Origin: Adhaeribacter rhizoryzae
GTDB lineage: Bacteria > Bacteroidota > Bacteroidia > Cytophagales > Hymenobacteraceae
Assembly: GCF_008629685.1 (NCBI RefSeq)
Contig: NZ_VWSF01000035.1
Coordinates: 1-44,152 of the forward strand
Length of the DNA stretch: 44,152 bases
Direction: 5' to 3'
A program made the translations under genes and the position numbers. Position 1 is the first letter of the stretch, and each line of letters begins with the position of its first letter. The notes beneath the pieces are model-generated. The model did no database searches, had not been told where the DNA came from, and saw only the letters and a list, made by a program, of their open reading frames with translations. Of the stretch, positions 1 through 44,152 are shown piece by piece.

Positions 1-123
1 TGCGGTCTGCAACAAGCTGCTCAAACAAGCTTTTGCCATTGTAAAATCTGGTATTCCCTACCGCCCTGATTTTACTACTATTTCCGCCTAAGAAGCTTGA
101 CTTTTAACACAGTTCATGTTAAA
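1..123. repeat. 123-bp terminal inverted repeat (left copy)
   Basis: Bases 1-123 are the exact reverse complement of 44030-44152. Identity breaks at base 124. The repeat holds the 3' end of an IS110-like transposase gene plus 32 bases downstream. The simplest reading is that the contig was broken at two oppositely oriented copies of one insertion sequence, so the true element continues outside the window on both sides. Confidence 0.9.
2..91 (+). pseudogene. IS110-family transposase, C-terminal fragment cut by window edge
   Basis: The open frame from base 2 encodes 29 residues and then TAA at 89-91. It starts AVCNKLLKQAFAIVKSG and ends RPDFTTISA. A basic helix of the form KLLKxxxAIVKSGxPY near the end is typical of the C-terminus of IS110/IS1111-type transposases, which use a DEDD-type fold with a catalytic serine to move a circular element. 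Neither catalytic region is inside the window, so the family call rests only on this short tail. It is probably intact outside the window. Confidence 0.55.
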
Positions 124-325
124 TAAGAGTAATTTTCTGGGTTTTGTACTATTTAAGCAAAGGGAAAGAAGGCGACGCCTGGCGCCGGTACTTACAAGTG
201 TAGGTTTCAAACTAGAATTATGGAAAATTGAGAAAGATGTATCTATACTTTAATAGAAATGTGTATTGAAAAGTATTTTTCAAAATGGTAATTGCTACCT
301 AAATAGTATGGTGGTTTTGTAATTT

Positions 326-997
326 ATGGTAGGCAAGAAATATGTAATAGAACTGATTCCATTCCAAAGATGCTGCAAAATACTGTGGCTTCTTGTTTTA
401 CCTTTATTGGTAGTAGCCTGCCATAATACTAAATCTCTAGTTTTACTCGACGCTCAAGAAGGAGACGTTAAGCTCGAAGTTGACAGTATACTAAGTTGGC
501 CTGAAATGGCTCACTTCCCCATACGTGTCCGCTTAATCAATTATACTGATAAAAAAGTAGCCCTCGTCTTTGACTCAATTTCTAATAAATATGAGAACCA
601 GGTTAAAAACTTATTTATTACAAGTGGCAAAGACACTTTTACTTTAGGAGTCAGGATTTCTGGAATGCCCTTAGTCCTCAATGAAAGAACGGTTACTTCT
701 TTTAATTGCGAAGGATACTTTATATATGGGAAAGGGCACTTCGATTCATTTGATGAAATAGAATCTGTATTCAAGAATGGTAAACTGGTATACAAATTTG
801 ATGATAAAATTCTTCAACAAGATCATATTAGAGGAATGCTTATACAAGCAGACACCATTCTTATACCAACTATACTAGAAGCAAGCACTAATAAGGCATC
901 GTTAGTTGAAAGTTTTTTACCACGATCTTTTTGGACTCGGGAAGAAAAGCTCAAAAAGGAAGAAATACGTCACACAATAACAGATACAAAACATTAA
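326..997 (+). CDS. Putative lipoprotein of unknown function
   Basis: This is a 223-residue protein. A hydrophobic stretch at about residues 19-31 ends in the lipobox-like VVAC, with the acceptor cysteine at residue 32, so it is probably exported and lipid-anchored. The basic residues before the hydrophobic core (KK, RCCK) fit a signal peptide, although the n-region is longer than usual; a start closer to the core is possible. The mature part looks like beta-rich secreted material (alternating hydrophobic strands, NYTDKKVALVFDS) and has no motif I recognise. It stands alone between the left IS110 fragment and a dead IS630 element. The region is AT-rich compared with the transfer genes. Confidence 0.6.
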   Translation: MVGKKYVIELIPFQRCCKILWLLVLPLLVVACHNTKSLVLLDAQEGDVKLEVDSILSWPEMAHFPIRVRLINYTDKKVALVFDSISNKYENQVKNLFITSGKDTFTLGVRISGMPLVLNERTVTSFNCEGYFIYGKGHFDSFDEIESVFKNGKLVYKFDDKILQQDHIRGMLIQADTILIPTILEASTNKASLVESFLPRSFWTREEKLKKEEIRHTITDTKH

Positions 998-1014
998 AAG
1001 GCTTTTTAGCCTAA
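998..1014 (+). terminator. Weak hairpin after the lipoprotein gene
   Basis: AGGCT-TTTT-AGCCT forms a five-base-pair stem directly after the stop codon at 997. There is no good T-run after it, so it is at most a weak terminator. Confidence 0.3.
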
Positions 1015-1201
1015 CCGTTATGGCTTATAAGTTAAGTTATGATAAGTAGCGAAAAGAGTTATCTTTCTCGTCTTAAAACTCATTGCCCTTTAGGAAACAG
1101 AAGTAGGTTCACTGGTGAGAGCGGACACCTTTCTTTATCAGACGCAACTTTAATCTGATACCACTATGAAACGGATAGTGCGCTTAAGTTGTTAGAAGCT
1201 T

Positions 1202-2297
1202 ATGCGCAGGATAAACTATCAAGAAGCGATAAAGAAAACAGTAGCGGAGTTACAGGAGTTAGAGAAAGGGCAAAAGCAAGCACGCTTGCGGGACAGGGTC
1301 CGGTTTGTTCGTTACCTGAAAGCCGGTCAAGCCAATACGCAGCCCGAAGCAGGAGCCATGATTGGCCTGCAACGCCGCTACAGCCAGCAGTACGTTAGTC
1401 AAGGCCTATAGGGGCTTCTTTCTACCGGCTACAAAGGTGGCTGGGCCAAGCTCATACCAACTTACGGAATATTTTCCTGTTTAATGCAGGGATAATTTTG
1501 CTCTCTTTTCAATATTCTGATTCTACGAACAAGAAAGTAATAGGTAAGTTGGTATCAGTTCTCTTCAACAAGCCCGACTGCTACAGCGGCTAGACCAGGA
1601 TGATATTGCTACCCAAGGACAGCTACAACACTGGCTCCAGCAGGAGATGGGGGTTGTTTACTCGCAATCCGGTATATCGGTGCTGCTCTCGCGGCTGAAA
1701 GTAAAACTAAAGACGGGCCGGCCGGTAAACGTGCGCAAAGACCAGGTGGGAGAAGCAACTTTTAAAAAAACTTCTCTCAGCTAAAACAGCAGCGCGGGGA
1801 GGAGCAGCTTTATTTCACTGATGAAATGCGCTATGGTACCCGTACCCGCCGCCGCTGGACCAGGCAAGTACATTGGCCGGTATGTCCGGTGAAGCTGGGT
1901 TATGCGTGGGGCTACTTGTATGTAGCCATCTGCCCCTTCACTGTCGCACCTGGATAAGCAGTGCTTTGCTTATTTTCTGCAACAGCTCCAAGTTCATCTA
2001 CAGGAAAAAGGAATAGACCAAGCCCTCTTGATGGGGGATGGGGCAACGGCACATACCGCTCAGAATTGGTCAGAGCAGCAGGCTCTCCAATGGCAGAAGT
2101 TGCCTACCGCTTGTCCCGAGCTTAATCCGGCAGAACGTTTCTTTGAAGAACTAAGCGCTAAAACTAGCAATAGGGTCTTTGAAGATAAACAACAAGTAGA
2201 GGATTATTTGGCTAATCTCGTTCGCCAATATCAACAGCAACCGAACCGTATTAGTAGCCTTACCCTATTCAGCTACTTAAGCGCACAAACTAATTGA
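1202..2297 (+). pseudogene. IS630-family transposase, inactivated
   Basis: The pieces read together as one IS630/Tc1-type DDE transposase. There is an N-terminal helix-turn-helix part (from MRRINYQEAIKK), then GYKGGWAKL, then YFTDEMRYG with the first Asp, MGDGATAHTA with the second Asp, and PELNPAERFFEEL with the Glu. The gene is broken in at least four ways: an in-frame TAG at 1409-1411, a 102-bp insertion at 1454-1555, a -1 shift needed at the A7 run near 1761-1770 (which could be programmed, as in many IS630 elements), and a small deletion with frame change near 1940 where the stretch before SHLDKQCF is missing. The terminal inverted repeats of the element could not be placed with confidence. 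Confidence 0.8.
1454..1555. mobile_element. 102-bp MITE-like insertion inside the IS630 relic
   Basis: The insert begins ATACCAACTTAC (1454-1465) and ends with its exact reverse complement GTAAGTTGGTAT (1544-1555), giving 12-bp perfect terminal inverted repeats. Removing it (and one C, a possible target duplication) restores the transposase frame from GGWAKL to SSLQQARLLQRL. It encodes nothing. No second copy was seen in this window. Confidence 0.65.
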
Positions 2298-2333
2298 TAG
2301 TAGTATTATTAGAATTTTATAGAAAAGATAAAC

Positions 2334-2359
2334 CCGGAGATGCTTTTTAACCTCTCCGG
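2334..2359. terminator. Hairpin between IS630 relic and esterase gene
   Basis: CCGGAGA (2334-2340) pairs perfectly with TCTCCGG (2353-2359) around a T-rich loop. On the minus strand it is followed by GTTTATCTTTTC, so it could end transcription of the esterase gene, whose stop lies about 130 bases before it. Confidence 0.4.
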
Positions 2360-2486
2360 ATTATAATAATTTCTATGCTGATTAATCCGAATCTGAATCT
2401 CCCGAATGAGAAATTATATTTCTATTTAGGATAAACTGGTTAGAAAAATATTTAATTATTTAAGCACTTACAATCTTGCTAACTGC

Positions 2487-4151
2487 TTATTTTGATTTTT
2501 TATGCAGCTTATCTAATACTTGATACCGGCCACCGTTTTCCTCTGCTTTAGCGCCGCTGGTTACATCAAGTTGCATTACTTGTGCGGGCTTGCCTTTACT
2601 TAGAGCTGGCCAAACGGGTAAGCGCTGCCCATTGGGATTGTTGGTTTTAATAAAATTGGCGAAATAACTCTGCATGGTTTCCGATACTTTAAAATCTTCC
2701 GGTGTCCAGGCGTATACTTTATTGTAAGGCAGGTTGCCCATGGCATATTCTATTTCGGCGGCATGAACAGCTCCGCGGGCTTGCGGCATTTTTACGGCAT
2801 TCGGGGCATTTTCTTTTACTACACCACCAGCCAAACCGGCCGAGGCATTTCCCATCTCGGGCACCATAGCCGGACGTGGGCGGGAAAACAAATACCTGTA
2901 AACCGGTTTTCCACTGGTTTGGGCGTGCAAGTCCAGCCACTTCCAGGTACTATAGGCAAGAAAACGGTCGCTGGCCAGGTCGGTAGCCACCGGTACTACA
3001 TCTGCATCGGTTTTAACTTTGTAAACCGCTAATATTTCATCGGCATCACTGCCGTAAACCTTTTCAACGGCCTTTTTATAATTTTCTACGGTTGGGTTTT
3101 CGCGGCCCAGCAAAAACATATAAGTCATTTCCTCGGAGTTCCAGCCCGCCAGTAAAGGTACTTTGGCTTGTTCGCCAGCCGCGAATATTGCCGTTGGAGA
3201 TTTCGGGAAGAAATAGCCATCGATGGTTGCCGGGAATCCCGGAATACCTCTTTTTCCAGCCGCCTCCAGCAATTGCTGCGCGGGTAAAGCCCGTAGTGCT
3301 GCCAAAGAATTGGCACCAAGTTCCGCCGCAAAGCTGGTTCCTATTTTTTCTGCTTCGACCAAAGGAATTGGTTCAAGGCTAGAATTAATGGTGGCGCCAC
3401 TTTCGCCGATAGCCGCCCGAAACAAATTTTTAGATAACGGCGAGGCCATTTGGGCACTTACCGAAATAGAACCGGCCGATTCCCCAGCAATGGTTACTTT
3501 AGCAGGGTCGCCGCCAAAAGCCGCAATATTTTGTTTCACCCAACGTAAGGCTGCGGATTGGTCCAGATACCCGTAATTACCGGAAGCTTTATGCGGCGAT
3601 TCTTTTGTTAGTTCAGGGTGTGCTAAAAACCCAAACACGCCTAAGCGGTAATTAATTGTGATGGCCACAATGCCCCGTTTGGCCATACTTTCGCCGTCAT
3701 AGCGGGCTTCGGAGCCATCGCCGGCCACAAAGCCGCCGCCGTAAAAGTATACCAATACTGGCAGCCGTTCCTGAGCAGTTTTTGCGGGCGTCCAGACATT
3801 CAGGTACAAACAATCTTCGTTCATGCCATTCGACCGGAATCCCATATCGCCAAAAACGGGTAATTGCATGGCCCGTGGTCCGAATTGAGTTGCTTGGCGC
3901 ACGCCTTGCCAATTTTTAACCGGCTGGGGTTCGCGCCACCGCAACGCTCCTACTGGTGGCGCGGCAAACGGAATACCTTTGTAAGCCCGAATACCGCTCT
4001 TCTCGGTAGTACCGGCCAACAATCCGTTAGCTGTTTTTACCGGGCTAGCAGCCTGGCTGGTGCTTACATTTTTATTTTGGGCCTCAACGGTTAGTAAACT
4101 TACCTGGACGCTCAGGAAGAATAAAACACAAATCTTTTGTAGAAGTCGCAT
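2487..4151 (-). CDS. Secreted type-B carboxylesterase
   Basis: This 554-residue protein belongs to the alpha/beta-hydrolase carboxylesterase type B family (para-nitrobenzyl esterase and cholinesterase relatives), usually 500-570 residues. Residues 1-25 are a signal peptide ending VEAQ, so it acts outside the cytoplasm. Seen motifs: the family signature EDCLYLNVW (112-120), the oxyanion-hole GGGF (138-141), the nucleophile elbow GESAG with Ser225, a likely acid at GWNSEE (about 341), and a likely catalytic His in GAVHAAEIEY (about 460). It should hydrolyse carboxylic esters; the substrate cannot be told from sequence. It is transcribed divergently from a NUDIX-type regulator across a 102-bp gap holding a twin palindrome, so that regulator probably controls it. 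Confidence 0.9.
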   Translation of the reverse strand: MRLLQKICVLFFLSVQVSLLTVEAQNKNVSTSQAASPVKTANGLLAGTTEKSGIRAYKGIPFAAPPVGALRWREPQPVKNWQGVRQATQFGPRAMQLPVFGDMGFRSNGMNEDCLYLNVWTPAKTAQERLPVLVYFYGGGFVAGDGSEARYDGESMAKRGIVAITINYRLGVFGFLAHPELTKESPHKASGNYGYLDQSAALRWVKQNIAAFGGDPAKVTIAGESAGSISVSAQMASPLSKNLFRAAIGESGATINSSLEPIPLVEAEKIGTSFAAELGANSLAALRALPAQQLLEAAGKRGIPGFPATIDGYFFPKSPTAIFAAGEQAKVPLLAGWNSEEMTYMFLLGRENPTVENYKKAVEKVYGSDADEILAVYKVKTDADVVPVATDLASDRFLAYSTWKWLDLHAQTSGKPVYRYLFSRPRPAMVPEMGNASAGLAGGVVKENAPNAVKMPQARGAVHAAEIEYAMGNLPYNKVYAWTPEDFKVSETMQSYFANFIKTNNPNGQRLPVWPALSKGKPAQVMQLDVTSGAKAEENGGRYQVLDKLHKKSK

Positions 4152-4177
4152 GCCTTTTAGCTGGATTAAAGAATAAA

Positions 4178-4231
4178 TATGTTATTTTGACATAATGATA
4201 GTCATTAATATCATTATGTCAAAATAACATA
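4178..4231. promoter_or_regulatory. Twin palindromic operator between esterase and regulator
   Basis: Two 17-bp sites, TATGTTATTTTGACATA (4178-4194) and TATGTCAAAATAACATA (4215-4231), are exact reverse complements of each other, and each is itself a near-palindrome with TATGT/ACATA ends. They lie inside a larger perfect inverted repeat with 22-base arms (4179-4200 and 4209-4230). Position between two divergent genes suggests that the regulator encoded to the right binds both and controls both promoters. Confidence 0.75.
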
Positions 4232-4253
4232 ATAAAAATATTCTCGTTGCTTC

Positions 4254-5015
4254 ATGCCCGCAAAAGAAAAACAATCAATAGCCATAAAGGCAGCAGAACC
4301 AGCCTACTTGCCGCAACTTACCCTCGATTGCATTGTGCTGGGCTTTCACCAGGATCAGTTGCGGGTATTATTATTGCGCTGGAAAGGCACCCAGGAATGG
4401 AGTCTGCCCGGCGGGCCCATTCAACAATCCGAATCAGTTAATGCGGCGGCCTACCGGATATTAAAAGAACGGACCGGCCTGGACCAGATTTATCTCCAGC
4501 AATTTCAGGTGTTCGGAGATTTGGTGCGATATAATTTGCCGGAAATTAAAACCAAACTGCAGCATCTGATAAATCCGGAACTTTGGTATAACCGGGCGGT
4601 TTCGATTGGCTATTATGCTTTGGTAGAATATTCGAAAGTGAATCCTACGCCCGATTTATTTACCGATGAATGCCAGTGGTGGGAAATAAAAGAAATTCCG
4701 AACCTGCTATTTGACCATAATCAGATAGTTGAAGCCGCCTTACAGGCCCTGCGCCAGCAAATAAATTGGCAACCCATTGGTTTAAATTTACTGCCCGAAC
4801 AATTTACCATGCCCGAACTGCAACGATTGTACGAAGCTATCTTAAACCGACCGCTAGACCCCCGCAACTTTCACCGAAAAATATTAAGTCTAAACATTTT
4901 AGAACGCTTTCCGGAACGCCGGAAAGGTGGCGCTTTTAAATCGCCGTATTTATACCGGTTTAACCAAGAAAAATACGAAGCCGTATTACAGGAAGGCAAC
5001 TTGTCCTTTTTATAA
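4254..5015 (+). CDS. NUDIX-domain transcriptional regulator (NrtR/AraR-like)
   Basis: This 253-residue protein has an N-terminal NUDIX fold (about 20-160) and a C-terminal winged-helix domain (about 175-250, with LYEAILNRPLDPRNFHRKIL). This is the architecture of NrtR-type regulators, which bind a small ligand with the NUDIX part and DNA with the other. The NUDIX box is visible from GGPIQQSE (53-60) to RILKERTGL, but two of the usual catalytic glutamates are replaced (REUxEE reads RILKER), so it probably senses rather than hydrolyses. Relatives in Bacteroidetes control sugar or NAD genes. Here the neighbour is a carboxylesterase, so an esterase product may be the ligand (inference). The next ATG or GTG frames give no better start. 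Confidence 0.8.
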   Translation: MPAKEKQSIAIKAAEPAYLPQLTLDCIVLGFHQDQLRVLLLRWKGTQEWSLPGGPIQQSESVNAAAYRILKERTGLDQIYLQQFQVFGDLVRYNLPEIKTKLQHLINPELWYNRAVSIGYYALVEYSKVNPTPDLFTDECQWWEIKEIPNLLFDHNQIVEAALQALRQQINWQPIGLNLLPEQFTMPELQRLYEAILNRPLDPRNFHRKILSLNILERFPERRKGGAFKSPYLYRFNQEKYEAVLQEGNLSFL

Positions 5016-5167
5016 CTACTAGGTTTACCGGAAGCTACAGTAATTTATATTTTTTAGGTTATCAATATTAAGGTATTGGTGCAGGTAGCCAGTTAAACCG
5101 TAATGAAATTTTCCACCATGAAATACGGTAAACTCCTGAAATAGCTTTACATCAATTATGTAAAGCA

Positions 5168-5548
5168 ATGAATAAAAGGAAATTAAAAGAAAACGTAAAA
5201 GAAGCATTTTCGTCTTTAAAGAAAAGAAAGGTTGTCGAAGAAATTCGCTCTGGTATGTTAAGTATTAAGCAATCTACCAAGCAATACCAGCTTTCGGTAT
5301 CCAACTTACAAGCTTGGCATCGTTGGTACTATAGAACCAGGCTGTTAAAGTATTATCGACCCAAATCAGCTTTTCTCAAGAAGCCATCCCAGATAACAGT
5401 TGAACAATTAAAGCAAGAACTAGCCCAAGCGCAGCTAGCGCAAGTAAAGCTCCAGCATACCGCCTTAGAGACGATGATTTCGGTGGCTGAAAAGCAGCTA
5501 AATATTGAAATCAGAAAAAAGTATGGTTCCAAACGGTCCAGAAGTTAA
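5168..5548 (+). CDS. IS3-family transposase OrfA
   Basis: This is a 126-residue OrfA. It has a basic N-terminal helix-turn-helix region (residues 15-50, VVEEIRSGMLSIKQSTKQYQ) for binding the IS ends, followed by a leucine-rich coiled coil (about 75-110, EQLKQELAQAQLAQVKLQ) for multimer formation. It ends in KKYGSKRSRS just after the slippery run at 5515-5521. In IS3 elements OrfA alone regulates transposition and OrfAB is the transposase. Confidence 0.85.
   Translation: MNKRKLKENVKEAFSSLKKRKVVEEIRSGMLSIKQSTKQYQLSVSNLQAWHRWYYRTRLLKYYRPKSAFLKKPSQITVEQLKQELAQAQLAQVKLQHTALETMISVAEKQLNIEIRKKYGSKRSRS
5515..5521 (+). promoter_or_regulatory. Programmed -1 frameshift site A AAA AAG
   Basis: In the orfA frame the codons are AGA AAA AAG. 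Slipping back one base at the six-A run followed by G moves translation into the orfB frame, which is open from here (VWFQTVQKLNTQYPLIGLGK, then CGLFGKSRQAYY). This is the classical IS3 arrangement for making the OrfAB fusion. Confidence 0.8.
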
Positions 5549-5580
5549 ACACCCAATATCCCTTAATTGGCTTAGGGAAA

Positions 5581-6444
5581 TTGTGCGGGCTGTTTGGAAA
5601 ATCAAGGCAAGCTTACTACCAGCAGTTATGCCAGCAAGAGAAGAATGACAAACAACAGATGCTTATTCTAGCACAAGTCATAAAAATCCGCCAGCAATTA
5701 CCCGGTGTGGGTACAGGCAAGTTGCATCATCTGCTCACGGACTTCTTAGCCGAGCAGCAGATAAAGCTAGGACGAGATAAGCTTTACGACTTGCTGCGGG
5801 AAAATCATTTACTGCGCTCTAAGCGGCGTAGACGGGCAAAAACAACCAACTCGCAGCATCCTTTTTACAAGTATGCCAATCTCATCAAGGAACTGCCCGT
5901 TAGCTATCCCAATCAGTTATGGGTAAGTGATATTACTTACATCCGAACCGGTAATGATTTTAGCTACTTAAGTTTAATCACGGATGCTTATTCCCACCAG
6001 ATTATGGGTTGGGCATTAGATACAACCTTACAGACCAAAGGGCCACTGACAACCTGGCAGATGGCCGTTAAGAGTTTACAAAAGGGAAAAGAAAGCTTAA
6101 TTCATCATTCGGACCGGGGTATTCAGTATTGCTCTAAAGAATACATTCAACTCCTCTGTACCAATAACATCTGCATTAGTATGACCAATCAGGGAGAGCC
6201 AGGCGAAAATGCTTTGGCTGAAAGGATAAACAGAACCATTAAAGATGAATTTAACTGCCGAGCCTTTCTCTCCTTTGACTTGGCAAAGGCGGCTATTACC
6301 AAATCCATTCTGGCTTATAATCAGCTGCGACCTCATGCTTCCTGTGATTATTTAAAGCCTGCTCAGGCTCACCAGCAGGATGGCCCACTTAAAAAGCGCT
6401 GGCGAAAATATGAAAAGAAAACCTTACCAATACCAACCAGTTAA
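5581..6444 (+). CDS. IS3-family transposase OrfB (DDE integrase core)
   Basis: The listed 287 residues carry the whole rve-type integrase core. The catalytic triad is D117 (WVSDITY), D178 (HHSDRG) and E214 (ENALAERINR), giving the D-x35-E spacing of the family. The first residues are an HTH_21-like region. The frame stays open upstream to 5521, so the protein is more likely made as an OrfAB fusion through the frameshift site than from the TTG at 5581. It acts on the ends of its own element. Confidence 0.88.
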   Translation: MCGLFGKSRQAYYQQLCQQEKNDKQQMLILAQVIKIRQQLPGVGTGKLHHLLTDFLAEQQIKLGRDKLYDLLRENHLLRSKRRRRAKTTNSQHPFYKYANLIKELPVSYPNQLWVSDITYIRTGNDFSYLSLITDAYSHQIMGWALDTTLQTKGPLTTWQMAVKSLQKGKESLIHHSDRGIQYCSKEYIQLLCTNNICISMTNQGEPGENALAERINRTIKDEFNCRAFLSFDLAKAAITKSILAYNQLRPHASCDYLKPAQAHQQDGPLKKRWRKYEKKTLPIPTS

Positions 6445-6646
6445 GCAAGAATGTAAATAGAACTTTAACCGTTTAACCTGTAAACCTATTTTAGGAACCT
6501 ACCGTTTCAGGACCTTTTTAGCATCAGTCTCCGATAAATTAAAGAAAGAACCGCTCGGTAAAAAAGCCTATTATAATTTCTTTTGTTGGTTGTTGGTGAA
6601 TATAAGCAATCGGTTCTTCCTTTAAAGATAAATCTAGGATACAAAA

Positions 6647-7207
6647 TCAATCTACTTTCAAAGGTGGACCTACCACTTCCATTTCATGGTCTGAAAATAT
6701 TTTGGCAATCTGTTCTTTCGTTGGTTCTCCTACGAATGCGGCCATCGTCACAAAAAACTCCTCCAACTTCCCAGCTGGTTGAACAATGACATTCATCTTA
6801 GCTTGCTCGCTTATCTGAGTCCAGGCATGCGGCACTTTCCGAGGCAGAAAAATAGTATCGCCGGCTTTCAGGCGGTATTTGTCCATCCCTACTTGGAAAT
6901 AATATTCGCCTTCGATTATTTTAAATATTTCATCCTGAGCAGGATGGATATGCAAAGGGGTACCTCGTTTGGGTGACAATCCTGTTTGTTCAAAGATGGC
7001 TAAGTCACCGTTGGTATCCTTACCAGATACTTTAACGTCCAGAATATTGGAATTTACCCCTTTCAGCTTTATGTGGCCTTGGCCTCTGCCTTCGCCGGCA
7101 CTAACCTTAAACCCTTTATCAACTCTTAAGTTATGCCATTCCATTTTCCTAAACCCACTCAGCGGTATAGTGACTAGACAAGAGAGTAAAAAATTAGCTC
7201 TTTTCAT
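6647..7207 (-). CDS. Cupin-domain protein
   Basis: This 186-residue protein has a single cupin barrel. Motif 1 reads TPLHIHPAQDEIFKIIEGEYYF (His, His, Glu metal ligands) and motif 2 reads GDTIFLPRKVPHAW (His). The spacing is that of quercetinase-like and other small metal cupins. An N-terminal hydrophobic run (MKRANFLLSCLVTIPLSG) looks like a short signal peptide, so it may be exported; an internal start at MEWHNLR would give a cytoplasmic form. No neighbour points to a substrate. A gene of its own, transcribed away from the IS3 element. Confidence 0.8.
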   Translation of the reverse strand: MKRANFLLSCLVTIPLSGFRKMEWHNLRVDKGFKVSAGEGRGQGHIKLKGVNSNILDVKVSGKDTNGDLAIFEQTGLSPKRGTPLHIHPAQDEIFKIIEGEYYFQVGMDKYRLKAGDTIFLPRKVPHAWTQISEQAKMNVIVQPAGKLEEFFVTMAAFVGEPTKEQIAKIFSDHEMEVVGPPLKVD

Positions 7208-7653
7208 AGGGGCTCTAGTTTAATAGTTAAAAAGCGCACTTACATTCCTGAATTTACCATTTTATCTTTTATAAATACAAAAATTTAACAAAAGCCTTTA
7301 AAGCTCCTTATCAAAAATAAGGTAGCAAAACCTTTCTTATAACACATCTTATGTAAAGCAGACCTAGTATCCTCACTAATAAATGTATCCATTTACTACC
7401 TGGTGGAGGTAGTTGTAAAAGGAAAATTACAAATCATAAATTCACCATTAAAATTCGTAAGAGCCAGGTATTTCTGCTACCCGCACCACTTGTCAAATTT
7501 TTCTAGGAAATATTCAATATAATTACAAATTTCCAGTAGAGTTATAAATCATAAACGCAGATTTAAGTAAAGTCTTAAAAACCCCATTATTTTTTTAGGA
7601 AAGCTTACCGCACAACATAATTTGGTTACTGCACAGCATTTCCTAACTATTCT

Positions 7654-7863
7654 TCATTTATTTAATAGCCATCTACCAGCTAGAACAGGAGAATTCTGTT
7701 TCTTCCGCTTTTCTACCTTTACTTCTGATTTACCTTTATATATTTTGCCCTTTTCCAGGTCAACCTTATATTCTGCTTCAGGGTCAAAGCTAAAACAGTA
7801 TCTAGTTTTGGGATTATAAATTTTACATGATGCAGGAAAGGTTCTTAAAACTGTCGTTGACAC
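7654..7863 (-). CDS. Doubtful 69-residue ORF
   Basis: The frame encodes a lysine-rich small protein (CFSFDPEAEYKVDLEKGKIYKG and more). Codon choice looks Bacteroidota-like and composition is protein-like, but there is no clear ribosome binding site and no family I recognise. It may be a gene remnant. Confidence 0.25.
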   Translation of the reverse strand: MSTTVLRTFPASCKIYNPKTRYCFSFDPEAEYKVDLEKGKIYKGKSEVKVEKRKKQNSPVLAGRWLLNK

Positions 7864-7940
7864 AAGGGTCTAGGAATCGTAGTGGCGGTTCAATGCCGGA
7901 CTGGTGAGCGCCGGACTCGCAAAAGCGATTTAGCTTACCT

Positions 7941-8077
7941 GTAATATTATGTAATAAACAATAAAGTAATATTCGTAATAAAATAATATTAGTAATATAA
8001 ATAGGTAAGTAATAAAGTAATATTATAAAAAAGCTACAATTGTTGTATGGGTTCTCTTTTCTTCCCTTTTGTAATAT
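7941..8077 (+). repeat. GTAATA repeat block 1
   Basis: Eight copies of GTAATA, all in the same orientation, start at 7941, 7951, 7966, 7975, 7992, 8009, 8017 and 8072. By hand estimate fewer than one is expected in DNA this AT-rich. The same hexamer is concentrated at the parA operon, at 10.2-10.8 kb and at 39.1 kb. Confidence 0.75.
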
Positions 8078-8141
8078 TCTTTTGTCGGCACCCGGCTTAG
8101 GGTATTTGGGATTGTTTGAATAAAAGGTTTAGCCATATAAG
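8042..8141 (+). repeat. 100-bp dispersed module, copy A
   Basis: It is about 75-80 percent identical by eye to 39282-39380. The best conserved core is TTCTCTTTTCTTCCCTTTTG, followed by GGCACCC and GCTTA. In both places it lies immediately after a GTAATA block. It does not encode a protein. Confidence 0.7.
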
Positions 8142-8236
8142 TAGAGGTATGAAAAATTGTTCTGCTAAAGCCTTGGTATTAGAAATCGAACTTAGAAATT
8201 GTAAGCAGGAAACTTATTACTGAATTCCTCTTTCTT

Positions 8237-8287
8237 AAAAGTAGGGTTTATCTGTAAATCGTGGCATTCGTACCATTCCCTACTTTT
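8237..8287. promoter_or_regulatory. 10-bp perfect stem upstream of a small gene
   Basis: AAAAGTAGGG (8237-8246) and CCCTACTTTT (8278-8287) are perfect inverted repeats with a 31-base loop, 50 bases before the 8337 start. It could be an RNA stem, an attenuator or an operator. Confidence 0.4.
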
Positions 8288-8336
8288 ATAATTAATACCA
8301 GTAGAACTATTCGAATGAGGGCCGGGTTCTAAACTT

Positions 8337-8627
8337 ATGGACAAGTTTGAAGCGTATGTTCTACCTTACTTAGTAAATAGCTATTTTAGGTATTTGGCTG
8401 ATGGGGAGGCCAAGTCGATGTCAGTAGAATATTTTCAGAAAAGCTTTACCAGCATAGCAGCTACGGAGCTGATCAATAGCGGGCAACGCTACTTCTATTA
8501 CCAGAATAAGGAAACCCTGGAATTAGTGATGCGCTTCCGAATTTCTCAGGCAGGAGGTTTGTCGGCTACGATGATGCGCTTTAGTGACTTTGAAAAACAA
8601 TTCTGCCATAAAACTGACAAGAAATAA
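8337..8627 (+). CDS. Hypothetical 96-residue protein
   Basis: A compact, soluble, charged protein without signal peptide or membrane segment. It opens MDKFEAYVLPYL and contains ELINSGQRYFYYQNKETLELVMRF. I do not recognise the family. It converges with the DUF3800-like gene, the two stops being only 8 bases apart. No clear ribosome binding site precedes the ATG, but Bacteroidota often lack one. Confidence 0.5.
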   Translation: MDKFEAYVLPYLVNSYFRYLADGEAKSMSVEYFQKSFTSIAATELINSGQRYFYYQNKETLELVMRFRISQAGGLSATMMRFSDFEKQFCHKTDKK

Positions 8628-8635
8628 CAACTTAA

Positions 8636-9829
8636 TTAAGACATCAGGTCCAAAGGAGGATGCGGCTGCTTGTCTTTATCCAAGGTTTTAATCAGCTCAT
8701 GCAGGATAGAATAGTTGGAGTTAGCTTGCAGCAGGTCTACTTGCTGTAAGCTGTTGACCAGGAGCTTGCGATTGCAAATATTCAGGCGGTTAATCATCGG
8801 CACAATGCTGTTGAGGTAACGGTTGTAAAAGCCGGCAATATCGGCTACCCTATCGGGTATTTTATAGCCAGACTTACCTTGTATACTCACTATCAGTACA
8901 CCATCATCTCGCAGGTGCTGAATACAAACCCGCAGTTGCTGCTCCGAGAAGTTGGGGAACACTTTTTTTAGTTTTTCAATTATTTCGTACTTCTCTACTA
9001 ATCTATCCGGTGCTGTGCGGAACATCAAGTATAAGTATTGTAATACCGCCTGCGCCTCTTCGGAAAGCCGGTGGTGTTGGGCTAAGGCTTCGCGGGCTGA
9101 GGCTGCTGCTATTTGGGCGATGAGCTCGTTTTTCTCCTGGTCATGTTCCGGAATAGATAGCAAGAAGTCGGTTTTCTCGAAAGGGAAAAAATCTACAAAA
9201 CTTCTATCGTGCAATAGGTCAAATAAGAAAGCGGCTTTTTCGTGGCTGTGGCTGGTGCAATAAATCTTACCTAAACAGCCGGCGATGAAATCCGCCAGTT
9301 GTACCAAGGGTTCTGCCAGTCTATCTTCTACCAACTGGTAAGTGCGGTCGGGGGTAAACAAATCCCGTTGAATGACTTTGGTCTGGATGTAATGCTGTAA
9401 GCTCCGCTGAAATCCGGGCCAGCCTACCTGGTCGGCATGGATGGAAAAGGAGGTAAAGTTTTGGGGGAATTGCTTGAGGAAGATGCGGTTGAAGTACTTG
9501 TAAAAAATCTCCTGTTGACTGAGCCCCTCTCCTACTACTTTGCTTTTATTGATTACTAGGCTAAGCACCAGAAAGTCCAGTTGCCGCAGCTCCTGCAAAA
9601 TAGCTACTTGCATTTGAAAGCCAAGCTCATCATCGGGTATCCGGCTGGACTGAATCGGATGTCCCTGGAAAAAGCGCTGGCTGATGTCCGCTTGCAGCTC
9701 TCGGGCTTGCATTAATTTCGCCTCTTCGATTAAGACGGCAGTCAGTACATAATGAGAGAAGCTGCCAGCTGGCTGCTGGTTTAAACTGGCATTGCCAAAC
9801 TCGGCCACAAAGAGGTGTAGGTGTTGCAT
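8636..9829 (-). CDS. DUF3800-like protein with C-terminal winged-helix region
   Basis: This is a 397-residue protein. The first 190 residues resemble DUF3800, a fold related to RNase H-like nucleases that is common in mobile elements. Visible are an opening strand LHLFVAEFGN, the acidic SIHADQVGW (about 119-127), and the typical closing QLADFIAG with D170. The usual opening acidic motif (YLDESG) is replaced by VAEFGN, so one acidic residue is shifted or lost. The second half (about 230-330) looks like a winged-helix part (KLKKVFPNFSEQQLRVCIQHL, then a DGVLIV wing). The role is unknown; nuclease or defence roles have been proposed for the family. Stands next to the replication and GTAATA regions. 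Confidence 0.6.
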   Translation of the reverse strand: MQHLHLFVAEFGNASLNQQPAGSFSHYVLTAVLIEEAKLMQARELQADISQRFFQGHPIQSSRIPDDELGFQMQVAILQELRQLDFLVLSLVINKSKVVGEGLSQQEIFYKYFNRIFLKQFPQNFTSFSIHADQVGWPGFQRSLQHYIQTKVIQRDLFTPDRTYQLVEDRLAEPLVQLADFIAGCLGKIYCTSHSHEKAAFLFDLLHDRSFVDFFPFEKTDFLLSIPEHDQEKNELIAQIAAASAREALAQHHRLSEEAQAVLQYLYLMFRTAPDRLVEKYEIIEKLKKVFPNFSEQQLRVCIQHLRDDGVLIVSIQGKSGYKIPDRVADIAGFYNRYLNSIVPMINRLNICNRKLLVNSLQQVDLLQANSNYSILHELIKTLDKDKQPHPPLDLMS

Positions 9830-10226
9830 AAACCTGGTACGTAAAGCAAAGCTATTATCTATCCAAGTTAAAAATTATTCTGGATGCCAGAAGACTTTCC
9901 GGTAGAAATTCTTTAGGGTGACGCTTTACTCTTTTATATAACGTATGCCTGATTGACAAGCTTACCCTTGCAGACTGCTTCCCTGGAAATTAGATTTGAA
10001 TCTTCTTTTCCCTTTTGTAATCTTTATCTAATATATCGAGAAACTGGTGACCAGGCTTATAAAGCAGTTATGGCGGTTGTTTGATTTAGTATATAAGTTA
10101 ATAATTAAATTTTAATTTATTATAAATCAGTGATTTATCAGAAGAACATTAGAATACTTTATTAATAGTAAAAAAAGGTTATTATACATATTTGTTATAA
10201 GTATTATTAAATTAATAAGTCCACAA

Positions 10227-10808
10227 TATTACTAATAATATAAGGTGTTAAGTAATATTAAATTACTGAAAGCGCAATAATATTTATGCATATATTAATT
10301 CGTTATACTATTACGCTATGCAATAGAATTCATAATTCTAGATTATTGGGAACATTACAAGCTTTTAATATAGTACTATCATAGGAGATTATTGCTTATA
10401 GTATAGTATTACTTAGCATATAATATTACTTTAATGCTGTATAATAATATATTACTTCATGAATTGTATATCTTCTATTATTTATATTCAATTATTGTTA
10501 AGAATAACCTATGTATTATAATCTAAAACATATTTATTACTAATAATATGTATGTATATTAAACTATTATCTTTATAAATAAATATTGCTAATATCTATT
10601 TATTACTAATCATATTGTATTACTTTAATTCGACGTAATATTTTAATCTTAGATAACTTTAGTAATCTTACTACTATATACTTCCATAACATTCCAACAT
10701 CATACATCTTTATTATTATAATTCTTTATTAGTAATATTGTTTTATTACTTATCATCTGATATTACCATCCGCATAAGTAATTAATATCAATCACCTTAT
10801 TTGTAATA
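10227..10808. repeat. GTAATA repeat block 2
   Basis: Fourteen hexamers were counted by eye: ten as TATTAC (10227, 10309, 10407, 10424, 10450, 10535, 10601, 10618, 10744, 10761) and four as GTAATA (10252, 10635, 10732, 10803). Roughly one is expected at this base composition. Several sit in longer TATTACTAAT contexts. It is the largest of the blocks and lies about 1.5 kb from the rep iterons. Confidence 0.7.
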
Positions 10809-10968
10809 TAATGTTACTATATTATCGATAAGATAAGATGATTCTGCTGACCGGTCTTTCCGCTACTAAGGTCCTGGTCTCAACTGGACCAGATGTTGGT
10901 ACCAAGTGACCCACCTGCTCATCAACTGCTTTTAATGGTTCTTCTTTGTTATCGGAAGTAAAGTGCCA

Positions 10969-11127
10969 ATGGCTACTATTTCATTTAACAAAGTGAGCAT
11001 ACGTGTCGTTTTCCAACCTGGTGCCTCCTTTTTACATCTATTCTCCGAAAGTGATTGTTCCGATAGTGGTGATTTAAAAGGAATGCTGTTTTCTCAGGCA
11101 ATAATCTACGGGTTACCGCTTGCCTGA
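10969..11127 (+). CDS. Possible 52-residue small protein
   Basis: An ATG at 10969 opens 52 codons ending TGA at 11125-11127. The protein begins MATISFNKVSIRVVFQPG and is mixed in composition. I know no relative. It sits in an otherwise non-coding stretch, 100 bases before the recombinase gene. It could be spurious. Confidence 0.25.
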   Translation: MATISFNKVSIRVVFQPGASFLHLFSESDCSDSGDLKGMLFSQAIIYGLPLA

Positions 11128-11144
11128 ATCCCTCAAAGCTGCTG

Positions 11145-11180
11145 TTTACATTACCACTACGAGCGTAGTGATAATGTAAA
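11145..11180. promoter_or_regulatory. 36-bp palindrome upstream of the recombinase gene
   Basis: TTTACATTACCACTACG (11145-11161) and CGTAGTGATAATGTAAA (11164-11180) pair with one mismatch in 17 across a 2-base centre. A dyad with a 2-bp centre is what a serine recombinase crossover site looks like, since the enzymes cut with a 2-base stagger. It could equally be an operator. The gene starts 49 bases downstream. Confidence 0.55.
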
Positions 11181-11229
11181 TAGAACGAATTTTCTTTATC
11201 TTTACCTGTAAAATTGGCAGACTTTACCC

Positions 11230-11910
11230 ATGCAGCAAACCAAGTACGTTACTTATATAAGAGTATCCACCAAAAAACAAGGAGAATCCGGATTGGGCTT
11301 GCAATCCCAGCAAACTTACCTGGACCATTTTTACAACGGGAAGAATATTATTGCCGAATTTACTGAAAATGTCAGCGGCAAGGATATTAGTAACCGGCCG
11401 AAGTTGCAGCAGGCCCTGGCCTTGTGCAAAAAAGAGAAGGCCGTGCTGGTGGTGGCCAAGATTGACCGGTTAAGCCGGAACACCGAGCAAGCACTTTGGA
11501 TTTATGCTGAATTGGATGGTAGGTTGGAGAGTTGTGATATTCCGAACCTGGATAAATTTACGCTTACATTGTTTATGGCCATCGCCGACCGGGAACGGGA
11601 GTTGATCAGCCTGAGAACCGCTAATGCTTTAGCGGAAAAAACCAAACGGCAGGGGGAGTGGCGGAAAGCAAGCACTCCCTTTACGGATAAGACCGCTAAT
11701 CACCTGGCCGTGGCGGTAAATAAAAATAAGGCTCGGGCAAATGAAAACAATAAGCGGGCAGCGGCACTTATCCAGTTGCACCGCCAACAAAATAAAGCCT
11801 GGAAAGAAATTGCTTTGGAACTAAACAATGCCGGATTTAAGGCCAGTAGGGGAGGGGCATTCCAGGCGGTGCAGGTGCAGCGAATCTACGAACGTTTAGC
11901 TAGTACTTAA
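11230..11910 (+). CDS. Serine recombinase (resolvase/invertase family)
   Basis: This is a 226-residue small serine recombinase. The N-terminal catalytic domain shows YIRVSTKKQ with Arg11 and the nucleophile Ser13, then AKIDRLSRN (76-84), and MAIADRERELISLRT on the long helix. A C-terminal DNA-binding part follows (about 165-226, LHRQQNKAWKEIALELNNAGFKASRGGAF), longer than in classic resolvases and resembling the Recombinase domain. On a plasmid the expected job is multimer resolution or DNA inversion. The palindrome 49 bases upstream is a candidate site. Confidence 0.88.
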   Translation: MQQTKYVTYIRVSTKKQGESGLGLQSQQTYLDHFYNGKNIIAEFTENVSGKDISNRPKLQQALALCKKEKAVLVVAKIDRLSRNTEQALWIYAELDGRLESCDIPNLDKFTLTLFMAIADRERELISLRTANALAEKTKRQGEWRKASTPFTDKTANHLAVAVNKNKARANENNKRAAALIQLHRQQNKAWKEIALELNNAGFKASRGGAFQAVQVQRIYERLAST

Positions 11911-12078
11911 GACCTGAAAGTCATTTGGTGTTTCCTCTGGGTGAAGAAAGCTGTGATAGGGTGAGTAAATAAAACATATATTTTAGCTGAGCACATCTAA
12001 CGCTTTGAGGCCCATTTTAAACATATGTAATTAAGATTTAAATATTTTAGAAGCCTTTCAGTAGATTTTATATTAAAA

Positions 12079-12262
12079 ACAGGTTTTATAAGTCAAGAAC
12101 CGAAAACACAGGTTTTATAAGCAACAAAAACAGATTTGATAAGCCTATAAACAGGTTTTATAAGTCAAACGACAAAAAACAGATTTGATAAGCCTATAAA
12201 CAGGTTTTATAAGCTTAAAAACAGATTTTATAAGCTAAACGACAAAAAACAGGTTTTATAAG
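12079..12262 (+). repeat. Iteron array downstream of rep (8 copies)
   Basis: Eight direct repeats of ACAGRTTTKATAAG start at 12079, 12108, 12130, 12151, 12179, 12200, 12221 and 12249. Start-to-start spacings are 29, 22, 21, 28, 21, 21 and 28, that is two or nearly three helical turns. Such arrays bind the Rep_3 initiator; together with the set upstream of rep this marks the replication origin region. The 170 bases before it (11911-12078) are AT-rich and show nothing else. Confidence 0.9.
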
Positions 12263-12263
12263 T

Positions 12264-13199
12264 CTATATGCCCAATGTTGTCCGAAAGTAACCCCCTGGG
12301 TTATTGATATCTTTCCGGCGGAGGGAAATATCGTAGAGGCATTTATTGGCTTTTTTCCGGAGCTCAGTACTATTAAGAATTTTGCTGATGAGGTTCGTGT
12401 CTAATATTCCAATATCCCTTAGACGTCCTTTCAACTGGGCTGCTTCCCGGTCCAATTCTTCAGACTCGAAAGGAATAACCGTTTGTACTTGGGAAACCAT
12501 TTTAATGGTGAAGGTAAGTTTGTGAATAGATTTACCTTTCTTTTCGGTTACCGCATAGGCCACCCTTAAATCCGATACTTCATTAATTTGCCGAATAGCC
12601 GGTTCTAACACATAATCTTTAAACTGTCCCCATTGCTTGTACTGTTCGGGCGCTTTACCAGACGGGTCTTTCAGGTTCAGCCGGTAGCGTAACTGCTCCA
12701 CTTCGAAAGTCATAGCACCTAAATCTTTCCACCTCGAAAACTGCACATAGAGCCATTTGGCGTACTTGGAAGTCATGGAAAGTACACAGAAGAGCTGGAA
12801 ACTGGTAAAATTGTTTTTTAGGTCTACCAGGTACGGCTTTAAATCTTCCGCAATAGAAAGTTGAATACGGCCTTGGCCTTTTAAATATTTGGCGCTGCTC
12901 ATCATGGCTACTTGCAGCAGTCCGTCTTCTTCTTCAATCTCGAACACCTTGCCAATCAGACCGGCAGTAGCTTCCCGCAACTGCTGGTAATTCCACTGCC
13001 GACCAGTTAACTCCTCGATTTCTTTAACGCTGATGGTATACTTGGTGTCCTTACTATCACCAGGCTTTAACCGGGAGAGCATCATAAAGTATATGTCCAG
13101 TTGCACCGCTGAAAGCTCGTGCCTGGCATTAGTTATTACATTATGATGCCGTACCTGGATTTTGGTTTCTTTAATTTCCAGCTGTTCCATGGGGCCCAA
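12264..13199 (-). CDS. Plasmid replication initiator, Rep_3 (RepB/RepE-like) family
   Basis: This 311-residue protein belongs to the Rep_3 superfamily of iteron-binding initiators, made of two winged-helix domains. The N-terminal domain is recognised by RHHNVITNARHELSAVQLDIYFMMLSRL and the YTISVKEIEELTG strand. The second carries SKYAKWLYVQFSRWKDLGAMTFEVEQLRYRL, the family's typical helix-strand pattern (FSKWLYRLLK...VELLRERL in relatives). It starts replication at the flanking iterons and probably represses its own promoter through the upstream array. The stop lies 2 bases from the last downstream iteron core. MEQLEIKE at codon 4 is an alternative start. Confidence 0.92.
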   Translation of the reverse strand: MGPMEQLEIKETKIQVRHHNVITNARHELSAVQLDIYFMMLSRLKPGDSKDTKYTISVKEIEELTGRQWNYQQLREATAGLIGKVFEIEEEDGLLQVAMMSSAKYLKGQGRIQLSIAEDLKPYLVDLKNNFTSFQLFCVLSMTSKYAKWLYVQFSRWKDLGAMTFEVEQLRYRLNLKDPSGKAPEQYKQWGQFKDYVLEPAIRQINEVSDLRVAYAVTEKKGKSIHKLTFTIKMVSQVQTVIPFESEELDREAAQLKGRLRDIGILDTNLISKILNSTELRKKANKCLYDISLRRKDINNPGGYFRTTLGI

Positions 13200-13253
13200 T
13201 TTATATAAAAGGCTTGAGAAAAAACAGAGACTTTAAGTATTTCTGTTTATTGA

Positions 13254-13353
13254 CTTATGAAATCTGTTTAATCAACTTATGAAATCTGTTTTTGTCGCTT
13301 ATCAAATCTGTTTATAAGCTTATGAAACCTGTTTATAGGCTTATTAAATCTGT
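13254..13353 (-). repeat. Iteron array upstream of rep (5 copies, inverted)
   Basis: Five copies of the same iteron in the opposite orientation (CTTATNAAAYCTGT on the + strand) start at 13254, 13276, 13298, 13319 and 13340, with 21-22 base spacing. They lie 55-154 bases upstream of the rep start, where the promoter should be, so they may serve both origin function and autorepression. Confidence 0.88.
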
Positions 13354-13552
13354 TTTGAAATTTACGTATCAGTTTAATAATCTGTGTCTTATGAGCCTTA
13401 CAAATAGATCAAATAATTCAAGTATTCACAAATTTGTGATCTGAATAAGGAATTTAGGGAGTTTTATTTGGCCACATACAATGAATCTGAGTGAACAAGT
13501 CAAAAAGGGAGCAAGTATCTGCTAAAGAGAGGAAACTGGGCCGCGCGAAAAA

Positions 13553-13566
13553 ACAGGTTTTATAAG
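13553..13566 (+). repeat. Solitary iteron
   Basis: ACAGGTTTTATAAG is a full match to the iteron core, in the orientation of the downstream array, 200 bases from the upstream array. It may be a handle for long-range Rep contacts, or a leftover. Confidence 0.7.
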
Positions 13567-13626
13567 CAGATAAGCTTCTCAATGGCTAAAAATATTAGTA
13601 AATCATAATGTGTCGGGCTAAGTTAA

Positions 13627-13755
13627 AGAAATAAAGTAAATGTTATTGCTTATTGTCAGGCCATTAAAAACGGCAACGTGGGAGCTATTCGGGAGCAGGA
13701 GCAACTGCGACGAGATTTAGAATCGAGCGATAGTAAAGAAGAGGACCAGTTATAA
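13627..13755 (+). pseudogene. Possible short coding remnant
   Basis: An open frame without an ATG reads AYCQAIKNGNVGAIREQEQL and continues with a strongly charged end to TAA at 13753-13755. Composition is protein-like, but start and family are missing. Probably a relic. Confidence 0.25.
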
Positions 13756-13907
13756 GTTTAATCTTTTCCTAATTACACCAAGTAAAAGGCTTGGCAAAAG
13801 CAGGAAATTAAGTCTCGACTTCCTCATGCACTTACTGTAGTTGATTAAAAATAAGCTGATGAAATCGTATTCTTGAGCCCTGCTTTTGCCTTCCAAAACG
13901 CAAAGAA

Positions 13908-14059
13908 CGACCGGAGTTGGAGAAGTTGTTAGGCCAACTACGGGCAGGTGATACAGTGGTGGTCTGCAAGCTGGTTAGGACGTTCGCTCTGAGACTTGGA
14001 TGACCTAGTAGCATAGTAGCAGAGTTTCAAAAGAGAGGCCAGGTGATTTATTCTAGGAA
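13908..14059 (+). pseudogene. Serine resolvase fragment
   Basis: The frame reads RPELEKLLGQLRAGDTVVVC, then KLVR, which matches the middle of a Tn3-type resolvase (the DTVVVxKLDRLxR segment). It is followed by a scrambled stretch with a TGA, then VAEFQKRGQVIY, the next conserved helix. Both the catalytic N-terminus and the DNA-binding C-terminus are absent. It is a decayed relic of an earlier transposon or resolution system. Confidence 0.65.
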
Positions 14060-14071
14060 GCTATCGAAAAG

Positions 14072-14113
14072 CCGAGTAGTCGAAAACACGTTATGAATGG
14101 CTTAGCTACTCGG
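14072..14113. terminator. 8-bp stem at the end of the alkC-like gene
   Basis: CCGAGTAG (14072-14079) pairs perfectly with CTACTCGG (14106-14113), whose arm overlaps the last codons of the gene on the minus strand. There is no T-run, so terminator function is uncertain. Confidence 0.35.
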
Positions 14114-15233
14114 TACCGGAAAATTCAAGAATACTGGCTACTAAGGTAAAGGTTTGCGTCTTGGTTTCCTGCCCGTTTACCAGTACTGCAACCTGGTGTT
14201 CGCCGACATAAAACGTGCGGGTGGTGATGGTCCGGAAACTTTGTTTGCGCACAATCACGGCCATTTCACCAGGGCCGTAGATCCGTTCGCTTATTTTAAA
14301 AACCTTTTTTGAAAGTTGACCTTTGTGTTTCCGGTAATACAGGGCATACTCCAGTCTTATGGTGCGAGCCGTATCCGCCTTGTTCTGCACGACAAATCTA
14401 AATTCCAGGTTACTCCCAATGCTGACTTGAGGAGTTAATACCTCAAATCCACTTACCTCCAATTGGGTAGAAGCCAGTCCAAAATGGGAGAGTGCTGCGG
14501 GATGGCTTTGTTTTAACAAGGTGCGGCAGGCGTGTTTTAGAATAGCATTGGTTTCTGGGGTAGTATTTTTCCAAGTGGCAGCTAGATGCAGCACCAGTTC
14601 CGGATGGTCTTTGGAAATATCGTTCAGGTTGTTGGCTACGCTGCGGCGTACCGATTCGGAGGGGTCGTTTTTGAGATTTTCTAGGATAGGCAGGATAGGT
14701 GAAGGGTCTTTTTTTAGGGCTGGTACACCCAAGCCCCAGGGCAAACGCGGCCGGGACCCTTCGCTGGCTAACCGCCTAACGCTGCTGCTAGGGTGGCTAG
14801 ACCATTGCAACATTTGCTGCATCATGCGTTCTCCATATTTTAAAAGAAACGGCCGCACGGCAAATTCGCAGCTTATGTATTGGGTAGTAAACTCCAGGGC
14901 GTGTACGGCATTATCAAAATCGTGGAGGCCATAAGTTTCGATATAATCCGGCAGAAACATAAACTCAAGCCTTCCTTCTCTAAAGCCGTCGGCTTTTAGA
15001 CGATTGATTATTCGGGGCAGCAGGGCGACGCTCTCTGGGAACACAACCGGAAAGAAGGTGTGCAGCACTTGGGTGGTGTGCTTCAGGCGTTGTTTCCATT
15101 CCATTGTGGCAAAAGCGGGCGTAAATATTTGCCTGAGGAAAGTAGTTTTGTTGAACCCAGATACTTCGGCCTGCAGGCTATCCGCCAAACGGTCATAAAA
15201 GGTAGGGGAGTAAATATCTTTTATCAAAGCCAT
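14106..15233 (-). CDS. AlkC/AlkD-like DNA alkylation repair protein with Ig-like tail
   Basis: This is a 375-residue protein. The N-terminal two thirds form a HEAT-like repeat solenoid as in AlkC/AlkD DNA glycosylases, which excise 3-methyladenine and other N-alkylated bases without base flipping. The diagnostic block is SVRRLASEGSRPRLPWG (about 151-167), followed by a clear HEAT repeat (PILENLKNDPSESVRRSVANNLNDIS). Residues about 260-375 are beta-rich and look like the Ig-like domain of long AlkC proteins, which contacts DNA. It acts in the cytoplasm in base excision repair. It stands alone on the minus strand. As a plasmid cargo gene it pairs in theme with umuDC at 40-41.8 kb. Confidence 0.82.
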   Translation of the reverse strand: MALIKDIYSPTFYDRLADSLQAEVSGFNKTTFLRQIFTPAFATMEWKQRLKHTTQVLHTFFPVVFPESVALLPRIINRLKADGFREGRLEFMFLPDYIETYGLHDFDNAVHALEFTTQYISCEFAVRPFLLKYGERMMQQMLQWSSHPSSSVRRLASEGSRPRLPWGLGVPALKKDPSPILPILENLKNDPSESVRRSVANNLNDISKDHPELVLHLAATWKNTTPETNAILKHACRTLLKQSHPAALSHFGLASTQLEVSGFEVLTPQVSIGSNLEFRFVVQNKADTARTIRLEYALYYRKHKGQLSKKVFKISERIYGPGEMAVIVRKQSFRTITTRTFYVGEHQVAVLVNGQETKTQTFTLVASILEFSGTE

Positions 15234-15419
15234 GCGTGTCAGGAACTTATTAGGTGTGTTTAAACAAGGTTAGGCAATTTTTTTAATCGTTACTTATTGT
15301 TCCGTTTATAGAATAATTGGAAAGGATGAGGTAATTCCAGAATGGAGGACGATAAGTTCTAAAAGTGTTGTACGGGAGCTTCTCATTTTTATACGCTATA
15401 ATAAATTCCTGCTTAACAA

Positions 15420-15839
15420 TTAATATACTTCAACATTGTTCTTAGCAGGCACTTCTTTTCCTAAACTGTCTCGGGTATTTTTCTGAACCGCAATAGCAGC
15501 AAAAAGGCTTAGAATAAATGACATGGCATAGAACCCTTTTTCACTAAGGAGCATATCGGCATTCCAAAGCCCCACTACCAGCAACGCCACCGCCAGCATG
15601 GTAGAAAACCAACTGAGTCCATAATAGATATTGGTAACCGGAATACCATCCAGTTGGTCGCGCACACTTTTTTGGAGAGAGATAGCAGAGAATAAACCAT
15701 ACATGAGGATGGTAAAATAATAACCCTTTTCGTTGAGCAACATGTCGGCATTCCACAGCCCGATTATGTATGCTGTTACACCAGTAAGTAAAGTGCCCCA
15801 AGAGGCCGCCATAAATGCATTGGATGGTTTCTGATTCAT
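15420..15839 (-). CDS. YiaA/YiaB-type inner membrane protein
   Basis: This is a 139-residue membrane protein made of two copies of one unit. Each unit has two transmembrane helices around the signature [15 protein letters not shown] (seen at about residues 27-41 and again at about 87-101). This is the YiaAB two-helix domain. The function of the family is unknown. It lies 81 bases downstream of a Crp/Fnr-type regulator gene on the same strand, so the two may be cotranscribed or the regulator may act on it. Confidence 0.85.
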
Positions 15840-15920
15840 TTTTGTCTTTTGTTGAATGATGAATCAAAGGTATAGCAGACACTTATCCTTTCTTTTGACA
15901 ATAGTCAAAAAAAATGAATA

Positions 15921-16484
15921 TTATACCTGGCTTCGGATTCGGCTCAACGTTTCCTGACTGATACCCAGGAAAGACGCAATTTGCCCGAGAGAGATTCTTT
16001 GCAGAATATGGGGAGAAGTTTCCATAAGCTGTTCATACCGCTCCCGAGCCGATTTAAATTGCATGGCCATTAACCGCTCTTCCAGTTTAATATAATACTG
16101 CTCATTTATAATACGGACTAGGCGCTCTAGGTCTTTATGAAAATCGAACAACTGGTTTAAAGTTTTATAACTAATCCCCCACAAGGTGGAGTCTTCTAAA
16201 ATCTGTATGTTTTCTACCCCCGGCTTCCGGGAAATAAAGCTATAAAAAGAAGTAATGAAATTATTTTCGAAGCCAAACCAATAGGTAATTTCCTTCCCAT
16301 CCAGGTTATAATAGCCACGCAAACAACCTTGTTCCAGAAAGTACAAATTATTGCACACCATTCCTTCTTGGATTAGAAAAGAATTTTTTGAAATCTTTAT
16401 TTGTGTTGATGCTTTGGAAAGGGCCTCCCATGCTCCTGAAGAAATAGGATAATATTGCGATATGCAATTAAACAATGCATTCAT
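15921..16484 (-). CDS. Crp/Fnr-family transcriptional regulator
   Basis: This 187-residue protein has an N-terminal cyclic-nucleotide-binding-like beta roll (about 25-115, with FLIQEGMVCNNLYFLEQGCLRGYY), a long dimer helix, and a C-terminal helix-turn-helix (ISLGQIASFLGISQETLSRIRSQ, about 162-184). There are no Fnr-type iron-sulfur cysteines in order. The Bacteroidota relatives are often single-domain regulators of stress or respiration genes. The gene lies upstream of the YiaA-like gene on the same strand. Confidence 0.88.
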   Translation of the reverse strand: MNALFNCISQYYPISSGAWEALSKASTQIKISKNSFLIQEGMVCNNLYFLEQGCLRGYYNLDGKEITYWFGFENNFITSFYSFISRKPGVENIQILEDSTLWGISYKTLNQLFDFHKDLERLVRIINEQYYIKLEERLMAMQFKSARERYEQLMETSPHILQRISLGQIASFLGISQETLSRIRSQV

Positions 16485-16630
16485 TTTAAGGCTCTTGTAC
16501 TATAGATATGGAATTAGAATTTCTTTGTCAGAAAAAATGTTCTTAAAATAAAGCCAACGTACTGCTGCTATGGCCCGTTTAAATGTACTTTAATTTTGGT
16601 TGGGTGAAGTAATTCCTTTTTCTTTCTGTT

Positions 16631-16834
16631 CTAAGCTAGAATAAATACTAAAGTTCCGACAAAACAAGCTGTTAATACAATTAGAGAACTTTTTATAAAT
16701 AATTTTTTCAGGTTAATTGTAAAATTATCCTGAAGTACCGTTCTATTTAGGAAGAAATTTAGAAGCACCGGTATTCCAATTCCTAATATTCCAGCGAGTC
16801 CAGAGATAGTAAACCTTCTTATAAAGGATTGCAC
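16631..16834 (-). CDS. Small two-helix membrane protein
   Basis: This 67-residue ORF starts with GTG and overlaps the end of the preceding minus-strand ORF by 16 bases, which suggests translational coupling. It has two hydrophobic segments (about 10-29 and 48-66). No family is recognised. The two overlapping frames may also be one gene split by a frameshift. Confidence 0.35.
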   Translation of the reverse strand: MQSFIRRFTISGLAGILGIGIPVLLNFFLNRTVLQDNFTINLKKLFIKSSLIVLTACFVGTLVFILA

Positions 16835-17010
16835 TGGATCTTCAGCTTATCTTCTTGTTTCCCTAAGAAGAAACCTAAATTTAAAAAGCCTAAAACTCCT
16901 ACCCAAACAATAATGGAAATCCAGTAGGTCCTGTTGCAGCAGGACAGGATATATAGTCCACTATTTTCTTTTAGGGGGTGCCACCTTAATTTCCCCATTT
17001 TTCTTTTCAT
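16819..17010 (-). CDS. Small single-helix membrane ORF overlapping the RHH gene
   Basis: A 63-residue frame whose first 17 codons overlap the 3' end of the RHH gene. The hydrophobic part (about 28-50, YWISIIVWVGVLGFLNLGFF) is a plausible membrane segment. A later start would remove most of the overlap. Unrecognised family; may be the front half of the next ORF. Confidence 0.3.
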   Translation of the reverse strand: MKRKMGKLRWHPLKENSGLYILSCCNRTYWISIIVWVGVLGFLNLGFFLGKQEDKLKIQCNPL

Positions 17011-17251
17011 ACTCCTCTATGTACGCAGACAAGGCAGCGTTTATCTGATCTTTAAGCAAGGTTCTATCCCAATAAGCTATTGCGGATATTTTATCCAGGT
17101 AATCTTCCCGAATAACAAAGGTAGTGCGGCGCTCGGGAAATTTGGTGGGCTCTACTGCTTCATTTGCTTCCTGCACTTCTTCCTGCTCCGCATTTTCTGT
17201 TGTACTCTGCAGCAATTTGCCTAATCCACCTGAGAAATTTTTCTTTGCCAT
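16961..17251 (-). CDS. Ribbon-helix-helix partition partner (ParB-like)
   Basis: This is a 96-residue protein. A flexible acidic N-terminal arm (about 1-36) precedes a ribbon-helix-helix-like core (RRTTFVIREDYLDKISAIAY, then LLKDQINAALSAYIEEYEKK, about 41-85) and a basic tail. Small RHH centromere-binding proteins encoded just after parA are typical of type Ib plasmid partition systems. The gene follows parA by 35 bases. A GTAATA hexamer (as TATTAC at 17260-17265) lies 9 bases upstream of its start. Confidence 0.7.
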   Translation of the reverse strand: MAKKNFSGGLGKLLQSTTENAEQEEVQEANEAVEPTKFPERRTTFVIREDYLDKISAIAYWDRTLLKDQINAALSAYIEEYEKKNGEIKVAPPKRK

Positions 17252-17286
17252 GTTACTGATATTACTATATGTTTTTTATTATTATG

Positions 17287-18057
17287 TTATCTTGTGCTTT
17301 TCTTCTTAGTATGCTTGGATAATATTTCTCCCGCTAATGCTTCATAATCGGCAGCGCCCGCGCTTTTACTATTGTAAGTAAAAATGTCCTGGCCAGTAGC
17401 CGGTGCCTCCGCCAAAGCAACATTATCGCGAATTTTAGTAGCAAAGACTTTTTTCGGAAAGTGTTCCGTGATGGTATCAAATACATTTTTATTCAGCACC
17501 TTCCGACTATCATATTGGGTAATGAAAACTCCACCTAACTCTAAGGATTTATTCAGCTGTTTCTGAATGATTGAAACCACTTCCAACATTTTGGCAAGTC
17601 CCTGCATAGCCAAGAACTCGGCCTGCAACGGGACCAGAATTCTATCCGAAGCAGTTAATGCATTAACCGTAAGCAAGCCCAGCGATGGAGGGCAGTCGAT
17701 TAAGATAAAGTCGTACTTCTTCTTTAAGGGTTCAATTGCTTCCCGCAAAATAAGCTCCCGGCCAATTTTGGTACTTAACTCTATTTCAGCACCGCTTAAA
17801 TCCAGGGTAGAAGGGATAACATCTAACCCAGGCCTAATAGTCAATATGGCATTGCCAGCGAGGTAATCGCCTTTAACGATGCCGTAAATGGTCTGGTCAG
17901 GTTCCTGAATGCCCAAGCTTTGCGATAAGTTAGCTTGCGGATCTAAGTCAATCAGCAAAACAGATTTACCCGCCCTATTAAGCGCGGCACCAATATTAAT
18001 GGTGCTGGTAGTTTTTCCGACACCACCCTTATGATTGAGAAGGGCAAAGACTTTCAT
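17287..18057 (-). CDS. parA: ParA-family plasmid partition ATPase
   Basis: This 256-residue protein is a Soj/ParA-type deviant Walker ATPase. Motifs are KGGVGKTT (10-17) with the signature lysine, LLIDLDPQANLSQSLG (Walker A'), and DFILIDCPPSLG (Walker B). It lacks the extra N-terminal DNA-binding domain of P1-type ParA, as in type Ib or chromosomal forms. It positions plasmid copies by ATP-dependent binding to the nucleoid and contact with the RHH partner. The upstream region has a TTACTAGTAA palindrome and three GTAATA sites, which suggests that the RHH protein autoregulates the operon. Confidence 0.92.
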   Translation of the reverse strand: MKVFALLNHKGGVGKTTSTINIGAALNRAGKSVLLIDLDPQANLSQSLGIQEPDQTIYGIVKGDYLAGNAILTIRPGLDVIPSTLDLSGAEIELSTKIGRELILREAIEPLKKKYDFILIDCPPSLGLLTVNALTASDRILVPLQAEFLAMQGLAKMLEVVSIIQKQLNKSLELGGVFITQYDSRKVLNKNVFDTITEHFPKKVFATKIRDNVALAEAPATGQDIFTYNSKSAGAADYEALAGEILSKHTKKKSTR

Positions 18058-18180
18058 ATGTTACTTTATAACTTTGTTACTAGTAATCTCCAAAATAATG
18101 GAATGTTAACCAATAAAAAAAGTTACTTATTAATATCTTGTTAAAAGTAATAAATATGCTTGATATTACTATGTTATTAC
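18058..18180. promoter_or_regulatory. parA upstream region with palindrome and GTAATA sites
   Basis: TTACTAGTAA (18077-18086) is a perfect 10-bp palindrome 20 bases before the parA start. GTAATA is at 18147, and TATTAC at 18164 and 18175. These match the hexamer of the dispersed repeat blocks and are the natural place for operator or centromere binding by the RHH partner. Confidence 0.55.
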
Positions 18181-18344
18181 ATAGTGAATATTTTTTTATT
18201 ACTAAATCATTGGTAAAATAGATTGCTTTGGTCACAAATAAAACCGATAAATCAAGAATAGGTAAGTTGATGAGACAGCTGCATGCCTGAAGTGACAAAC
18301 AATGTTTTTACAAAAGGGAAGAAAAAGCTTGTTTTTGTTGATAA

Positions 18345-18394
18345 ATAAATATATACAAAATATTCTTTTTTGTACAGAAAACGTATATATTTAT
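18345..18394 (+). promoter_or_regulatory. Inverted-repeat promoter-like element upstream of ardC
   Basis: ATAAATATATA (18345-18355) and TATATATTTAT (18384-18394) are perfect 11-bp inverted repeats around a 28-base spacer. A 31-base core (18363-18393), ending GAAAACGTATATATTTA, recurs with 3-4 mismatches at 19679-19709. On a single transferred strand the repeats could fold into a hairpin, as in plasmid leading-region promoters (inference). Confidence 0.45.
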
Positions 18395-18436
18395 ATAGGC
18401 AATTAATCAAACAAGAACACTTTAAATCTTAACCTT

Positions 18437-19372
18437 ATGACACCTAATGAAAAGTTCTCGCAATTAGCTGACCAGGTAACAAATGAAGTTATTGCCCAAT
18501 TAGAGCAAGGCAATGTGTTTTGGCAAAAGCCCTGGAGCTCTTATGGACTACCAAAAAATTACCAATCTAAACGTCCTTACGAAGGTTTTAATGCCTTTTA
18601 CCTGAACTATATTACAGGCAAAAGAAATTACACCACCCCTTATTTCATCACCTTTCAACAGGCCAAAGAATTAGGTGGCCATGTTAGAAAAGGTGAAAAG
18701 GGTGCCCAGATTATCTTCTGGAAAATTTTTACTAACACCATTGACGAAAAAAACACTGCGGCCGGCGAAACCAAAGAAATTGTACAAACCAAATTTGTTC
18801 CTTTTATCTGGACTGTTTTCAACATTGACCAGGTAGAAGGGGTTGATTTTGTCCTTCCCACCAATATAAGCCGTAACGAAAACTTAATAATAGAAGCCTG
18901 CCAGCAAGTCGTAAATAACTACCCGGTACCGGCTCCTAACATAGAGCATGGCGGCGCAGCGGCTTATTACATGCCATTCTCTGACAAGGTGCAGATGCCG
19001 TTTATTAAAACCTTTGTGAATGCTCAGGCTTACCACGCTACTTTATTTCACGAACTGATCCACGCTACTGGCCACGAAATAAGATTAAATCGCTTTACGG
19101 AAGCAGATAAAGCAACCCGGTTCGGGGATGAGAATTATTCCAAGGAAGAATTAGTAGCCGAGATGGGAGCTAGCTTTTTAAATGCTGTTACCGGTATAAA
19201 AGAGGTGGTATTTGAAAATTCAGTAGCCTATCTGCAAGGCTGGATTAAAAGATTAAAGGATGATAAAACCATGCTAATCTACGCCAGCACCAAAGCTTTT
19301 AAAGCAGCCAGTTTTATTTTAGGCTTAACAGCCGAGCATGAGGAAGAGAAAAATGTAGCAATGGCAGCCTAA
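18437..19372 (+). CDS. ardC: ArdC-like antirestriction protein
   Basis: This 311-residue protein has the ArdC layout. An N-terminal ssDNA-binding domain comes first (about 1-130, with FWQKPWSSYGLPKNYQSKRPY and GHVRKGEKGAQIIFWK), then a C-terminal zincin-like metalloprotease domain with HELIH at 205-209, followed by TGH and a downstream glutamate in EELVAEMGA. ArdC proteins protect incoming plasmid DNA from host restriction and are made early after conjugative entry. The gene is preceded by a promoter-like inverted repeat and followed by a terminator, so it is a single-gene unit. Confidence 0.9.
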   Translation: MTPNEKFSQLADQVTNEVIAQLEQGNVFWQKPWSSYGLPKNYQSKRPYEGFNAFYLNYITGKRNYTTPYFITFQQAKELGGHVRKGEKGAQIIFWKIFTNTIDEKNTAAGETKEIVQTKFVPFIWTVFNIDQVEGVDFVLPTNISRNENLIIEACQQVVNNYPVPAPNIEHGGAAAYYMPFSDKVQMPFIKTFVNAQAYHATLFHELIHATGHEIRLNRFTEADKATRFGDENYSKEELVAEMGASFLNAVTGIKEVVFENSVAYLQGWIKRLKDDKTMLIYASTKAFKAASFILGLTAEHEEEKNVAMAA

Positions 19373-19381
19373 ATGTTAAAG

Positions 19382-19409
19382 CCTGCCTGTAGCAAGGCAG
19401 GTACTTTTT
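19382..19409 (+). terminator. Rho-independent terminator after ardC
   Basis: CCTGCCT (19382-19388) pairs with AGGCAGG (19395-19401) and is followed by TACTTTTTAT. It ends 13 bases before the next start, so ardC and the following gene are at least partly separate units. Confidence 0.75.
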
Positions 19410-19421
19410 ATCCATAAGATT

Positions 19422-19610
19422 ATGAAAATAAATATCGAATTAGAAAAGGAAGATTTTGAAACAATCAAAATTTCTCTTGATTTAGCCGCCACTTATTGGA
19501 AAGCAGCAGCTGAAAAAGAAAAAGAACCGGTCCATAGAAGCAACTTTTTAAAGCTTCATACTAAATACTCTAATTTATGTGATTATATAAAATCTTACTC
19601 AAAGTATTAG
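19422..19610 (+). CDS. Small helical hypothetical protein
   Basis: A 62-residue, highly charged protein that looks all-helical (MKINIELEKEDFETIKISLD, then YWKAAAEKEKE). It has no signal peptide and no family I recognise. It lies between two terminators directly after ardC, so it may be cotranscribed by read-through. Confidence 0.55.
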   Translation: MKINIELEKEDFETIKISLDLAATYWKAAAEKEKEPVHRSNFLKLHTKYSNLCDYIKSYSKY

Positions 19611-19613
19611 GTA

Positions 19614-19641
19614 CCGCCCGCCGAAAGGCGGGTTTGTTTTT
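19614..19641 (+). terminator. Rho-independent terminator
   Basis: CCCGCC (19617-19622), a GAAA tetraloop, and GGCGGG (19627-19632) form a strong hairpin followed by TTTGTTTTT. It is the best terminator in the window and starts just after the stop at 19610. Confidence 0.88.
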
Positions 19642-19678
19642 CTTATAAAATTTTAAATTTCCACTATTTAATAGGATG

Positions 19679-19709
19679 TTCTTTTTTAGATAGAAAACGT
19701 ATATATTTA
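19679..19709 (+). repeat. Second copy of the ardC upstream element
   Basis: This 31-base segment ends GAAAACGTATATATTTA and differs from 18363-18393 at only 3-4 positions. It lies about 145 bases upstream of the small gene at 19853 and just after a terminator, the position of a promoter. Confidence 0.6.
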
Positions 19710-19852
19710 CGTTGCTGCTTTTATTAAAATTTGCCTCTGGCATGAAAAGGAAAAACAACTAGGAACGGTAAACCGCGAAAGCGCAACGGATCTATTCTAC
19801 TAGCTAGAGATGGCCGCGAGAATTGGTTCGCCAGCGCTATTAAATATAAAAT

Positions 19853-20086
19853 ATGGTACTTGAAGATTTTTTAAGACTAACTCAGGCAGAACGCGCCGAG
19901 CACGTTTGGCATTTCGGCTCATTTCTAAACATCTGCGAGGATATAGGCAACTTGTATGATATGGATGGCTTTTACGCCGAGGTAGTTTATAACCATAATT
20001 TAAACGAAATTCAGGAAGTTCGGGCATTCCAAAGCATTGAAGAACTAGACCCCTACCTAAACCAAATCAAGCTCGGCCAGCTTTAG
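19853..20086 (+). CDS. Small protein of the three-copy plasmid family, copy 1
   Basis: A 77-residue soluble acidic protein. It aligns along its whole length with the proteins at 20407-20655 and 43684-43932. Shared features are ERAEHVW-x2-G-x-FL near residue 20, DGFYAEVVY near 45, and EVRAFQSIEELDPYLNQIKL near the end. It lacks about four residues before the DMDGFYAE segment that the other two have. The function is unknown. It stands in the leading-region-like cluster behind a copy of the ardC promoter-like element. This start gives the best match to the family N-terminus. Confidence 0.65.
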   Translation: MVLEDFLRLTQAERAEHVWHFGSFLNICEDIGNLYDMDGFYAEVVYNHNLNEIQEVRAFQSIEELDPYLNQIKLGQL

Positions 20087-20128
20087 GCAGGCGAATATTT
20101 TAGCCATTATAAAATACACATAGCCCTT

Positions 20129-20410
20129 ATGAGTAGTGATGCTATTGCGAATAAAAAGTTTGAAAAAGCTAAGTTACTTTTTGATCAAGGCTTAATTAAG
20201 GAATTTAAGGAGTTGTTCGATGTGGCCCCTTACAGTGTAGTCGCCAAAAAAATTAATACCAACAATATCCGGTTTAAAGAGAAGCTGGAGAATCCAATGA
20301 CCTTAAAGCTTGGCGAACTCAATGCGATAGCCAACCTCTTAAAGATAGATTCGGTAGCCCTTTATGCGCTAGTCCTGCAAGAAAGTTCCGCTAAAAAAGA
20401 GCAGGTTTAA
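20129..20410 (+). CDS. Small helix-turn-helix-like protein
   Basis: A 93-residue all-helical protein. The middle (ELFDVAPYSVVAKKINTNNI, then LKLGELNAIANLLKID) has the form of a minimal XRE-like domain often seen in Bacteroidota mobile elements, where the NTNN-R segment precedes a second helix. It may be a small DNA-binding regulator. It follows copy 1 of the small protein family by 42 bases on the same strand and overlaps the 3' end of copy 2 by 4 bases in convergent orientation. Confidence 0.55.
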   Translation: MSSDAIANKKFEKAKLLFDQGLIKEFKELFDVAPYSVVAKKINTNNIRFKEKLENPMTLKLGELNAIANLLKIDSVALYALVLQESSAKKEQV

Positions 20411-20655
20411 ACCATCATATCCGCTAGCTTGATGGTAGCCAGGTAAGGCTCTAAGCACTCCAGGCTTCTAAAGCCCCTAACGTGTTTTATATGGTGCATA
20501 TCCGCATCATACCAGAGTTCCGCATAAAAATTGCCCATGTCATGCAGGATGATTCTATATTCTCCCTCATCGCGGAAGTCAAAAAAGATTCCCTGCCGCC
20601 AAATTAATGCCGCTCGTCCTTGGATGTTATGACGGTTGAACTGGTATAAGTTCAT
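20407..20655 (-). CDS. Small protein of the three-copy plasmid family, copy 2
   Basis: An 82-residue protein opening MNLYQFNRHNIQGRAALIW. It has the family pattern GNFYAELWYDADMHHIKHVR, then GFRSLECLEPYL. It is most like the 82-residue copy at 43684-43932 (FNR-x-N-x3-RAA at the front, YAEvWY, VRGF, C-L-PYL). No cysteine pair, signal peptide or membrane segment. Convergent with the HTH-like gene. Function unknown. Confidence 0.65.
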   Translation of the reverse strand: MNLYQFNRHNIQGRAALIWRQGIFFDFRDEGEYRIILHDMGNFYAELWYDADMHHIKHVRGFRSLECLEPYLATIKLADMMV

Positions 20656-20702
20656 AGCCTATTAAACTAAGTTCATAGCATATTAAACGAATTTAGCAGG
20701 TA

Positions 20703-20969
20703 TTAGATAGGAGTGGCACCCTTATTCTGGCTATTTAAATAAGAAATAACCTCCGCTACGGTTTTGTAGAAATGGCCCATCATCAGAAACTGTTCCCTGC
20801 CTGCCCAATATTCAATAGCCATTTTTCCCAGACCATTCTTAAACATGCCCGCCGGTTTTATGGCATAAACCGTATGGGGAAACTTACTTTCCCCAACCGC
20901 AAAACCACTATTTATTAATTCCCGCCGCAGCAGCTCTAGTTCTTTACTTGCCGCAATCGTGTTTTCCAT
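20703..20969 (-). CDS. Hypothetical 88-residue protein
   Basis: A soluble mixed alpha/beta small protein with a helical opening (KELELLRRELINSGF) and a central strand part (MAIEYWAGREQFLMMGHFYK). I recognise no family. It lies 47 bases upstream of family copy 2 on the same strand, so the two may form a small operon opposite to the transfer direction. Confidence 0.5.
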   Translation of the reverse strand: MENTIAASKELELLRRELINSGFAVGESKFPHTVYAIKPAGMFKNGLGKMAIEYWAGREQFLMMGHFYKTVAEVISYLNSQNKGATPI

Positions 20970-21135
20970 ATTTTATCTAAACGGTATTTATGAATCTATT
21001 TAAAACGTAAGGAAACCCCTAAATCTTTTATAATTACCTAATACGACTTTCATCCCCACTTTCTTCCCCTCTGAAAAATAAAAAATGCAAAAAAAGTTAC
21101 TCTTGGAAGGGGTGGGAGTTTGCTTTGCAAGATGT

Positions 21136-21155
21136 GTTTTCGTATATACGAAAAC
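21136..21155. promoter_or_regulatory. 20-bp perfect palindrome upstream of the mob genes
   Basis: GTTTTCGTATATACGAAAAC is a perfect palindrome centred 81 bases before the MobC-like start. It is the longest perfect palindrome among several GTATATAC-type sites in the window and is a strong candidate operator for the transfer region. Confidence 0.65.
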
Positions 21156-21161
21156 TAAATG

Positions 21162-21193
21162 CCCGGATTGCTGGCTACGCCTAGCCGCCCGGG
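21162..21193. other. Nested stem-loop upstream of the MobC-like gene
   Basis: GGCTA (21173-21177) pairs with TAGCC (21182-21186), enclosed by CCCGG (21162-21166) and CCGGG (21189-21193). It is followed by GTAAAAATAG. It could be a weak terminator, an attenuator in the mob leader or part of an origin of transfer. Confidence 0.4.
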
Positions 21194-21226
21194 GTAAAAA
21201 TAGTCGCAACTCCTATTTTTTACAGC

Positions 21227-21667
21227 ATGGCAGAAAAAGAAGAAGACCAGAAAACCTGGAATCCCAAGGGGGGACGGCCCCGGAAAGACCAAAAAGAACT
21301 GCGGAACAAGCAGGTGATTATCAAATTTACCGAAACGGAAAAGACAGCCTTATATCAAGAATCGGAAGATTTAGGCTGGAAACAGCCCCTGGTATATTTT
21401 CGGAAAAAGCTGCTGTCGAAAGAAGGCAAAGTAAGCCACAATCCGCAGGAATTATTTAAAGTTTTAAATAAATTAAATCCGGAATTGAACAAAGTAGGCC
21501 ATAATATCAACCAGATAGCCCGGTATGTCAATTACCTGGATAAGAATAATATGGTAGACCAACGGTTCCTGGCCGAATATAACCAGTGCTTTAAAAAGAT
21601 GACCGAGGTTCAGCAGGAGTACACCCTGGCCATCCGGGCCTACCTGAGAGCCCTCGCCCAGAAATAG
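21227..21667 (+). CDS. MobC-like relaxosome accessory protein
   Basis: A 146-residue basic protein. The N-terminal part is flexible (GGRPRKDQ) and leads into a ribbon-helix-helix-like region (NKQVIIKFTETEKTALYQES). The C-terminal part has the helix LFKVLNKLNPELNKVGHNINQIARYVN, the hallmark of the MobC/MbeC family (ELxxxGxNINQIA). Such proteins bind oriT and help the relaxase open the strands. The gene precedes the relaxase gene with a 197-base gap that carries repeats. Confidence 0.85.
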   Translation: MAEKEEDQKTWNPKGGRPRKDQKELRNKQVIIKFTETEKTALYQESEDLGWKQPLVYFRKKLLSKEGKVSHNPQELFKVLNKLNPELNKVGHNINQIARYVNYLDKNNMVDQRFLAEYNQCFKKMTEVQQEYTLAIRAYLRALAQK

Positions 21668-21864
21668 GGATGGTGACGCGCTGCGGGTGAAGCATGGCTG
21701 CTGGCACCTTGTTTATGGCGCAATGTTTAATGTTTATGACACAATGTTCAATGTACCATAAACAATGTTTATTATTTAATGCGCCAGGGGTAACGGGCAT
21801 TTCCGCCAATAGGACTGCCCCTGGTTTAAGGTTTATCCCTTTCTTTTGAGGGCAAGGAGGTTTT
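21668..21864 (+). other. Candidate origin of transfer (oriT)
   Basis: A 197-base gap in an otherwise compact region. It holds two tandem 21-base direct repeats (21712-21732 and 21733-21753, both TTTATG-x-CRCAATGTT-x-AATG), a partly inverted third unit reaching GCGCC at 21784, and an inverted repeat CCAGGGG (21784-21790) / CCCCTGG (21818-21824) around CGGGCATTTCCGCC. Direct repeats for accessory-protein binding beside an inverted repeat next to the relaxase gene are what an oriT looks like. The nick site cannot be fixed by eye. An AAGGAGG ribosome binding site (unusually strong here) lies at about 21854-21860. Confidence 0.55.
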
Positions 21865-23442
21865 ATGGTTGTTAAAATTCTTTCTTCCGCCGGCAGCTTC
21901 TCCGGGGTGGAATACAATGAGAATAAGGTCAGTGCCGGGACGGCCGAGCTGATGGCCGCCGAGAACTTTGGCTTATTGGAGTTAAACGGTGGTGCGGGTG
22001 GCCGCGCCATCCATGAGTACCAGCAATTCTTTAAAGCCTGGTCTACCAATGAAAGGGGGATGATTGAAAAGCCGCAGTTTCACGCGGTTATCTCCTGCGA
22101 AGGAAGGACTTACAGCGGTACCGAGCTGAAAGATTTTGCCGAGCAGTACCTGGACCGGATGGGCTATAAAAACAACCCGTATTTAATTTATTTCCACAAA
22201 GACACGGCCAATAACCACGTTCATTTGGTATCCAGCCGGGTAGACGAGTCGGGGTTGAAAATTAATGATTCTTTCGAGCGCGTGCGTTCCCAGGTGGTGA
22301 TGAAAGAAATTTTAGGACAGAATGCCGGCCAGGAGGTAAGTCAGCAGGTTAAAAGGGCTTTGGCTTATAACTTTTCTTCGGAGGCGCAATTTAAAATGAT
22401 ACTGGAAGGCCAAGGCATTACGGTAAAGCCCCAGGATAACCAGTATCAATTCATTCGGGCCGGCAGGGTGGTCTATGAAATAAAGAACGACCTGGTAGCA
22501 AATAAAATTAAAAACTACCAGGAACCCGGGGAAAGAACGCAACAACTAAAAGCCCTTTTTAGCAAGTATAAGCCCGCCCTTACGCCCGAAAAGTTCTCGG
22601 CGTTTATGAAAGATAAATTCGGGGTAGAGGTGGTTTTCCATACGGCTAAGGGAAAAGCAATGCCCTATGGCTACAGCATCCTGGATCATGCCCAAGGCCA
22701 GGTTTTGAAAGGCTCCCAGGTCATGCCCCTGGCGGCTTTGCTTGCAGCTGCTTCCCGGGAGGACCAATTGCAAGCCGGCGGGGAACTCATCTCGACGATG
22801 GTAGAAATCCGGAGCCTGCGGTACCGGGAATTTAAAAGCGCGTTGGCGAAACTGGGGTTTGATTTGGCTACTTCCGGCCAGGTTAAAATTACCGGTGAAG
22901 AAAAAATAAGCTTTAGTATAGCCCGGGAAAGAATACAGCAGGCCCTGTACCAGGACCGCTTGTATGAAGCGCAAAAATTTGCCATCCATAGTCCGGCGGA
23001 AGCGGAAATAATCCGCCGCCTCCTGTTCCTGAAAATAGAAGATGCCGCCTGGCTGGGCTCCCGGACGCCAGCCGCGGACCGGGACCAGAACAGAATCATG
23101 ATGGCGGATAAACTAAACAGCCTGCTGGCTACCGGCAAAAACCTGGGGGATATCGCCAGCGAAAATAACTATGTTTTTGCCAAACAAGGAGAGGCGGTAT
23201 TCCTGATAGACAAGCAGCGCCAGGTACTTTATCCTTGGGCGGAATTAACCGATAGCAAGTTAGATTATCGCGCCGTCGATATGATTGATGCGGACCGCAT
23301 CAGCCGGCCGGAGTATCGTCAGCTGGGGGAGTATAGCCAGGGAACGCTGGAAGAGGTCCTGGGCCTGGTTTTAAACAGTATGGCAGCCCCCGCAGACGAG
23401 CAGGAACCAGCGAACCAGCGCAAAAGAAAACGGAATCAGTAA
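21865..23442 (+). CDS. MOBP-like relaxase
   Basis: This is a 525-residue relaxase/mobilization nuclease. The N-terminal nuclease domain shows FHAVISC (about 72-78) and the metal-binding motif HKDTANNHVH (111-120), the three-histidine HxDxxNxHVH signature that nicks oriT and stays bound to the 5' end. The catalytic tyrosine is probably among the residues before 60. The remaining 350 residues are helical and basic and have no recognised enzyme motif. It ends in a lysine/arginine-rich tail. It is preceded by a good Shine-Dalgarno and followed after 21 bases by the ParA-like traA, so the mob and tra genes may be one transcript. Confidence 0.88.
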   Translation: MVVKILSSAGSFSGVEYNENKVSAGTAELMAAENFGLLELNGGAGGRAIHEYQQFFKAWSTNERGMIEKPQFHAVISCEGRTYSGTELKDFAEQYLDRMGYKNNPYLIYFHKDTANNHVHLVSSRVDESGLKINDSFERVRSQVVMKEILGQNAGQEVSQQVKRALAYNFSSEAQFKMILEGQGITVKPQDNQYQFIRAGRVVYEIKNDLVANKIKNYQEPGERTQQLKALFSKYKPALTPEKFSAFMKDKFGVEVVFHTAKGKAMPYGYSILDHAQGQVLKGSQVMPLAALLAAASREDQLQAGGELISTMVEIRSLRYREFKSALAKLGFDLATSGQVKITGEEKISFSIARERIQQALYQDRLYEAQKFAIHSPAEAEIIRRLLFLKIEDAAWLGSRTPAADRDQNRIMMADKLNSLLATGKNLGDIASENNYVFAKQGEAVFLIDKQRQVLYPWAELTDSKLDYRAVDMIDADRISRPEYRQLGEYSQGTLEEVLGLVLNSMAAPADEQEPANQRKRKRNQ

Positions 23443-23463
23443 CCGGATAAACAATAAAAACAG

Positions 23464-24090
23464 ATGAAAATAATTGTGGCAAACCAAAAAGGAGGCGTAG
23501 GTAAAAGTACCGTAACGCTGTTACTGGCTAATTACCTGGTGCTCGACAAAAAGGAGAATATCATCATTTTAGACATGGACTACCAGGAGACGGTTTTTGC
23601 CCGGTGGGAAGGCGATAAACAAATGTATGCCAATGAGCCCTTGTACGAAGTAATGAAACTGGATATGGAACAATATCCCAAATACGCCAAGGCCCTGGAA
23701 CAGGTGAAAGGAGAAGGCCACGTTTTGCTGGACACACCCGGCCAACTGGATGATGATAACATGCTGGCCATTATCCGGGATGCAGACCTGGTTATCTGCC
23801 CTTTTGCTTACGAAAAATCAATTTTTGAAAGCTCGCTTTTCTTTTCCAAGGTAGCGCAGCATGTAAACCCCGCGGTTAAAATTGTTTACCTGCCCATGCG
23901 GATTAAGGGTACGGTAAAATATGAAACCGAAGATCAGGTAAGAGCGGTGCTGGCTGCTTATGGAACGATAGCCCCCAAAATTCCGGAACGGGTAGCCTTG
24001 GAACGCATCGATTCGGTTTCTATCAGCAGCGAAGCCCGGTCCCTGATTCAGGAGCCGTTCGATTATATCTATAATAAATATATAATATAG
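23464..24090 (+). CDS. traA: TraA-like ParA-family ATPase of the transfer region
   Basis: This 208-residue deviant Walker ATPase carries KGGVGKST (9-16), IIILDMDYQETVFARW and HVLLDTPGQL. It is shorter than the partition ParA at 17.3-18.1 kb and not closely similar to it. In Bacteroidetes conjugative elements a ParA-like TraA heads the tra operon; its exact job is not established, but placing the relaxosome or transfer machine is likely. The symbol is given by position and family. Confidence 0.8.
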   Translation: MKIIVANQKGGVGKSTVTLLLANYLVLDKKENIIILDMDYQETVFARWEGDKQMYANEPLYEVMKLDMEQYPKYAKALEQVKGEGHVLLDTPGQLDDDNMLAIIRDADLVICPFAYEKSIFESSLFFSKVAQHVNPAVKIVYLPMRIKGTVKYETEDQVRAVLAAYGTIAPKIPERVALERIDSVSISSEARSLIQEPFDYIYNKYII

Positions 24091-24106
24091 ATAAGTTATA
24101 TAAATT

Positions 24107-24147
24107 AATACGTTTTTTGTATATACAACAATTATAAATAACGTATT
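24107..24147. promoter_or_regulatory. Nested palindromes between traA-like gene and next gene
   Basis: TTGTATATACAA (24117-24128) is a perfect 12-bp palindrome. It lies between AATACGTT (24107-24114) and its reverse complement AACGTATT (24140-24147). The surrounding 120 bases are extremely AT-rich, so a promoter/operator for the tra genes proper is likely here. Confidence 0.55.
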
Positions 24148-24212
24148 TAAAAATTATTTTATATTAAAAAGATATTTTATTTTTTTATATTCTTATTAAA
24201 TGTATATTTGTT

Positions 24213-24644
24213 ATGAGCAAGGATTTGTTGAACAAGATTAGAGGCGCCCTTGAAAATAACGAGGCACCCGATGTAGTAACACCCGCCGATGATAAGGCGG
24301 CGGTTCAGCCGGTGGCAATTACCAAGCCCACCCCGGCAAGCCGTAGCGCCGACAAAGCGAAGGCTACCTCTAAAAAAAAGCTTACCGGGCAGCAGGCGCC
24401 AGGTTTTAGTAGCTTGGCAGAACTGCAACAGCTATTAAAAGCGGAAAAAGAGGGGTTTAGCTTTAACCGGCGACTGGTTTATATCGATGACAACATCGGT
24501 GAGGCGTTGGATTTATTAAGGAAAGAGGCGAAGATCAACTCCAATGTGCTGGCCAGTTACCTTTTAAAACAATTCTTATTACAGCATAAAGAACTGATAA
24601 AAGTCTTAAGAGAAAAGAAAAGAGATAACCTGTTTTTTGATTGA
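24213..24644 (+). CDS. Putative TraB/TraC-position protein (RHH-like partner)
   Basis: A 143-residue protein with a disordered, Ala/Pro/Thr-rich N-terminal half (about 15-60). The C-terminal domain is small and structured (FNRRLVYIDDNIGEALDLLR, then INSNVLASYLLKQFLLQH), probably a ribbon-helix-helix or DUF3408-like fold. It follows a ParA-like gene, so it may be that ATPase's DNA-binding partner, as TraB-type proteins are in CTnDOT-like elements. The family call is weak. A TATATTTG sequence just before the ATG looks like a -7 element but is too close to serve this start. Confidence 0.5.
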   Translation: MSKDLLNKIRGALENNEAPDVVTPADDKAAVQPVAITKPTPASRSADKAKATSKKKLTGQQAPGFSSLAELQQLLKAEKEGFSFNRRLVYIDDNIGEALDLLRKEAKINSNVLASYLLKQFLLQHKELIKVLREKKRDNLFFD

Positions 24645-24716
24645 CATTAACTCCAATTCCTGGCTCCTATTTAACGGTTAGCATAGCACTTAACAATTAA
24701 CTTAAGATAGCAGATC

Positions 24717-25199
24717 ATGGAGTGGGGAAACTTTATAACGGTAATTATTGCGATTTACCTGGCCTGGTACGGCTTCAATTTTCTGTTTGACCTCTTCGTG
24801 GCCGGAAGGCCTAAAATAGCGGCCACAGCCGGTATCCACTATAAAGTAAGCGATTTAATGGCCGAAGAAGAAAAGGCCCAACTCGTGCATAAAGCGGATT
24901 ATGAAGAAAAGCCGGTCGAAGTTCACCAGACCGAACCACCGGTGCCATCATCTTCCGTGGCGACTAATGCTTCCGCGGCTGATAATGCCGGACAAAACAG
25001 CGAAATACTAGCCACTCCGGCTGTGGCTGAACCGGCACCCCCAGCGGAGGCCGAAGACTGGGCCAGTGTAATTGACCAGGAGGAACCGGCGGCAGATAGA
25101 ATAGAAATTCCGGTACAGGGACAGGCCGTATCGGTAACGGCTTATCTCCAATCCTTAAGGGACCAGGCCAGGCTGGAAGCGCAATCCATTTCCTTTTAA
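24717..25199 (+). CDS. Putative TraD-position membrane protein
   Basis: A 160-residue protein with one N-terminal transmembrane helix (about 5-28, FITVIIAIYLAWYGFNFLFDLF) and a long, acidic, Ala/Pro-rich cytoplasmic or periplasmic tail without obvious fold. It lies directly upstream of the TraE (DUF4134) gene, the place of TraD in CTnDOT-type operons. It is probably a small structural or assembly part of the transfer channel; no catalytic motif is seen. Confidence 0.5.
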   Translation: MEWGNFITVIIAIYLAWYGFNFLFDLFVAGRPKIAATAGIHYKVSDLMAEEEKAQLVHKADYEEKPVEVHQTEPPVPSSSVATNASAADNAGQNSEILATPAVAEPAPPAEAEDWASVIDQEEPAADRIEIPVQGQAVSVTAYLQSLRDQARLEAQSISF

Positions 25200-25236
25200 T
25201 CAGTTTCCTCATTTTTAACATCTTAAATTAAATGTT

Positions 25237-25554
25237 ATGCAGACTTCTTTTTTCTCCCCATTTGCCAAAAGAGCCTTCTTATTGATGCTGGGTATTACCG
25301 CTGCGCTAGCGGCGAACGCCCAGGGCGCGGCAGGCATTGATGCTGGCACTTCCGAGTTGGCCACTTACTTTGACCCGATTGGTAATTTAATCCTGGCCAT
25401 TGGCGCGGTGGTTGGCCTGATAGGTGGTGTTCGGGTTTACATCAAGTGGAACACCGGCGACAATGACGTGCAAAAGTCTATTATGGGCTGGATGGGTTCT
25501 TGTATCTTCCTGATGTTAGTGGGTACCGTTATCAAAGCTTTCTTCGGGATCTAA
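25237..25554 (+). CDS. traE: TraE-like conjugation protein (DUF4134)
   Basis: A 105-residue protein. It has a signal-like first segment (about 11-30, ending AANAQG), then two membrane segments (about 46-68 and 82-104) joined by YIKWNTGDNDVQKSIMGWMG, the DUF4134 signature. It is the VirB2/VirB3-region component of Bacteroidetes conjugation systems, thought to be pilin-like. It lies 6 bases before the TraF gene. Confidence 0.85.
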   Translation: MQTSFFSPFAKRAFLLMLGITAALAANAQGAAGIDAGTSELATYFDPIGNLILAIGAVVGLIGGVRVYIKWNTGDNDVQKSIMGWMGSCIFLMLVGTVIKAFFGI

Positions 25555-25560
25555 ACCGCT

Positions 25561-25863
25561 ATGGAGCCCGATAAAGGAAAAGGATTTAAGGTGTATAAGG
25601 GGTTGCAACGGCCCCTTGTTTTTAAATCTTTGAAAGGAAAGTTTATCTATTGGGGAATGGCTTGTATGCTTTTTGCTTTTTTAGCAGCCGTACTGCTTTC
25701 CACCTTGGTACACGCCCTAGCGGGAATGGTGGGATTAATCGTTATCGGTTTAGGCGGTATGCTTTTTATTCACAACCAACAGAAAAACGGCCTGCATACC
25801 AAAACCAGGTCAGCCGGCAACTATATCATTACTCCGCAATTTAGGCGAACCCCCAGACCCTAG
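25561..25863 (+). CDS. traF: TraF-like conjugation protein (DUF4133)
   Basis: A 100-residue protein that starts with the typical soluble lead KVYKGLQRPLVFKSLKGKFI and has two adjacent transmembrane helices (about 30-74). This is the DUF4133/VirB3-like layout. It sits between TraE and the VirB4-like ATPase as in all related operons, and should anchor that ATPase at the inner membrane. Confidence 0.85.
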   Translation: MEPDKGKGFKVYKGLQRPLVFKSLKGKFIYWGMACMLFAFLAAVLLSTLVHALAGMVGLIVIGLGGMLFIHNQQKNGLHTKTRSAGNYIITPQFRRTPRP

Positions 25864-25907
25864 CACTGTTCCCCCTCGCTGCTTTACCGTTTTACTTTTT
25901 GTGCGTT

Positions 25908-28352
25908 ATGAAAGCCAAAGAATTTTCCCGACCCTTCATAGGTATTAAAACCTATGCCTACGCTGTACTTTTTCATGAGAAAAGCGACCATTCGGTTATT
26001 ATAAAAATTACCAATCCGGTATTGCAATATTCCGCTGACGTTGCCGCCTACCAGGATTTTCACCATGTTTTCAGCAACATTATTAAAATCCTGGGAGCTG
26101 GGTATACGGTTCAGAAGCTGGATATCCTGGCCTTAAAGAAGTTCAGGGGGAAGGCGTCCGCGGATTATTTAAGCCAAAAATACAACGAGGCTTTTACCGG
26201 CCGGGAATACCGGGATATTACCACTTATCTCACCATCACCCGGAATGTGAAGCGGACCACATTTTTTACCTACGACGAAAAAGATTTTAAGAATTTTGAG
26301 CGCAATGTAGCCAAGGTAGTGGATGTGCTGCAGAATCGTAACTTTCAGCCGGTCCCTTTAAAAGAAAAGGAGATAATAAGCCTGCTGAACCGGTTTGTGG
26401 CCTTTAATTTTTCCGATGAAGTTTATTCCTTTAACAATTTCTCCGCTTCGGAGGAGAGCATCAAAATCGGTAACCGTACGGTTAAAAGTATTTCGCTGGT
26501 GGACATTGACGAAATTAATTTTCCGGCTACCATCAAGCCCCACACCGATCTGAATTTAGGTTATAGCTTACCGGTGGATCTGATGCACTTTCTGCATGCG
26601 ATACCCGGTACCAACTGTATTGCCTATAACCAAACCATCCAGATACCAGACCAGCGCCTGGAACTGGCCAAGCTTGCGGCTAAAAGAAAAAAGCATACTT
26701 CCATGCCAGACCCGGCCAATGATTTGGCCGTGGCAGATATTGACCGGGTAATGACCGATATAGCCAGGGACAATCAACTGCTGGTATTCGGCCACTATAA
26801 CATTATCCTTTCGGCCCCTGACCAGGTGATTGATAGGGCTACCAATTACCTGGAAAGCAGCCTGTTTAGTTTTGGCATCATTCCCTCCAAGCAAGCCACT
26901 AACCAACTGGAGCTTTTCCGGGCCGCTATTCCCGGCAACCAGGAGGAGTTGAAACACTACGATAAATTTCAGACCACCACTGATGCCGCCATTTGCCTGC
27001 TGTTTAAGGAAAGCCTGCTCCAGGATGAGGCCTCCGAATTTCAGATTTTGTTTTCGGACCGGCAAGGCATCCCGGTTGCCATTGACACCAGTGATCTACC
27101 TATTCATACCCAGCGCATGAATAACCGGAACAAGTTTGTGCTGGGGCCCTCGGGTACCGGTAAGTCCTTTTTCATGAACCACATGATTCGGCAATATGCG
27201 CTGCAGGACACGGATATTATCCTGGTAGATACCGGCCACAGCTACTCCGGGCTGTGCCAGTACTACGGTGGCCGCTACATTACTTACAGCGAAGAAAAGC
27301 CCATTACCATGAACCCTTTCCGGATTGTGCGGGAGGAGTTTAACGAAGAAAAGCGGGAGTTCTTAAAATCACTCATCGGCTTACTCTGGAAAGGTGCGGC
27401 AGGCGCTGTCAACCAAATAGAGGATAGCGTTATCTCCTCGGTGATATCGGCCTACTACGAGGATTTTTATGCCCAACAAAGAGAGGCCAGGTACCTTTCT
27501 TTTCAGTCCTTTTATGATTTCTCTATTTCCAAAATCGCGGAGATAACCGAAAAGGAAACCATTGAATTCGACCTGAAAAGTTACCGGTTCATTCTGAAGA
27601 AGTTTTGTTTAGCCGGCGAGTATGGGGCCATCCTGAACAATGAAATGGATTCCAGTCTGTTTGACGATAGGTTTATTGTTTTTGAGATAGATGCCATCAA
27701 AGAGCATAAAATACTTTTCCCGCTTACCACCATCATTATTATGGACGTGTTCCTGCAGAAAATGCGTCATAAGAAGAACCGCAAGGCTTTAATTATTGAA
27801 GAAGCCTGGAAAGCCATTGCCTCGCCGCTGATGGCCGGTTACATCCTGTATGTTTATAAAACGGTCCGAAAATTTTGGGGTGAGGCGGTGGTCGTCACCC
27901 AGGAGCTGGATGATATTATCGGCAATGCGGTGGTAAAGAACAGCATTATCAATAACTCGGACACCATCTGTCTGCTGGACCAGACCAAATTCAAAGACAA
28001 CTTCTCAGAAATTGCCAACCTGCTCGCACTGAATGAAGTGGAGCAAAATAAAATCTTCACGATTAACAACCTGGACAACCACGAGGGCCGGGGCCGCTTC
28101 AAAGAGGTTTATATCAAGCGGGGAGCCAGGGGCGAAGTGTATGGGGTAGAAGTTTCCCTGCACGAGTATCTCACCTTTACCACGGAGCGCAAAGAAAAGG
28201 AAGCGGTGGCGCTTTACCTGCAGCAATACCCTAGCTATCAGGAAGCATTAGACAGGTTCGTGCAGGACTTCCGGCAATCAGGCCTAAAGCTAAATGACTT
28301 CACCAATCTTATAAATCGGCAATATCATGAAAAAGTATTTCTACCTGCTTAG
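25908..28352 (+). CDS. traG: TraG, VirB4-like conjugation ATPase
   Basis: This 814-residue protein is the energising ATPase of the transfer channel. The N-terminal 400 residues are the VirB4/CagE-type domain. Walker A is GPSGTGKS at about 413-420, followed by DIILVDTGHSY. Walker B is in KALIIEEAWKA at about 620, and a sensor-like VVVTQELDDI follows. An in-frame TTG nine bases upstream is possible, but ATG at 25908 gives the family-like start (MKAKEFSRPFIGI). It overlaps the next gene by 26 bases, which suggests translational coupling. Confidence 0.93.
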   Translation: MKAKEFSRPFIGIKTYAYAVLFHEKSDHSVIIKITNPVLQYSADVAAYQDFHHVFSNIIKILGAGYTVQKLDILALKKFRGKASADYLSQKYNEAFTGREYRDITTYLTITRNVKRTTFFTYDEKDFKNFERNVAKVVDVLQNRNFQPVPLKEKEIISLLNRFVAFNFSDEVYSFNNFSASEESIKIGNRTVKSISLVDIDEINFPATIKPHTDLNLGYSLPVDLMHFLHAIPGTNCIAYNQTIQIPDQRLELAKLAAKRKKHTSMPDPANDLAVADIDRVMTDIARDNQLLVFGHYNIILSAPDQVIDRATNYLESSLFSFGIIPSKQATNQLELFRAAIPGNQEELKHYDKFQTTTDAAICLLFKESLLQDEASEFQILFSDRQGIPVAIDTSDLPIHTQRMNNRNKFVLGPSGTGKSFFMNHMIRQYALQDTDIILVDTGHSYSGLCQYYGGRYITYSEEKPITMNPFRIVREEFNEEKREFLKSLIGLLWKGAAGAVNQIEDSVISSVISAYYEDFYAQQREARYLSFQSFYDFSISKIAEITEKETIEFDLKSYRFILKKFCLAGEYGAILNNEMDSSLFDDRFIVFEIDAIKEHKILFPLTTIIIMDVFLQKMRHKKNRKALIIEEAWKAIASPLMAGYILYVYKTVRKFWGEAVVVTQELDDIIGNAVVKNSIINNSDTICLLDQTKFKDNFSEIANLLALNEVEQNKIFTINNLDNHEGRGRFKEVYIKRGARGEVYGVEVSLHEYLTFTTERKEKEAVALYLQQYPSYQEALDRFVQDFRQSGLKLNDFTNLINRQYHEKVFLPA

Positions 28353-28998
28353 TATGCTGGTCTGGAGTGCCAGGGGGGTACTGGCCCAGCAAGTTGTTTT
28401 TGACCCCACCGTGGTTTCTACGCTGGTGATAAATCATACCGCGCAACAGGCTGCGCTGAATGACATCAAGGATAATGAAAGCAAAATTGCCACCTTCCAG
28501 AAGGCCATTACTTTGAAAATGATTGAGATTAAGGAATTGGAAGAAAAGATGTACAATTCCCTGAAATCGGTGCAATCCATTATCGGGCAAAGCAAAAACA
28601 TCATTTATGCCTCTACCATTGCCAAGGATATAGGCACCTACCAGGCAGAAATGATGCAGACGGCCAAAGGTGATCCGGAATTAATGATTATTGCCGTCAA
28701 AACAGAACTGGAATTAATTAACCGGACCGCTGACCTGTTTACCTACATCTACCAGGTAGCCGTGGTGGGCACCGATGTAAACCTAATGAGCAATTCCGAG
28801 CGGCTGGCCCTAATTCGCCACGTGGTAGACGAATTACGCATCATGCGGGGTTTGTCCTACAGCATTAACCGGAAAATGCGGCTAGCCAAGTACGCCGGAC
28901 TTTGGAAAGCCATGAATCCACTGGGTTTAAAATACCCCAATAACAGCAAAGCCATTGCTCAGTCCCTAGTGGATGAATACAAAAGCAGAAGAAAGTAA
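28327..28998 (+). CDS. traI: TraI-like periplasmic conjugation protein (VirB5-like)
   Basis: A 223-residue protein with a signal peptide (about 1-20, ending VLAQQ) followed by QVVFDPT, a motif shared with VirB5/TraI (DUF4141-like) proteins. The rest is long helices (coiled, about 45-90), then a four-helix-like region ending in a basic tail. It probably belongs to the periplasmic side or tip of the conjugation channel. It overlaps the traG end. Confidence 0.65.
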   Translation: MKKYFYLLSMLVWSARGVLAQQVVFDPTVVSTLVINHTAQQAALNDIKDNESKIATFQKAITLKMIEIKELEEKMYNSLKSVQSIIGQSKNIIYASTIAKDIGTYQAEMMQTAKGDPELMIIAVKTELELINRTADLFTYIYQVAVVGTDVNLMSNSERLALIRHVVDELRIMRGLSYSINRKMRLAKYAGLWKAMNPLGLKYPNNSKAIAQSLVDEYKSRRK

Positions 28999-29003
28999 GG
29001 GTC

Positions 29004-29627
29004 ATGAGAAAACATTTACTTATCAGTTGGCTGTTGGTATTCCTTTTTGCAGAAGGGACGGCACAAGCTCCCGCTGCAGTACCGGTGACCAGTCCCAATA
29101 CCCGCTACCAGCTGGAGCGGGAGGTAATGACTCGGTGGAACCGGTTTAACCCGCGCTGGTATTTTATTCTGTTTCACAACCAGTACCGCACTGGCCCGGA
29201 CCGGCGCAACCTGAAACAGTTATTGCCTTTGCTGGCCGTTACTAAAATTAACCTGGCCAATACGGAGCAGGAAGATAAAGATGTAACCGATATCCGGGAC
29301 CAGGAGCTGTTTAAAATGGCAGACCGGAGCCTGAATAAAAGCTGGCACCTGCTCTACGAAAACAAGGTAAAAACCTTAAATAACCGCATTGCCCTGCTAA
29401 ACGCCGAAGCTATTACGGCAGGGGTTGATTTCGATATGTTGCTGGCCCTCAAGGGTGAGCAGGAGCGCATCAATGGCGATATCACATTAATCAAAGAATC
29501 CTACGAGGCAGATGCTAAAAAGGCGGAGCGGTTCCGAATAGCGCTGGAAGATTTAACCGTGCTGCGGGGCTATTATTTGCGCATCATCACCCTTTTTAAA
29601 ACCAGTAAAACCCTTCCTCAGAAATAA
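29004..29627 (+). CDS. Exported helical protein of the transfer operon, unknown
   Basis: A 207-residue protein with a clear signal peptide (MRKHLLISWLLVFLFAEGTAQ) and a largely helical mature part (WNRFNPRWYFILFHNQYRTG, then leucine-rich coils). I do not recognise a family. It is locked into the operon, 5 bases after traI and overlapping traJ by one base (TAATG), so it is almost certainly a channel or surface component of this transfer system. Classic CTnDOT-type operons run TraI to TraJ directly. Confidence 0.65.
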   Translation: MRKHLLISWLLVFLFAEGTAQAPAAVPVTSPNTRYQLEREVMTRWNRFNPRWYFILFHNQYRTGPDRRNLKQLLPLLAVTKINLANTEQEDKDVTDIRDQELFKMADRSLNKSWHLLYENKVKTLNNRIALLNAEAITAGVDFDMLLALKGEQERINGDITLIKESYEADAKKAERFRIALEDLTVLRGYYLRIITLFKTSKTLPQK

Positions 29628-30610
29628 TGCGCGAGCTTATTGACCAAACCATTTTTGATTTAATGCAGACGCTGTACCTGGATATAGCGGAGCTGACTTT
29701 TAATTTTTACTCCGACGCGCAGGCCATCGCCGCCATTGCCATGCTGCTGTATTTCGCGATGGAGGCCTATAAGATGATAGCCGGCGACAAAACCATGGAG
29801 ATAATGCCCTTGCTGCGGCCCTTTGGTTTAACGCTGGTCATTGTGCTGTGGAGCAGCTTTATCGAGGTGATGAACTTCCCTATTACCGTGGTCAATGACA
29901 CCGCTAAATCTATGTACGAAATGCAGATTGCCACGGTAGAGCATGGCCACCTGGAGCGCTTAGCCTTATTGGAACAGGTAGCTAAAAAAATGAGCGAGGA
30001 CACCGGGGGCTTTGAACAGGTAAAAGGTGAAACGGGAGAAAAGGACTGGATGGAAAAGCTCGGTATTGACCTATCGCCGGTGCTGGATAAAATGAAAGGT
30101 TATTACCTGATGCTAACCGCCCAACTCAACTTTGCTTTAATGCGGCTTTTGGAGTACCTGGTAATTGTTCTTTTCCAGTTCTGTGTCTATATCGTTTTCC
30201 TGTTTCAAATCATTTTCGCCGCCATTCTGGTCATTCTAGGGCCGTTTTCCTTTGCCCTGAGCATCTTTCCCGGCTTCCGCGATTCTTACCTCACCTGGAT
30301 AGGTCGCTACATTTCGGTAGGCCTGTATTCCACCATTGCCTACATCATTATGTCCATTTCTTTTGTCCTGGTTCGGTATGGCCAGGACCGGGAAATAGAA
30401 ATTTTAAAAGCGGTAATGGAGAATGAAGAGTTGTTCATTGCCTACGTGAGCCAGGCCAGCGGCGGGGTAGGGTTTTACATTGTTTCGCTGCTGATGGCGG
30501 CCCTGTCCATGCTCTGCATCCCAGTTATTTCTACCTGGATAATCAATACCACGGGCGTGAGCCAGGCCTTTACCACCGTAGCCCGCGCCGGTACCGGCAT
30601 GCTCAAATAA
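29627..30610 (+). CDS. traJ: TraJ-like polytopic conjugation protein (VirB6-like)
   Basis: A 327-residue inner-membrane protein with about six to eight hydrophobic helices (for example AIAAIAMLLYFAMEAYKMIA, VVLFQFCVYIVFLFQIIFAA, IVSLLMAALSMLCIPVIST). A soluble loop (about 95-150) lies between groups. The conserved Bacteroidetes TraJ features GPFSFALSIFPGFRDSYLTW and RYISVGLYSTIAYI are present. It forms the inner-membrane part of the channel. The start codon overlaps the stop of the gene before it. Confidence 0.85.
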   Translation: MRELIDQTIFDLMQTLYLDIAELTFNFYSDAQAIAAIAMLLYFAMEAYKMIAGDKTMEIMPLLRPFGLTLVIVLWSSFIEVMNFPITVVNDTAKSMYEMQIATVEHGHLERLALLEQVAKKMSEDTGGFEQVKGETGEKDWMEKLGIDLSPVLDKMKGYYLMLTAQLNFALMRLLEYLVIVLFQFCVYIVFLFQIIFAAILVILGPFSFALSIFPGFRDSYLTWIGRYISVGLYSTIAYIIMSISFVLVRYGQDREIEILKAVMENEELFIAYVSQASGGVGFYIVSLLMAALSMLCIPVISTWIINTTGVSQAFTTVARAGTGMLK

Positions 30611-30653
30611 TGACAGGTTGAGAGAGAATTTATAAAAACTCAGTGAGGGAATT

Positions 30654-31262
30654 ATGATCAACAAAATCGAAAATAAAATAAAACTGGCCTTTGTTATCAG
30701 CATCGGCAGTTTTTTAACGAGCCTTTTAATTGCCGGAATGACTTTCTTTTTTGCCTATTCGCTTATTAACGAGCAGCGCAAAAAGCTCTACGTGATAGAC
30801 CACAATGTTCCCCTTTTGGTCCAGCAGACGGATTTAGGAGCTAACCGGCAGGTAGAAATGGAAAGCCACATCAATATGTTCCACCTGCTTTTTTTTACGC
30901 TTCCTCCGGACGACGCTTACATCAAAAACAACCTGACCAAAGCCATGTACCTGGTGGATGAAAGCGGACTGGCCCAATACAACAACCTGAAAGAAAAAGG
31001 CTATTACAATTCCATCCTGGCCAGCTCAGCCCTGCTTACCATCCAGACCGATAGTATTGTGGTAGACCAGCACCGGCACTTCCGCTATTACGCCAGGCAG
31101 CGGGTAGAGCGGGAAACTTCCATTTTAAAAAGGCTGCTGGTAACCGAAGGGGATTTGCAGGACGTGCCCCGCACCGAAAACAACCCGCACGGGCTAATAA
31201 TCAAAAATTGGAAAACAGTAGTCAATAAAGACCTGGAACATGAAGCAAAGAAATCCTTTTAA
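30654..31262 (+). CDS. traK: TraK-like conjugation protein (VirB8-like)
   Basis: A 202-residue bitopic protein. It has a short cytoplasmic lead (MINKIENKIKLAFV), one transmembrane helix (about 11-38), and a periplasmic domain that matches TraK of Bacteroidetes elements (ESHINMFHLLFFTLPPDDAY, then AMYLVDESGLAQYNNLKEKGYYN). VirB8-like proteins are the assembly hub that links the inner-membrane complex to the TraM/TraN core. It follows traJ by 43 bases and overlaps the next ORF by 23 bases. Confidence 0.88.
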   Translation: MINKIENKIKLAFVISIGSFLTSLLIAGMTFFFAYSLINEQRKKLYVIDHNVPLLVQQTDLGANRQVEMESHINMFHLLFFTLPPDDAYIKNNLTKAMYLVDESGLAQYNNLKEKGYYNSILASSALLTIQTDSIVVDQHRHFRYYARQRVERETSILKRLLVTEGDLQDVPRTENNPHGLIIKNWKTVVNKDLEHEAKKSF

Positions 31263-31620
31263 TGGCATGCTTGGGCTTTATTCGGGCACTAGGGAGAAAG
31301 TCAGGCTTTATGCCGAGAAACAGCCGGATAAGGTCATTGCCGCCATGTTTCTTATTCTCCTGGTAGCCGTAACTATTTTCCTGATTACAAAAGCTACCCA
31401 TCAGCAAGACTACAACCGTTCGGCCGGCGCCCTCCTGAACCGGATAAGCGCCCCGGCACCCCCGCCAGCCGGCAAACCCATTACCGGGGACATCCTGGAT
31501 CTGCTCACCCTTTACGGCAGAACCAAGGCCATCAATCCGGATAGTCTGACCCTAAAGGATAGCTTGTTGCTAAAAGAAATCAATAGAGACCTTAATAAAA
31601 TTTTAGATGAAAAAGATTGA
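31240..31620 (+). CDS. TraL-position small membrane protein
   Basis: A 126-residue protein with one transmembrane helix (about 32-51, VIAAMFLILLVAVTIFLIT), a Pro/Ala-rich linker and a short helical periplasmic tail rich in Asp, Ser and Leu. It overlaps traK by 23 bases and traM by 14. The position is that of TraL (DUF3989-like) in CTnDOT-type operons, but it is longer than usual and sequence likeness is weak. Confidence 0.6.
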   Translation: MKQRNPFNGMLGLYSGTREKVRLYAEKQPDKVIAAMFLILLVAVTIFLITKATHQQDYNRSAGALLNRISAPAPPPAGKPITGDILDLLTLYGRTKAINPDSLTLKDSLLLKEINRDLNKILDEKD

Positions 31621-32785
31621 TTTTAAAAAGCCCAAATACGTGTTGCCCTTAATTGTGCTGCCTTTTTCATTTTTGTTGAACTACCTGTATTTGGAAACTT
31701 TCCCGCCAGCCACCGCCCTGGAAACTAAGCATGGCTTACAGGAAACCGATGAAATTATAACCACCCTGCCCGATGCCAACCTGGAAAAGAAAGGTATCAA
31801 CAATAAACTGGGGGCCGGCCTGGAAGAACATAAATACACCACGGATTATTCTGCCATCCAGGAACTGGAGGAAGAAGGCGGAGAGCAGCAACCATACGGC
31901 AGTGTGTATACCGATAAGGAAAAGCGGATGCTCGATAGCATTAACAACGCCATTCTTACCGGTAGGCAAAGCCCCGAGTTTATGAGCCAGGTACAGGAAA
32001 GGCAAAATGCCAACCGGAACCGCTATGCGGCTACCGCACCCGCTGCCAGCTCCCGACCGCGCTTCTACCAAAAAAGTGAATCCGCCTACGAGAAAGAAAT
32101 GCGCCTGTTCAAAGAGCAAATGCGCTTTATTGACAGCCTCGGGAAAGCAGACGAGGAGCAGGCAAAGGGTAAAAAAGCTTACAGCAAGGCTGCAGCCCCG
32201 CCAAAAGCAGCCAAAGAGCAGGCCCCGGAACCCCTGGCCGTTCGCAAAACAGCCAATCCCAACGCCGCATATTTCAACACCGTCCGCAATGATGGCCAGG
32301 AACAATTTATAAAAGCTATCCTGGATGAAGGTCTGAAGGTTCGGGAGGGTGGCCGCATTCGCATAAGGCTGCTGGATGATATTTACGTGCGTGATTATGA
32401 GATAGAAAAAGGTGCCTATCTGTACGGCATTGTTTCGGGATTCAATGCGCAACGGGTGGAAATTACGGTTTCTTCCCTTTTGTATGGTAACCAGATTATA
32501 CCGGTAGACCTAAGCATTTATGATAACGACGGTTTAGCTGGTTTATACGTGCCTGGTTCGCAGTTCCGGGAGTTCACCAGGCAGCTGGCCTCCAACACTA
32601 CCAGTGGCCAGACGATTGACTTTGGCGATAACCCCGAAAACACCAATCAAATGCTTTTCTCCATGATGGATAAAATGGCGCAGACCACCACCAGGGCCGT
32701 AGGCAAGGCGGTGAAGCAGAACAAAGCCAAGCTCAAATACAACACGATAGTTTATTTAATTGATAACAAGGCCAAAAAACTATAA
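31607..32785 (+). CDS. traM: TraM-like conjugation core protein (VirB10-like)
   Basis: A 392-residue protein with a short cytoplasmic start, one transmembrane helix (about 11-29), and a long disordered Gln/Ala/Pro-rich periplasmic spacer (about 40-215). The C-terminal beta-barrel-like domain (about 225-385) has the TraM pattern IRLLDDIYVRDYEIEKGAYL, VEITVSSLLYGNQIIPVDL and the glycine-containing YDNDGLAGLYVPG. It should span the envelope and sense ATPase energy like VirB10. Confidence 0.88.
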   Translation: MKKIDFKKPKYVLPLIVLPFSFLLNYLYLETFPPATALETKHGLQETDEIITTLPDANLEKKGINNKLGAGLEEHKYTTDYSAIQELEEEGGEQQPYGSVYTDKEKRMLDSINNAILTGRQSPEFMSQVQERQNANRNRYAATAPAASSRPRFYQKSESAYEKEMRLFKEQMRFIDSLGKADEEQAKGKKAYSKAAAPPKAAKEQAPEPLAVRKTANPNAAYFNTVRNDGQEQFIKAILDEGLKVREGGRIRIRLLDDIYVRDYEIEKGAYLYGIVSGFNAQRVEITVSSLLYGNQIIPVDLSIYDNDGLAGLYVPGSQFREFTRQLASNTTSGQTIDFGDNPENTNQMLFSMMDKMAQTTTRAVGKAVKQNKAKLKYNTIVYLIDNKAKKL

Positions 32786-32786
32786 T

Positions 32787-33578
32787 ATGAAAAATATCAT
32801 GACGCTGCTGGCCCTGCTGGCTATAGATTTTGCTGCTTTCAGTCAGTCCCAACCGCCCCAAATAATTTATGTGAATGAATGTATTTCTACCCACATTGTC
32901 AGCCCGGGCCCCATCAAGTACGTCGATATTTCTACCGACGACGTGGCCGGCGATATTCCGGTGGATAATATTTTTCGCATCAAGCCCAAGAAAACCAATC
33001 CCCGGCTGGGTGTTGTCACCATCGTAGGGGAACGGTACCTGGTCCAGTATAAACTTACTTATGCGCCTATCGCCATGGCCAGCACCGAGGTGAGAATTGA
33101 TCCTACCCAGGTCGATGAATATTTAAATCCGGAAGTATCCATGAGTGTGCAGGAGATGAAAAGCTTCTCGCTCCAGGCCATGCAGCACAAGGCGCAGCGG
33201 CCTGCCGTTACCACCCGAAAAGATAAGGTGGTGGCCGCCGTGAATAACATTTATACCATGGGGGATTACTTCTTTATTGACCTTTCCCTGAAAAATAAAA
33301 CCAATATCAGCTATGATATAGACCAAATCCGGTTTAAAATCCAGGATAAAAAACAGGTGAAATCAACCAATTTCCAGCAGTTAGAAGTCGAGCCGGTGCA
33401 CCGGCTCTTTAACCAGGATAGCTTTAAGCGCCGGTACCGCAACGTGTTTGTGTTCAAGAAATTCAGCTTCCCGGAGGAGAAGGTGTTTAACATTGAGATA
33501 GCCGAAAAACAGGTTTCCGGCCGTGCTATTTCCCTGAAAGTCGATTATTCGGATGTATTAAAGGCAGATACTTTGTAG
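32787..33578 (+). CDS. traN: TraN-like conjugation protein (VirB9-like, DUF4138)
   Basis: A 263-residue protein. ATG at 32787 is chosen because it begins the signal peptide (MKNIMTLLALLAIDFAAFSQ) directly; an upstream in-frame ATG at 32760 lies inside traM. The mature part is beta-rich, with the DUF4138 features STHIVSPGPIKYVDIS, VVTIVGERYLVQYKLTY and YTMGDYFFIDLSLKNKTNISYDIDQ. VirB9-like proteins form the outer-membrane-proximal ring with TraM. There is one base between the traM stop and this start. Confidence 0.88.
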   Translation: MKNIMTLLALLAIDFAAFSQSQPPQIIYVNECISTHIVSPGPIKYVDISTDDVAGDIPVDNIFRIKPKKTNPRLGVVTIVGERYLVQYKLTYAPIAMASTEVRIDPTQVDEYLNPEVSMSVQEMKSFSLQAMQHKAQRPAVTTRKDKVVAAVNNIYTMGDYFFIDLSLKNKTNISYDIDQIRFKIQDKKQVKSTNFQQLEVEPVHRLFNQDSFKRRYRNVFVFKKFSFPEEKVFNIEIAEKQVSGRAISLKVDYSDVLKADTL

Positions 33579-33584
33579 GCAGCG

Positions 33585-35579
33585 ATGGAAGAATCAAGCG
33601 AACTAAAAAAGCTCCATTCCTTTCTGCAGGGCTTTGTCTACTTTGTGCTGTTTTTAGAGTTTTTGATTTTCCTATTTGCGGAGGCCGGGTTTACCGCCAG
33701 CATCCAGCCGGTATTATCCAAGCTGCAACGCATCGGCATCTATCAGGATATCTATTACGCCAAGGCTTTTACCTTCCTGCTGATTTTAATGGTGGCCATC
33801 GGTACCAAGGCCCGGAAGAACTTAAACTTTAACCCGGTTAAGCACATCTTTTTACCGCTGTTGATGGGCTTGGTTTTTTTCTTTGGCTCGGTTTATTTCT
33901 ACTTCCACCAAACAACTAAAATTTTAGCCTTCGAAGTTACCTGGTATGATGCGGCTTACATGGTCCTTTCCCTGGTGGGCGCCGTGATGATAAACATGGC
34001 GCTGGATAATATTTCCAAGCACATCCAGAGTGGCTTGATGAAAGATAGGTTCAACATAGAAAATGAATCCTTCGCGCAAAGCCAACAGCTGATGGAAACA
34101 CCCTTCAGCATTAACATCCCCATGCTCTATTATCACCAGCGGAAAATTAATAAAGGCTATTTGAATATTGTTAACCCTTTCCGGGCTACGCTGCTCATTG
34201 GTACCCCTGGTTCCGGTAAGTCTTACTCCATTGTCAACCCTTTTATTAAACAGATGCTGGCCAAAGGGTTTGCCATGGCTATCTATGATTTTAAGTTTCC
34301 GGACCTGGGCAAAATGGCTTATTACCATTACCTGCTCAACAAGAAAAAGGGCCCGCTGAAGGATTTTAAATTCCACGTGATAAATTTTAACAGCGTGGCG
34401 CACAGCCGCCGTTTTAACCCGCTAAAACCCAAGTACCTGCCTACGCTGGCTGATGCCACCGAAACGGCCGAGGCCTTATTGCAAAGCCTGATGAAGAGCG
34501 ATAAAGAATCCGGGGTTGCGCAGTTTTTTACTCAGTCCGCGGTAAACTTTCTGGCCAGCTGCATCTTTTTTCTGAGCCGGCACCAGGGCGGCAAGTATTC
34601 TACTTTCCCGCACGTACTGGCTTTTATAAACCTGGGCTATGATGAAATATTTGAAATGCTGTTTTCAGAACCGCAATTAATCAGTTTACTATCTCCTTTC
34701 CGGAGTGCCTACCAACACAAAGCTTTTGACCAACTGGAGGGCCAGATAGGTACCCTGAAAATTAACGTGGGCCGGTTAGCCACCAGGGAAACGTTCTGGG
34801 TGCTTTCCGGGGATGATTTTGAGCTTAAAATTACAGATCCTAATAATCCGGCGGTGGTGGTAATCGCCAATGACCCGGCCACGCAGAGCATTAACAACGC
34901 CTGCAACGCGCTTATTCTGAATCGCATGACCAAGCTTATCAATTCTAAAGGGAACTTGCCTTGTGGCCTGATTATAGACGAATCTCCAACCTTGTACGTG
35001 CACAAGGTAGAGAACCTGATTGCCACGGCCAGAAGCAACAAAATAGCCGTTTTACTGGGCTTACAGGAATTGCCCCAGTTGAAGCAGCAATACGGTCAGG
35101 AAACGGCTGATTCCATTTGCTCGGTGGCCGCTAATGTTATTTCCGGATCCGTCAGAAACAAGGATACGCTGGATTGGTTGGAAAAGCTTTTTGGTAAGGT
35201 AAGGCAGCAGCGGGAAGGAATCAGCATTGACCGCAGCAGCACCTCGATGTCGATGAATGAGGAAATGGGCGACTTAATTCCAGCTTCTAAAATAGCCACG
35301 TTGGCTGCCGGGGAGGTGGTGGCACAGGTGGCTTTTGATAACACCAAGTACGACGGGCAGCACGTAAACAGCACCTATAACTGTAAAATCGACCTGGATG
35401 TAAAATTCATATCACAGGAGGAAGAATTATATGTTAATATGCCAATATTTTATAATTTTGGTGATGATGGGGAAAGAAATTATATCCTAGATCAGAACTT
35501 TGCCAGAATCAACCGGGAAATAGAATCCTTAAAAGACCACTTCTACACGCATGAACTTAACCATAACCGATCTGGGTGA
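33585..35579 (+). CDS. VirD4/TraG-type coupling protein (T4CP)
   Basis: This 664-residue membrane ATPase brings the relaxase-DNA complex to the channel. The N-terminal quarter has about four transmembrane helices (about 12-36, 60-72, 88-108, 121-140). Walker A is GTPGSGKS (206-213), Walker B is in NLPCGLIIDESPTLYV, followed by ATARSNKIAVLLGLQELPQLK, the T4CP all-alpha/sensor region. In Bacteroidetes elements this protein is often named MobC. The last 60 codons are clearly more AT-rich than the rest. It overlaps the next gene by 29 bases. Confidence 0.9.
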   Translation: MEESSELKKLHSFLQGFVYFVLFLEFLIFLFAEAGFTASIQPVLSKLQRIGIYQDIYYAKAFTFLLILMVAIGTKARKNLNFNPVKHIFLPLLMGLVFFFGSVYFYFHQTTKILAFEVTWYDAAYMVLSLVGAVMINMALDNISKHIQSGLMKDRFNIENESFAQSQQLMETPFSINIPMLYYHQRKINKGYLNIVNPFRATLLIGTPGSGKSYSIVNPFIKQMLAKGFAMAIYDFKFPDLGKMAYYHYLLNKKKGPLKDFKFHVINFNSVAHSRRFNPLKPKYLPTLADATETAEALLQSLMKSDKESGVAQFFTQSAVNFLASCIFFLSRHQGGKYSTFPHVLAFINLGYDEIFEMLFSEPQLISLLSPFRSAYQHKAFDQLEGQIGTLKINVGRLATRETFWVLSGDDFELKITDPNNPAVVVIANDPATQSINNACNALILNRMTKLINSKGNLPCGLIIDESPTLYVHKVENLIATARSNKIAVLLGLQELPQLKQQYGQETADSICSVAANVISGSVRNKDTLDWLEKLFGKVRQQREGISIDRSSTSMSMNEEMGDLIPASKIATLAAGEVVAQVAFDNTKYDGQHVNSTYNCKIDLDVKFISQEEELYVNMPIFYNFGDDGERNYILDQNFARINREIESLKDHFYTHELNHNRSG

Positions 35580-35910
35580 ACGCCTGCAAATGCTTAGGAA
35601 GGCGATGGAACTTTCTCAAAAAGAACTGGCAGCGACGTTGGAGGTACAGCAAAACCAGATATCACGCTTAGAAAATGGAATAGGAGGAACCCTGGAGATG
35701 CTCCTGCAGCTCGTTAATTATTACGGAGAACACTTTCACCTACATTCCATGTTTTCAGAGGAATTTGAAGTTATAAAAAAATCTGAAAATTTATCCCAAC
35801 CGCTAGTTTACAACAGTATTGCGGTAGAGCGGTTGAAACTTTTAAAAACAGAGTTCTCGGACCAGATAACCGATATTATCAGCATTATCGAAAAGGAAGG
35901 GAGTTGTTAG
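35551..35910 (+). CDS. XRE-family helix-turn-helix regulator
   Basis: A 119-residue protein with an N-terminal XRE/Cro-type HTH (about 8-62: LGERLQMLRKAMELSQKELA, then VQQNQISRLENG) and a helical C-terminal part probably for dimerisation. It starts inside the end of the coupling-protein gene and is thus translated with the transfer operon, so it could give feedback control on transfer genes, for instance through the GTATATAC-type palindromes (inference). It converges with the M23 peptidase gene, overlapping it by 4 bases. Confidence 0.85.
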   Translation: MNLTITDLGERLQMLRKAMELSQKELAATLEVQQNQISRLENGIGGTLEMLLQLVNYYGEHFHLHSMFSEEFEVIKKSENLSQPLVYNSIAVERLKLLKTEFSDQITDIISIIEKEGSC

Positions 35911-36545
35911 TTGCCGCTGTTTTTTTTTCGGGCTTGTAATTTCAGGGTCCGGTAAATTATATCTAAAAAAGGGACGGGGTCTATGTTCTGGCCTCGGTGC
36001 CTGATGGCAAAGTGCAAATGGTCTCCGGTGCTTCTGCCGGTGCTACCAGTTATACCGATGACGATGCCGGCATTTAATTTCATTTTTTCCCGGACCATCA
36101 CCAAAGACAGATGGCCGTAGGTGGTTTGAAAATCACCGTGCTTCACCTCAATATAGTTTCCCAAGCCTCGGGAATAAGCCACTTTATTTACTTCCCCTGG
36201 CATAATGACCATTACCGAATCAGCATACCCCCTGAAGTCGATGCCATCATGAAACTTTTCTTTGCCCGTTAAAGGGTCTACCCGATACCCAAAATGACTA
36301 TTAATAACCGGCCTGGAAAGCGGCATGGAAACCCCGGTGCCAGTGGGGCCTGCTACCGGTTTAAATCTGGTGGAGTCAATCGCTTGTAAAGGCGATGTTA
36401 TCGCCACTATCCCTGTCCTGGCTGTAGCCGCATCCACTTGTACCTGCGGCAGATTTTTTACCTGCTTAATCGTGTTGAACTGGCCGTAGACAGCTGTGTA
36501 AAAAGCCACTACAGGAACAATAAATAGTGTTTTTAGCGTTTTCAT
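35907..36545 (-). CDS. M23-family peptidoglycan endopeptidase
   Basis: A 212-residue exported protein with a signal peptide (about 1-21) and a LytM/M23 domain (about 80-200). The metal ligands are H99 and D103 in KFHDGIDF and H178 in DHLHF, with the catalytic His145 in TYGHLS. It cuts peptide cross-links in the cell wall. Wall hydrolases in conjugative elements locally open peptidoglycan for the transfer channel, which fits its position beside the tra genes, though it is on the opposite strand and so separately expressed. Confidence 0.9.
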   Translation of the reverse strand: MKTLKTLFIVPVVAFYTAVYGQFNTIKQVKNLPQVQVDAATARTGIVAITSPLQAIDSTRFKPVAGPTGTGVSMPLSRPVINSHFGYRVDPLTGKEKFHDGIDFRGYADSVMVIMPGEVNKVAYSRGLGNYIEVKHGDFQTTYGHLSLVMVREKMKLNAGIVIGITGSTGRSTGDHLHFAIRHRGQNIDPVPFLDIIYRTLKLQARKKNSGN

Positions 36546-36685
36546 ATATTGTATATAATGTTTGCAATTATACTTATATGGTATATAAAAAAGAAATAAT
36601 TTTGGTTGCTGGTCAGTAAATCCTCTTATAATATGTATATTTACTCAAATATAATTCTTAAAAATACATTTAAATAATATCTGCT
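36546..36685. promoter_or_regulatory. Divergent promoter region with a GTATATA site
   Basis: This very AT-rich gap separates two divergent genes. ATTGTATATAAT (36548-36559) is a near palindrome two bases from the peptidase start, and a second GGTATATAAAA follows at about 36580. They resemble the sites at 21136 and 24117. Confidence 0.45.
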
Positions 36686-37336
36686 ATGAGTTTCCAAATT
36701 AAAGATTTGCCGTACGCTCAATTTGAGCAGTTGGGAATGAGTAGAAGGGATGTAATTACCATGCAACCTCAGGACTTGGCCGATTTGCTTAACGGGCACC
36801 GGACGGGTTTAATCTCTTTGAAAATTCAATTGGGAGAAGGGATGAAGCCGATGCAGACCCAGGCTAAGCTGAGCCTCACCCGCAACCCGGATAATACCTT
36901 GTCATTGGGTGTTCATCCCATTCTGGCTAAACCAATAAATACCATTGAGGCCTCGCCTGAGCAATGGGCTAAAATGCTGACCGGGGAGCCGATTGTAAAA
37001 GCGTCTAAGTCCTATAACGGCACCATAGAACCCCATCTGCACCAGTTGGATAAAGACACAAAAGAAATTCTAAGTGCCCGGGTAGGGGCCATTCAGATAC
37101 CGCATTCTATCCAGGACACCGTATTAACGCCGGCGCAGAAAGAGCAATTAAGAAACGGGCTGGCCATAGAAATTGAAGGCAAGGCCACCAAAGAAGCTAT
37201 TGTTGTCCGGCTCGATTTAAATGAGAGCAGAGGTTACATCATAACGTCCGTTGAACAAGCCAGGGAGCAAGGCCGCAATTCCAATTTAGATGTTACAAAA
37301 GGGAAAGAAAATGTAAGCCGGGGTATTAAAATGTAA
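36686..37336 (+). CDS. DUF4099/DUF3945-like mobile-element protein
   Basis: A 216-residue soluble protein. The lead LPYAQFEQLGMSRRDVITMQPQDLADLLNG and the later IEASPEQWAKMLTGEPIVK are typical of DUF4099/DUF3945 proteins carried by Bacteroidetes conjugative elements, often next to a TOPRIM/primase gene. The gene ends 5 bases before such a gene here, so the two probably work together in DNA processing after transfer. The biochemical role is unknown. Confidence 0.65.
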   Translation: MSFQIKDLPYAQFEQLGMSRRDVITMQPQDLADLLNGHRTGLISLKIQLGEGMKPMQTQAKLSLTRNPDNTLSLGVHPILAKPINTIEASPEQWAKMLTGEPIVKASKSYNGTIEPHLHQLDKDTKEILSARVGAIQIPHSIQDTVLTPAQKEQLRNGLAIEIEGKATKEAIVVRLDLNESRGYIITSVEQAREQGRNSNLDVTKGKENVSRGIKM

Positions 37337-37341
37337 AAGTC

Positions 37342-38448
37342 ATGACTTTTCAGGACTACCGAGAGAACGTTCCCATAACCGCAGTGGCGGAATCTTTGGG
37401 CTACCGGGTTGATTTGAAAAAGGGACGCGTAACCCTGGAATTTAAGCACCCGGATGGCGATACCGTTCTGATTGACCCAGCCAGAAAGCTTTATTATAAT
37501 CGGAATGGTACCCAGGACCGGGGGGATATAATAGAGTTCGTGAAAAATAGGCTCGATAAGTTTAACATTAGCTATGAACACCCCATTAACGGCGTAAATA
37601 AGGTACTCCAAACCTATGTAAACGAGTCTCAGTGCATTCCTATAAAGTACACCCCCCCTGCGCCGATAGCATTTGATACAAGCCGCTTCGAAGCTCCTAA
37701 AGCTTCTGTGTTTAAATTGCACTATCTCATCCAGGAAAGAGGGTTGGATATGGATACGATAAAGCGGTTTTCTCCCTTTATTCACTTGGTTAAGGATACG
37801 CAAGAAACCACCGGCAGACCCTACGAGAACATAGGGTTCCCTCTGACCAAACCAGGCAGTGAAATAATAGTGGGATGGGATTTACGGAATTATGGTTTTA
37901 AAGGAGTAGCCGCGGGCAGTGACCGGCAGAACGGAATGTGGATAGCTGATTTTGTAGGCAGCCCGGCGCGCACCAGGAACGTTCTATTTGGGGAGAATCC
38001 CATTGACCTAATGAGCTTCTACCAGCTATATAAACATAAGCTTGATTTAGATAACGCCGCTTTTATTTCTTTTGGCGGCGGTATAGCCAAGGGCCAGTTA
38101 CAGGGAGCTGTAAGGTATTGGGCTGATGTAAAAAAACATACGGCCTTTGATAATGACTATCAAGGCAAAATGTACGATATCGCTTTGGCCATCCACGTAA
38201 CCGGCAAGGATGTTCCTTTACCGCAGAAATTGGCGGATAGCCTTTTGTTTAAAGTGGAAGGCAAAAGCTTTGAAATTCCGGTAGATAAGATAAGCCTGGC
38301 TAGGTTTGAAAAGGCTTCCGGCATCCGGTCAAACGTGACTGTGCATAAAGCTACGGGTGGGAACAGGAATGGAATACCATTTAAGGATTTTAATGATATT
38401 ATTCATCCAAAAAATGCCTCTCAAATAAACAAAATAAAGCTACGATAG
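37342..38448 (+). CDS. TOPRIM/primase-like protein (TraP or DUF3991-like)
   Basis: A 368-residue protein. The N-terminal region (about 1-75) has the form of a CHC2-type primase lead without the zinc cysteines (VAESLGYRVDLKKGRVTLEF, then RGDIIEFVK). A DUF3991-like part follows, and then a TOPRIM-like core (FGENPIDLMSFYQLYKHKLD, with the acidic E and a TAFDNDYQGKMYD motif for DxD). Such proteins are thought to prime the complementary strand of transferred DNA in the recipient. It follows the DUF4099-like gene by 5 bases. Confidence 0.72.
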   Translation: MTFQDYRENVPITAVAESLGYRVDLKKGRVTLEFKHPDGDTVLIDPARKLYYNRNGTQDRGDIIEFVKNRLDKFNISYEHPINGVNKVLQTYVNESQCIPIKYTPPAPIAFDTSRFEAPKASVFKLHYLIQERGLDMDTIKRFSPFIHLVKDTQETTGRPYENIGFPLTKPGSEIIVGWDLRNYGFKGVAAGSDRQNGMWIADFVGSPARTRNVLFGENPIDLMSFYQLYKHKLDLDNAAFISFGGGIAKGQLQGAVRYWADVKKHTAFDNDYQGKMYDIALAIHVTGKDVPLPQKLADSLLFKVEGKSFEIPVDKISLARFEKASGIRSNVTVHKATGGNRNGIPFKDFNDIIHPKNASQINKIKLR

Positions 38449-38472
38449 TAAATATCCTTAAAGCCTACTTCC

Positions 38473-38910
38473 ATGAAAAGTTTATCGTACTTAAGTAGCA
38501 TTTTAGCACTGTTTCTTTTGCTAGCTAGTTGTGGTAAGGATGGTTCTGACCCAACACCCAATACAGCCTCTTTCCGGGTAGACTTCAATCAAAGCGGAGA
38601 TTATGAGAAATTCAATAAAATTATTTCTATCAGCGGAGGAGAGTTTAAATATAGGGGTACCAACGACATAGTGCCGGCAGCTTTAATCGGCGATGATTTA
38701 AAGGCTGCTAGTTTCTCTATAGAAGCGGACAATGTAGAAGAATTAGAAATTTCGACAATAACCGGGTTTTCTCCGGTTCAGTCTGGTCCTGCTACTATGA
38801 CCATGAAGTTTACCGTCTATAAGAATGGGGTATTGCTGGATGAGAAAAGCTTTACTTATACAGAAGTAACAAGAGACAAAAGCGAGGATCTTAATTATAA
38901 GGCTAATTGA
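38473..38910 (+). CDS. Small lipoprotein
   Basis: A 145-residue protein with a lipoprotein signal (LLLASC, acceptor Cys20) followed by a flexible GKDGSDPTPN linker and a beta-sandwich-like domain (FRVDFNQSGDYEKF, MTMKFTVYKNGVLLDEKSFTY). I recognise no family. It follows the TOPRIM-like gene by 24 bases on the same strand. Small lipoproteins in this position may act in entry exclusion or surface contact, but that is a guess. Confidence 0.6.
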   Translation: MKSLSYLSSILALFLLLASCGKDGSDPTPNTASFRVDFNQSGDYEKFNKIISISGGEFKYRGTNDIVPAALIGDDLKAASFSIEADNVEELEISTITGFSPVQSGPATMTMKFTVYKNGVLLDEKSFTYTEVTRDKSEDLNYKAN

Positions 38911-38988
38911 AAGGGCTAGATTCCGTTGAGATTATTGTTAAAAGTTAGCTAAAAATAACTGACAGCAATTGGTTAGCAGGCTGTCTAA

Positions 38989-39053
38989 CTGGTATCAGCG
39001 TCCGGTCCGATGGATACCAGAAGCCAGGTACCGGAAATGCGGGTAAGTTCCGG
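38989..39053. other. GC-rich segment with two perfect stems
   Basis: CTGGTATC (38989-38996) pairs with GATACCAG (39013-39020), and CCGGAA (39031-39036) with TTCCGG (39048-39053). The segment stands out in an AT-rich, non-coding 500-base stretch (38911-39417) and precedes a GTAATA block, as does a CCGG-rich patch at 7.9 kb. It could be part of a partition/origin module or a small RNA. Confidence 0.45.
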
Positions 39054-39131
39054 ACCAGCGAACGACCGTTGGCAAGGCGCCCAGCCGGGGAATACGTTGC
39101 CCACCGCTAGTATTTTCTTTTTAGCTGATGA

Positions 39132-39229
39132 GTAATATTGTATTACTATGTTTTTATAGGGCTCAGTAATATTATCTTATTTGTGTGCCGAATTATTATA
39201 TGATAAGTAATAAAGAATCATAAGTAATA
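39132..39229. repeat. GTAATA repeat block 3
   Basis: GTAATA starts at 39132, 39166, 39207 and 39224, and TATTAC at 39141. The order of GC-rich patch, GTAATA block and pyrimidine-rich module is the same as at 7.9-8.1 kb. Confidence 0.65.
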
Positions 39230-39281
39230 TAAGTAACATTGGGAATCAATTGACGGAATAATAGTATAGTGGAGCGTACTA

Positions 39282-39380
39282 TAGTTGTATAGGTTCTCTT
39301 TTCTTCCCTTTTGTAAAATTCGTTTACTGGCACCCTGCTTAAAGATAAATCGTAATTGTTTGGAATAGGTATTTATTGCT
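39282..39380 (+). repeat. 100-bp dispersed module, copy B
   Basis: This is the partner of 8042-8141, sharing TTCTCTTTTCTTCCCTTTTG, then a GGCACCC segment and a TAATTGTTTG-like end. It directly follows GTAATA block 3 and ends about 40 bases before a small membrane-protein gene. Confidence 0.7.
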
Positions 39381-39417
39381 TATTGGTATTTTATCCTAAT
39401 ACAAAGAACTGAGAATC

Positions 39418-39600
39418 ATGGACGCAATACCTTATATTATTATCGTCAGCCTAACTATCGGTGTTATTTGTACCTTTTTGCTTACACTGAATGACCGTAA
39501 AGAATTTATGGAAAAGGAAACGTACAAGACCCTCAGCATGATTTCTTTTGCTTTTAACATGACGGGTAGTGTCCTATGTGTTTTCATGTTATCTGTTTAA
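39418..39600 (+). CDS. Small two-helix membrane protein
   Basis: A 60-residue protein with transmembrane segments at about 5-24 and 41-59, joined by a charged loop (NDRKEFMEKETYK). No family recognised. The ATG is preceded by a purine-rich AAAGAACTGAGAATC stretch. It may be a plasmid-borne small membrane protein such as an exclusion factor or a toxin, but nothing specific supports either. Confidence 0.5.
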   Translation: MDAIPYIIIVSLTIGVICTFLLTLNDRKEFMEKETYKTLSMISFAFNMTGSVLCVFMLSV

Positions 39601-39715
39601 GCTGACACATAATAATGGCAGGAAGTAAGTGGAAAAATAGTATCCCCTTACCATAGGTTCGTCGCAGTTTTCATCTGTTTATGTAGTAAGTATGTTGATT
39701 ATGCATTATTTATAA

Positions 39716-39961
39716 ATGGCAACAAAAGAACTGTCTCCTAAATTTATTTTTTCAGCAATACCGCTCCTCATTGGTATGTTGCTTTTACTTTGGCAAGAAA
39801 ACGCACCGGTCTGGGTGGTTTATAGTTTAATGGCCATTGGTCTTATTTTTCTTAAACCGGTATTCAATGGCTGGCTGCTGCCATTCTGGCAACTGCTTAT
39901 GGGTTTATGCGGCGTAGTTTTATCAATAGAAATACTGCTCAGTTTCTTTAATAATCAGTAG
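39716..39961 (+). CDS. Small three-helix membrane protein
   Basis: An 81-residue hydrophobic protein with segments at about 9-24, 32-48 and 56-77 (the last ending SIEILLSFFNNQ). No family is recognised. It follows the 60-residue membrane protein by 115 bases on the same strand and may be cotranscribed with it. Confidence 0.5.
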   Translation: MATKELSPKFIFSAIPLLIGMLLLLWQENAPVWVVYSLMAIGLIFLKPVFNGWLLPFWQLLMGLCGVVLSIEILLSFFNNQ

Positions 39962-40120
39962 CACTTTACAGCTGTTATTAAGAACGGACAATCTCATAAG
40001 CGAATAACTATCAATCTTATAATAGCCTAAGTAACCTTAAGATTCGCCGACCTTATTGGGGTTTAACCGCTAGTCCAATGGCAAAGCCCCTGTCTTTAGC
40101 TTTTAAGGATTATTTTTAAT

Positions 40121-41389
40121 TTATCGCACTACCAGTATATCTTCCAGGCGCGTGGTATAACACGGCGTACTATAATCCTGTCTCATTTTCCAGGATTTCT
40201 CCATACCTTCTTTGGCTACTTTTACCAGGCCGCTGCCCATTTTGCTGCTTAGTAAATCCAGGGTTTGCATCAGGTCCAGGTGCTTGCCGCGGTCAATGGT
40301 ATCGAAAATATTGCCCTGCATGGCCGTGGCTGGGCTGATATCATCCAGGAGTACACCCGCTTTCTTGTACTTATAACCTTCGCGGTAAATGGCTTTTAAG
40401 GCGGTAAGCGCATAGCTCACCAGTTCCAGGGTAGAGTTGGTCGGCACCGGCAGCTGAATGGTTTTGCAATTGTTATACTGGGCCTGGTTCGGGTTAAAAG
40501 GGTTGGTTTCCACAAAAACGCTCAACTGCGAACAGCGGCTTTTTTGTTTTCGCAGTTTAAAAGCGCTGCGGGTCATATAAGTGGCTACCGCTTCCTGCAA
40601 CAAATCCAGCGACATTACCGGCTGGCCAAAGGAGCGTCTGGTGCAAATACCTTTCTTCGCCGGTGGTTCAATTTCCAAATCCGCGCAGGCTTCGCCGCGC
40701 AGCTCCTTTACAATGCGTAAACCCACAATGGTTAAATGTTTTTTGGCAAAAGCATCGTTTACATTGGCTAAATCCCAGGCCGTTAGTACCCCGAAGTTTC
40801 GGAGTTTGGTAGCATACTGCCGGCCAATGCCCCACACGTCGCCGACGTCCGTGATTTTGAGGGCCGCCGTAATATGTGCCGGCTGGTTTAAGACTAAAAC
40901 GCCTTGGGCTTTTTTTGATTTCTTGGCAATCCGGTTGGCCAGCTTGGCCAGGGTTTTAGTAGGGGCAATGCCCACGCAGATAGGCAGACCCAGCCATTTC
41001 CAAACCGTTCGCTTGATGTCCGCGCCATACTGCTGCAGATTGGTCTGATAGAAATTCCCCAGGTCTAAAAAGCCCTCGTCGATGCTGTAGATTTCCTGGT
41101 GAAGCGAGAAGGTGCCCAGCGTCCGGTGGAAACGGGTACTCATATCGTGAAAAAGTGGGTAGTTGCTGGAGTAAACGCGTACCTGGTATTTGTCAATAAT
41201 GGGTTTGGCTTCAAAAAATGGTTGCCCCATCTGGATGCCTAAATCCTTGGCTTCCTGGGACCGGGCGATGATTGAGCCGTCGTTGTTGCTCAGGACCACC
41301 AAGGGCACACCATTCAGCTCTGGTTTAAAAATCCGGAAGATAGAAGCATAACAGTTATTAATATCGGCATGGAGGAACAAGCTAGTCAT
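40121..41389 (-). CDS. umuC: UmuC-like Y-family DNA polymerase
   Basis: This 422-residue protein is the catalytic subunit of a polymerase V-type translesion polymerase. Catalytic acidic residues are D9 in FLHADINNCY and D104/E105 in YSIDEGFLDL. The palm, the thumb helix-hairpin-helix (TDVGDVWGIGRQYATKLRNFGV) and a little-finger domain with the UmuC-type C-terminal extension are present, at the usual length. Its first codon overlaps the umuD stop (ATGA), so the two are translated together. Expected to be damage-induced and mutagenic; plasmid-borne umuDC pairs raise host mutation and damage tolerance. Confidence 0.95.
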   Translation of the reverse strand: MTSLFLHADINNCYASIFRIFKPELNGVPLVVLSNNDGSIIARSQEAKDLGIQMGQPFFEAKPIIDKYQVRVYSSNYPLFHDMSTRFHRTLGTFSLHQEIYSIDEGFLDLGNFYQTNLQQYGADIKRTVWKWLGLPICVGIAPTKTLAKLANRIAKKSKKAQGVLVLNQPAHITAALKITDVGDVWGIGRQYATKLRNFGVLTAWDLANVNDAFAKKHLTIVGLRIVKELRGEACADLEIEPPAKKGICTRRSFGQPVMSLDLLQEAVATYMTRSAFKLRKQKSRCSQLSVFVETNPFNPNQAQYNNCKTIQLPVPTNSTLELVSYALTALKAIYREGYKYKKAGVLLDDISPATAMQGNIFDTIDRGKHLDLMQTLDLLSSKMGSGLVKVAKEGMEKSWKMRQDYSTPCYTTRLEDILVVR

Positions 41390-41841
41390 TTGCGGAACCT
41401 CCTGGCAATGCCCCGTACTACGCCCCAGACGAGTAATTCCAATTCTGAATTTTTAGTAATAGTAACCGGTGCGTATTTCTTATTACCCGGGACCAGCCTG
41501 GCCCCAGATTCGGTAATTTCGAGCATTTTAACCGTAAACTCATTATCCAGGTTGGCCAGGATAATATCTCCCGAACGGACTTCCAGGGAGCGGTCAATCA
41601 CGAGTAAATCCCCTTCAAATAAGTTAAAGTCAATCATGGAATCTCCTTCCAGCAAGACGTAGAAAGTGGCGGTGGGATTACCCGATAGAAAGTTTAAGAG
41701 ACTGATGCGCTCTTCAGCATAATCTTCGGCCGGGGAAGGAAAGCCAGCTTTGACGTAAGAACTAAATAAAGGCAGCTTGGTTTCCGCATCATACCCTAAC
41801 AATATCCAATGGACCGTGTCTGCATTTTTTACTTTGTTCAT
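41386..41841 (-). CDS. umuD: UmuD-like S24 peptidase subunit
   Basis: This 151-residue protein of the LexA/UmuD S24 family has the nucleophile Ser68 in EGDSM and the general-base Lys105 in FTVKMLE. An Ala32-Gly33 bond in VKAGFPSPAEDY is the expected RecA-stimulated self-cleavage site. The processed form binds UmuC to make the translesion polymerase. It has no DNA-binding domain, so it is not a LexA repressor. The upstream gap holds an 18-bp perfect palindrome. Confidence 0.94.
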   Translation of the reverse strand: MNKVKNADTVHWILLGYDAETKLPLFSSYVKAGFPSPAEDYAEERISLLNFLSGNPTATFYVLLEGDSMIDFNLFEGDLLVIDRSLEVRSGDIILANLDNEFTVKMLEITESGARLVPGNKKYAPVTITKNSELELLVWGVVRGIARRFRK

Positions 41842-41909
41842 AAGCTACTGGTAAGATTAAACTAATATAATTAGCATATACGAACAAAAGTAAATTTTAT
41901 ATATCATAT

Positions 41910-41927
41910 TTAGTAAATATTTACTAA
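41910..41927. promoter_or_regulatory. 18-bp perfect palindrome upstream of umuDC
   Basis: TTAGTAAATATTTACTAA is a perfect palindrome about 70 bases before the umuD start. A GCATATACGAAC segment lies between it and the gene. Either may be a damage-response operator. The rest of the 291-base gap shows only a strong AGGAGAGG followed by a seven-codon frame at about 42051-42074. Confidence 0.5.
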
Positions 41928-42132
41928 TTTATTTAGTACAACAAAGTGCAACCAGGTGCTTTTTGAAAAAAGGGGAGGGGTAAACCGGAAAGACTTGCTG
42001 CTAGTCAGACCCTTATGAACAGCCGTTTGAAGTTACAGGAGAGGTAAAAATATGATGCTCGTCACAACCCTTTAGCTTTGGAAGTAAAAACAAGCCTTCA
42101 ACTTTAAATATAAACCTTGCGTTTCCCCTACT

Positions 42133-42390
42133 ATGGATACCTTCGATAATTCTTTAGAAATACCCGTTACCTATAAAGGCCAAGAACTTTCCTTCCCGGC
42201 TCAGGTGCTCATGACCGGCTATACCCATAAAATACAGGTGGAGGTAGACGGACATTGGATTATGTTTGAGCCGGATGAAGAAAGAAATTATCGGCCGGTG
42301 CTGGATGCCGCTCAAATAGAGAAGGGGGTTAAACAGGATGTTAATCTGCTGAAAGAGATTGCCTCCGTAATTAACTCCGTAGTGAAGTAA
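42133..42390 (+). CDS. Hypothetical 85-residue protein
   Basis: A small acidic protein with an N-terminal beta part (LEIPVTYKGQELSFPAQVLM, then HKIQVEVDGHWIMFEPDEER) and a C-terminal helix (VNLLKEIASVINSVVK). Similar small proteins are common in Bacteroidota genomes without known function. It lies 5 bases before the nuclease gene on the same strand, so the two are likely cotranscribed. Confidence 0.6.
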   Translation: MDTFDNSLEIPVTYKGQELSFPAQVLMTGYTHKIQVEVDGHWIMFEPDEERNYRPVLDAAQIEKGVKQDVNLLKEIASVINSVVK

Positions 42391-42395
42391 AACGC

Positions 42396-43250
42396 ATGCG
42401 TAGTAAAGAACTAATCTCCTTTTTGTTTTTTATCCTCGTGCTGGCTGGGTGTAAAGAAACCGAAGTTGCCCCGGCCAGGACAATAGATTTGATTCCCAGC
42501 GAGCATCTGCTGCTGGGTAATCCAAGTAATGCCACGGCTGACCCAACTAATGCTACTAATTTTCTTATCCAAAAACCACAGTACACCTTCTCTTACAGCC
42601 GGGACCGTGGCACGCCTAATTGGGTGAGCTGGCACGTAAGCCAGGACTGGTTAGGCTCCGCTCCCCGCCAGGATGATTTCCGGGCAGATAATACCTTACC
42701 GGCCGGTTGGTACCGAGTAGGGCCATCTGCCTATAGTGGCAGTGGCTTTGATAGAGGGCATAACGTTCCCTCGGCCGATAGAACCAAAACGGAGGAAGAT
42801 AACTCAGCTACCTTTCTCATGACCAACATGATTCCCCAGGCCCCTAAGAACAATCAGGAAGCCTGGGCGAACCTGGAAGATTATACCCGGGATTTAGTTG
42901 GGGATGGCCAGGAAGTGTATGTGATTATGGGCAGCTATGGGGTAGGGGGTACGGGCAGTAATGGCAGGAAACAAACCATAGCGGATGGAAAGGTCACGGT
43001 GCCGGCACAAATCTGGAAAGTGCTGGTGGTCTTGCCGGAGGGCAATGATGACCTGAATCGTATTACCAGCAGCACCCGCGTGATAGCAGTAAATACCCCC
43101 AATAACCAGACGGTACGTTCGGATTGGGGTACTTATCGCACCAGTATCGATGAAATTGAAAGTACAACCGGTTATGATTTACTTTCTTCGCTTTCTCAAC
43201 AGCTGCAGGTAGCCCTGGAAGCCAAAGTAGATAATGGTCCTACGCAATAG
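42396..43250 (+). CDS. DNA/RNA non-specific endonuclease, lipoprotein (NUC1/NucA family)
   Basis: A 284-residue beta-beta-alpha-metal nuclease. The signal peptide ends in LAGC (acceptor Cys19), so it is anchored in the envelope and acts outside the cytoplasm. The active-site motif DRGHNVPSADR begins at residue 119, with His122 as general base. The metal-binding asparagine is in NMIPQAPKNNQEAWANLE. It degrades double- and single-stranded nucleic acid, for scavenging or against foreign DNA. It may be a plasmid cargo gene. Confidence 0.9.
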   Translation: MRSKELISFLFFILVLAGCKETEVAPARTIDLIPSEHLLLGNPSNATADPTNATNFLIQKPQYTFSYSRDRGTPNWVSWHVSQDWLGSAPRQDDFRADNTLPAGWYRVGPSAYSGSGFDRGHNVPSADRTKTEEDNSATFLMTNMIPQAPKNNQEAWANLEDYTRDLVGDGQEVYVIMGSYGVGGTGSNGRKQTIADGKVTVPAQIWKVLVVLPEGNDDLNRITSSTRVIAVNTPNNQTVRSDWGTYRTSIDEIESTTGYDLLSSLSQQLQVALEAKVDNGPTQ

Positions 43251-43285
43251 CAGCCAGCATTCACGCTCTTTTGGTCTGTGATTAG

Positions 43286-43663
43286 CTACTCCACTTTATG
43301 TTCTATATCGGCTCTTCGGCTCACACTGTTATTGACCAAAGCACCATCGACATAGATTTTAAAGCGGACCATACCGGGCGTTTTTTCAGCGGGGTCAATT
43401 GGGCGGGCCGCTACTTGGGCGCGGAGCACGGTACCGGTGCTGGCTTTGAATTCATGCCGCCAAGGCTTTGCGGTGAGTACGCTATCGAGCTTTCCCTGCT
43501 CATCGGGATAAACCACAAAGGCCTGGTACTTATTAGCGGGTCTAACTTCCATTTCGTAGATTATCAGATGAAAAAACTCATTGGCCTGCGTGGCCGGTGC
43601 TTTCGCCTGCCGGCAGCCGAGTGTCGTTAAAGCGAATGCTGCCAAAAGAACAACCTGTTTCAT
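43286..43663 (-). CDS. Small lipoprotein
   Basis: A 125-residue protein. The start at 43663 is chosen because it puts the signal MKQVVLLAAFALTTLGC at the front with acceptor Cys17; the frame is open 24 codons further upstream without purpose. The mature part (FFHLIIYEMEVRPANKYQAF, then TGTVLRAQVAARPI) is beta-rich and unrecognised. It converges with the nuclease gene with a 35-base gap and lies 20 bases downstream of family copy 3 on the same strand. Confidence 0.6.
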   Translation of the reverse strand: MKQVVLLAAFALTTLGCRQAKAPATQANEFFHLIIYEMEVRPANKYQAFVVYPDEQGKLDSVLTAKPWRHEFKASTGTVLRAQVAARPIDPAEKTPGMVRFKIYVDGALVNNSVSRRADIEHKVE

Positions 43664-43683
43664 TTGTTTGCTATAATTTAGGT

Positions 43684-43932
43684 CTAGGATATAATATCGG
43701 ATAGGTCCACCAGCTCCAGGTAAGGCTGCAGGCAAGCAATACTTTTAAAGCCTCGGACTAACTCAATTTGATTATTATCAGTCTGGTACCAGACTTCGGC
43801 AAAAAACTTACCCATGGCGTAAAGACAGATTCTACAATCACCACTTTGCCGCACGGCTAAGAAGTGTCCCTTCTCCCAAACGGCCGCTGCTCGATGGGCC
43901 ATGTTATACCGGTTGAAATCATATAATTCCAT
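43684..43932 (-). CDS. Small protein of the three-copy plasmid family, copy 3
   Basis: An 82-residue protein opening MELYDFNRYNMAHRAAAVW. The start at 43932 is chosen over an upstream ATG because it gives the same length and N-terminus as copy 2 (MNLYQFNRHNIQGRAALIW). Shared features are GKFFAEVWY, VRGFKSIACLQPYL and an acidic end. It is far from the other two copies (about 23 kb) and next to a lipoprotein gene. Function unknown. Confidence 0.65.
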   Translation of the reverse strand: MELYDFNRYNMAHRAAAVWEKGHFLAVRQSGDCRICLYAMGKFFAEVWYQTDNNQIELVRGFKSIACLQPYLELVDLSDIIS

Positions 43933-44029
43933 GAGAGAATTATACGATTTACGTCTAAGAAAATGTTTGGCGGTGAAGTACAGTTTTAATACAGAGAAGA
44001 TCCCCAACAAGCTTAATGAACTAGCTCAG

Positions 44030-44152
44030 TTTAACATGAACTGTGTTAAAAGTCAAGCTTCTTAGGCGGAAATAGTAGTAAAATCAGGGCGGTAGGGAAT
44101 ACCAGATTTTACAATGGCAAAAGCTTGTTTGAGCAGCTTGTTGCAGACCGCA
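44030..44152. repeat. 123-bp terminal inverted repeat (right copy)
   Basis: Exact reverse complement of bases 1-123. It marks a second copy of the same insertion sequence in the opposite orientation, cut by the window edge. Confidence 0.9.
44062..44151 (-). pseudogene. IS110-family transposase, C-terminal fragment cut by window edge
   Basis: The last 29 codons and stop of the same transposase as at 2-91, read on the minus strand. The rest of the gene lies beyond the window. Confidence 0.55.

What the first reader, a model, noticed from the sequence alone, without database searches (positions are those of the whole stretch)
7941..39229. Dispersed GTAATA modules that may be the plasmid centromere
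The hexamer GTAATA (or TATTAC) is packed into non-coding DNA: eight same-strand copies at 7941-8077, fourteen at 10227-10808, five at 39132-39229, three in the parA upstream region (18147-18180), and one just before the RHH gene (17260). The first two blocks hold far more than the roughly one copy or fewer expected from base composition (hand estimate). RHH partition proteins of type Ib systems bind short repeated half-sites both at their own promoter and at the centromere. The idea is that the RHH protein at 16961-17251 binds GTAATA, and that this plasmid has several centromere-like sites spread over about 31 kb instead of one parS. Unlinked multiple sites in a type Ib-like system would be unusual.
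Basis: partly seen in the sequence, partly recalled or inferred. Interest (0 to 1): 0.75.

Follow-up and report, generated by a model that had tools for sequence, protein, structure and literature searches.

The report
Dispersed partition-protein arrays on a plasmid
Short DNA words repeated at about 8.4-base steps in several places on this soil-bacterium plasmid are very probably landing strips for the small protein that helps hand plasmid copies to daughter cells, and one of them, lying kilobases away from that protein's gene, is kept in the same place on related plasmids.

Summary
GTAATA copies: 8 (7941-8076), 14 (10227-10808, 10 minus/4 plus), 5 (39132-39229), 4 rather than 3 upstream of parA (18147-18202), 1 at 17260. 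Contig-wide density (13.6/10 kb) is ordinary for this genome; clustering and spacing are not. Pooled over the blocks, spacings fit an 8.4-bp lattice (8 of 27 neighbouring gaps are exactly 17 bp), absent from 300 kb sampled elsewhere in the genome. Three related Adhaeribacter plasmids, pooled, repeat it (8.3 bp), mainly at block 2, whose sequence hardly aligns. The RHH protein belongs to an unnamed family encoded beside ParA in 18 of 25 retrieved loci; in 17 compared loci outside the genus, AGTAA sites are crowded at 9-bp steps, with two or more upstream of parA in 14 and in the parA-RHH junction in 15. Three contigs with block 2's neighbour gene but no RHH gene in the stretch read lack arrays. 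So GTAATA is very probably one dimer site of this protein; block 2 is the best centromere candidate; blocks 1 and 3 are paralogous extra arrays. A Pontibacter relative also has four arrays away from par. Binding and segregation are inferred. Dispersed sites have a precedent: pSM19035 has six.

The parts
16961..17251 (-). RHH partner protein (ParB-like centromere-binding protein), 96 aa, N-terminal KKNFSGGLGKLL motif
   Evidence: AlphaFold2 pLDDT 87 for residues 41-50 and 92-96 for 51-90, helices 49-62 and 66-85; Foldseek rows mostly RHH proteins to my knowledge, incl. ParG 1p94 (rmsd 1.0 over 42 columns), CopG, Arc, AmrZ, best E 0.6; family alignments
17287..18057 (-). ParA ATPase, 256 aa
   Evidence: Pfam AAA_31 8.7e-59; 95% identical ParA in two Adhaeribacter plasmids
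17251..17266 (-). parA-RHH junction array: two units 9 bp apart, AGTAATA and AGTAACA, the second sharing its last base with the RHH start codon (AGTAACATG)
   Evidence: three relatives have 2-3 units in the same place, the last also at the ATG
18059..18203 (.). parA-upstream array: 4 GTAATA plus GTAACA/AGTAA units
7941..8022 (+). Block 1: 7 same-strand GTAATA units (an eighth at 8071-8076), the densest array of the contig
   Evidence: the only phased chain of 4 or more that the chain scans call in the window
10227..10818 (.). Block 2: 14 GTAATA plus degenerate units in AT-rich non-coding DNA between a DUF3800-type gene and a serine resolvase gene; best candidate for the main centromere
   Evidence: position conserved in three Adhaeribacter relatives, sequence hardly alignable
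39131..39238 (.). Block 3: 5 GTAATA plus one AGTAACA; paralogue of block 1
   Evidence: 74% identity over 158 alignment columns between 39194-39341 and 7945-8099
8062..8074 (+). CT-rich box TTCCCTTTTGTAA beside block 1
10008..10020 (+). CT-rich box beside block 2
18308..18320 (-). CT-rich box beside the parA-upstream array
   Evidence: also in three relatives
39304..39316 (+). CT-rich box beside block 3

Best explanation
This is a ParA/RHH (type-I RHH-ParB, formerly type Ib) plasmid partition system. Each GTAATA (core AGTAA) is the site of one RHH dimer; dimers sit side by side at about 8.4-bp steps on either strand along AT-rich DNA. Short arrays at the parA promoter and at the RHH start codon shut down the par genes (autoregulation); remote arrays, above all block 2, serve as the centromere on which RHH dimers gather, and their N-terminal FSGGLGKLL tails contact ParA on the nucleoid so that plasmid copies are moved apart. 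Blocks 1 and 3 are copies of one array and probably add centromere capacity and control of the small genes downstream. Shown here: sites, lattice, conservation, gene family, predicted fold. Inferred: binding, repression, ParA contact, segregation.
For: GTAATA is the most enriched hexamer in the four window blocks pooled (32 vs 5.4, z 11.9), and AGTAAT and GTAATA rank 1 and 3 in the three relatives' block 2 pooled. Lattice: window 43 pairs, best period 8.4, mean cosine 0.68, 0 of 2000 jittered controls; relatives (three block-2 equivalents and two parA upstreams) 29 pairs, 8.3, 0.68, 0 of 2000; own-genome control 37 pairs, cosine 0.08 at 8.4. Chain scan of two whole relative plasmids (136 and 141 kb): the only chain of 6 or more in each is at block 2; 0 chains of 4 or more in 300 kb of own-genome samples. 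Block 2 does not align by blastn to rad or g003 and only over 68 columns to swu, while flanks are 75-87% identical: the lattice stays while the sequence turns over. RHH family beside ParA in 18 of 25 loci. In 17 compared loci outside the genus: parA upstream 59 sites vs 14.6 in mononucleotide shuffles (two or more in 14 of 17), same-strand period 8.7, 0 of 1000; junction 63 vs 8.9 (two or more in 15 of 17), same-strand period 9.0, cosine 0.915, 0 of 1000. Three contigs with the same DUF3800-type gene but no RHH gene in the 40 kb read: 0 chains of 4 or more, and 0, 0 and 3 GTAATA in 1.4 kb upstream of that gene against 14, 10, 7, 14 in the RHH-bearing ones. Four ParA systems with other partners show only single AGTAA sites, by eye.
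Against: No binding or stability data. The lattice in blocks 2 and 3 is sparse: chain scans with minimum 4, 5 or 6 do not call window blocks 2, 3 or the par array, and with shorter allowed gaps rad has no chain while swu and g003 have one each; in pSM19035 at least four contiguous repeats are needed to stimulate ParA fully (PMC9499535 passages). GTAATA pairs on opposite strands are not significantly phased in the window (281 of 2000 controls reach the value) nor in the other loci (70 and 243 of 1000). Sites outside the blocks in rad and swu, 15 pairs, have cosine 0.37 at 8.4 (no control run). Blocks 1 and 3 were not found in the relatives, of one of which only 40 of 209 kb was held. In block 2 alone ACCAGG (4 copies) outranks GTAATA. 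The three RHH-less controls are less AT-rich upstream (GC 0.34-0.37 vs 0.27-0.29), two of them belong to genomes that have an RHH gene elsewhere (own C29; G002:C1, 45% identical), and G002 has 3 GTAATA vs 1.0 expected. The window RHH has no arginine before residue 41, so the arginine finger of ParG is not evident. No Pfam or NCBIfam family reaches its cut-off. The lattice was noticed in the window before it was tested there. RHH dimers were not modelled; the monomer model shows no beta strand.
Confidence: 0.72

Rival explanations
1. The RHH protein binds all these arrays, but only the par-proximal arrays (parA upstream and junction) act as centromere; blocks 1-3 are operators of a plasmid-wide regulon.
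For: Blocks 1 and 3 lie upstream of small ORFs at 8337 and 39418; the 8337 protein has relatives in 5 of 60 family genomes searched, its own counted, so it looks like a real gene (39418 was not searched). In Pontibacter and Tenacibaculum a chain overlaps or directly precedes the start of a helicase-like gene (annotated DnaB-like helicase in Tenacibaculum). A complete 14.4-kb Flavobacterium plasmid has chains of 4 only at parA upstream and junction.
Against: Block 2 is the only chain of 6 or more in two whole relative plasmids; both flanking genes start about 400 bp from it, and about 590 bp with 14 GTAATA is large for an operator (inference).
Confidence: 0.2
2. The arrays are sites of another plasmid protein (serine resolvase, Rep_3 initiator, MobC) or a replication element.
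For: A resolvase gene lies next to block 2 in all four Adhaeribacter contigs; MobC is also an RHH-type protein (recalled).
Against: The initiator has its own 21-bp iterons at 12073-12268 and 13242-13355; a Flavobacterium plasmid with no serine recombinase listed has the arrays at parA and the junction; two RHH-less contigs with a 38-43% resolvase relative near the same DUF3800-type gene have no chain of 4 or more.
Confidence: 0.05
3. Chance or composition: AT-rich intergenic DNA rich in GTAATA.
For: Contig-wide density is like that of the rest of the genome.
Against: Dinucleotide shuffles, lattice, conservation and RHH co-occurrence.
Confidence: 0.02

Closest known systems
pSM19035 delta/omega (ParA/RHH ParB) with six parS arrays
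   Same: ParA plus small RHH protein; tandem non-palindromic short units in direct and inverted orientation; several separate arrays that overlap promoters (PMC9499535 passages, PMC5016525 passages and type Ib section)
   Different: Unit there is a contiguous 7-bp WATCACW; here AGTAA(TA) at 8.4-9 bp with gaps; there three parS that each occur twice, here a remote array of about 590 bp kept in place plus two paralogous arrays; proteins not detectably related by sequence beyond a 17-residue match at E 0.59
TP228 ParF/ParG with parH and OF
   Same: RHH partner with flexible N-terminus; degenerate short boxes with AT-rich spacers, repeats at centromere and operator region (PMC7308502, PMC5389482 and PMC5016525 passages); predicted fold superposes on ParG 1p94, E 2.8
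   Different: parH is one continuous site upstream of the operon; box letters of ParG are recalled, not read; different protein family by sequence
PrgP/PrgO (pCF10) and RepB/RepC (pAD1) of enterococcal plasmids
   Same: The PrgO model is among the nearest curated families, far below cut-off (E 0.0018 and 0.0048 for two of five proteins scanned); I recall 8-bp TAGTARRR iterons for pAD1, which would resemble AGTAA units
   Different: No match for the window protein; the recalled iteron was not found in the papers searched and not seen beside the ParA of one E. faecium pRUM-like plasmid
HTH ParB/parS CTPase systems
   Same: N-terminal GGLxSLL tail resembles the GL-rich N-terminus of chromosomal ParB (recalled)
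   Different: No HTH or CTPase family found in the partner; array of short units, not a palindromic parS

Membership tests
Type-I RHH-ParB (type Ib) partition system | ParA-type deviant Walker ATPase without N-terminal HTH extension | tested here: met
   Pfam AAA_31, 256 aa with KGGVGKT at residue 10
Type-I RHH-ParB (type Ib) partition system | Small RHH centromere-binding protein encoded next to parA | tested here: met
   By prediction only: confident helices and RHH-dominated Foldseek rows, but best E 0.6 and no strand assigned in the monomer; 2 of 20 family members touch Pfam Antitox_RHH (best 2.3e-4) and 2 RHH_3; adjacency to ParA in 18 of 25 loci
Type-I RHH-ParB (type Ib) partition system | Flexible N-terminus with arginine-finger-like motif acting on ParA | tested here: inconclusive
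   Residues 1-40 low confidence (pLDDT 42-57); GGL present in 12 of 20 aligned rows but no arginine before residue 41 in the window protein
Type-I RHH-ParB (type Ib) partition system | Array of short direct/inverted repeats at operator and centromere | tested here: met
   Lattice statistics and conservation; that they are operator and centromere is inferred
Type-I RHH-ParB (type Ib) partition system | RHH protein binds the array and represses the operon; system stabilises plasmid | not testable with these tools
   needs experiment
pSM19035 omega family | 7-bp WATCACW contiguous heptads | tested here: not met
   Unit AGTAA/GTAATA, period 8.4 bp in Adhaeribacter and about 9 bp elsewhere
PrgO (NF041284) | Score above curated cut-off 100 bits | tested here: not met
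   No hit for the window protein; 17.1 and 18.5 bits for two relatives
HTH-ParB/parS | ParB with HTH and CTPase domain | tested here: not met
   No Pfam family at E 0.001 in the partner; RHH-like model

The most novel reading that the evidence does not exclude
A distributed centromere: in an unnamed, mainly Bacteroidota family of ParA-RHH systems, the segregation site is not one parS but a set of 8.4-9-bp lattice arrays that drift across the plasmid (block 2 kept in place in Adhaeribacter, blocks 1/3 duplicated in this contig, four other places in Pontibacter), so that one RHH protein at once segregates the plasmid, bridges distant plasmid sites, and couples helicase and par expression to partition.
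Probability: 0.35. Interest if true: 0.65.

Novelty: new variant of a known kind. Interest (0 to 1): 0.52.

Why it matters
The listings of my literature searches (a partial, open-licence library) showed no experimental account of a ParA-RHH centromere in Bacteroidota. The family seen here (N-terminal FSGGLxSLL in most full-length members, RHH core, no Pfam or NCBIfam name) comes with a readable DNA code (AGTAA units at 8.4-9 bp). That makes centromere prediction, incompatibility tests and stable vectors for these bacteria directly testable, and gives a second case beside pSM19035 for asking why some RHH systems use several separated arrays.

Tried and rejected
Plain hexamer counting against the rest of the genome: rejected as evidence, since the contig-wide density is ordinary. 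Resolvase res site: considered because the resolvase gene is block 2's neighbour; a separate near-palindrome at 11142-11183 is a better res candidate. Replication iterons: the initiator has its own 21-bp repeats. Chain scans: useful for relatives but they call only block 1 in the window. The CT-rich box TTCCCTTTTGTAA was first taken as a fixed companion of the arrays; it also occurs exactly twice in 40 kb of RHH-less G001:C24, one copy inside an IS3-family match, and inside or near coding DNA in the window and relatives, so it is not tied to the RHH system. In one search two near-identical Tenacibaculum loci (L065, L066) were dropped before counting; parA starts there were set by the nearest ATG to the Walker motif, and L069 and perhaps others are placed too far downstream, so that the upstream piece lies inside the gene. 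In one search seven of 25 loci had no ParA found on the + strand of the piece held (one starts 28 bases before its match). TAGTARRR iterons of pAD1 and the box letters of ParG are recalled, not read.
Full report
What the window is. The window is the whole of contig C29 (44,152 bp) of a draft genome of 53 contigs. It is collinear with two named Adhaeribacter plasmids, NZ_CP055152 (A. radiodurans, 'rad') and NZ_CP055154 (A. swui, 'swu'), and with a 40-kb piece of the 209-kb contig C2 of an unnamed congener (G003, 'g003'). It carries conjugation genes (by match to the annotated relatives), a Rep_3 initiator with 21-bp iterons on both sides, a serine resolvase, ParA (17287-18057) and, just downstream, a 96-aa protein (16961-17251).

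The observation. Counts and coordinates are right with small corrections: four, not three, copies upstream of parA; block 2 is mixed in strand, 10 minus and 4 plus. Against 2000 dinucleotide-preserving shuffles, none reaches blocks 1 and 2, p is 0.0005 for block 3 and 0.0025 for the parA upstream. The contig-wide count does not set the contig apart: 15 samples of 20 kb from 15 other contigs of the genome, five of them chosen for holding an AGTAATA pair, have 6.5 to 17.5 copies per 10 kb against 13.6 here.

Phasing. Gaps between neighbouring GTAATA copies include 8, 9, 17, 25 and 26; 8 of 27 neighbouring gaps within blocks are exactly 17, with at least one in each of the four blocks. All pairs within 60 bp, pooled, best fit a period of 8.4 bp (43 pairs, mean cosine 0.68; 0 of 2000 controls in which each site was moved by up to 5 bp reach it). 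Split by strand, same-strand pairs are significant (30 pairs, 0 of 2000), opposite-strand GTAATA pairs are not (13 pairs, 281 of 2000). Three block-2 equivalents and two parA upstreams of the relatives give 8.3 bp (29 pairs, 0.68, 0 of 2000) (all). The own-genome samples show none (37 pairs, cosine 0.08 at 8.4). Sites outside the blocks in rad and swu (15 pairs) have cosine 0.37, without a control. The window fit is partly circular, because I saw the spacing first; the relatives are the fresh test, though they share ancestry with the window.

Conservation without alignment. Between a DUF3800-annotated gene and the resolvase gene all four Adhaeribacter contigs have about 1.2-1.4 kb of AT-rich non-coding DNA. 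Its flanks are 75-87% identical, but block 2 itself does not align by blastn to rad or g003, and only 68 columns align to swu. GTAATA counts in the 1.4 kb before the DUF3800 gene are 14, 10, 7 and 14 against about 3 in shuffles. A scan of both whole relative plasmids for phased chains of six or more found one each, at this place, and none in g003; with shorter allowed gaps and a minimum of four, swu and g003 have one each there and rad none. Neither scan calls window blocks 2 or 3; both call block 1. Selection seems to keep the lattice while the sequence turns over.

The protein. The 96-aa protein has no Pfam family at E 0.001 and no NCBIfam family at 0.1; two of 20 family members touch Pfam's Antitox_RHH (best 2.3e-4). 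Its predicted core (residues 41-90) is confident, and the Foldseek rows are, to my knowledge, mostly RHH proteins (CopG, Arc, AmrZ, ParG at 1.0 A over 42 columns), though the best E-value is 0.6 and the lone chain shows no strand. A collection scan gave 25 loci with a relative; 18 have a ParA gene in the piece held. Twelve of 20 aligned rows have the N-terminal GGL motif, as in MSKKNFTGGLNSLLG. Members come mostly from Bacteroidota, and also from bins labelled Planctomycetales, Clostridium and Oligoflexia among others, and from Lawsonia.

Arrays follow the protein. In 17 loci outside Adhaeribacter (16 of the 18 plus one Flavobacterium plasmid; two near-identical loci dropped), AGTAA-type sites number 59 in 2,380 bases upstream of parA against 14.6 in mononucleotide shuffles, with two or more in 14 of 17, and 63 in 1,429 bases of the parA-RHH junction against 8.9, with two or more in 15 of 17. 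Same-strand pairs have a period of 8.7 bp upstream (cosine 0.53) and 9.0 bp in the junction (0.915), each with 0 of 1000 controls; pairs of opposite strands are not significantly phased (70 and 243 of 1000). In the window and its three relatives the last junction unit runs into the RHH start codon (AGTAACATG or AGTAATATG). Three contigs that carry the same DUF3800-type gene (75-85% identical) but no RHH or closely related ParA in the 40 kb read, own C25, G001:C24 and G002:C4, have no chain of four or more (two have one chain of three), and 0, 0 and 3 GTAATA upstream of that gene. Their upstream DNA is less AT-rich, and two of these genomes hold an RHH gene on another contig. Four ParA systems with other partners show single AGTAA sites but no array, by eye.

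Several separate arrays. Blocks 1 and 3 are paralogues (74% over 158 columns); block 1 finds only itself and block 3 in the own genome, and neither was found in the relatives held. In Pontibacter ummariensis the piece around the RHH gene has four phased chains of four or more, 2.5 to 8 kb from parA; three lie outside the ORFs of 90 aa or more that were listed and one overlaps the start of an 819-aa ORF that looks like a primase/helicase. A Tenacibaculum plasmid has one at the start of its DnaB-like helicase gene. So separate arrays recur. They are known in pSM19035, where six parS arrays overlap the promoters of copS, delta and omega (PMC9499535 passages) and one appears to be the main centromere (PMC5016525, type Ib section). 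That review places type Ib centromeres upstream of the par operon, so a conserved array 6 kb downstream is a departure.

How it most likely works. RHH dimers, one per AGTAA(TA) unit, line up on the lattice as omega does on heptads. Arrays at the parA promoter and RHH start give autoregulation; block 2 is the best candidate for the main centromere; blocks 1 and 3 add sites and perhaps control of nearby small genes. The conserved GGLxSLL tail probably touches ParA. Binding, repression and segregation are inferred from anatomy and comparison only.

A second element. TTCCCTTTTGTAA occurs beside blocks 1, 2, 3 and the parA array, beside block 2 and parA of the relatives (one mismatch at swu block 2), and, with one mismatch, beside a Pontibacter array; 300 kb of own-genome samples hold no exact copy and two with one mismatch. 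A 17-base form has three exact copies in the 6.5-Mb genome, all on this contig next to blocks 1, 3 and parA, and four more with one mismatch elsewhere. The 13-mer also occurs twice in RHH-less G001:C24 and in coding DNA, so its role is open.

Noticed in passing
1-123 and 44030-44152: The contig ends are an exact 123-bp inverted repeat, so the contig probably stops in a repeated element and is not a closed circle.
   Followed up: no
8062, 10008, 18308, 39304 (also 6076, 37293): CT-rich box TTCCCTTTTGTAA recurs beside the three blocks and the parA array, in relatives too, yet also in an RHH-less contig and in coding DNA.
   Followed up: partly
11142-11183: Near-palindrome of 42 bp just upstream of the resolvase gene, a possible res or crossover site.
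   Followed up: no
12073-12268 and 13242-13355: 21-bp iterons on both sides of the Rep_3 initiator gene, mutually inverted.
   Followed up: no
18360-18393 and 19676-19709: 34-bp similarity (88%) that may be a shared promoter.
   Followed up: no
L023 (p5482), upstream of parA at 26695: Bacteroides plasmid with 58% identical ParA has AGTAT units 8 bp apart before parA and a partner starting with a GGLDSLI motif; not tested statistically.
   Followed up: no
L021 14106-14199: In a Tenacibaculum plasmid the 9-bp array runs across the annotated start of parA (14174), in steps of three codons, so the ParA start is uncertain there.
   Followed up: no
G000:C25:17405-18592: The same genome carries a second DUF3800-type gene, 85% identical, on another contig without RHH or arrays in the 40 kb read.
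   Followed up: partly
L022 6351-6461: A chain of six phased sites in another Tenacibaculum plasmid, away from its (split) RHH gene.
   Followed up: no

Follow-up and report, generated by a model that had tools for sequence, protein, structure and literature searches.

Described partition systems

The partition system parFGH of TP228 consists of the ATPase ParF, the RHH protein ParG and the centromere parH, which is one continuous site (PMC5016525). Plasmid pSM19035 carries six parS sites that coincide in part with the copS, delta and omega promoters, and at least four contiguous, gapless repeats are required (PMC9499535). These are direct and inverted 7-bp WATCACW repeats, read by an RHH protein that is also a repressor (PMC9499535, PMC5016525). 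RHH-type centromere proteins are said not to spread along DNA, and the fit of a system with few bound dimers to the current transport model has been called unclear (PMC9499535).

The DNA analysed here, called the window, is the 44,152-nucleotide contig NZ_VWSF01000035.1 of Adhaeribacter rhizoryzae; the same 123-nt repeat stands at both of its ends. Its RHH protein has ParG as the best solved-structure relative, and its GTAA boxes, separated by AT-rich spacers, seem to be of a similar type to the TP228 site. However, in place of a single continuous centromere beside the operon, candidate arrays are found at four separate loci, besides the gap between parA and the RHH gene. Several separate arrays are present, and they would parallel the multiple parS of pSM19035 if they act as centromeres. 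Contiguous WATCACW heptads are absent (R 0.08 for direct pairs at a 7-bp period), the sites here being gapped (A)GTAA half-sites on an 8.5–9 bp lattice, and whereas the parS sites of pSM19035 overlap promoters, the largest array in the window lies between two divergent genes that are not known as partition genes.

The HTH-type ParB proteins, which use OB sites or chromosomal parS, offer a further comparison. The OB sites are those of KorB of RP4. Partition sites of this type are scattered over the replicon, as the arrays are here (PMC5016525), but HTH-type ParB proteins spread from their sites (PMC9499535), while the protein in the window looks RHH-type. The earlier note had proposed several sites over about 31 kb and regarded multiple unlinked sites in a type Ib-like system as unusual. 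The arrays are indeed dispersed; the layout is uncommon but has a precedent in pSM19035, which already carries several parS. No description of such a system was found in the titles and abstract openings of the best-ranked papers of an open-access library.

The ParA and RHH proteins

The two partition genes are adjacent, with the RHH gene following 35 bp downstream of parA:

17287–18057, minus strand: parA, 256 aa (Pfam AAA_31, 8.7e-59)
16961–17251, minus strand: RHH gene, 96-aa protein, ParG-like by profile search; presumed centromere-binding protein and repressor

ParA has its P-loop at residues 10–16 and is 95% identical over 246 residues to the ParA proteins of the A. swui and A. radiodurans plasmids. 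As in type Ib systems, it is short, has no N-terminal DNA-binding domain and is followed by a small gene; the product of that gene is predicted, from the ParG profile match and the structural model, to combine a C-terminal RHH fold with a flexible N terminus, and short direct and inverted repeats lie at the par operon (seven AGTAA upstream of parA and two in the gap).

The best solved-structure match of a 26-member profile of the RHH protein is ParG of TP228 (1p94, E 1.3e-5). The Pfam ParG model matches 8 of the 26 family members weakly (best E 0.0018) and, in a single-sequence scan, gives no match for the window protein itself. The AlphaFold2 monomer model has a mean pLDDT of 88–95 per block of ten over residues 41–90, with confident helices at 49–62 and 66–85, low confidence at residues 20–32 and no strand seen. 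RHH proteins (StnY, CopG, Arc) make up most of its top Foldseek matches, none of them at E<=0.001. By the profile match, the protein is a distant relative of ParG.

Hexamer arrays on the plasmid

The arrays, with their proposed roles, are the following:

18061–18203, unstranded: parA operator array, 7 AGTAA/TTACT half-sites and 4 GTAATA words; proposed operator
17253–17266, unstranded: parA-RHH gap operator, two TTACT half-sites 9 bp apart; proposed operator
10100–10830, unstranded: block 2, 16 AGTAA half-sites and 14 GTAATA words in an AT-rich (81%) island; proposed main centromere
7941–8076, plus strand: block 1, 8 same-strand GTAATA, of which 4 are preceded by A to give AGTAA; proposed accessory centromere-like array
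39131–39236, unstranded: block 3, 6 AGTAA half-sites and 5 GTAATA words; proposed accessory centromere-like array

Block 2, the longest of them, is near the replication origin, at a distance of about 1.2 kb from the Rep iterons and of about 7 kb from where parA starts. Measured from the parA promoter array, further arrays are about 10 and 21 kb away. The gap half-sites (17253 and 17262) begin 1 bp from the RHH start codon. A. swui and A. radiodurans also have AGTAA sites in this gap, with the 9-bp pair in A. radiodurans alone. A small cluster occurs in A. radiodurans at 5853–5909.

The earlier note had described GTAATA (or TATTAC) as packed into blocks, and exact counts agree. Block 1 holds eight copies, all on the plus strand; block 2 holds 14 at 10227–10808 (4 GTAATA and 10 TATTAC), and block 3 five at 39132–39229, split 4+1 by strand. 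Upstream of parA there are three at 18147–18180 and a fourth at 18197, and a single hexamer at 17260, before the RHH gene, overlaps one of the two gap sites. The whole window contains 60 hexamers versus a mean of 29.9 in 200 dinucleotide shuffles (sd 5.3, maximum 47). In local shuffles, the expected numbers are 0.64 for block 1, 2.6 for block 2 and 0.41 for block 3, and none of 2000 shuffles reached the observed count in any of the three; with wider flanks, 3 of 2000 did so for block 3. The parA upstream region has 4 observed versus 0.67 expected (6/2000 as high), and the lone hexamer at 17260 is not significant by itself (522/2000).

As a control, 432 kb of DNA from the same genome outside the window was counted in 5724 windows of 150 bp. 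None holds more than three hexamers, a number reached in nine of them, and the 187 with an AT content of at least 74% have at most two GTAATA. The circular contig C11 (124 kb), where a search for ParA homologs found none, likewise has at most two per 150 bp. Close same-strand hexamer triplets occur at 11 places in the whole 6.5-Mb genome, 7 of them inside the 44-kb window, and a reversed control pattern occurs five times. Counted as AGTAAH, block 1 has only four sites per 150 bp, equalled or exceeded in 10 of the 5724 control windows. Counted as bare GTAA, with control windows reaching 9 per 150 bp, block 1 is exceptional at 10 and blocks 2 and 3, at 7 and 6, are not. How exceptional a block looks depends on the word chosen.

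That AT-rich intergenic drift or simple repeat expansion produced the blocks by chance is hardly credible. The word is short and AT-rich, the sequence changes fast, and isolated windows with five AGTAAH and no known array occur elsewhere (C11 45251, C22 40101, A. radiodurans 5851 and 12401, G003 15501 and 196351), but the shuffles, the lattice and the recurrence in homologous systems described below speak against it. Chance and AT content alone are rejected by the shuffles together with the same-genome control DNA. In block 1, GTAATA is the second most over-clustered 6-mer of the window, behind a Rep iteron word. The Rep iterons, which flank the rep gene (about 12064–12271 and 13276–13575), were considered as a source of the word and rejected; they are AAACAGGTTTTATAAGC-like, a different motif.

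The half-site and its lattice

The hexamer is the conspicuous portion of an (A)GTAA half-site. Words ranked without prior choice place AGTAA first in four orthologous islands (63 versus 18.5 expected), AGTAAC as the top 6-mer of four parA promoters (11 versus 0.5) and GTAATA first in blocks 1 and 3 together (13 versus 0.8); these expectations, like the locus GTAA excess, the AGTAAH peaks and the held-out excess given below, come from first-order Markov simulation and not from exact shuffles.

Direct AGTAA spacings in the window best fit 8.5 bp (23 pairs, corrected p 0.003; 51 pairs and p 0.010 with GTAA); those of block 3 are 9, 17, 26, 34, 41 and 58. The best fit is 8.3 bp in ten Adhaeribacter regions (81 pairs, p 0.001), and 8.9–9.0 bp in both the G193 set, from another genus of Hymenobacteraceae, and a set from Flavobacterium, Tenacibaculum and others (p 0.001 each), where 0.001 is the floor of 1000 trials and the regions were selected by site density, not spacing, orthologous ones not being independent. 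Inverted pairs in the latter two sets are in register, with AGTAA..TTACT at 12, 21 and 30 and TTACT..AGTAA at 6, 15 and 24. For the four parA promoters alone a period of about 10.9 fits better than 8.5, and for block 1 alone 13.0 fits as well as 8.4. The unit proposed in the earlier note, the hexamer GTAATA, is accordingly replaced by the half-site on its 8.5–9 bp lattice.

Homologous systems

The (A)GTAA half-site recurs at the parA promoter and in the parA-RHH gap of homologous systems from several families and another phylum, with gap sites also in Flavobacterium, Tenacibaculum and Fibrella. A GTAA excess in promoter plus gap is found at 7 of 10 loci with an RHH protein of the AYW[D/E]R type versus 3 of 74 other ParA loci (Fisher p 2.9e-6); the ten were assigned by eye from their sequences with the table already complete, using for L022 the text that follows parA, many of the 74 have no downstream ORF caught by the script, and collapsing the near-identical pairs L047/L162 and L024/L159 leaves 6 of 8 significant. 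The excess is not significant at three of the ten, L018 (p 0.106), L159 (0.25) and L024 (0.43).

In L160, L019, L022, L162 and L047 no AGTAAH peak exceeds the one at the parA promoter or gap. The top peak of L018 is elsewhere, in L159, L024 and L163 other windows equal the promoter or gap peak, and the sole peak of L020 is behind the RHH gene. Block 1 forms no peak in this count.

A prediction set beforehand held in three systems whose promoters were new to the analysis, the Lawsonia plasmid L237, the Flavobacterium contig L238 and the G614 contig L240. In each, the highest AGTAAH peak, alone or tied, falls at the parA promoter or gap; of the 18 direct spacings, 14 are multiples of 9, the pairs not being independent and L238 belonging to the same genome as L018. 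The AGTAAH excess of the Lawsonia plasmid is not significant (p 0.18). The prediction had named G445 and G498; G445 is a Fibrella contig already in the set, and G498 is an orphan chromosomal RHH copy with no ParA found in 120 kb and no adjoining array. L243 is likewise the F. frigidarium contig already in the set. L244, a second copy in the F. frigidarium genome whose ParA match is broken or partial, does not enter the held-out count; all six of its gap spacings are multiples of 9. The RHH match in another Adhaeribacter, L014, has no adjoining ParA match.

Contig C59 of G193 bears scattered, mostly noncoding arrays. Clusters of at least three sites number 11 in its 276 kb versus 4 in 70 kb of other contigs, and so are not rarer in the control, where two of the four are wholly and one partly noncoding. 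Six clusters of at least four sites fall within 31 kb of C59 versus one in the control.

Conservation of block 2

Block 2 keeps its position between a DUF3800 gene and a serine recombinase gene in 4/4 Adhaeribacter plasmids, with 14–18 sites in each. Of the window's 18 sites, just 4, 6 and 6 can be matched by alignment to sites in the three relatives; the closest pair, A. swui and G003, has 15 of 17 in common. The noncoding stretch from block 2 to the recombinase gene is also diverged (49–67% against the window), so the turnover is not peculiar to the array. No counterparts of blocks 1 and 3 were found in the three related plasmids. The earlier note had proposed several dispersed centromere-like sites; the dispersal stands, and the sites are probably unequal, with block 2 conserved in all four plasmids and blocks 1 and 3 found here only.

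Every block precedes at least one ORF, and RHH partition proteins double as repressors (PMC9499535, PMC5016525). The RHH protein could therefore bind all arrays with the remote blocks regulating their neighbours (the DUF3800 gene, the recombinase and small ORFs at 8337 and 39418), only the par operon array being a true centromere, which is the usual type Ib arrangement. Several relatives (L160, L019 and L022), whose only clear peaks are those of the parA promoter and gap, suit this possibility. It is nonetheless unlikely, since block 2, which has 16 half-sites over about 650 bp and stops about 400 bp short of the recombinase start codon, would make a long operator, and the number of its sites is maintained across four plasmids. 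The operator and centromere readings are not exclusive, because pSM19035 uses one and the same DNA as operator and parS (PMC9499535).

A different reader, either a host nucleoid protein on AT-rich foreign DNA or the serine recombinase, with the parA promoter as another AT-rich target, would agree with the AT content of the blocks (75–81%), the recombinase gene adjoining block 2, and the palindrome ATTACCNCTACGNGCGTAGTGATAATG found before that gene in 4/4 plasmids. Such a reader is very improbable: AT-rich windows of the same genome have no hexamer cluster, the half-site tracks the RHH subfamily, the palindrome differs in sequence from the arrays, and the Tenacibaculum and Flavobacterium plasmids L159 and L160 have, in their incomplete annotation, no serine recombinase, only tyrosine-type or unnamed integrases.

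Flanking elements

The surroundings of the arrays contain a duplicated flank and a pyrimidine box:

8035–8099, plus strand: block 1 flank, 86% identical over 65 nt to 39277–39341 (76.6% over 107 nt)
39277–39341, plus strand: block 3 flank, duplicate of the block 1 flank by sequence identity
8059–8074, plus strand: pyrimidine box TTCTTCCCTTTTGTAA adjoining block 1
39301–39316, plus strand: pyrimidine box TTCTTCCCTTTTGTAA adjoining block 3
10005–10020, plus strand: pyrimidine box adjoining block 2, 2 mismatches (2–3 in the other three plasmids)
18308–18323, minus strand: pyrimidine box upstream of the parA operator array (0 mismatches in the other three plasmids)

With 8030–8105 as query, the only two matches in the genome are that segment itself and the block 3 flank. 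The pyrimidine box adjoins 10/10 arrays of the four Adhaeribacter plasmids with 0–3 mismatches. It was rejected as an RHH-specific element, being present at five places outside ORFs of at least 80 aa on C11, where no ParA homolog was found, and at none of 12 scanned loci of distant relatives.

Proposed function of the arrays

The window probably carries a ParG-like type Ib system comprising par operators, block 2 as main centromere and possible extra centromeres. The blocks would be binding-site arrays for the plasmid's own RHH protein, which the earlier note had proposed to bind GTAATA; recurrence in homologous systems, co-occurrence with the RHH subfamily, the lattice and the kept place of block 2 point to this protein as the likely reader, of half-sites and not of the hexamer as such. 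A lattice of neighbouring half-sites, with a period of about 8.5 bp here and of 9 bp in relatives, would be expected if RHH dimers align side by side along the DNA. A division of labour between the arrays may be envisaged, in which those at the parA promoter and in the gap would serve as operators for self-repression, while the long array of block 2 would be coated by the RHH protein and moved in segregation by nucleoid-bound ParA. Blocks 1 and 3 may be further centromere-like sites, which would give several partition complexes per plasmid without ParB-like spreading.

A broader proposal is put forward tentatively, as somewhat less probable than not. A family of ParG-like systems on Bacteroidota plasmids and one Desulfovibrionales plasmid may read (A)GTAA on an 8.5–9 bp lattice, with several centromeres over about 30 kb in Hymenobacteraceae, among them a fast-evolving AT-rich island whose position and number of sites persist through sequence turnover, much like a satellite centromere. 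The change from 9 bp with a TRATF-type RHH strand to about 8.5 bp with the RRTT-type strand of Adhaeribacter could then reflect an altered packing of RHH dimers.

Scattered arrays on one plasmid would be a natural answer to the question of how a system with few bound dimers is transported, providing extra landing places in place of spreading. This reading is testable, as the arrays, the lattice and an orthologous series with 14–18 sites each are now defined. If true, it would provide a readable centromere code for Bacteroidota plasmids.

Clustering of the hexamer

The earlier note described GTAATA (or TATTAC) as packed into non-coding DNA of the window, and an exact recount agreed with all its counts and gave one additional copy at 18197. 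The genome is assembled in 53 contigs, of which the window is C29. The features concerned are the following.

7941-8076, block 1
10100-10830, block 2 (words at 10227-10808)
16961-17251, minus strand, RHH gene (96 aa)
17253-17266, gap between parA and the RHH gene
17287-18057, minus strand, parA
18061-18203, parA promoter array
39132-39229, block 3
8059-8074, 10005-10020, 18308-18323 and 39301-39316, pyrimidine box TTCTTCCCTTTTGTAA (0-3 mismatches)

Blocks 1, 2 and 3 were each matched in 0 of 2000 dinucleotide shuffles. The parA upstream region also stood out, its count being reached in 6 of 2000, while the lone copy before the RHH gene did not (522 of 2000). Across 432 kb from other parts of this genome the maximum is 3 GTAATA copies per 150-bp window, and 7 of the 11 close same-strand GTAATA triplets of the whole 6.5-Mb genome fall in the window, the reversed control pattern occurring 5 times in total. 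The outcome changes with the word used: for AGTAAH, block 1 has 4 per 150 bp, a density that 10 of 5724 control windows equal or exceed, and with bare GTAA block 1 alone lies above every control window. When all 6-mers of the window were scanned for local over-clustering, GTAATA at 7941 ranked second, behind a Rep iteron word. The clustering of GTAATA is genuine and far over the chance level.

Half-site and spacing

All 5- and 6-mers were ranked, with no word picked in advance. GTAATA, the unit originally proposed, is the top 6-mer in blocks 1 and 3 (13 against 0.8 expected), but AGTAA/TTACT is the top 5-mer of four orthologous islands, block 2 among them (63 against 18.5), and AGTAAC the top 6-mer of four parA promoters (11 against 0.5). 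The Adhaeribacter half-site reads A-GTAA-T/C-A.

Direct spacings are mostly 9, 18, 27 and 36 in Flavobacterium, Tenacibaculum and other relatives, as well as in G193, a genome of another Hymenobacteraceae genus; those in Adhaeribacter are 8/9, 17, 25/26, 33/34, 42/43 and 51. Against random placement, the best period in the window is 8.5 bp (AGTAA, 23 pairs, corrected p 0.003; GTAA, 51 pairs, p 0.010). It is 8.3-8.4 bp over ten Adhaeribacter regions and 8.9-9.0 bp in both the G193 set and the Flavobacterium/Tenacibaculum/other set, and inverted pairs in the relatives keep the same register as direct ones. A 10.5-bp periodicity is absent from the pooled spacing data. Taken group by group, the Adhaeribacter parA promoters fit best near 10.9 and block 1 fits 13.0 and 8.4 equally, so the 8.5-bp lattice is supported by the pooled data and by block 3.

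RHH protein

The partner of parA is a 96-aa protein whose best match of solved structure is ParG of TP228 (E 1.3e-5, 26-member profile). Its structure model contains two confident C-terminal helices, and the top Foldseek matches are mainly RHH proteins, none attaining E 0.001.

Homologous parA-RHH pairs from Flavobacterium, Tenacibaculum, Fibrella and a MAG have AGTAA sites both at the parA promoter and between parA and the RHH gene. These sites form the top or joint-top AGTAAH peak at loci L160, L019, L022, L162 and L047 and tie with other windows at L159, L024 and L163; the highest peak lies elsewhere at L018, and the sole peak of L020 is behind the RHH gene. Among 84 ParA loci, a significant GTAA excess at promoter plus gap was found in 7 of 10 with an AYW[D/E]R-type RHH protein and in 3 of the remaining 74 (Fisher p 2.9e-6).

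The half-site expectation had been recorded beforehand for genomes G445 and G498, neither of which yielded a test; three systems retrieved later served instead. These are an 8.1-kb Flavobacterium contig (from the same genome as L018), a contig of G614 and a plasmid of Lawsonia, which belongs to another phylum. In all three the parA promoter or gap holds the top or joint-top peak, and 14 of their 18 direct spacings are divisible by 9; on the Lawsonia plasmid the half-site excess over simulation is non-significant (p 0.18). The earlier suggestion that the RHH protein is the reader is thus backed by homologous systems, and its recognition of AGTAA is well supported by sequence comparison.

The same-type pair of Lawsonia intracellularis plasmid pl03 (L237, Desulfovibrionales; 1502-2921) encodes a ParA 61.5% identical, which suggests inter-phylum transfer.

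Conserved island and blocks 1 and 3

Block 2 occupies the interval bounded by genes for a DUF3800 protein and a serine recombinase, and an AGTAA island lies in the same interval on plasmids of A. swui (141 kb) and A. radiodurans (136 kb) and on a third Adhaeribacter plasmid, contig G003 C2 (210 kb). Identity of these relatives to the window is 71-74% in the DUF3800-side flank and 82.7-83.7% from the recombinase to rep, against 16-68% in the island (100-column windows) and 49-67% in the noncoding DNA before the recombinase. Each plasmid has 14-18 island sites, and of the 18 in the window only 4, 6 and 6 are aligned with a site in the respective relative; the nearest pair, A. swui and G003, has 15 of 17 in common. 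The alignments indicate that sites turn over while their number stays constant, amid generally diverging noncoding DNA.

A near-perfect palindrome (11145-11180), with a core ATTACCNCTACGNGCGTAGTGATAATG common to the three relatives, precedes the recombinase gene and is probably a res-type site or operator. The Rep_3-type replication gene has AAACAGGTTTTATAAGC-like iterons on both sides (12064-12271 and 13276-13575), those of one side being mostly opposite in orientation to those of the other.

The three relatives showed no GTAATA cluster on the scale of blocks 1 and 3, the largest others having 3-4 copies. The two blocks have a common flank (86% identity over 65 nt), so one was probably copied from the other.

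Arrays in another genus

The RHH protein of G193 is 48% identical over the matched part. Half-site clusters on its contig C59 lie at 128.3, 149.9 (gap), 150.6 (parA start), 153.2, 153.5, 155.4, 158.0 and 158.5 kb, seven of them mostly or wholly non-ORF, and the ~30-bp composite sites at 128.3 and 155.4 kb are nearly identical. Clusters of at least 3 sites are not rarer in other G193 contigs (4 in 70 kb) than in C59 (11 in 276 kb), so the support from this genus is moderate and comes chiefly from the 9-bp lattice; of clusters with at least 4 sites, six lie inside 31 kb of C59 against one in the control.

Other elements

The TTCTTCCCTTTTGTAA box adjoins all 10 arrays that the four Adhaeribacter plasmids carry (0-3 mismatches) and the largest G193 array, and occurs at five non-ORF sites on the same-genome plasmid contig C11; a search of 300 kb elsewhere in this genome gave no match to a stricter form. 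It may serve as a plasmid promoter or bind a host factor.

The window ends (1-123 and 44030-44152) form a perfect 123-nt inverted repeat, which also starts contig C13, with further copies elsewhere at 88-89%. C11 too has ends that overlap by these 123 nt, so this length is probably that of the assembler's overlaps, here at a dispersed repeat. The window is not a closed replicon, and the replicon probably extends beyond it. C11 (124 kb; L123-L129), with the identical 123 nt at start and end, is probably a circular plasmid, and its heavy-metal genes resemble those carried by the A. swui plasmid; it yielded no ParA homolog of this type.

Perfect 7-bp GTAATAA tandem repeats, with a relaxase gene on one side and a second ParA-like gene on the other, lie in A. 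swui (L156, G007 C2; 1501-1534) and recur in a second Adhaeribacter genome (G001 C37, 66372-66419).

Comparison with known systems and proposed roles

According to published accounts, TP228 parH consists of boxes with AT-rich spacers bound by ParG (PMC7308502), pSM19035 has six parS, which are built of contiguous 7-bp repeats and overlap three promoters (PMC9499535), and the type Ib centromere is located upstream of the operon, the pSM19035 layout being termed unique (PMC5016525). TP228 is the closest known system in protein and box style, pSM19035 as regards multiple parS. Unlinked multiple type Ib sites, which the earlier note considered unusual, thus appear uncommon but have a precedent in the several parS of pSM19035. 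The best-ranked matches in the open-access literature searched, with subscription literature mostly outside, held no account of a Bacteroidota (A)GTAA partition system.

Most likely, the RHH protein would repress the par operon through the arrays at the parA promoter and gap, and would coat block 2 as the main centromere; the iterons at 12064 are ~1.2 kb from block 2. The length, place and conservation of block 2 argue for a centromere; for blocks 1 and 3 the case is weaker, and they may be additional centromere-like sites. A purely operator role of the remote blocks is the less likely alternative. Judged from sequence, the blocks are best read as dispersed arrays of predicted binding sites for a ParG-like partition protein.
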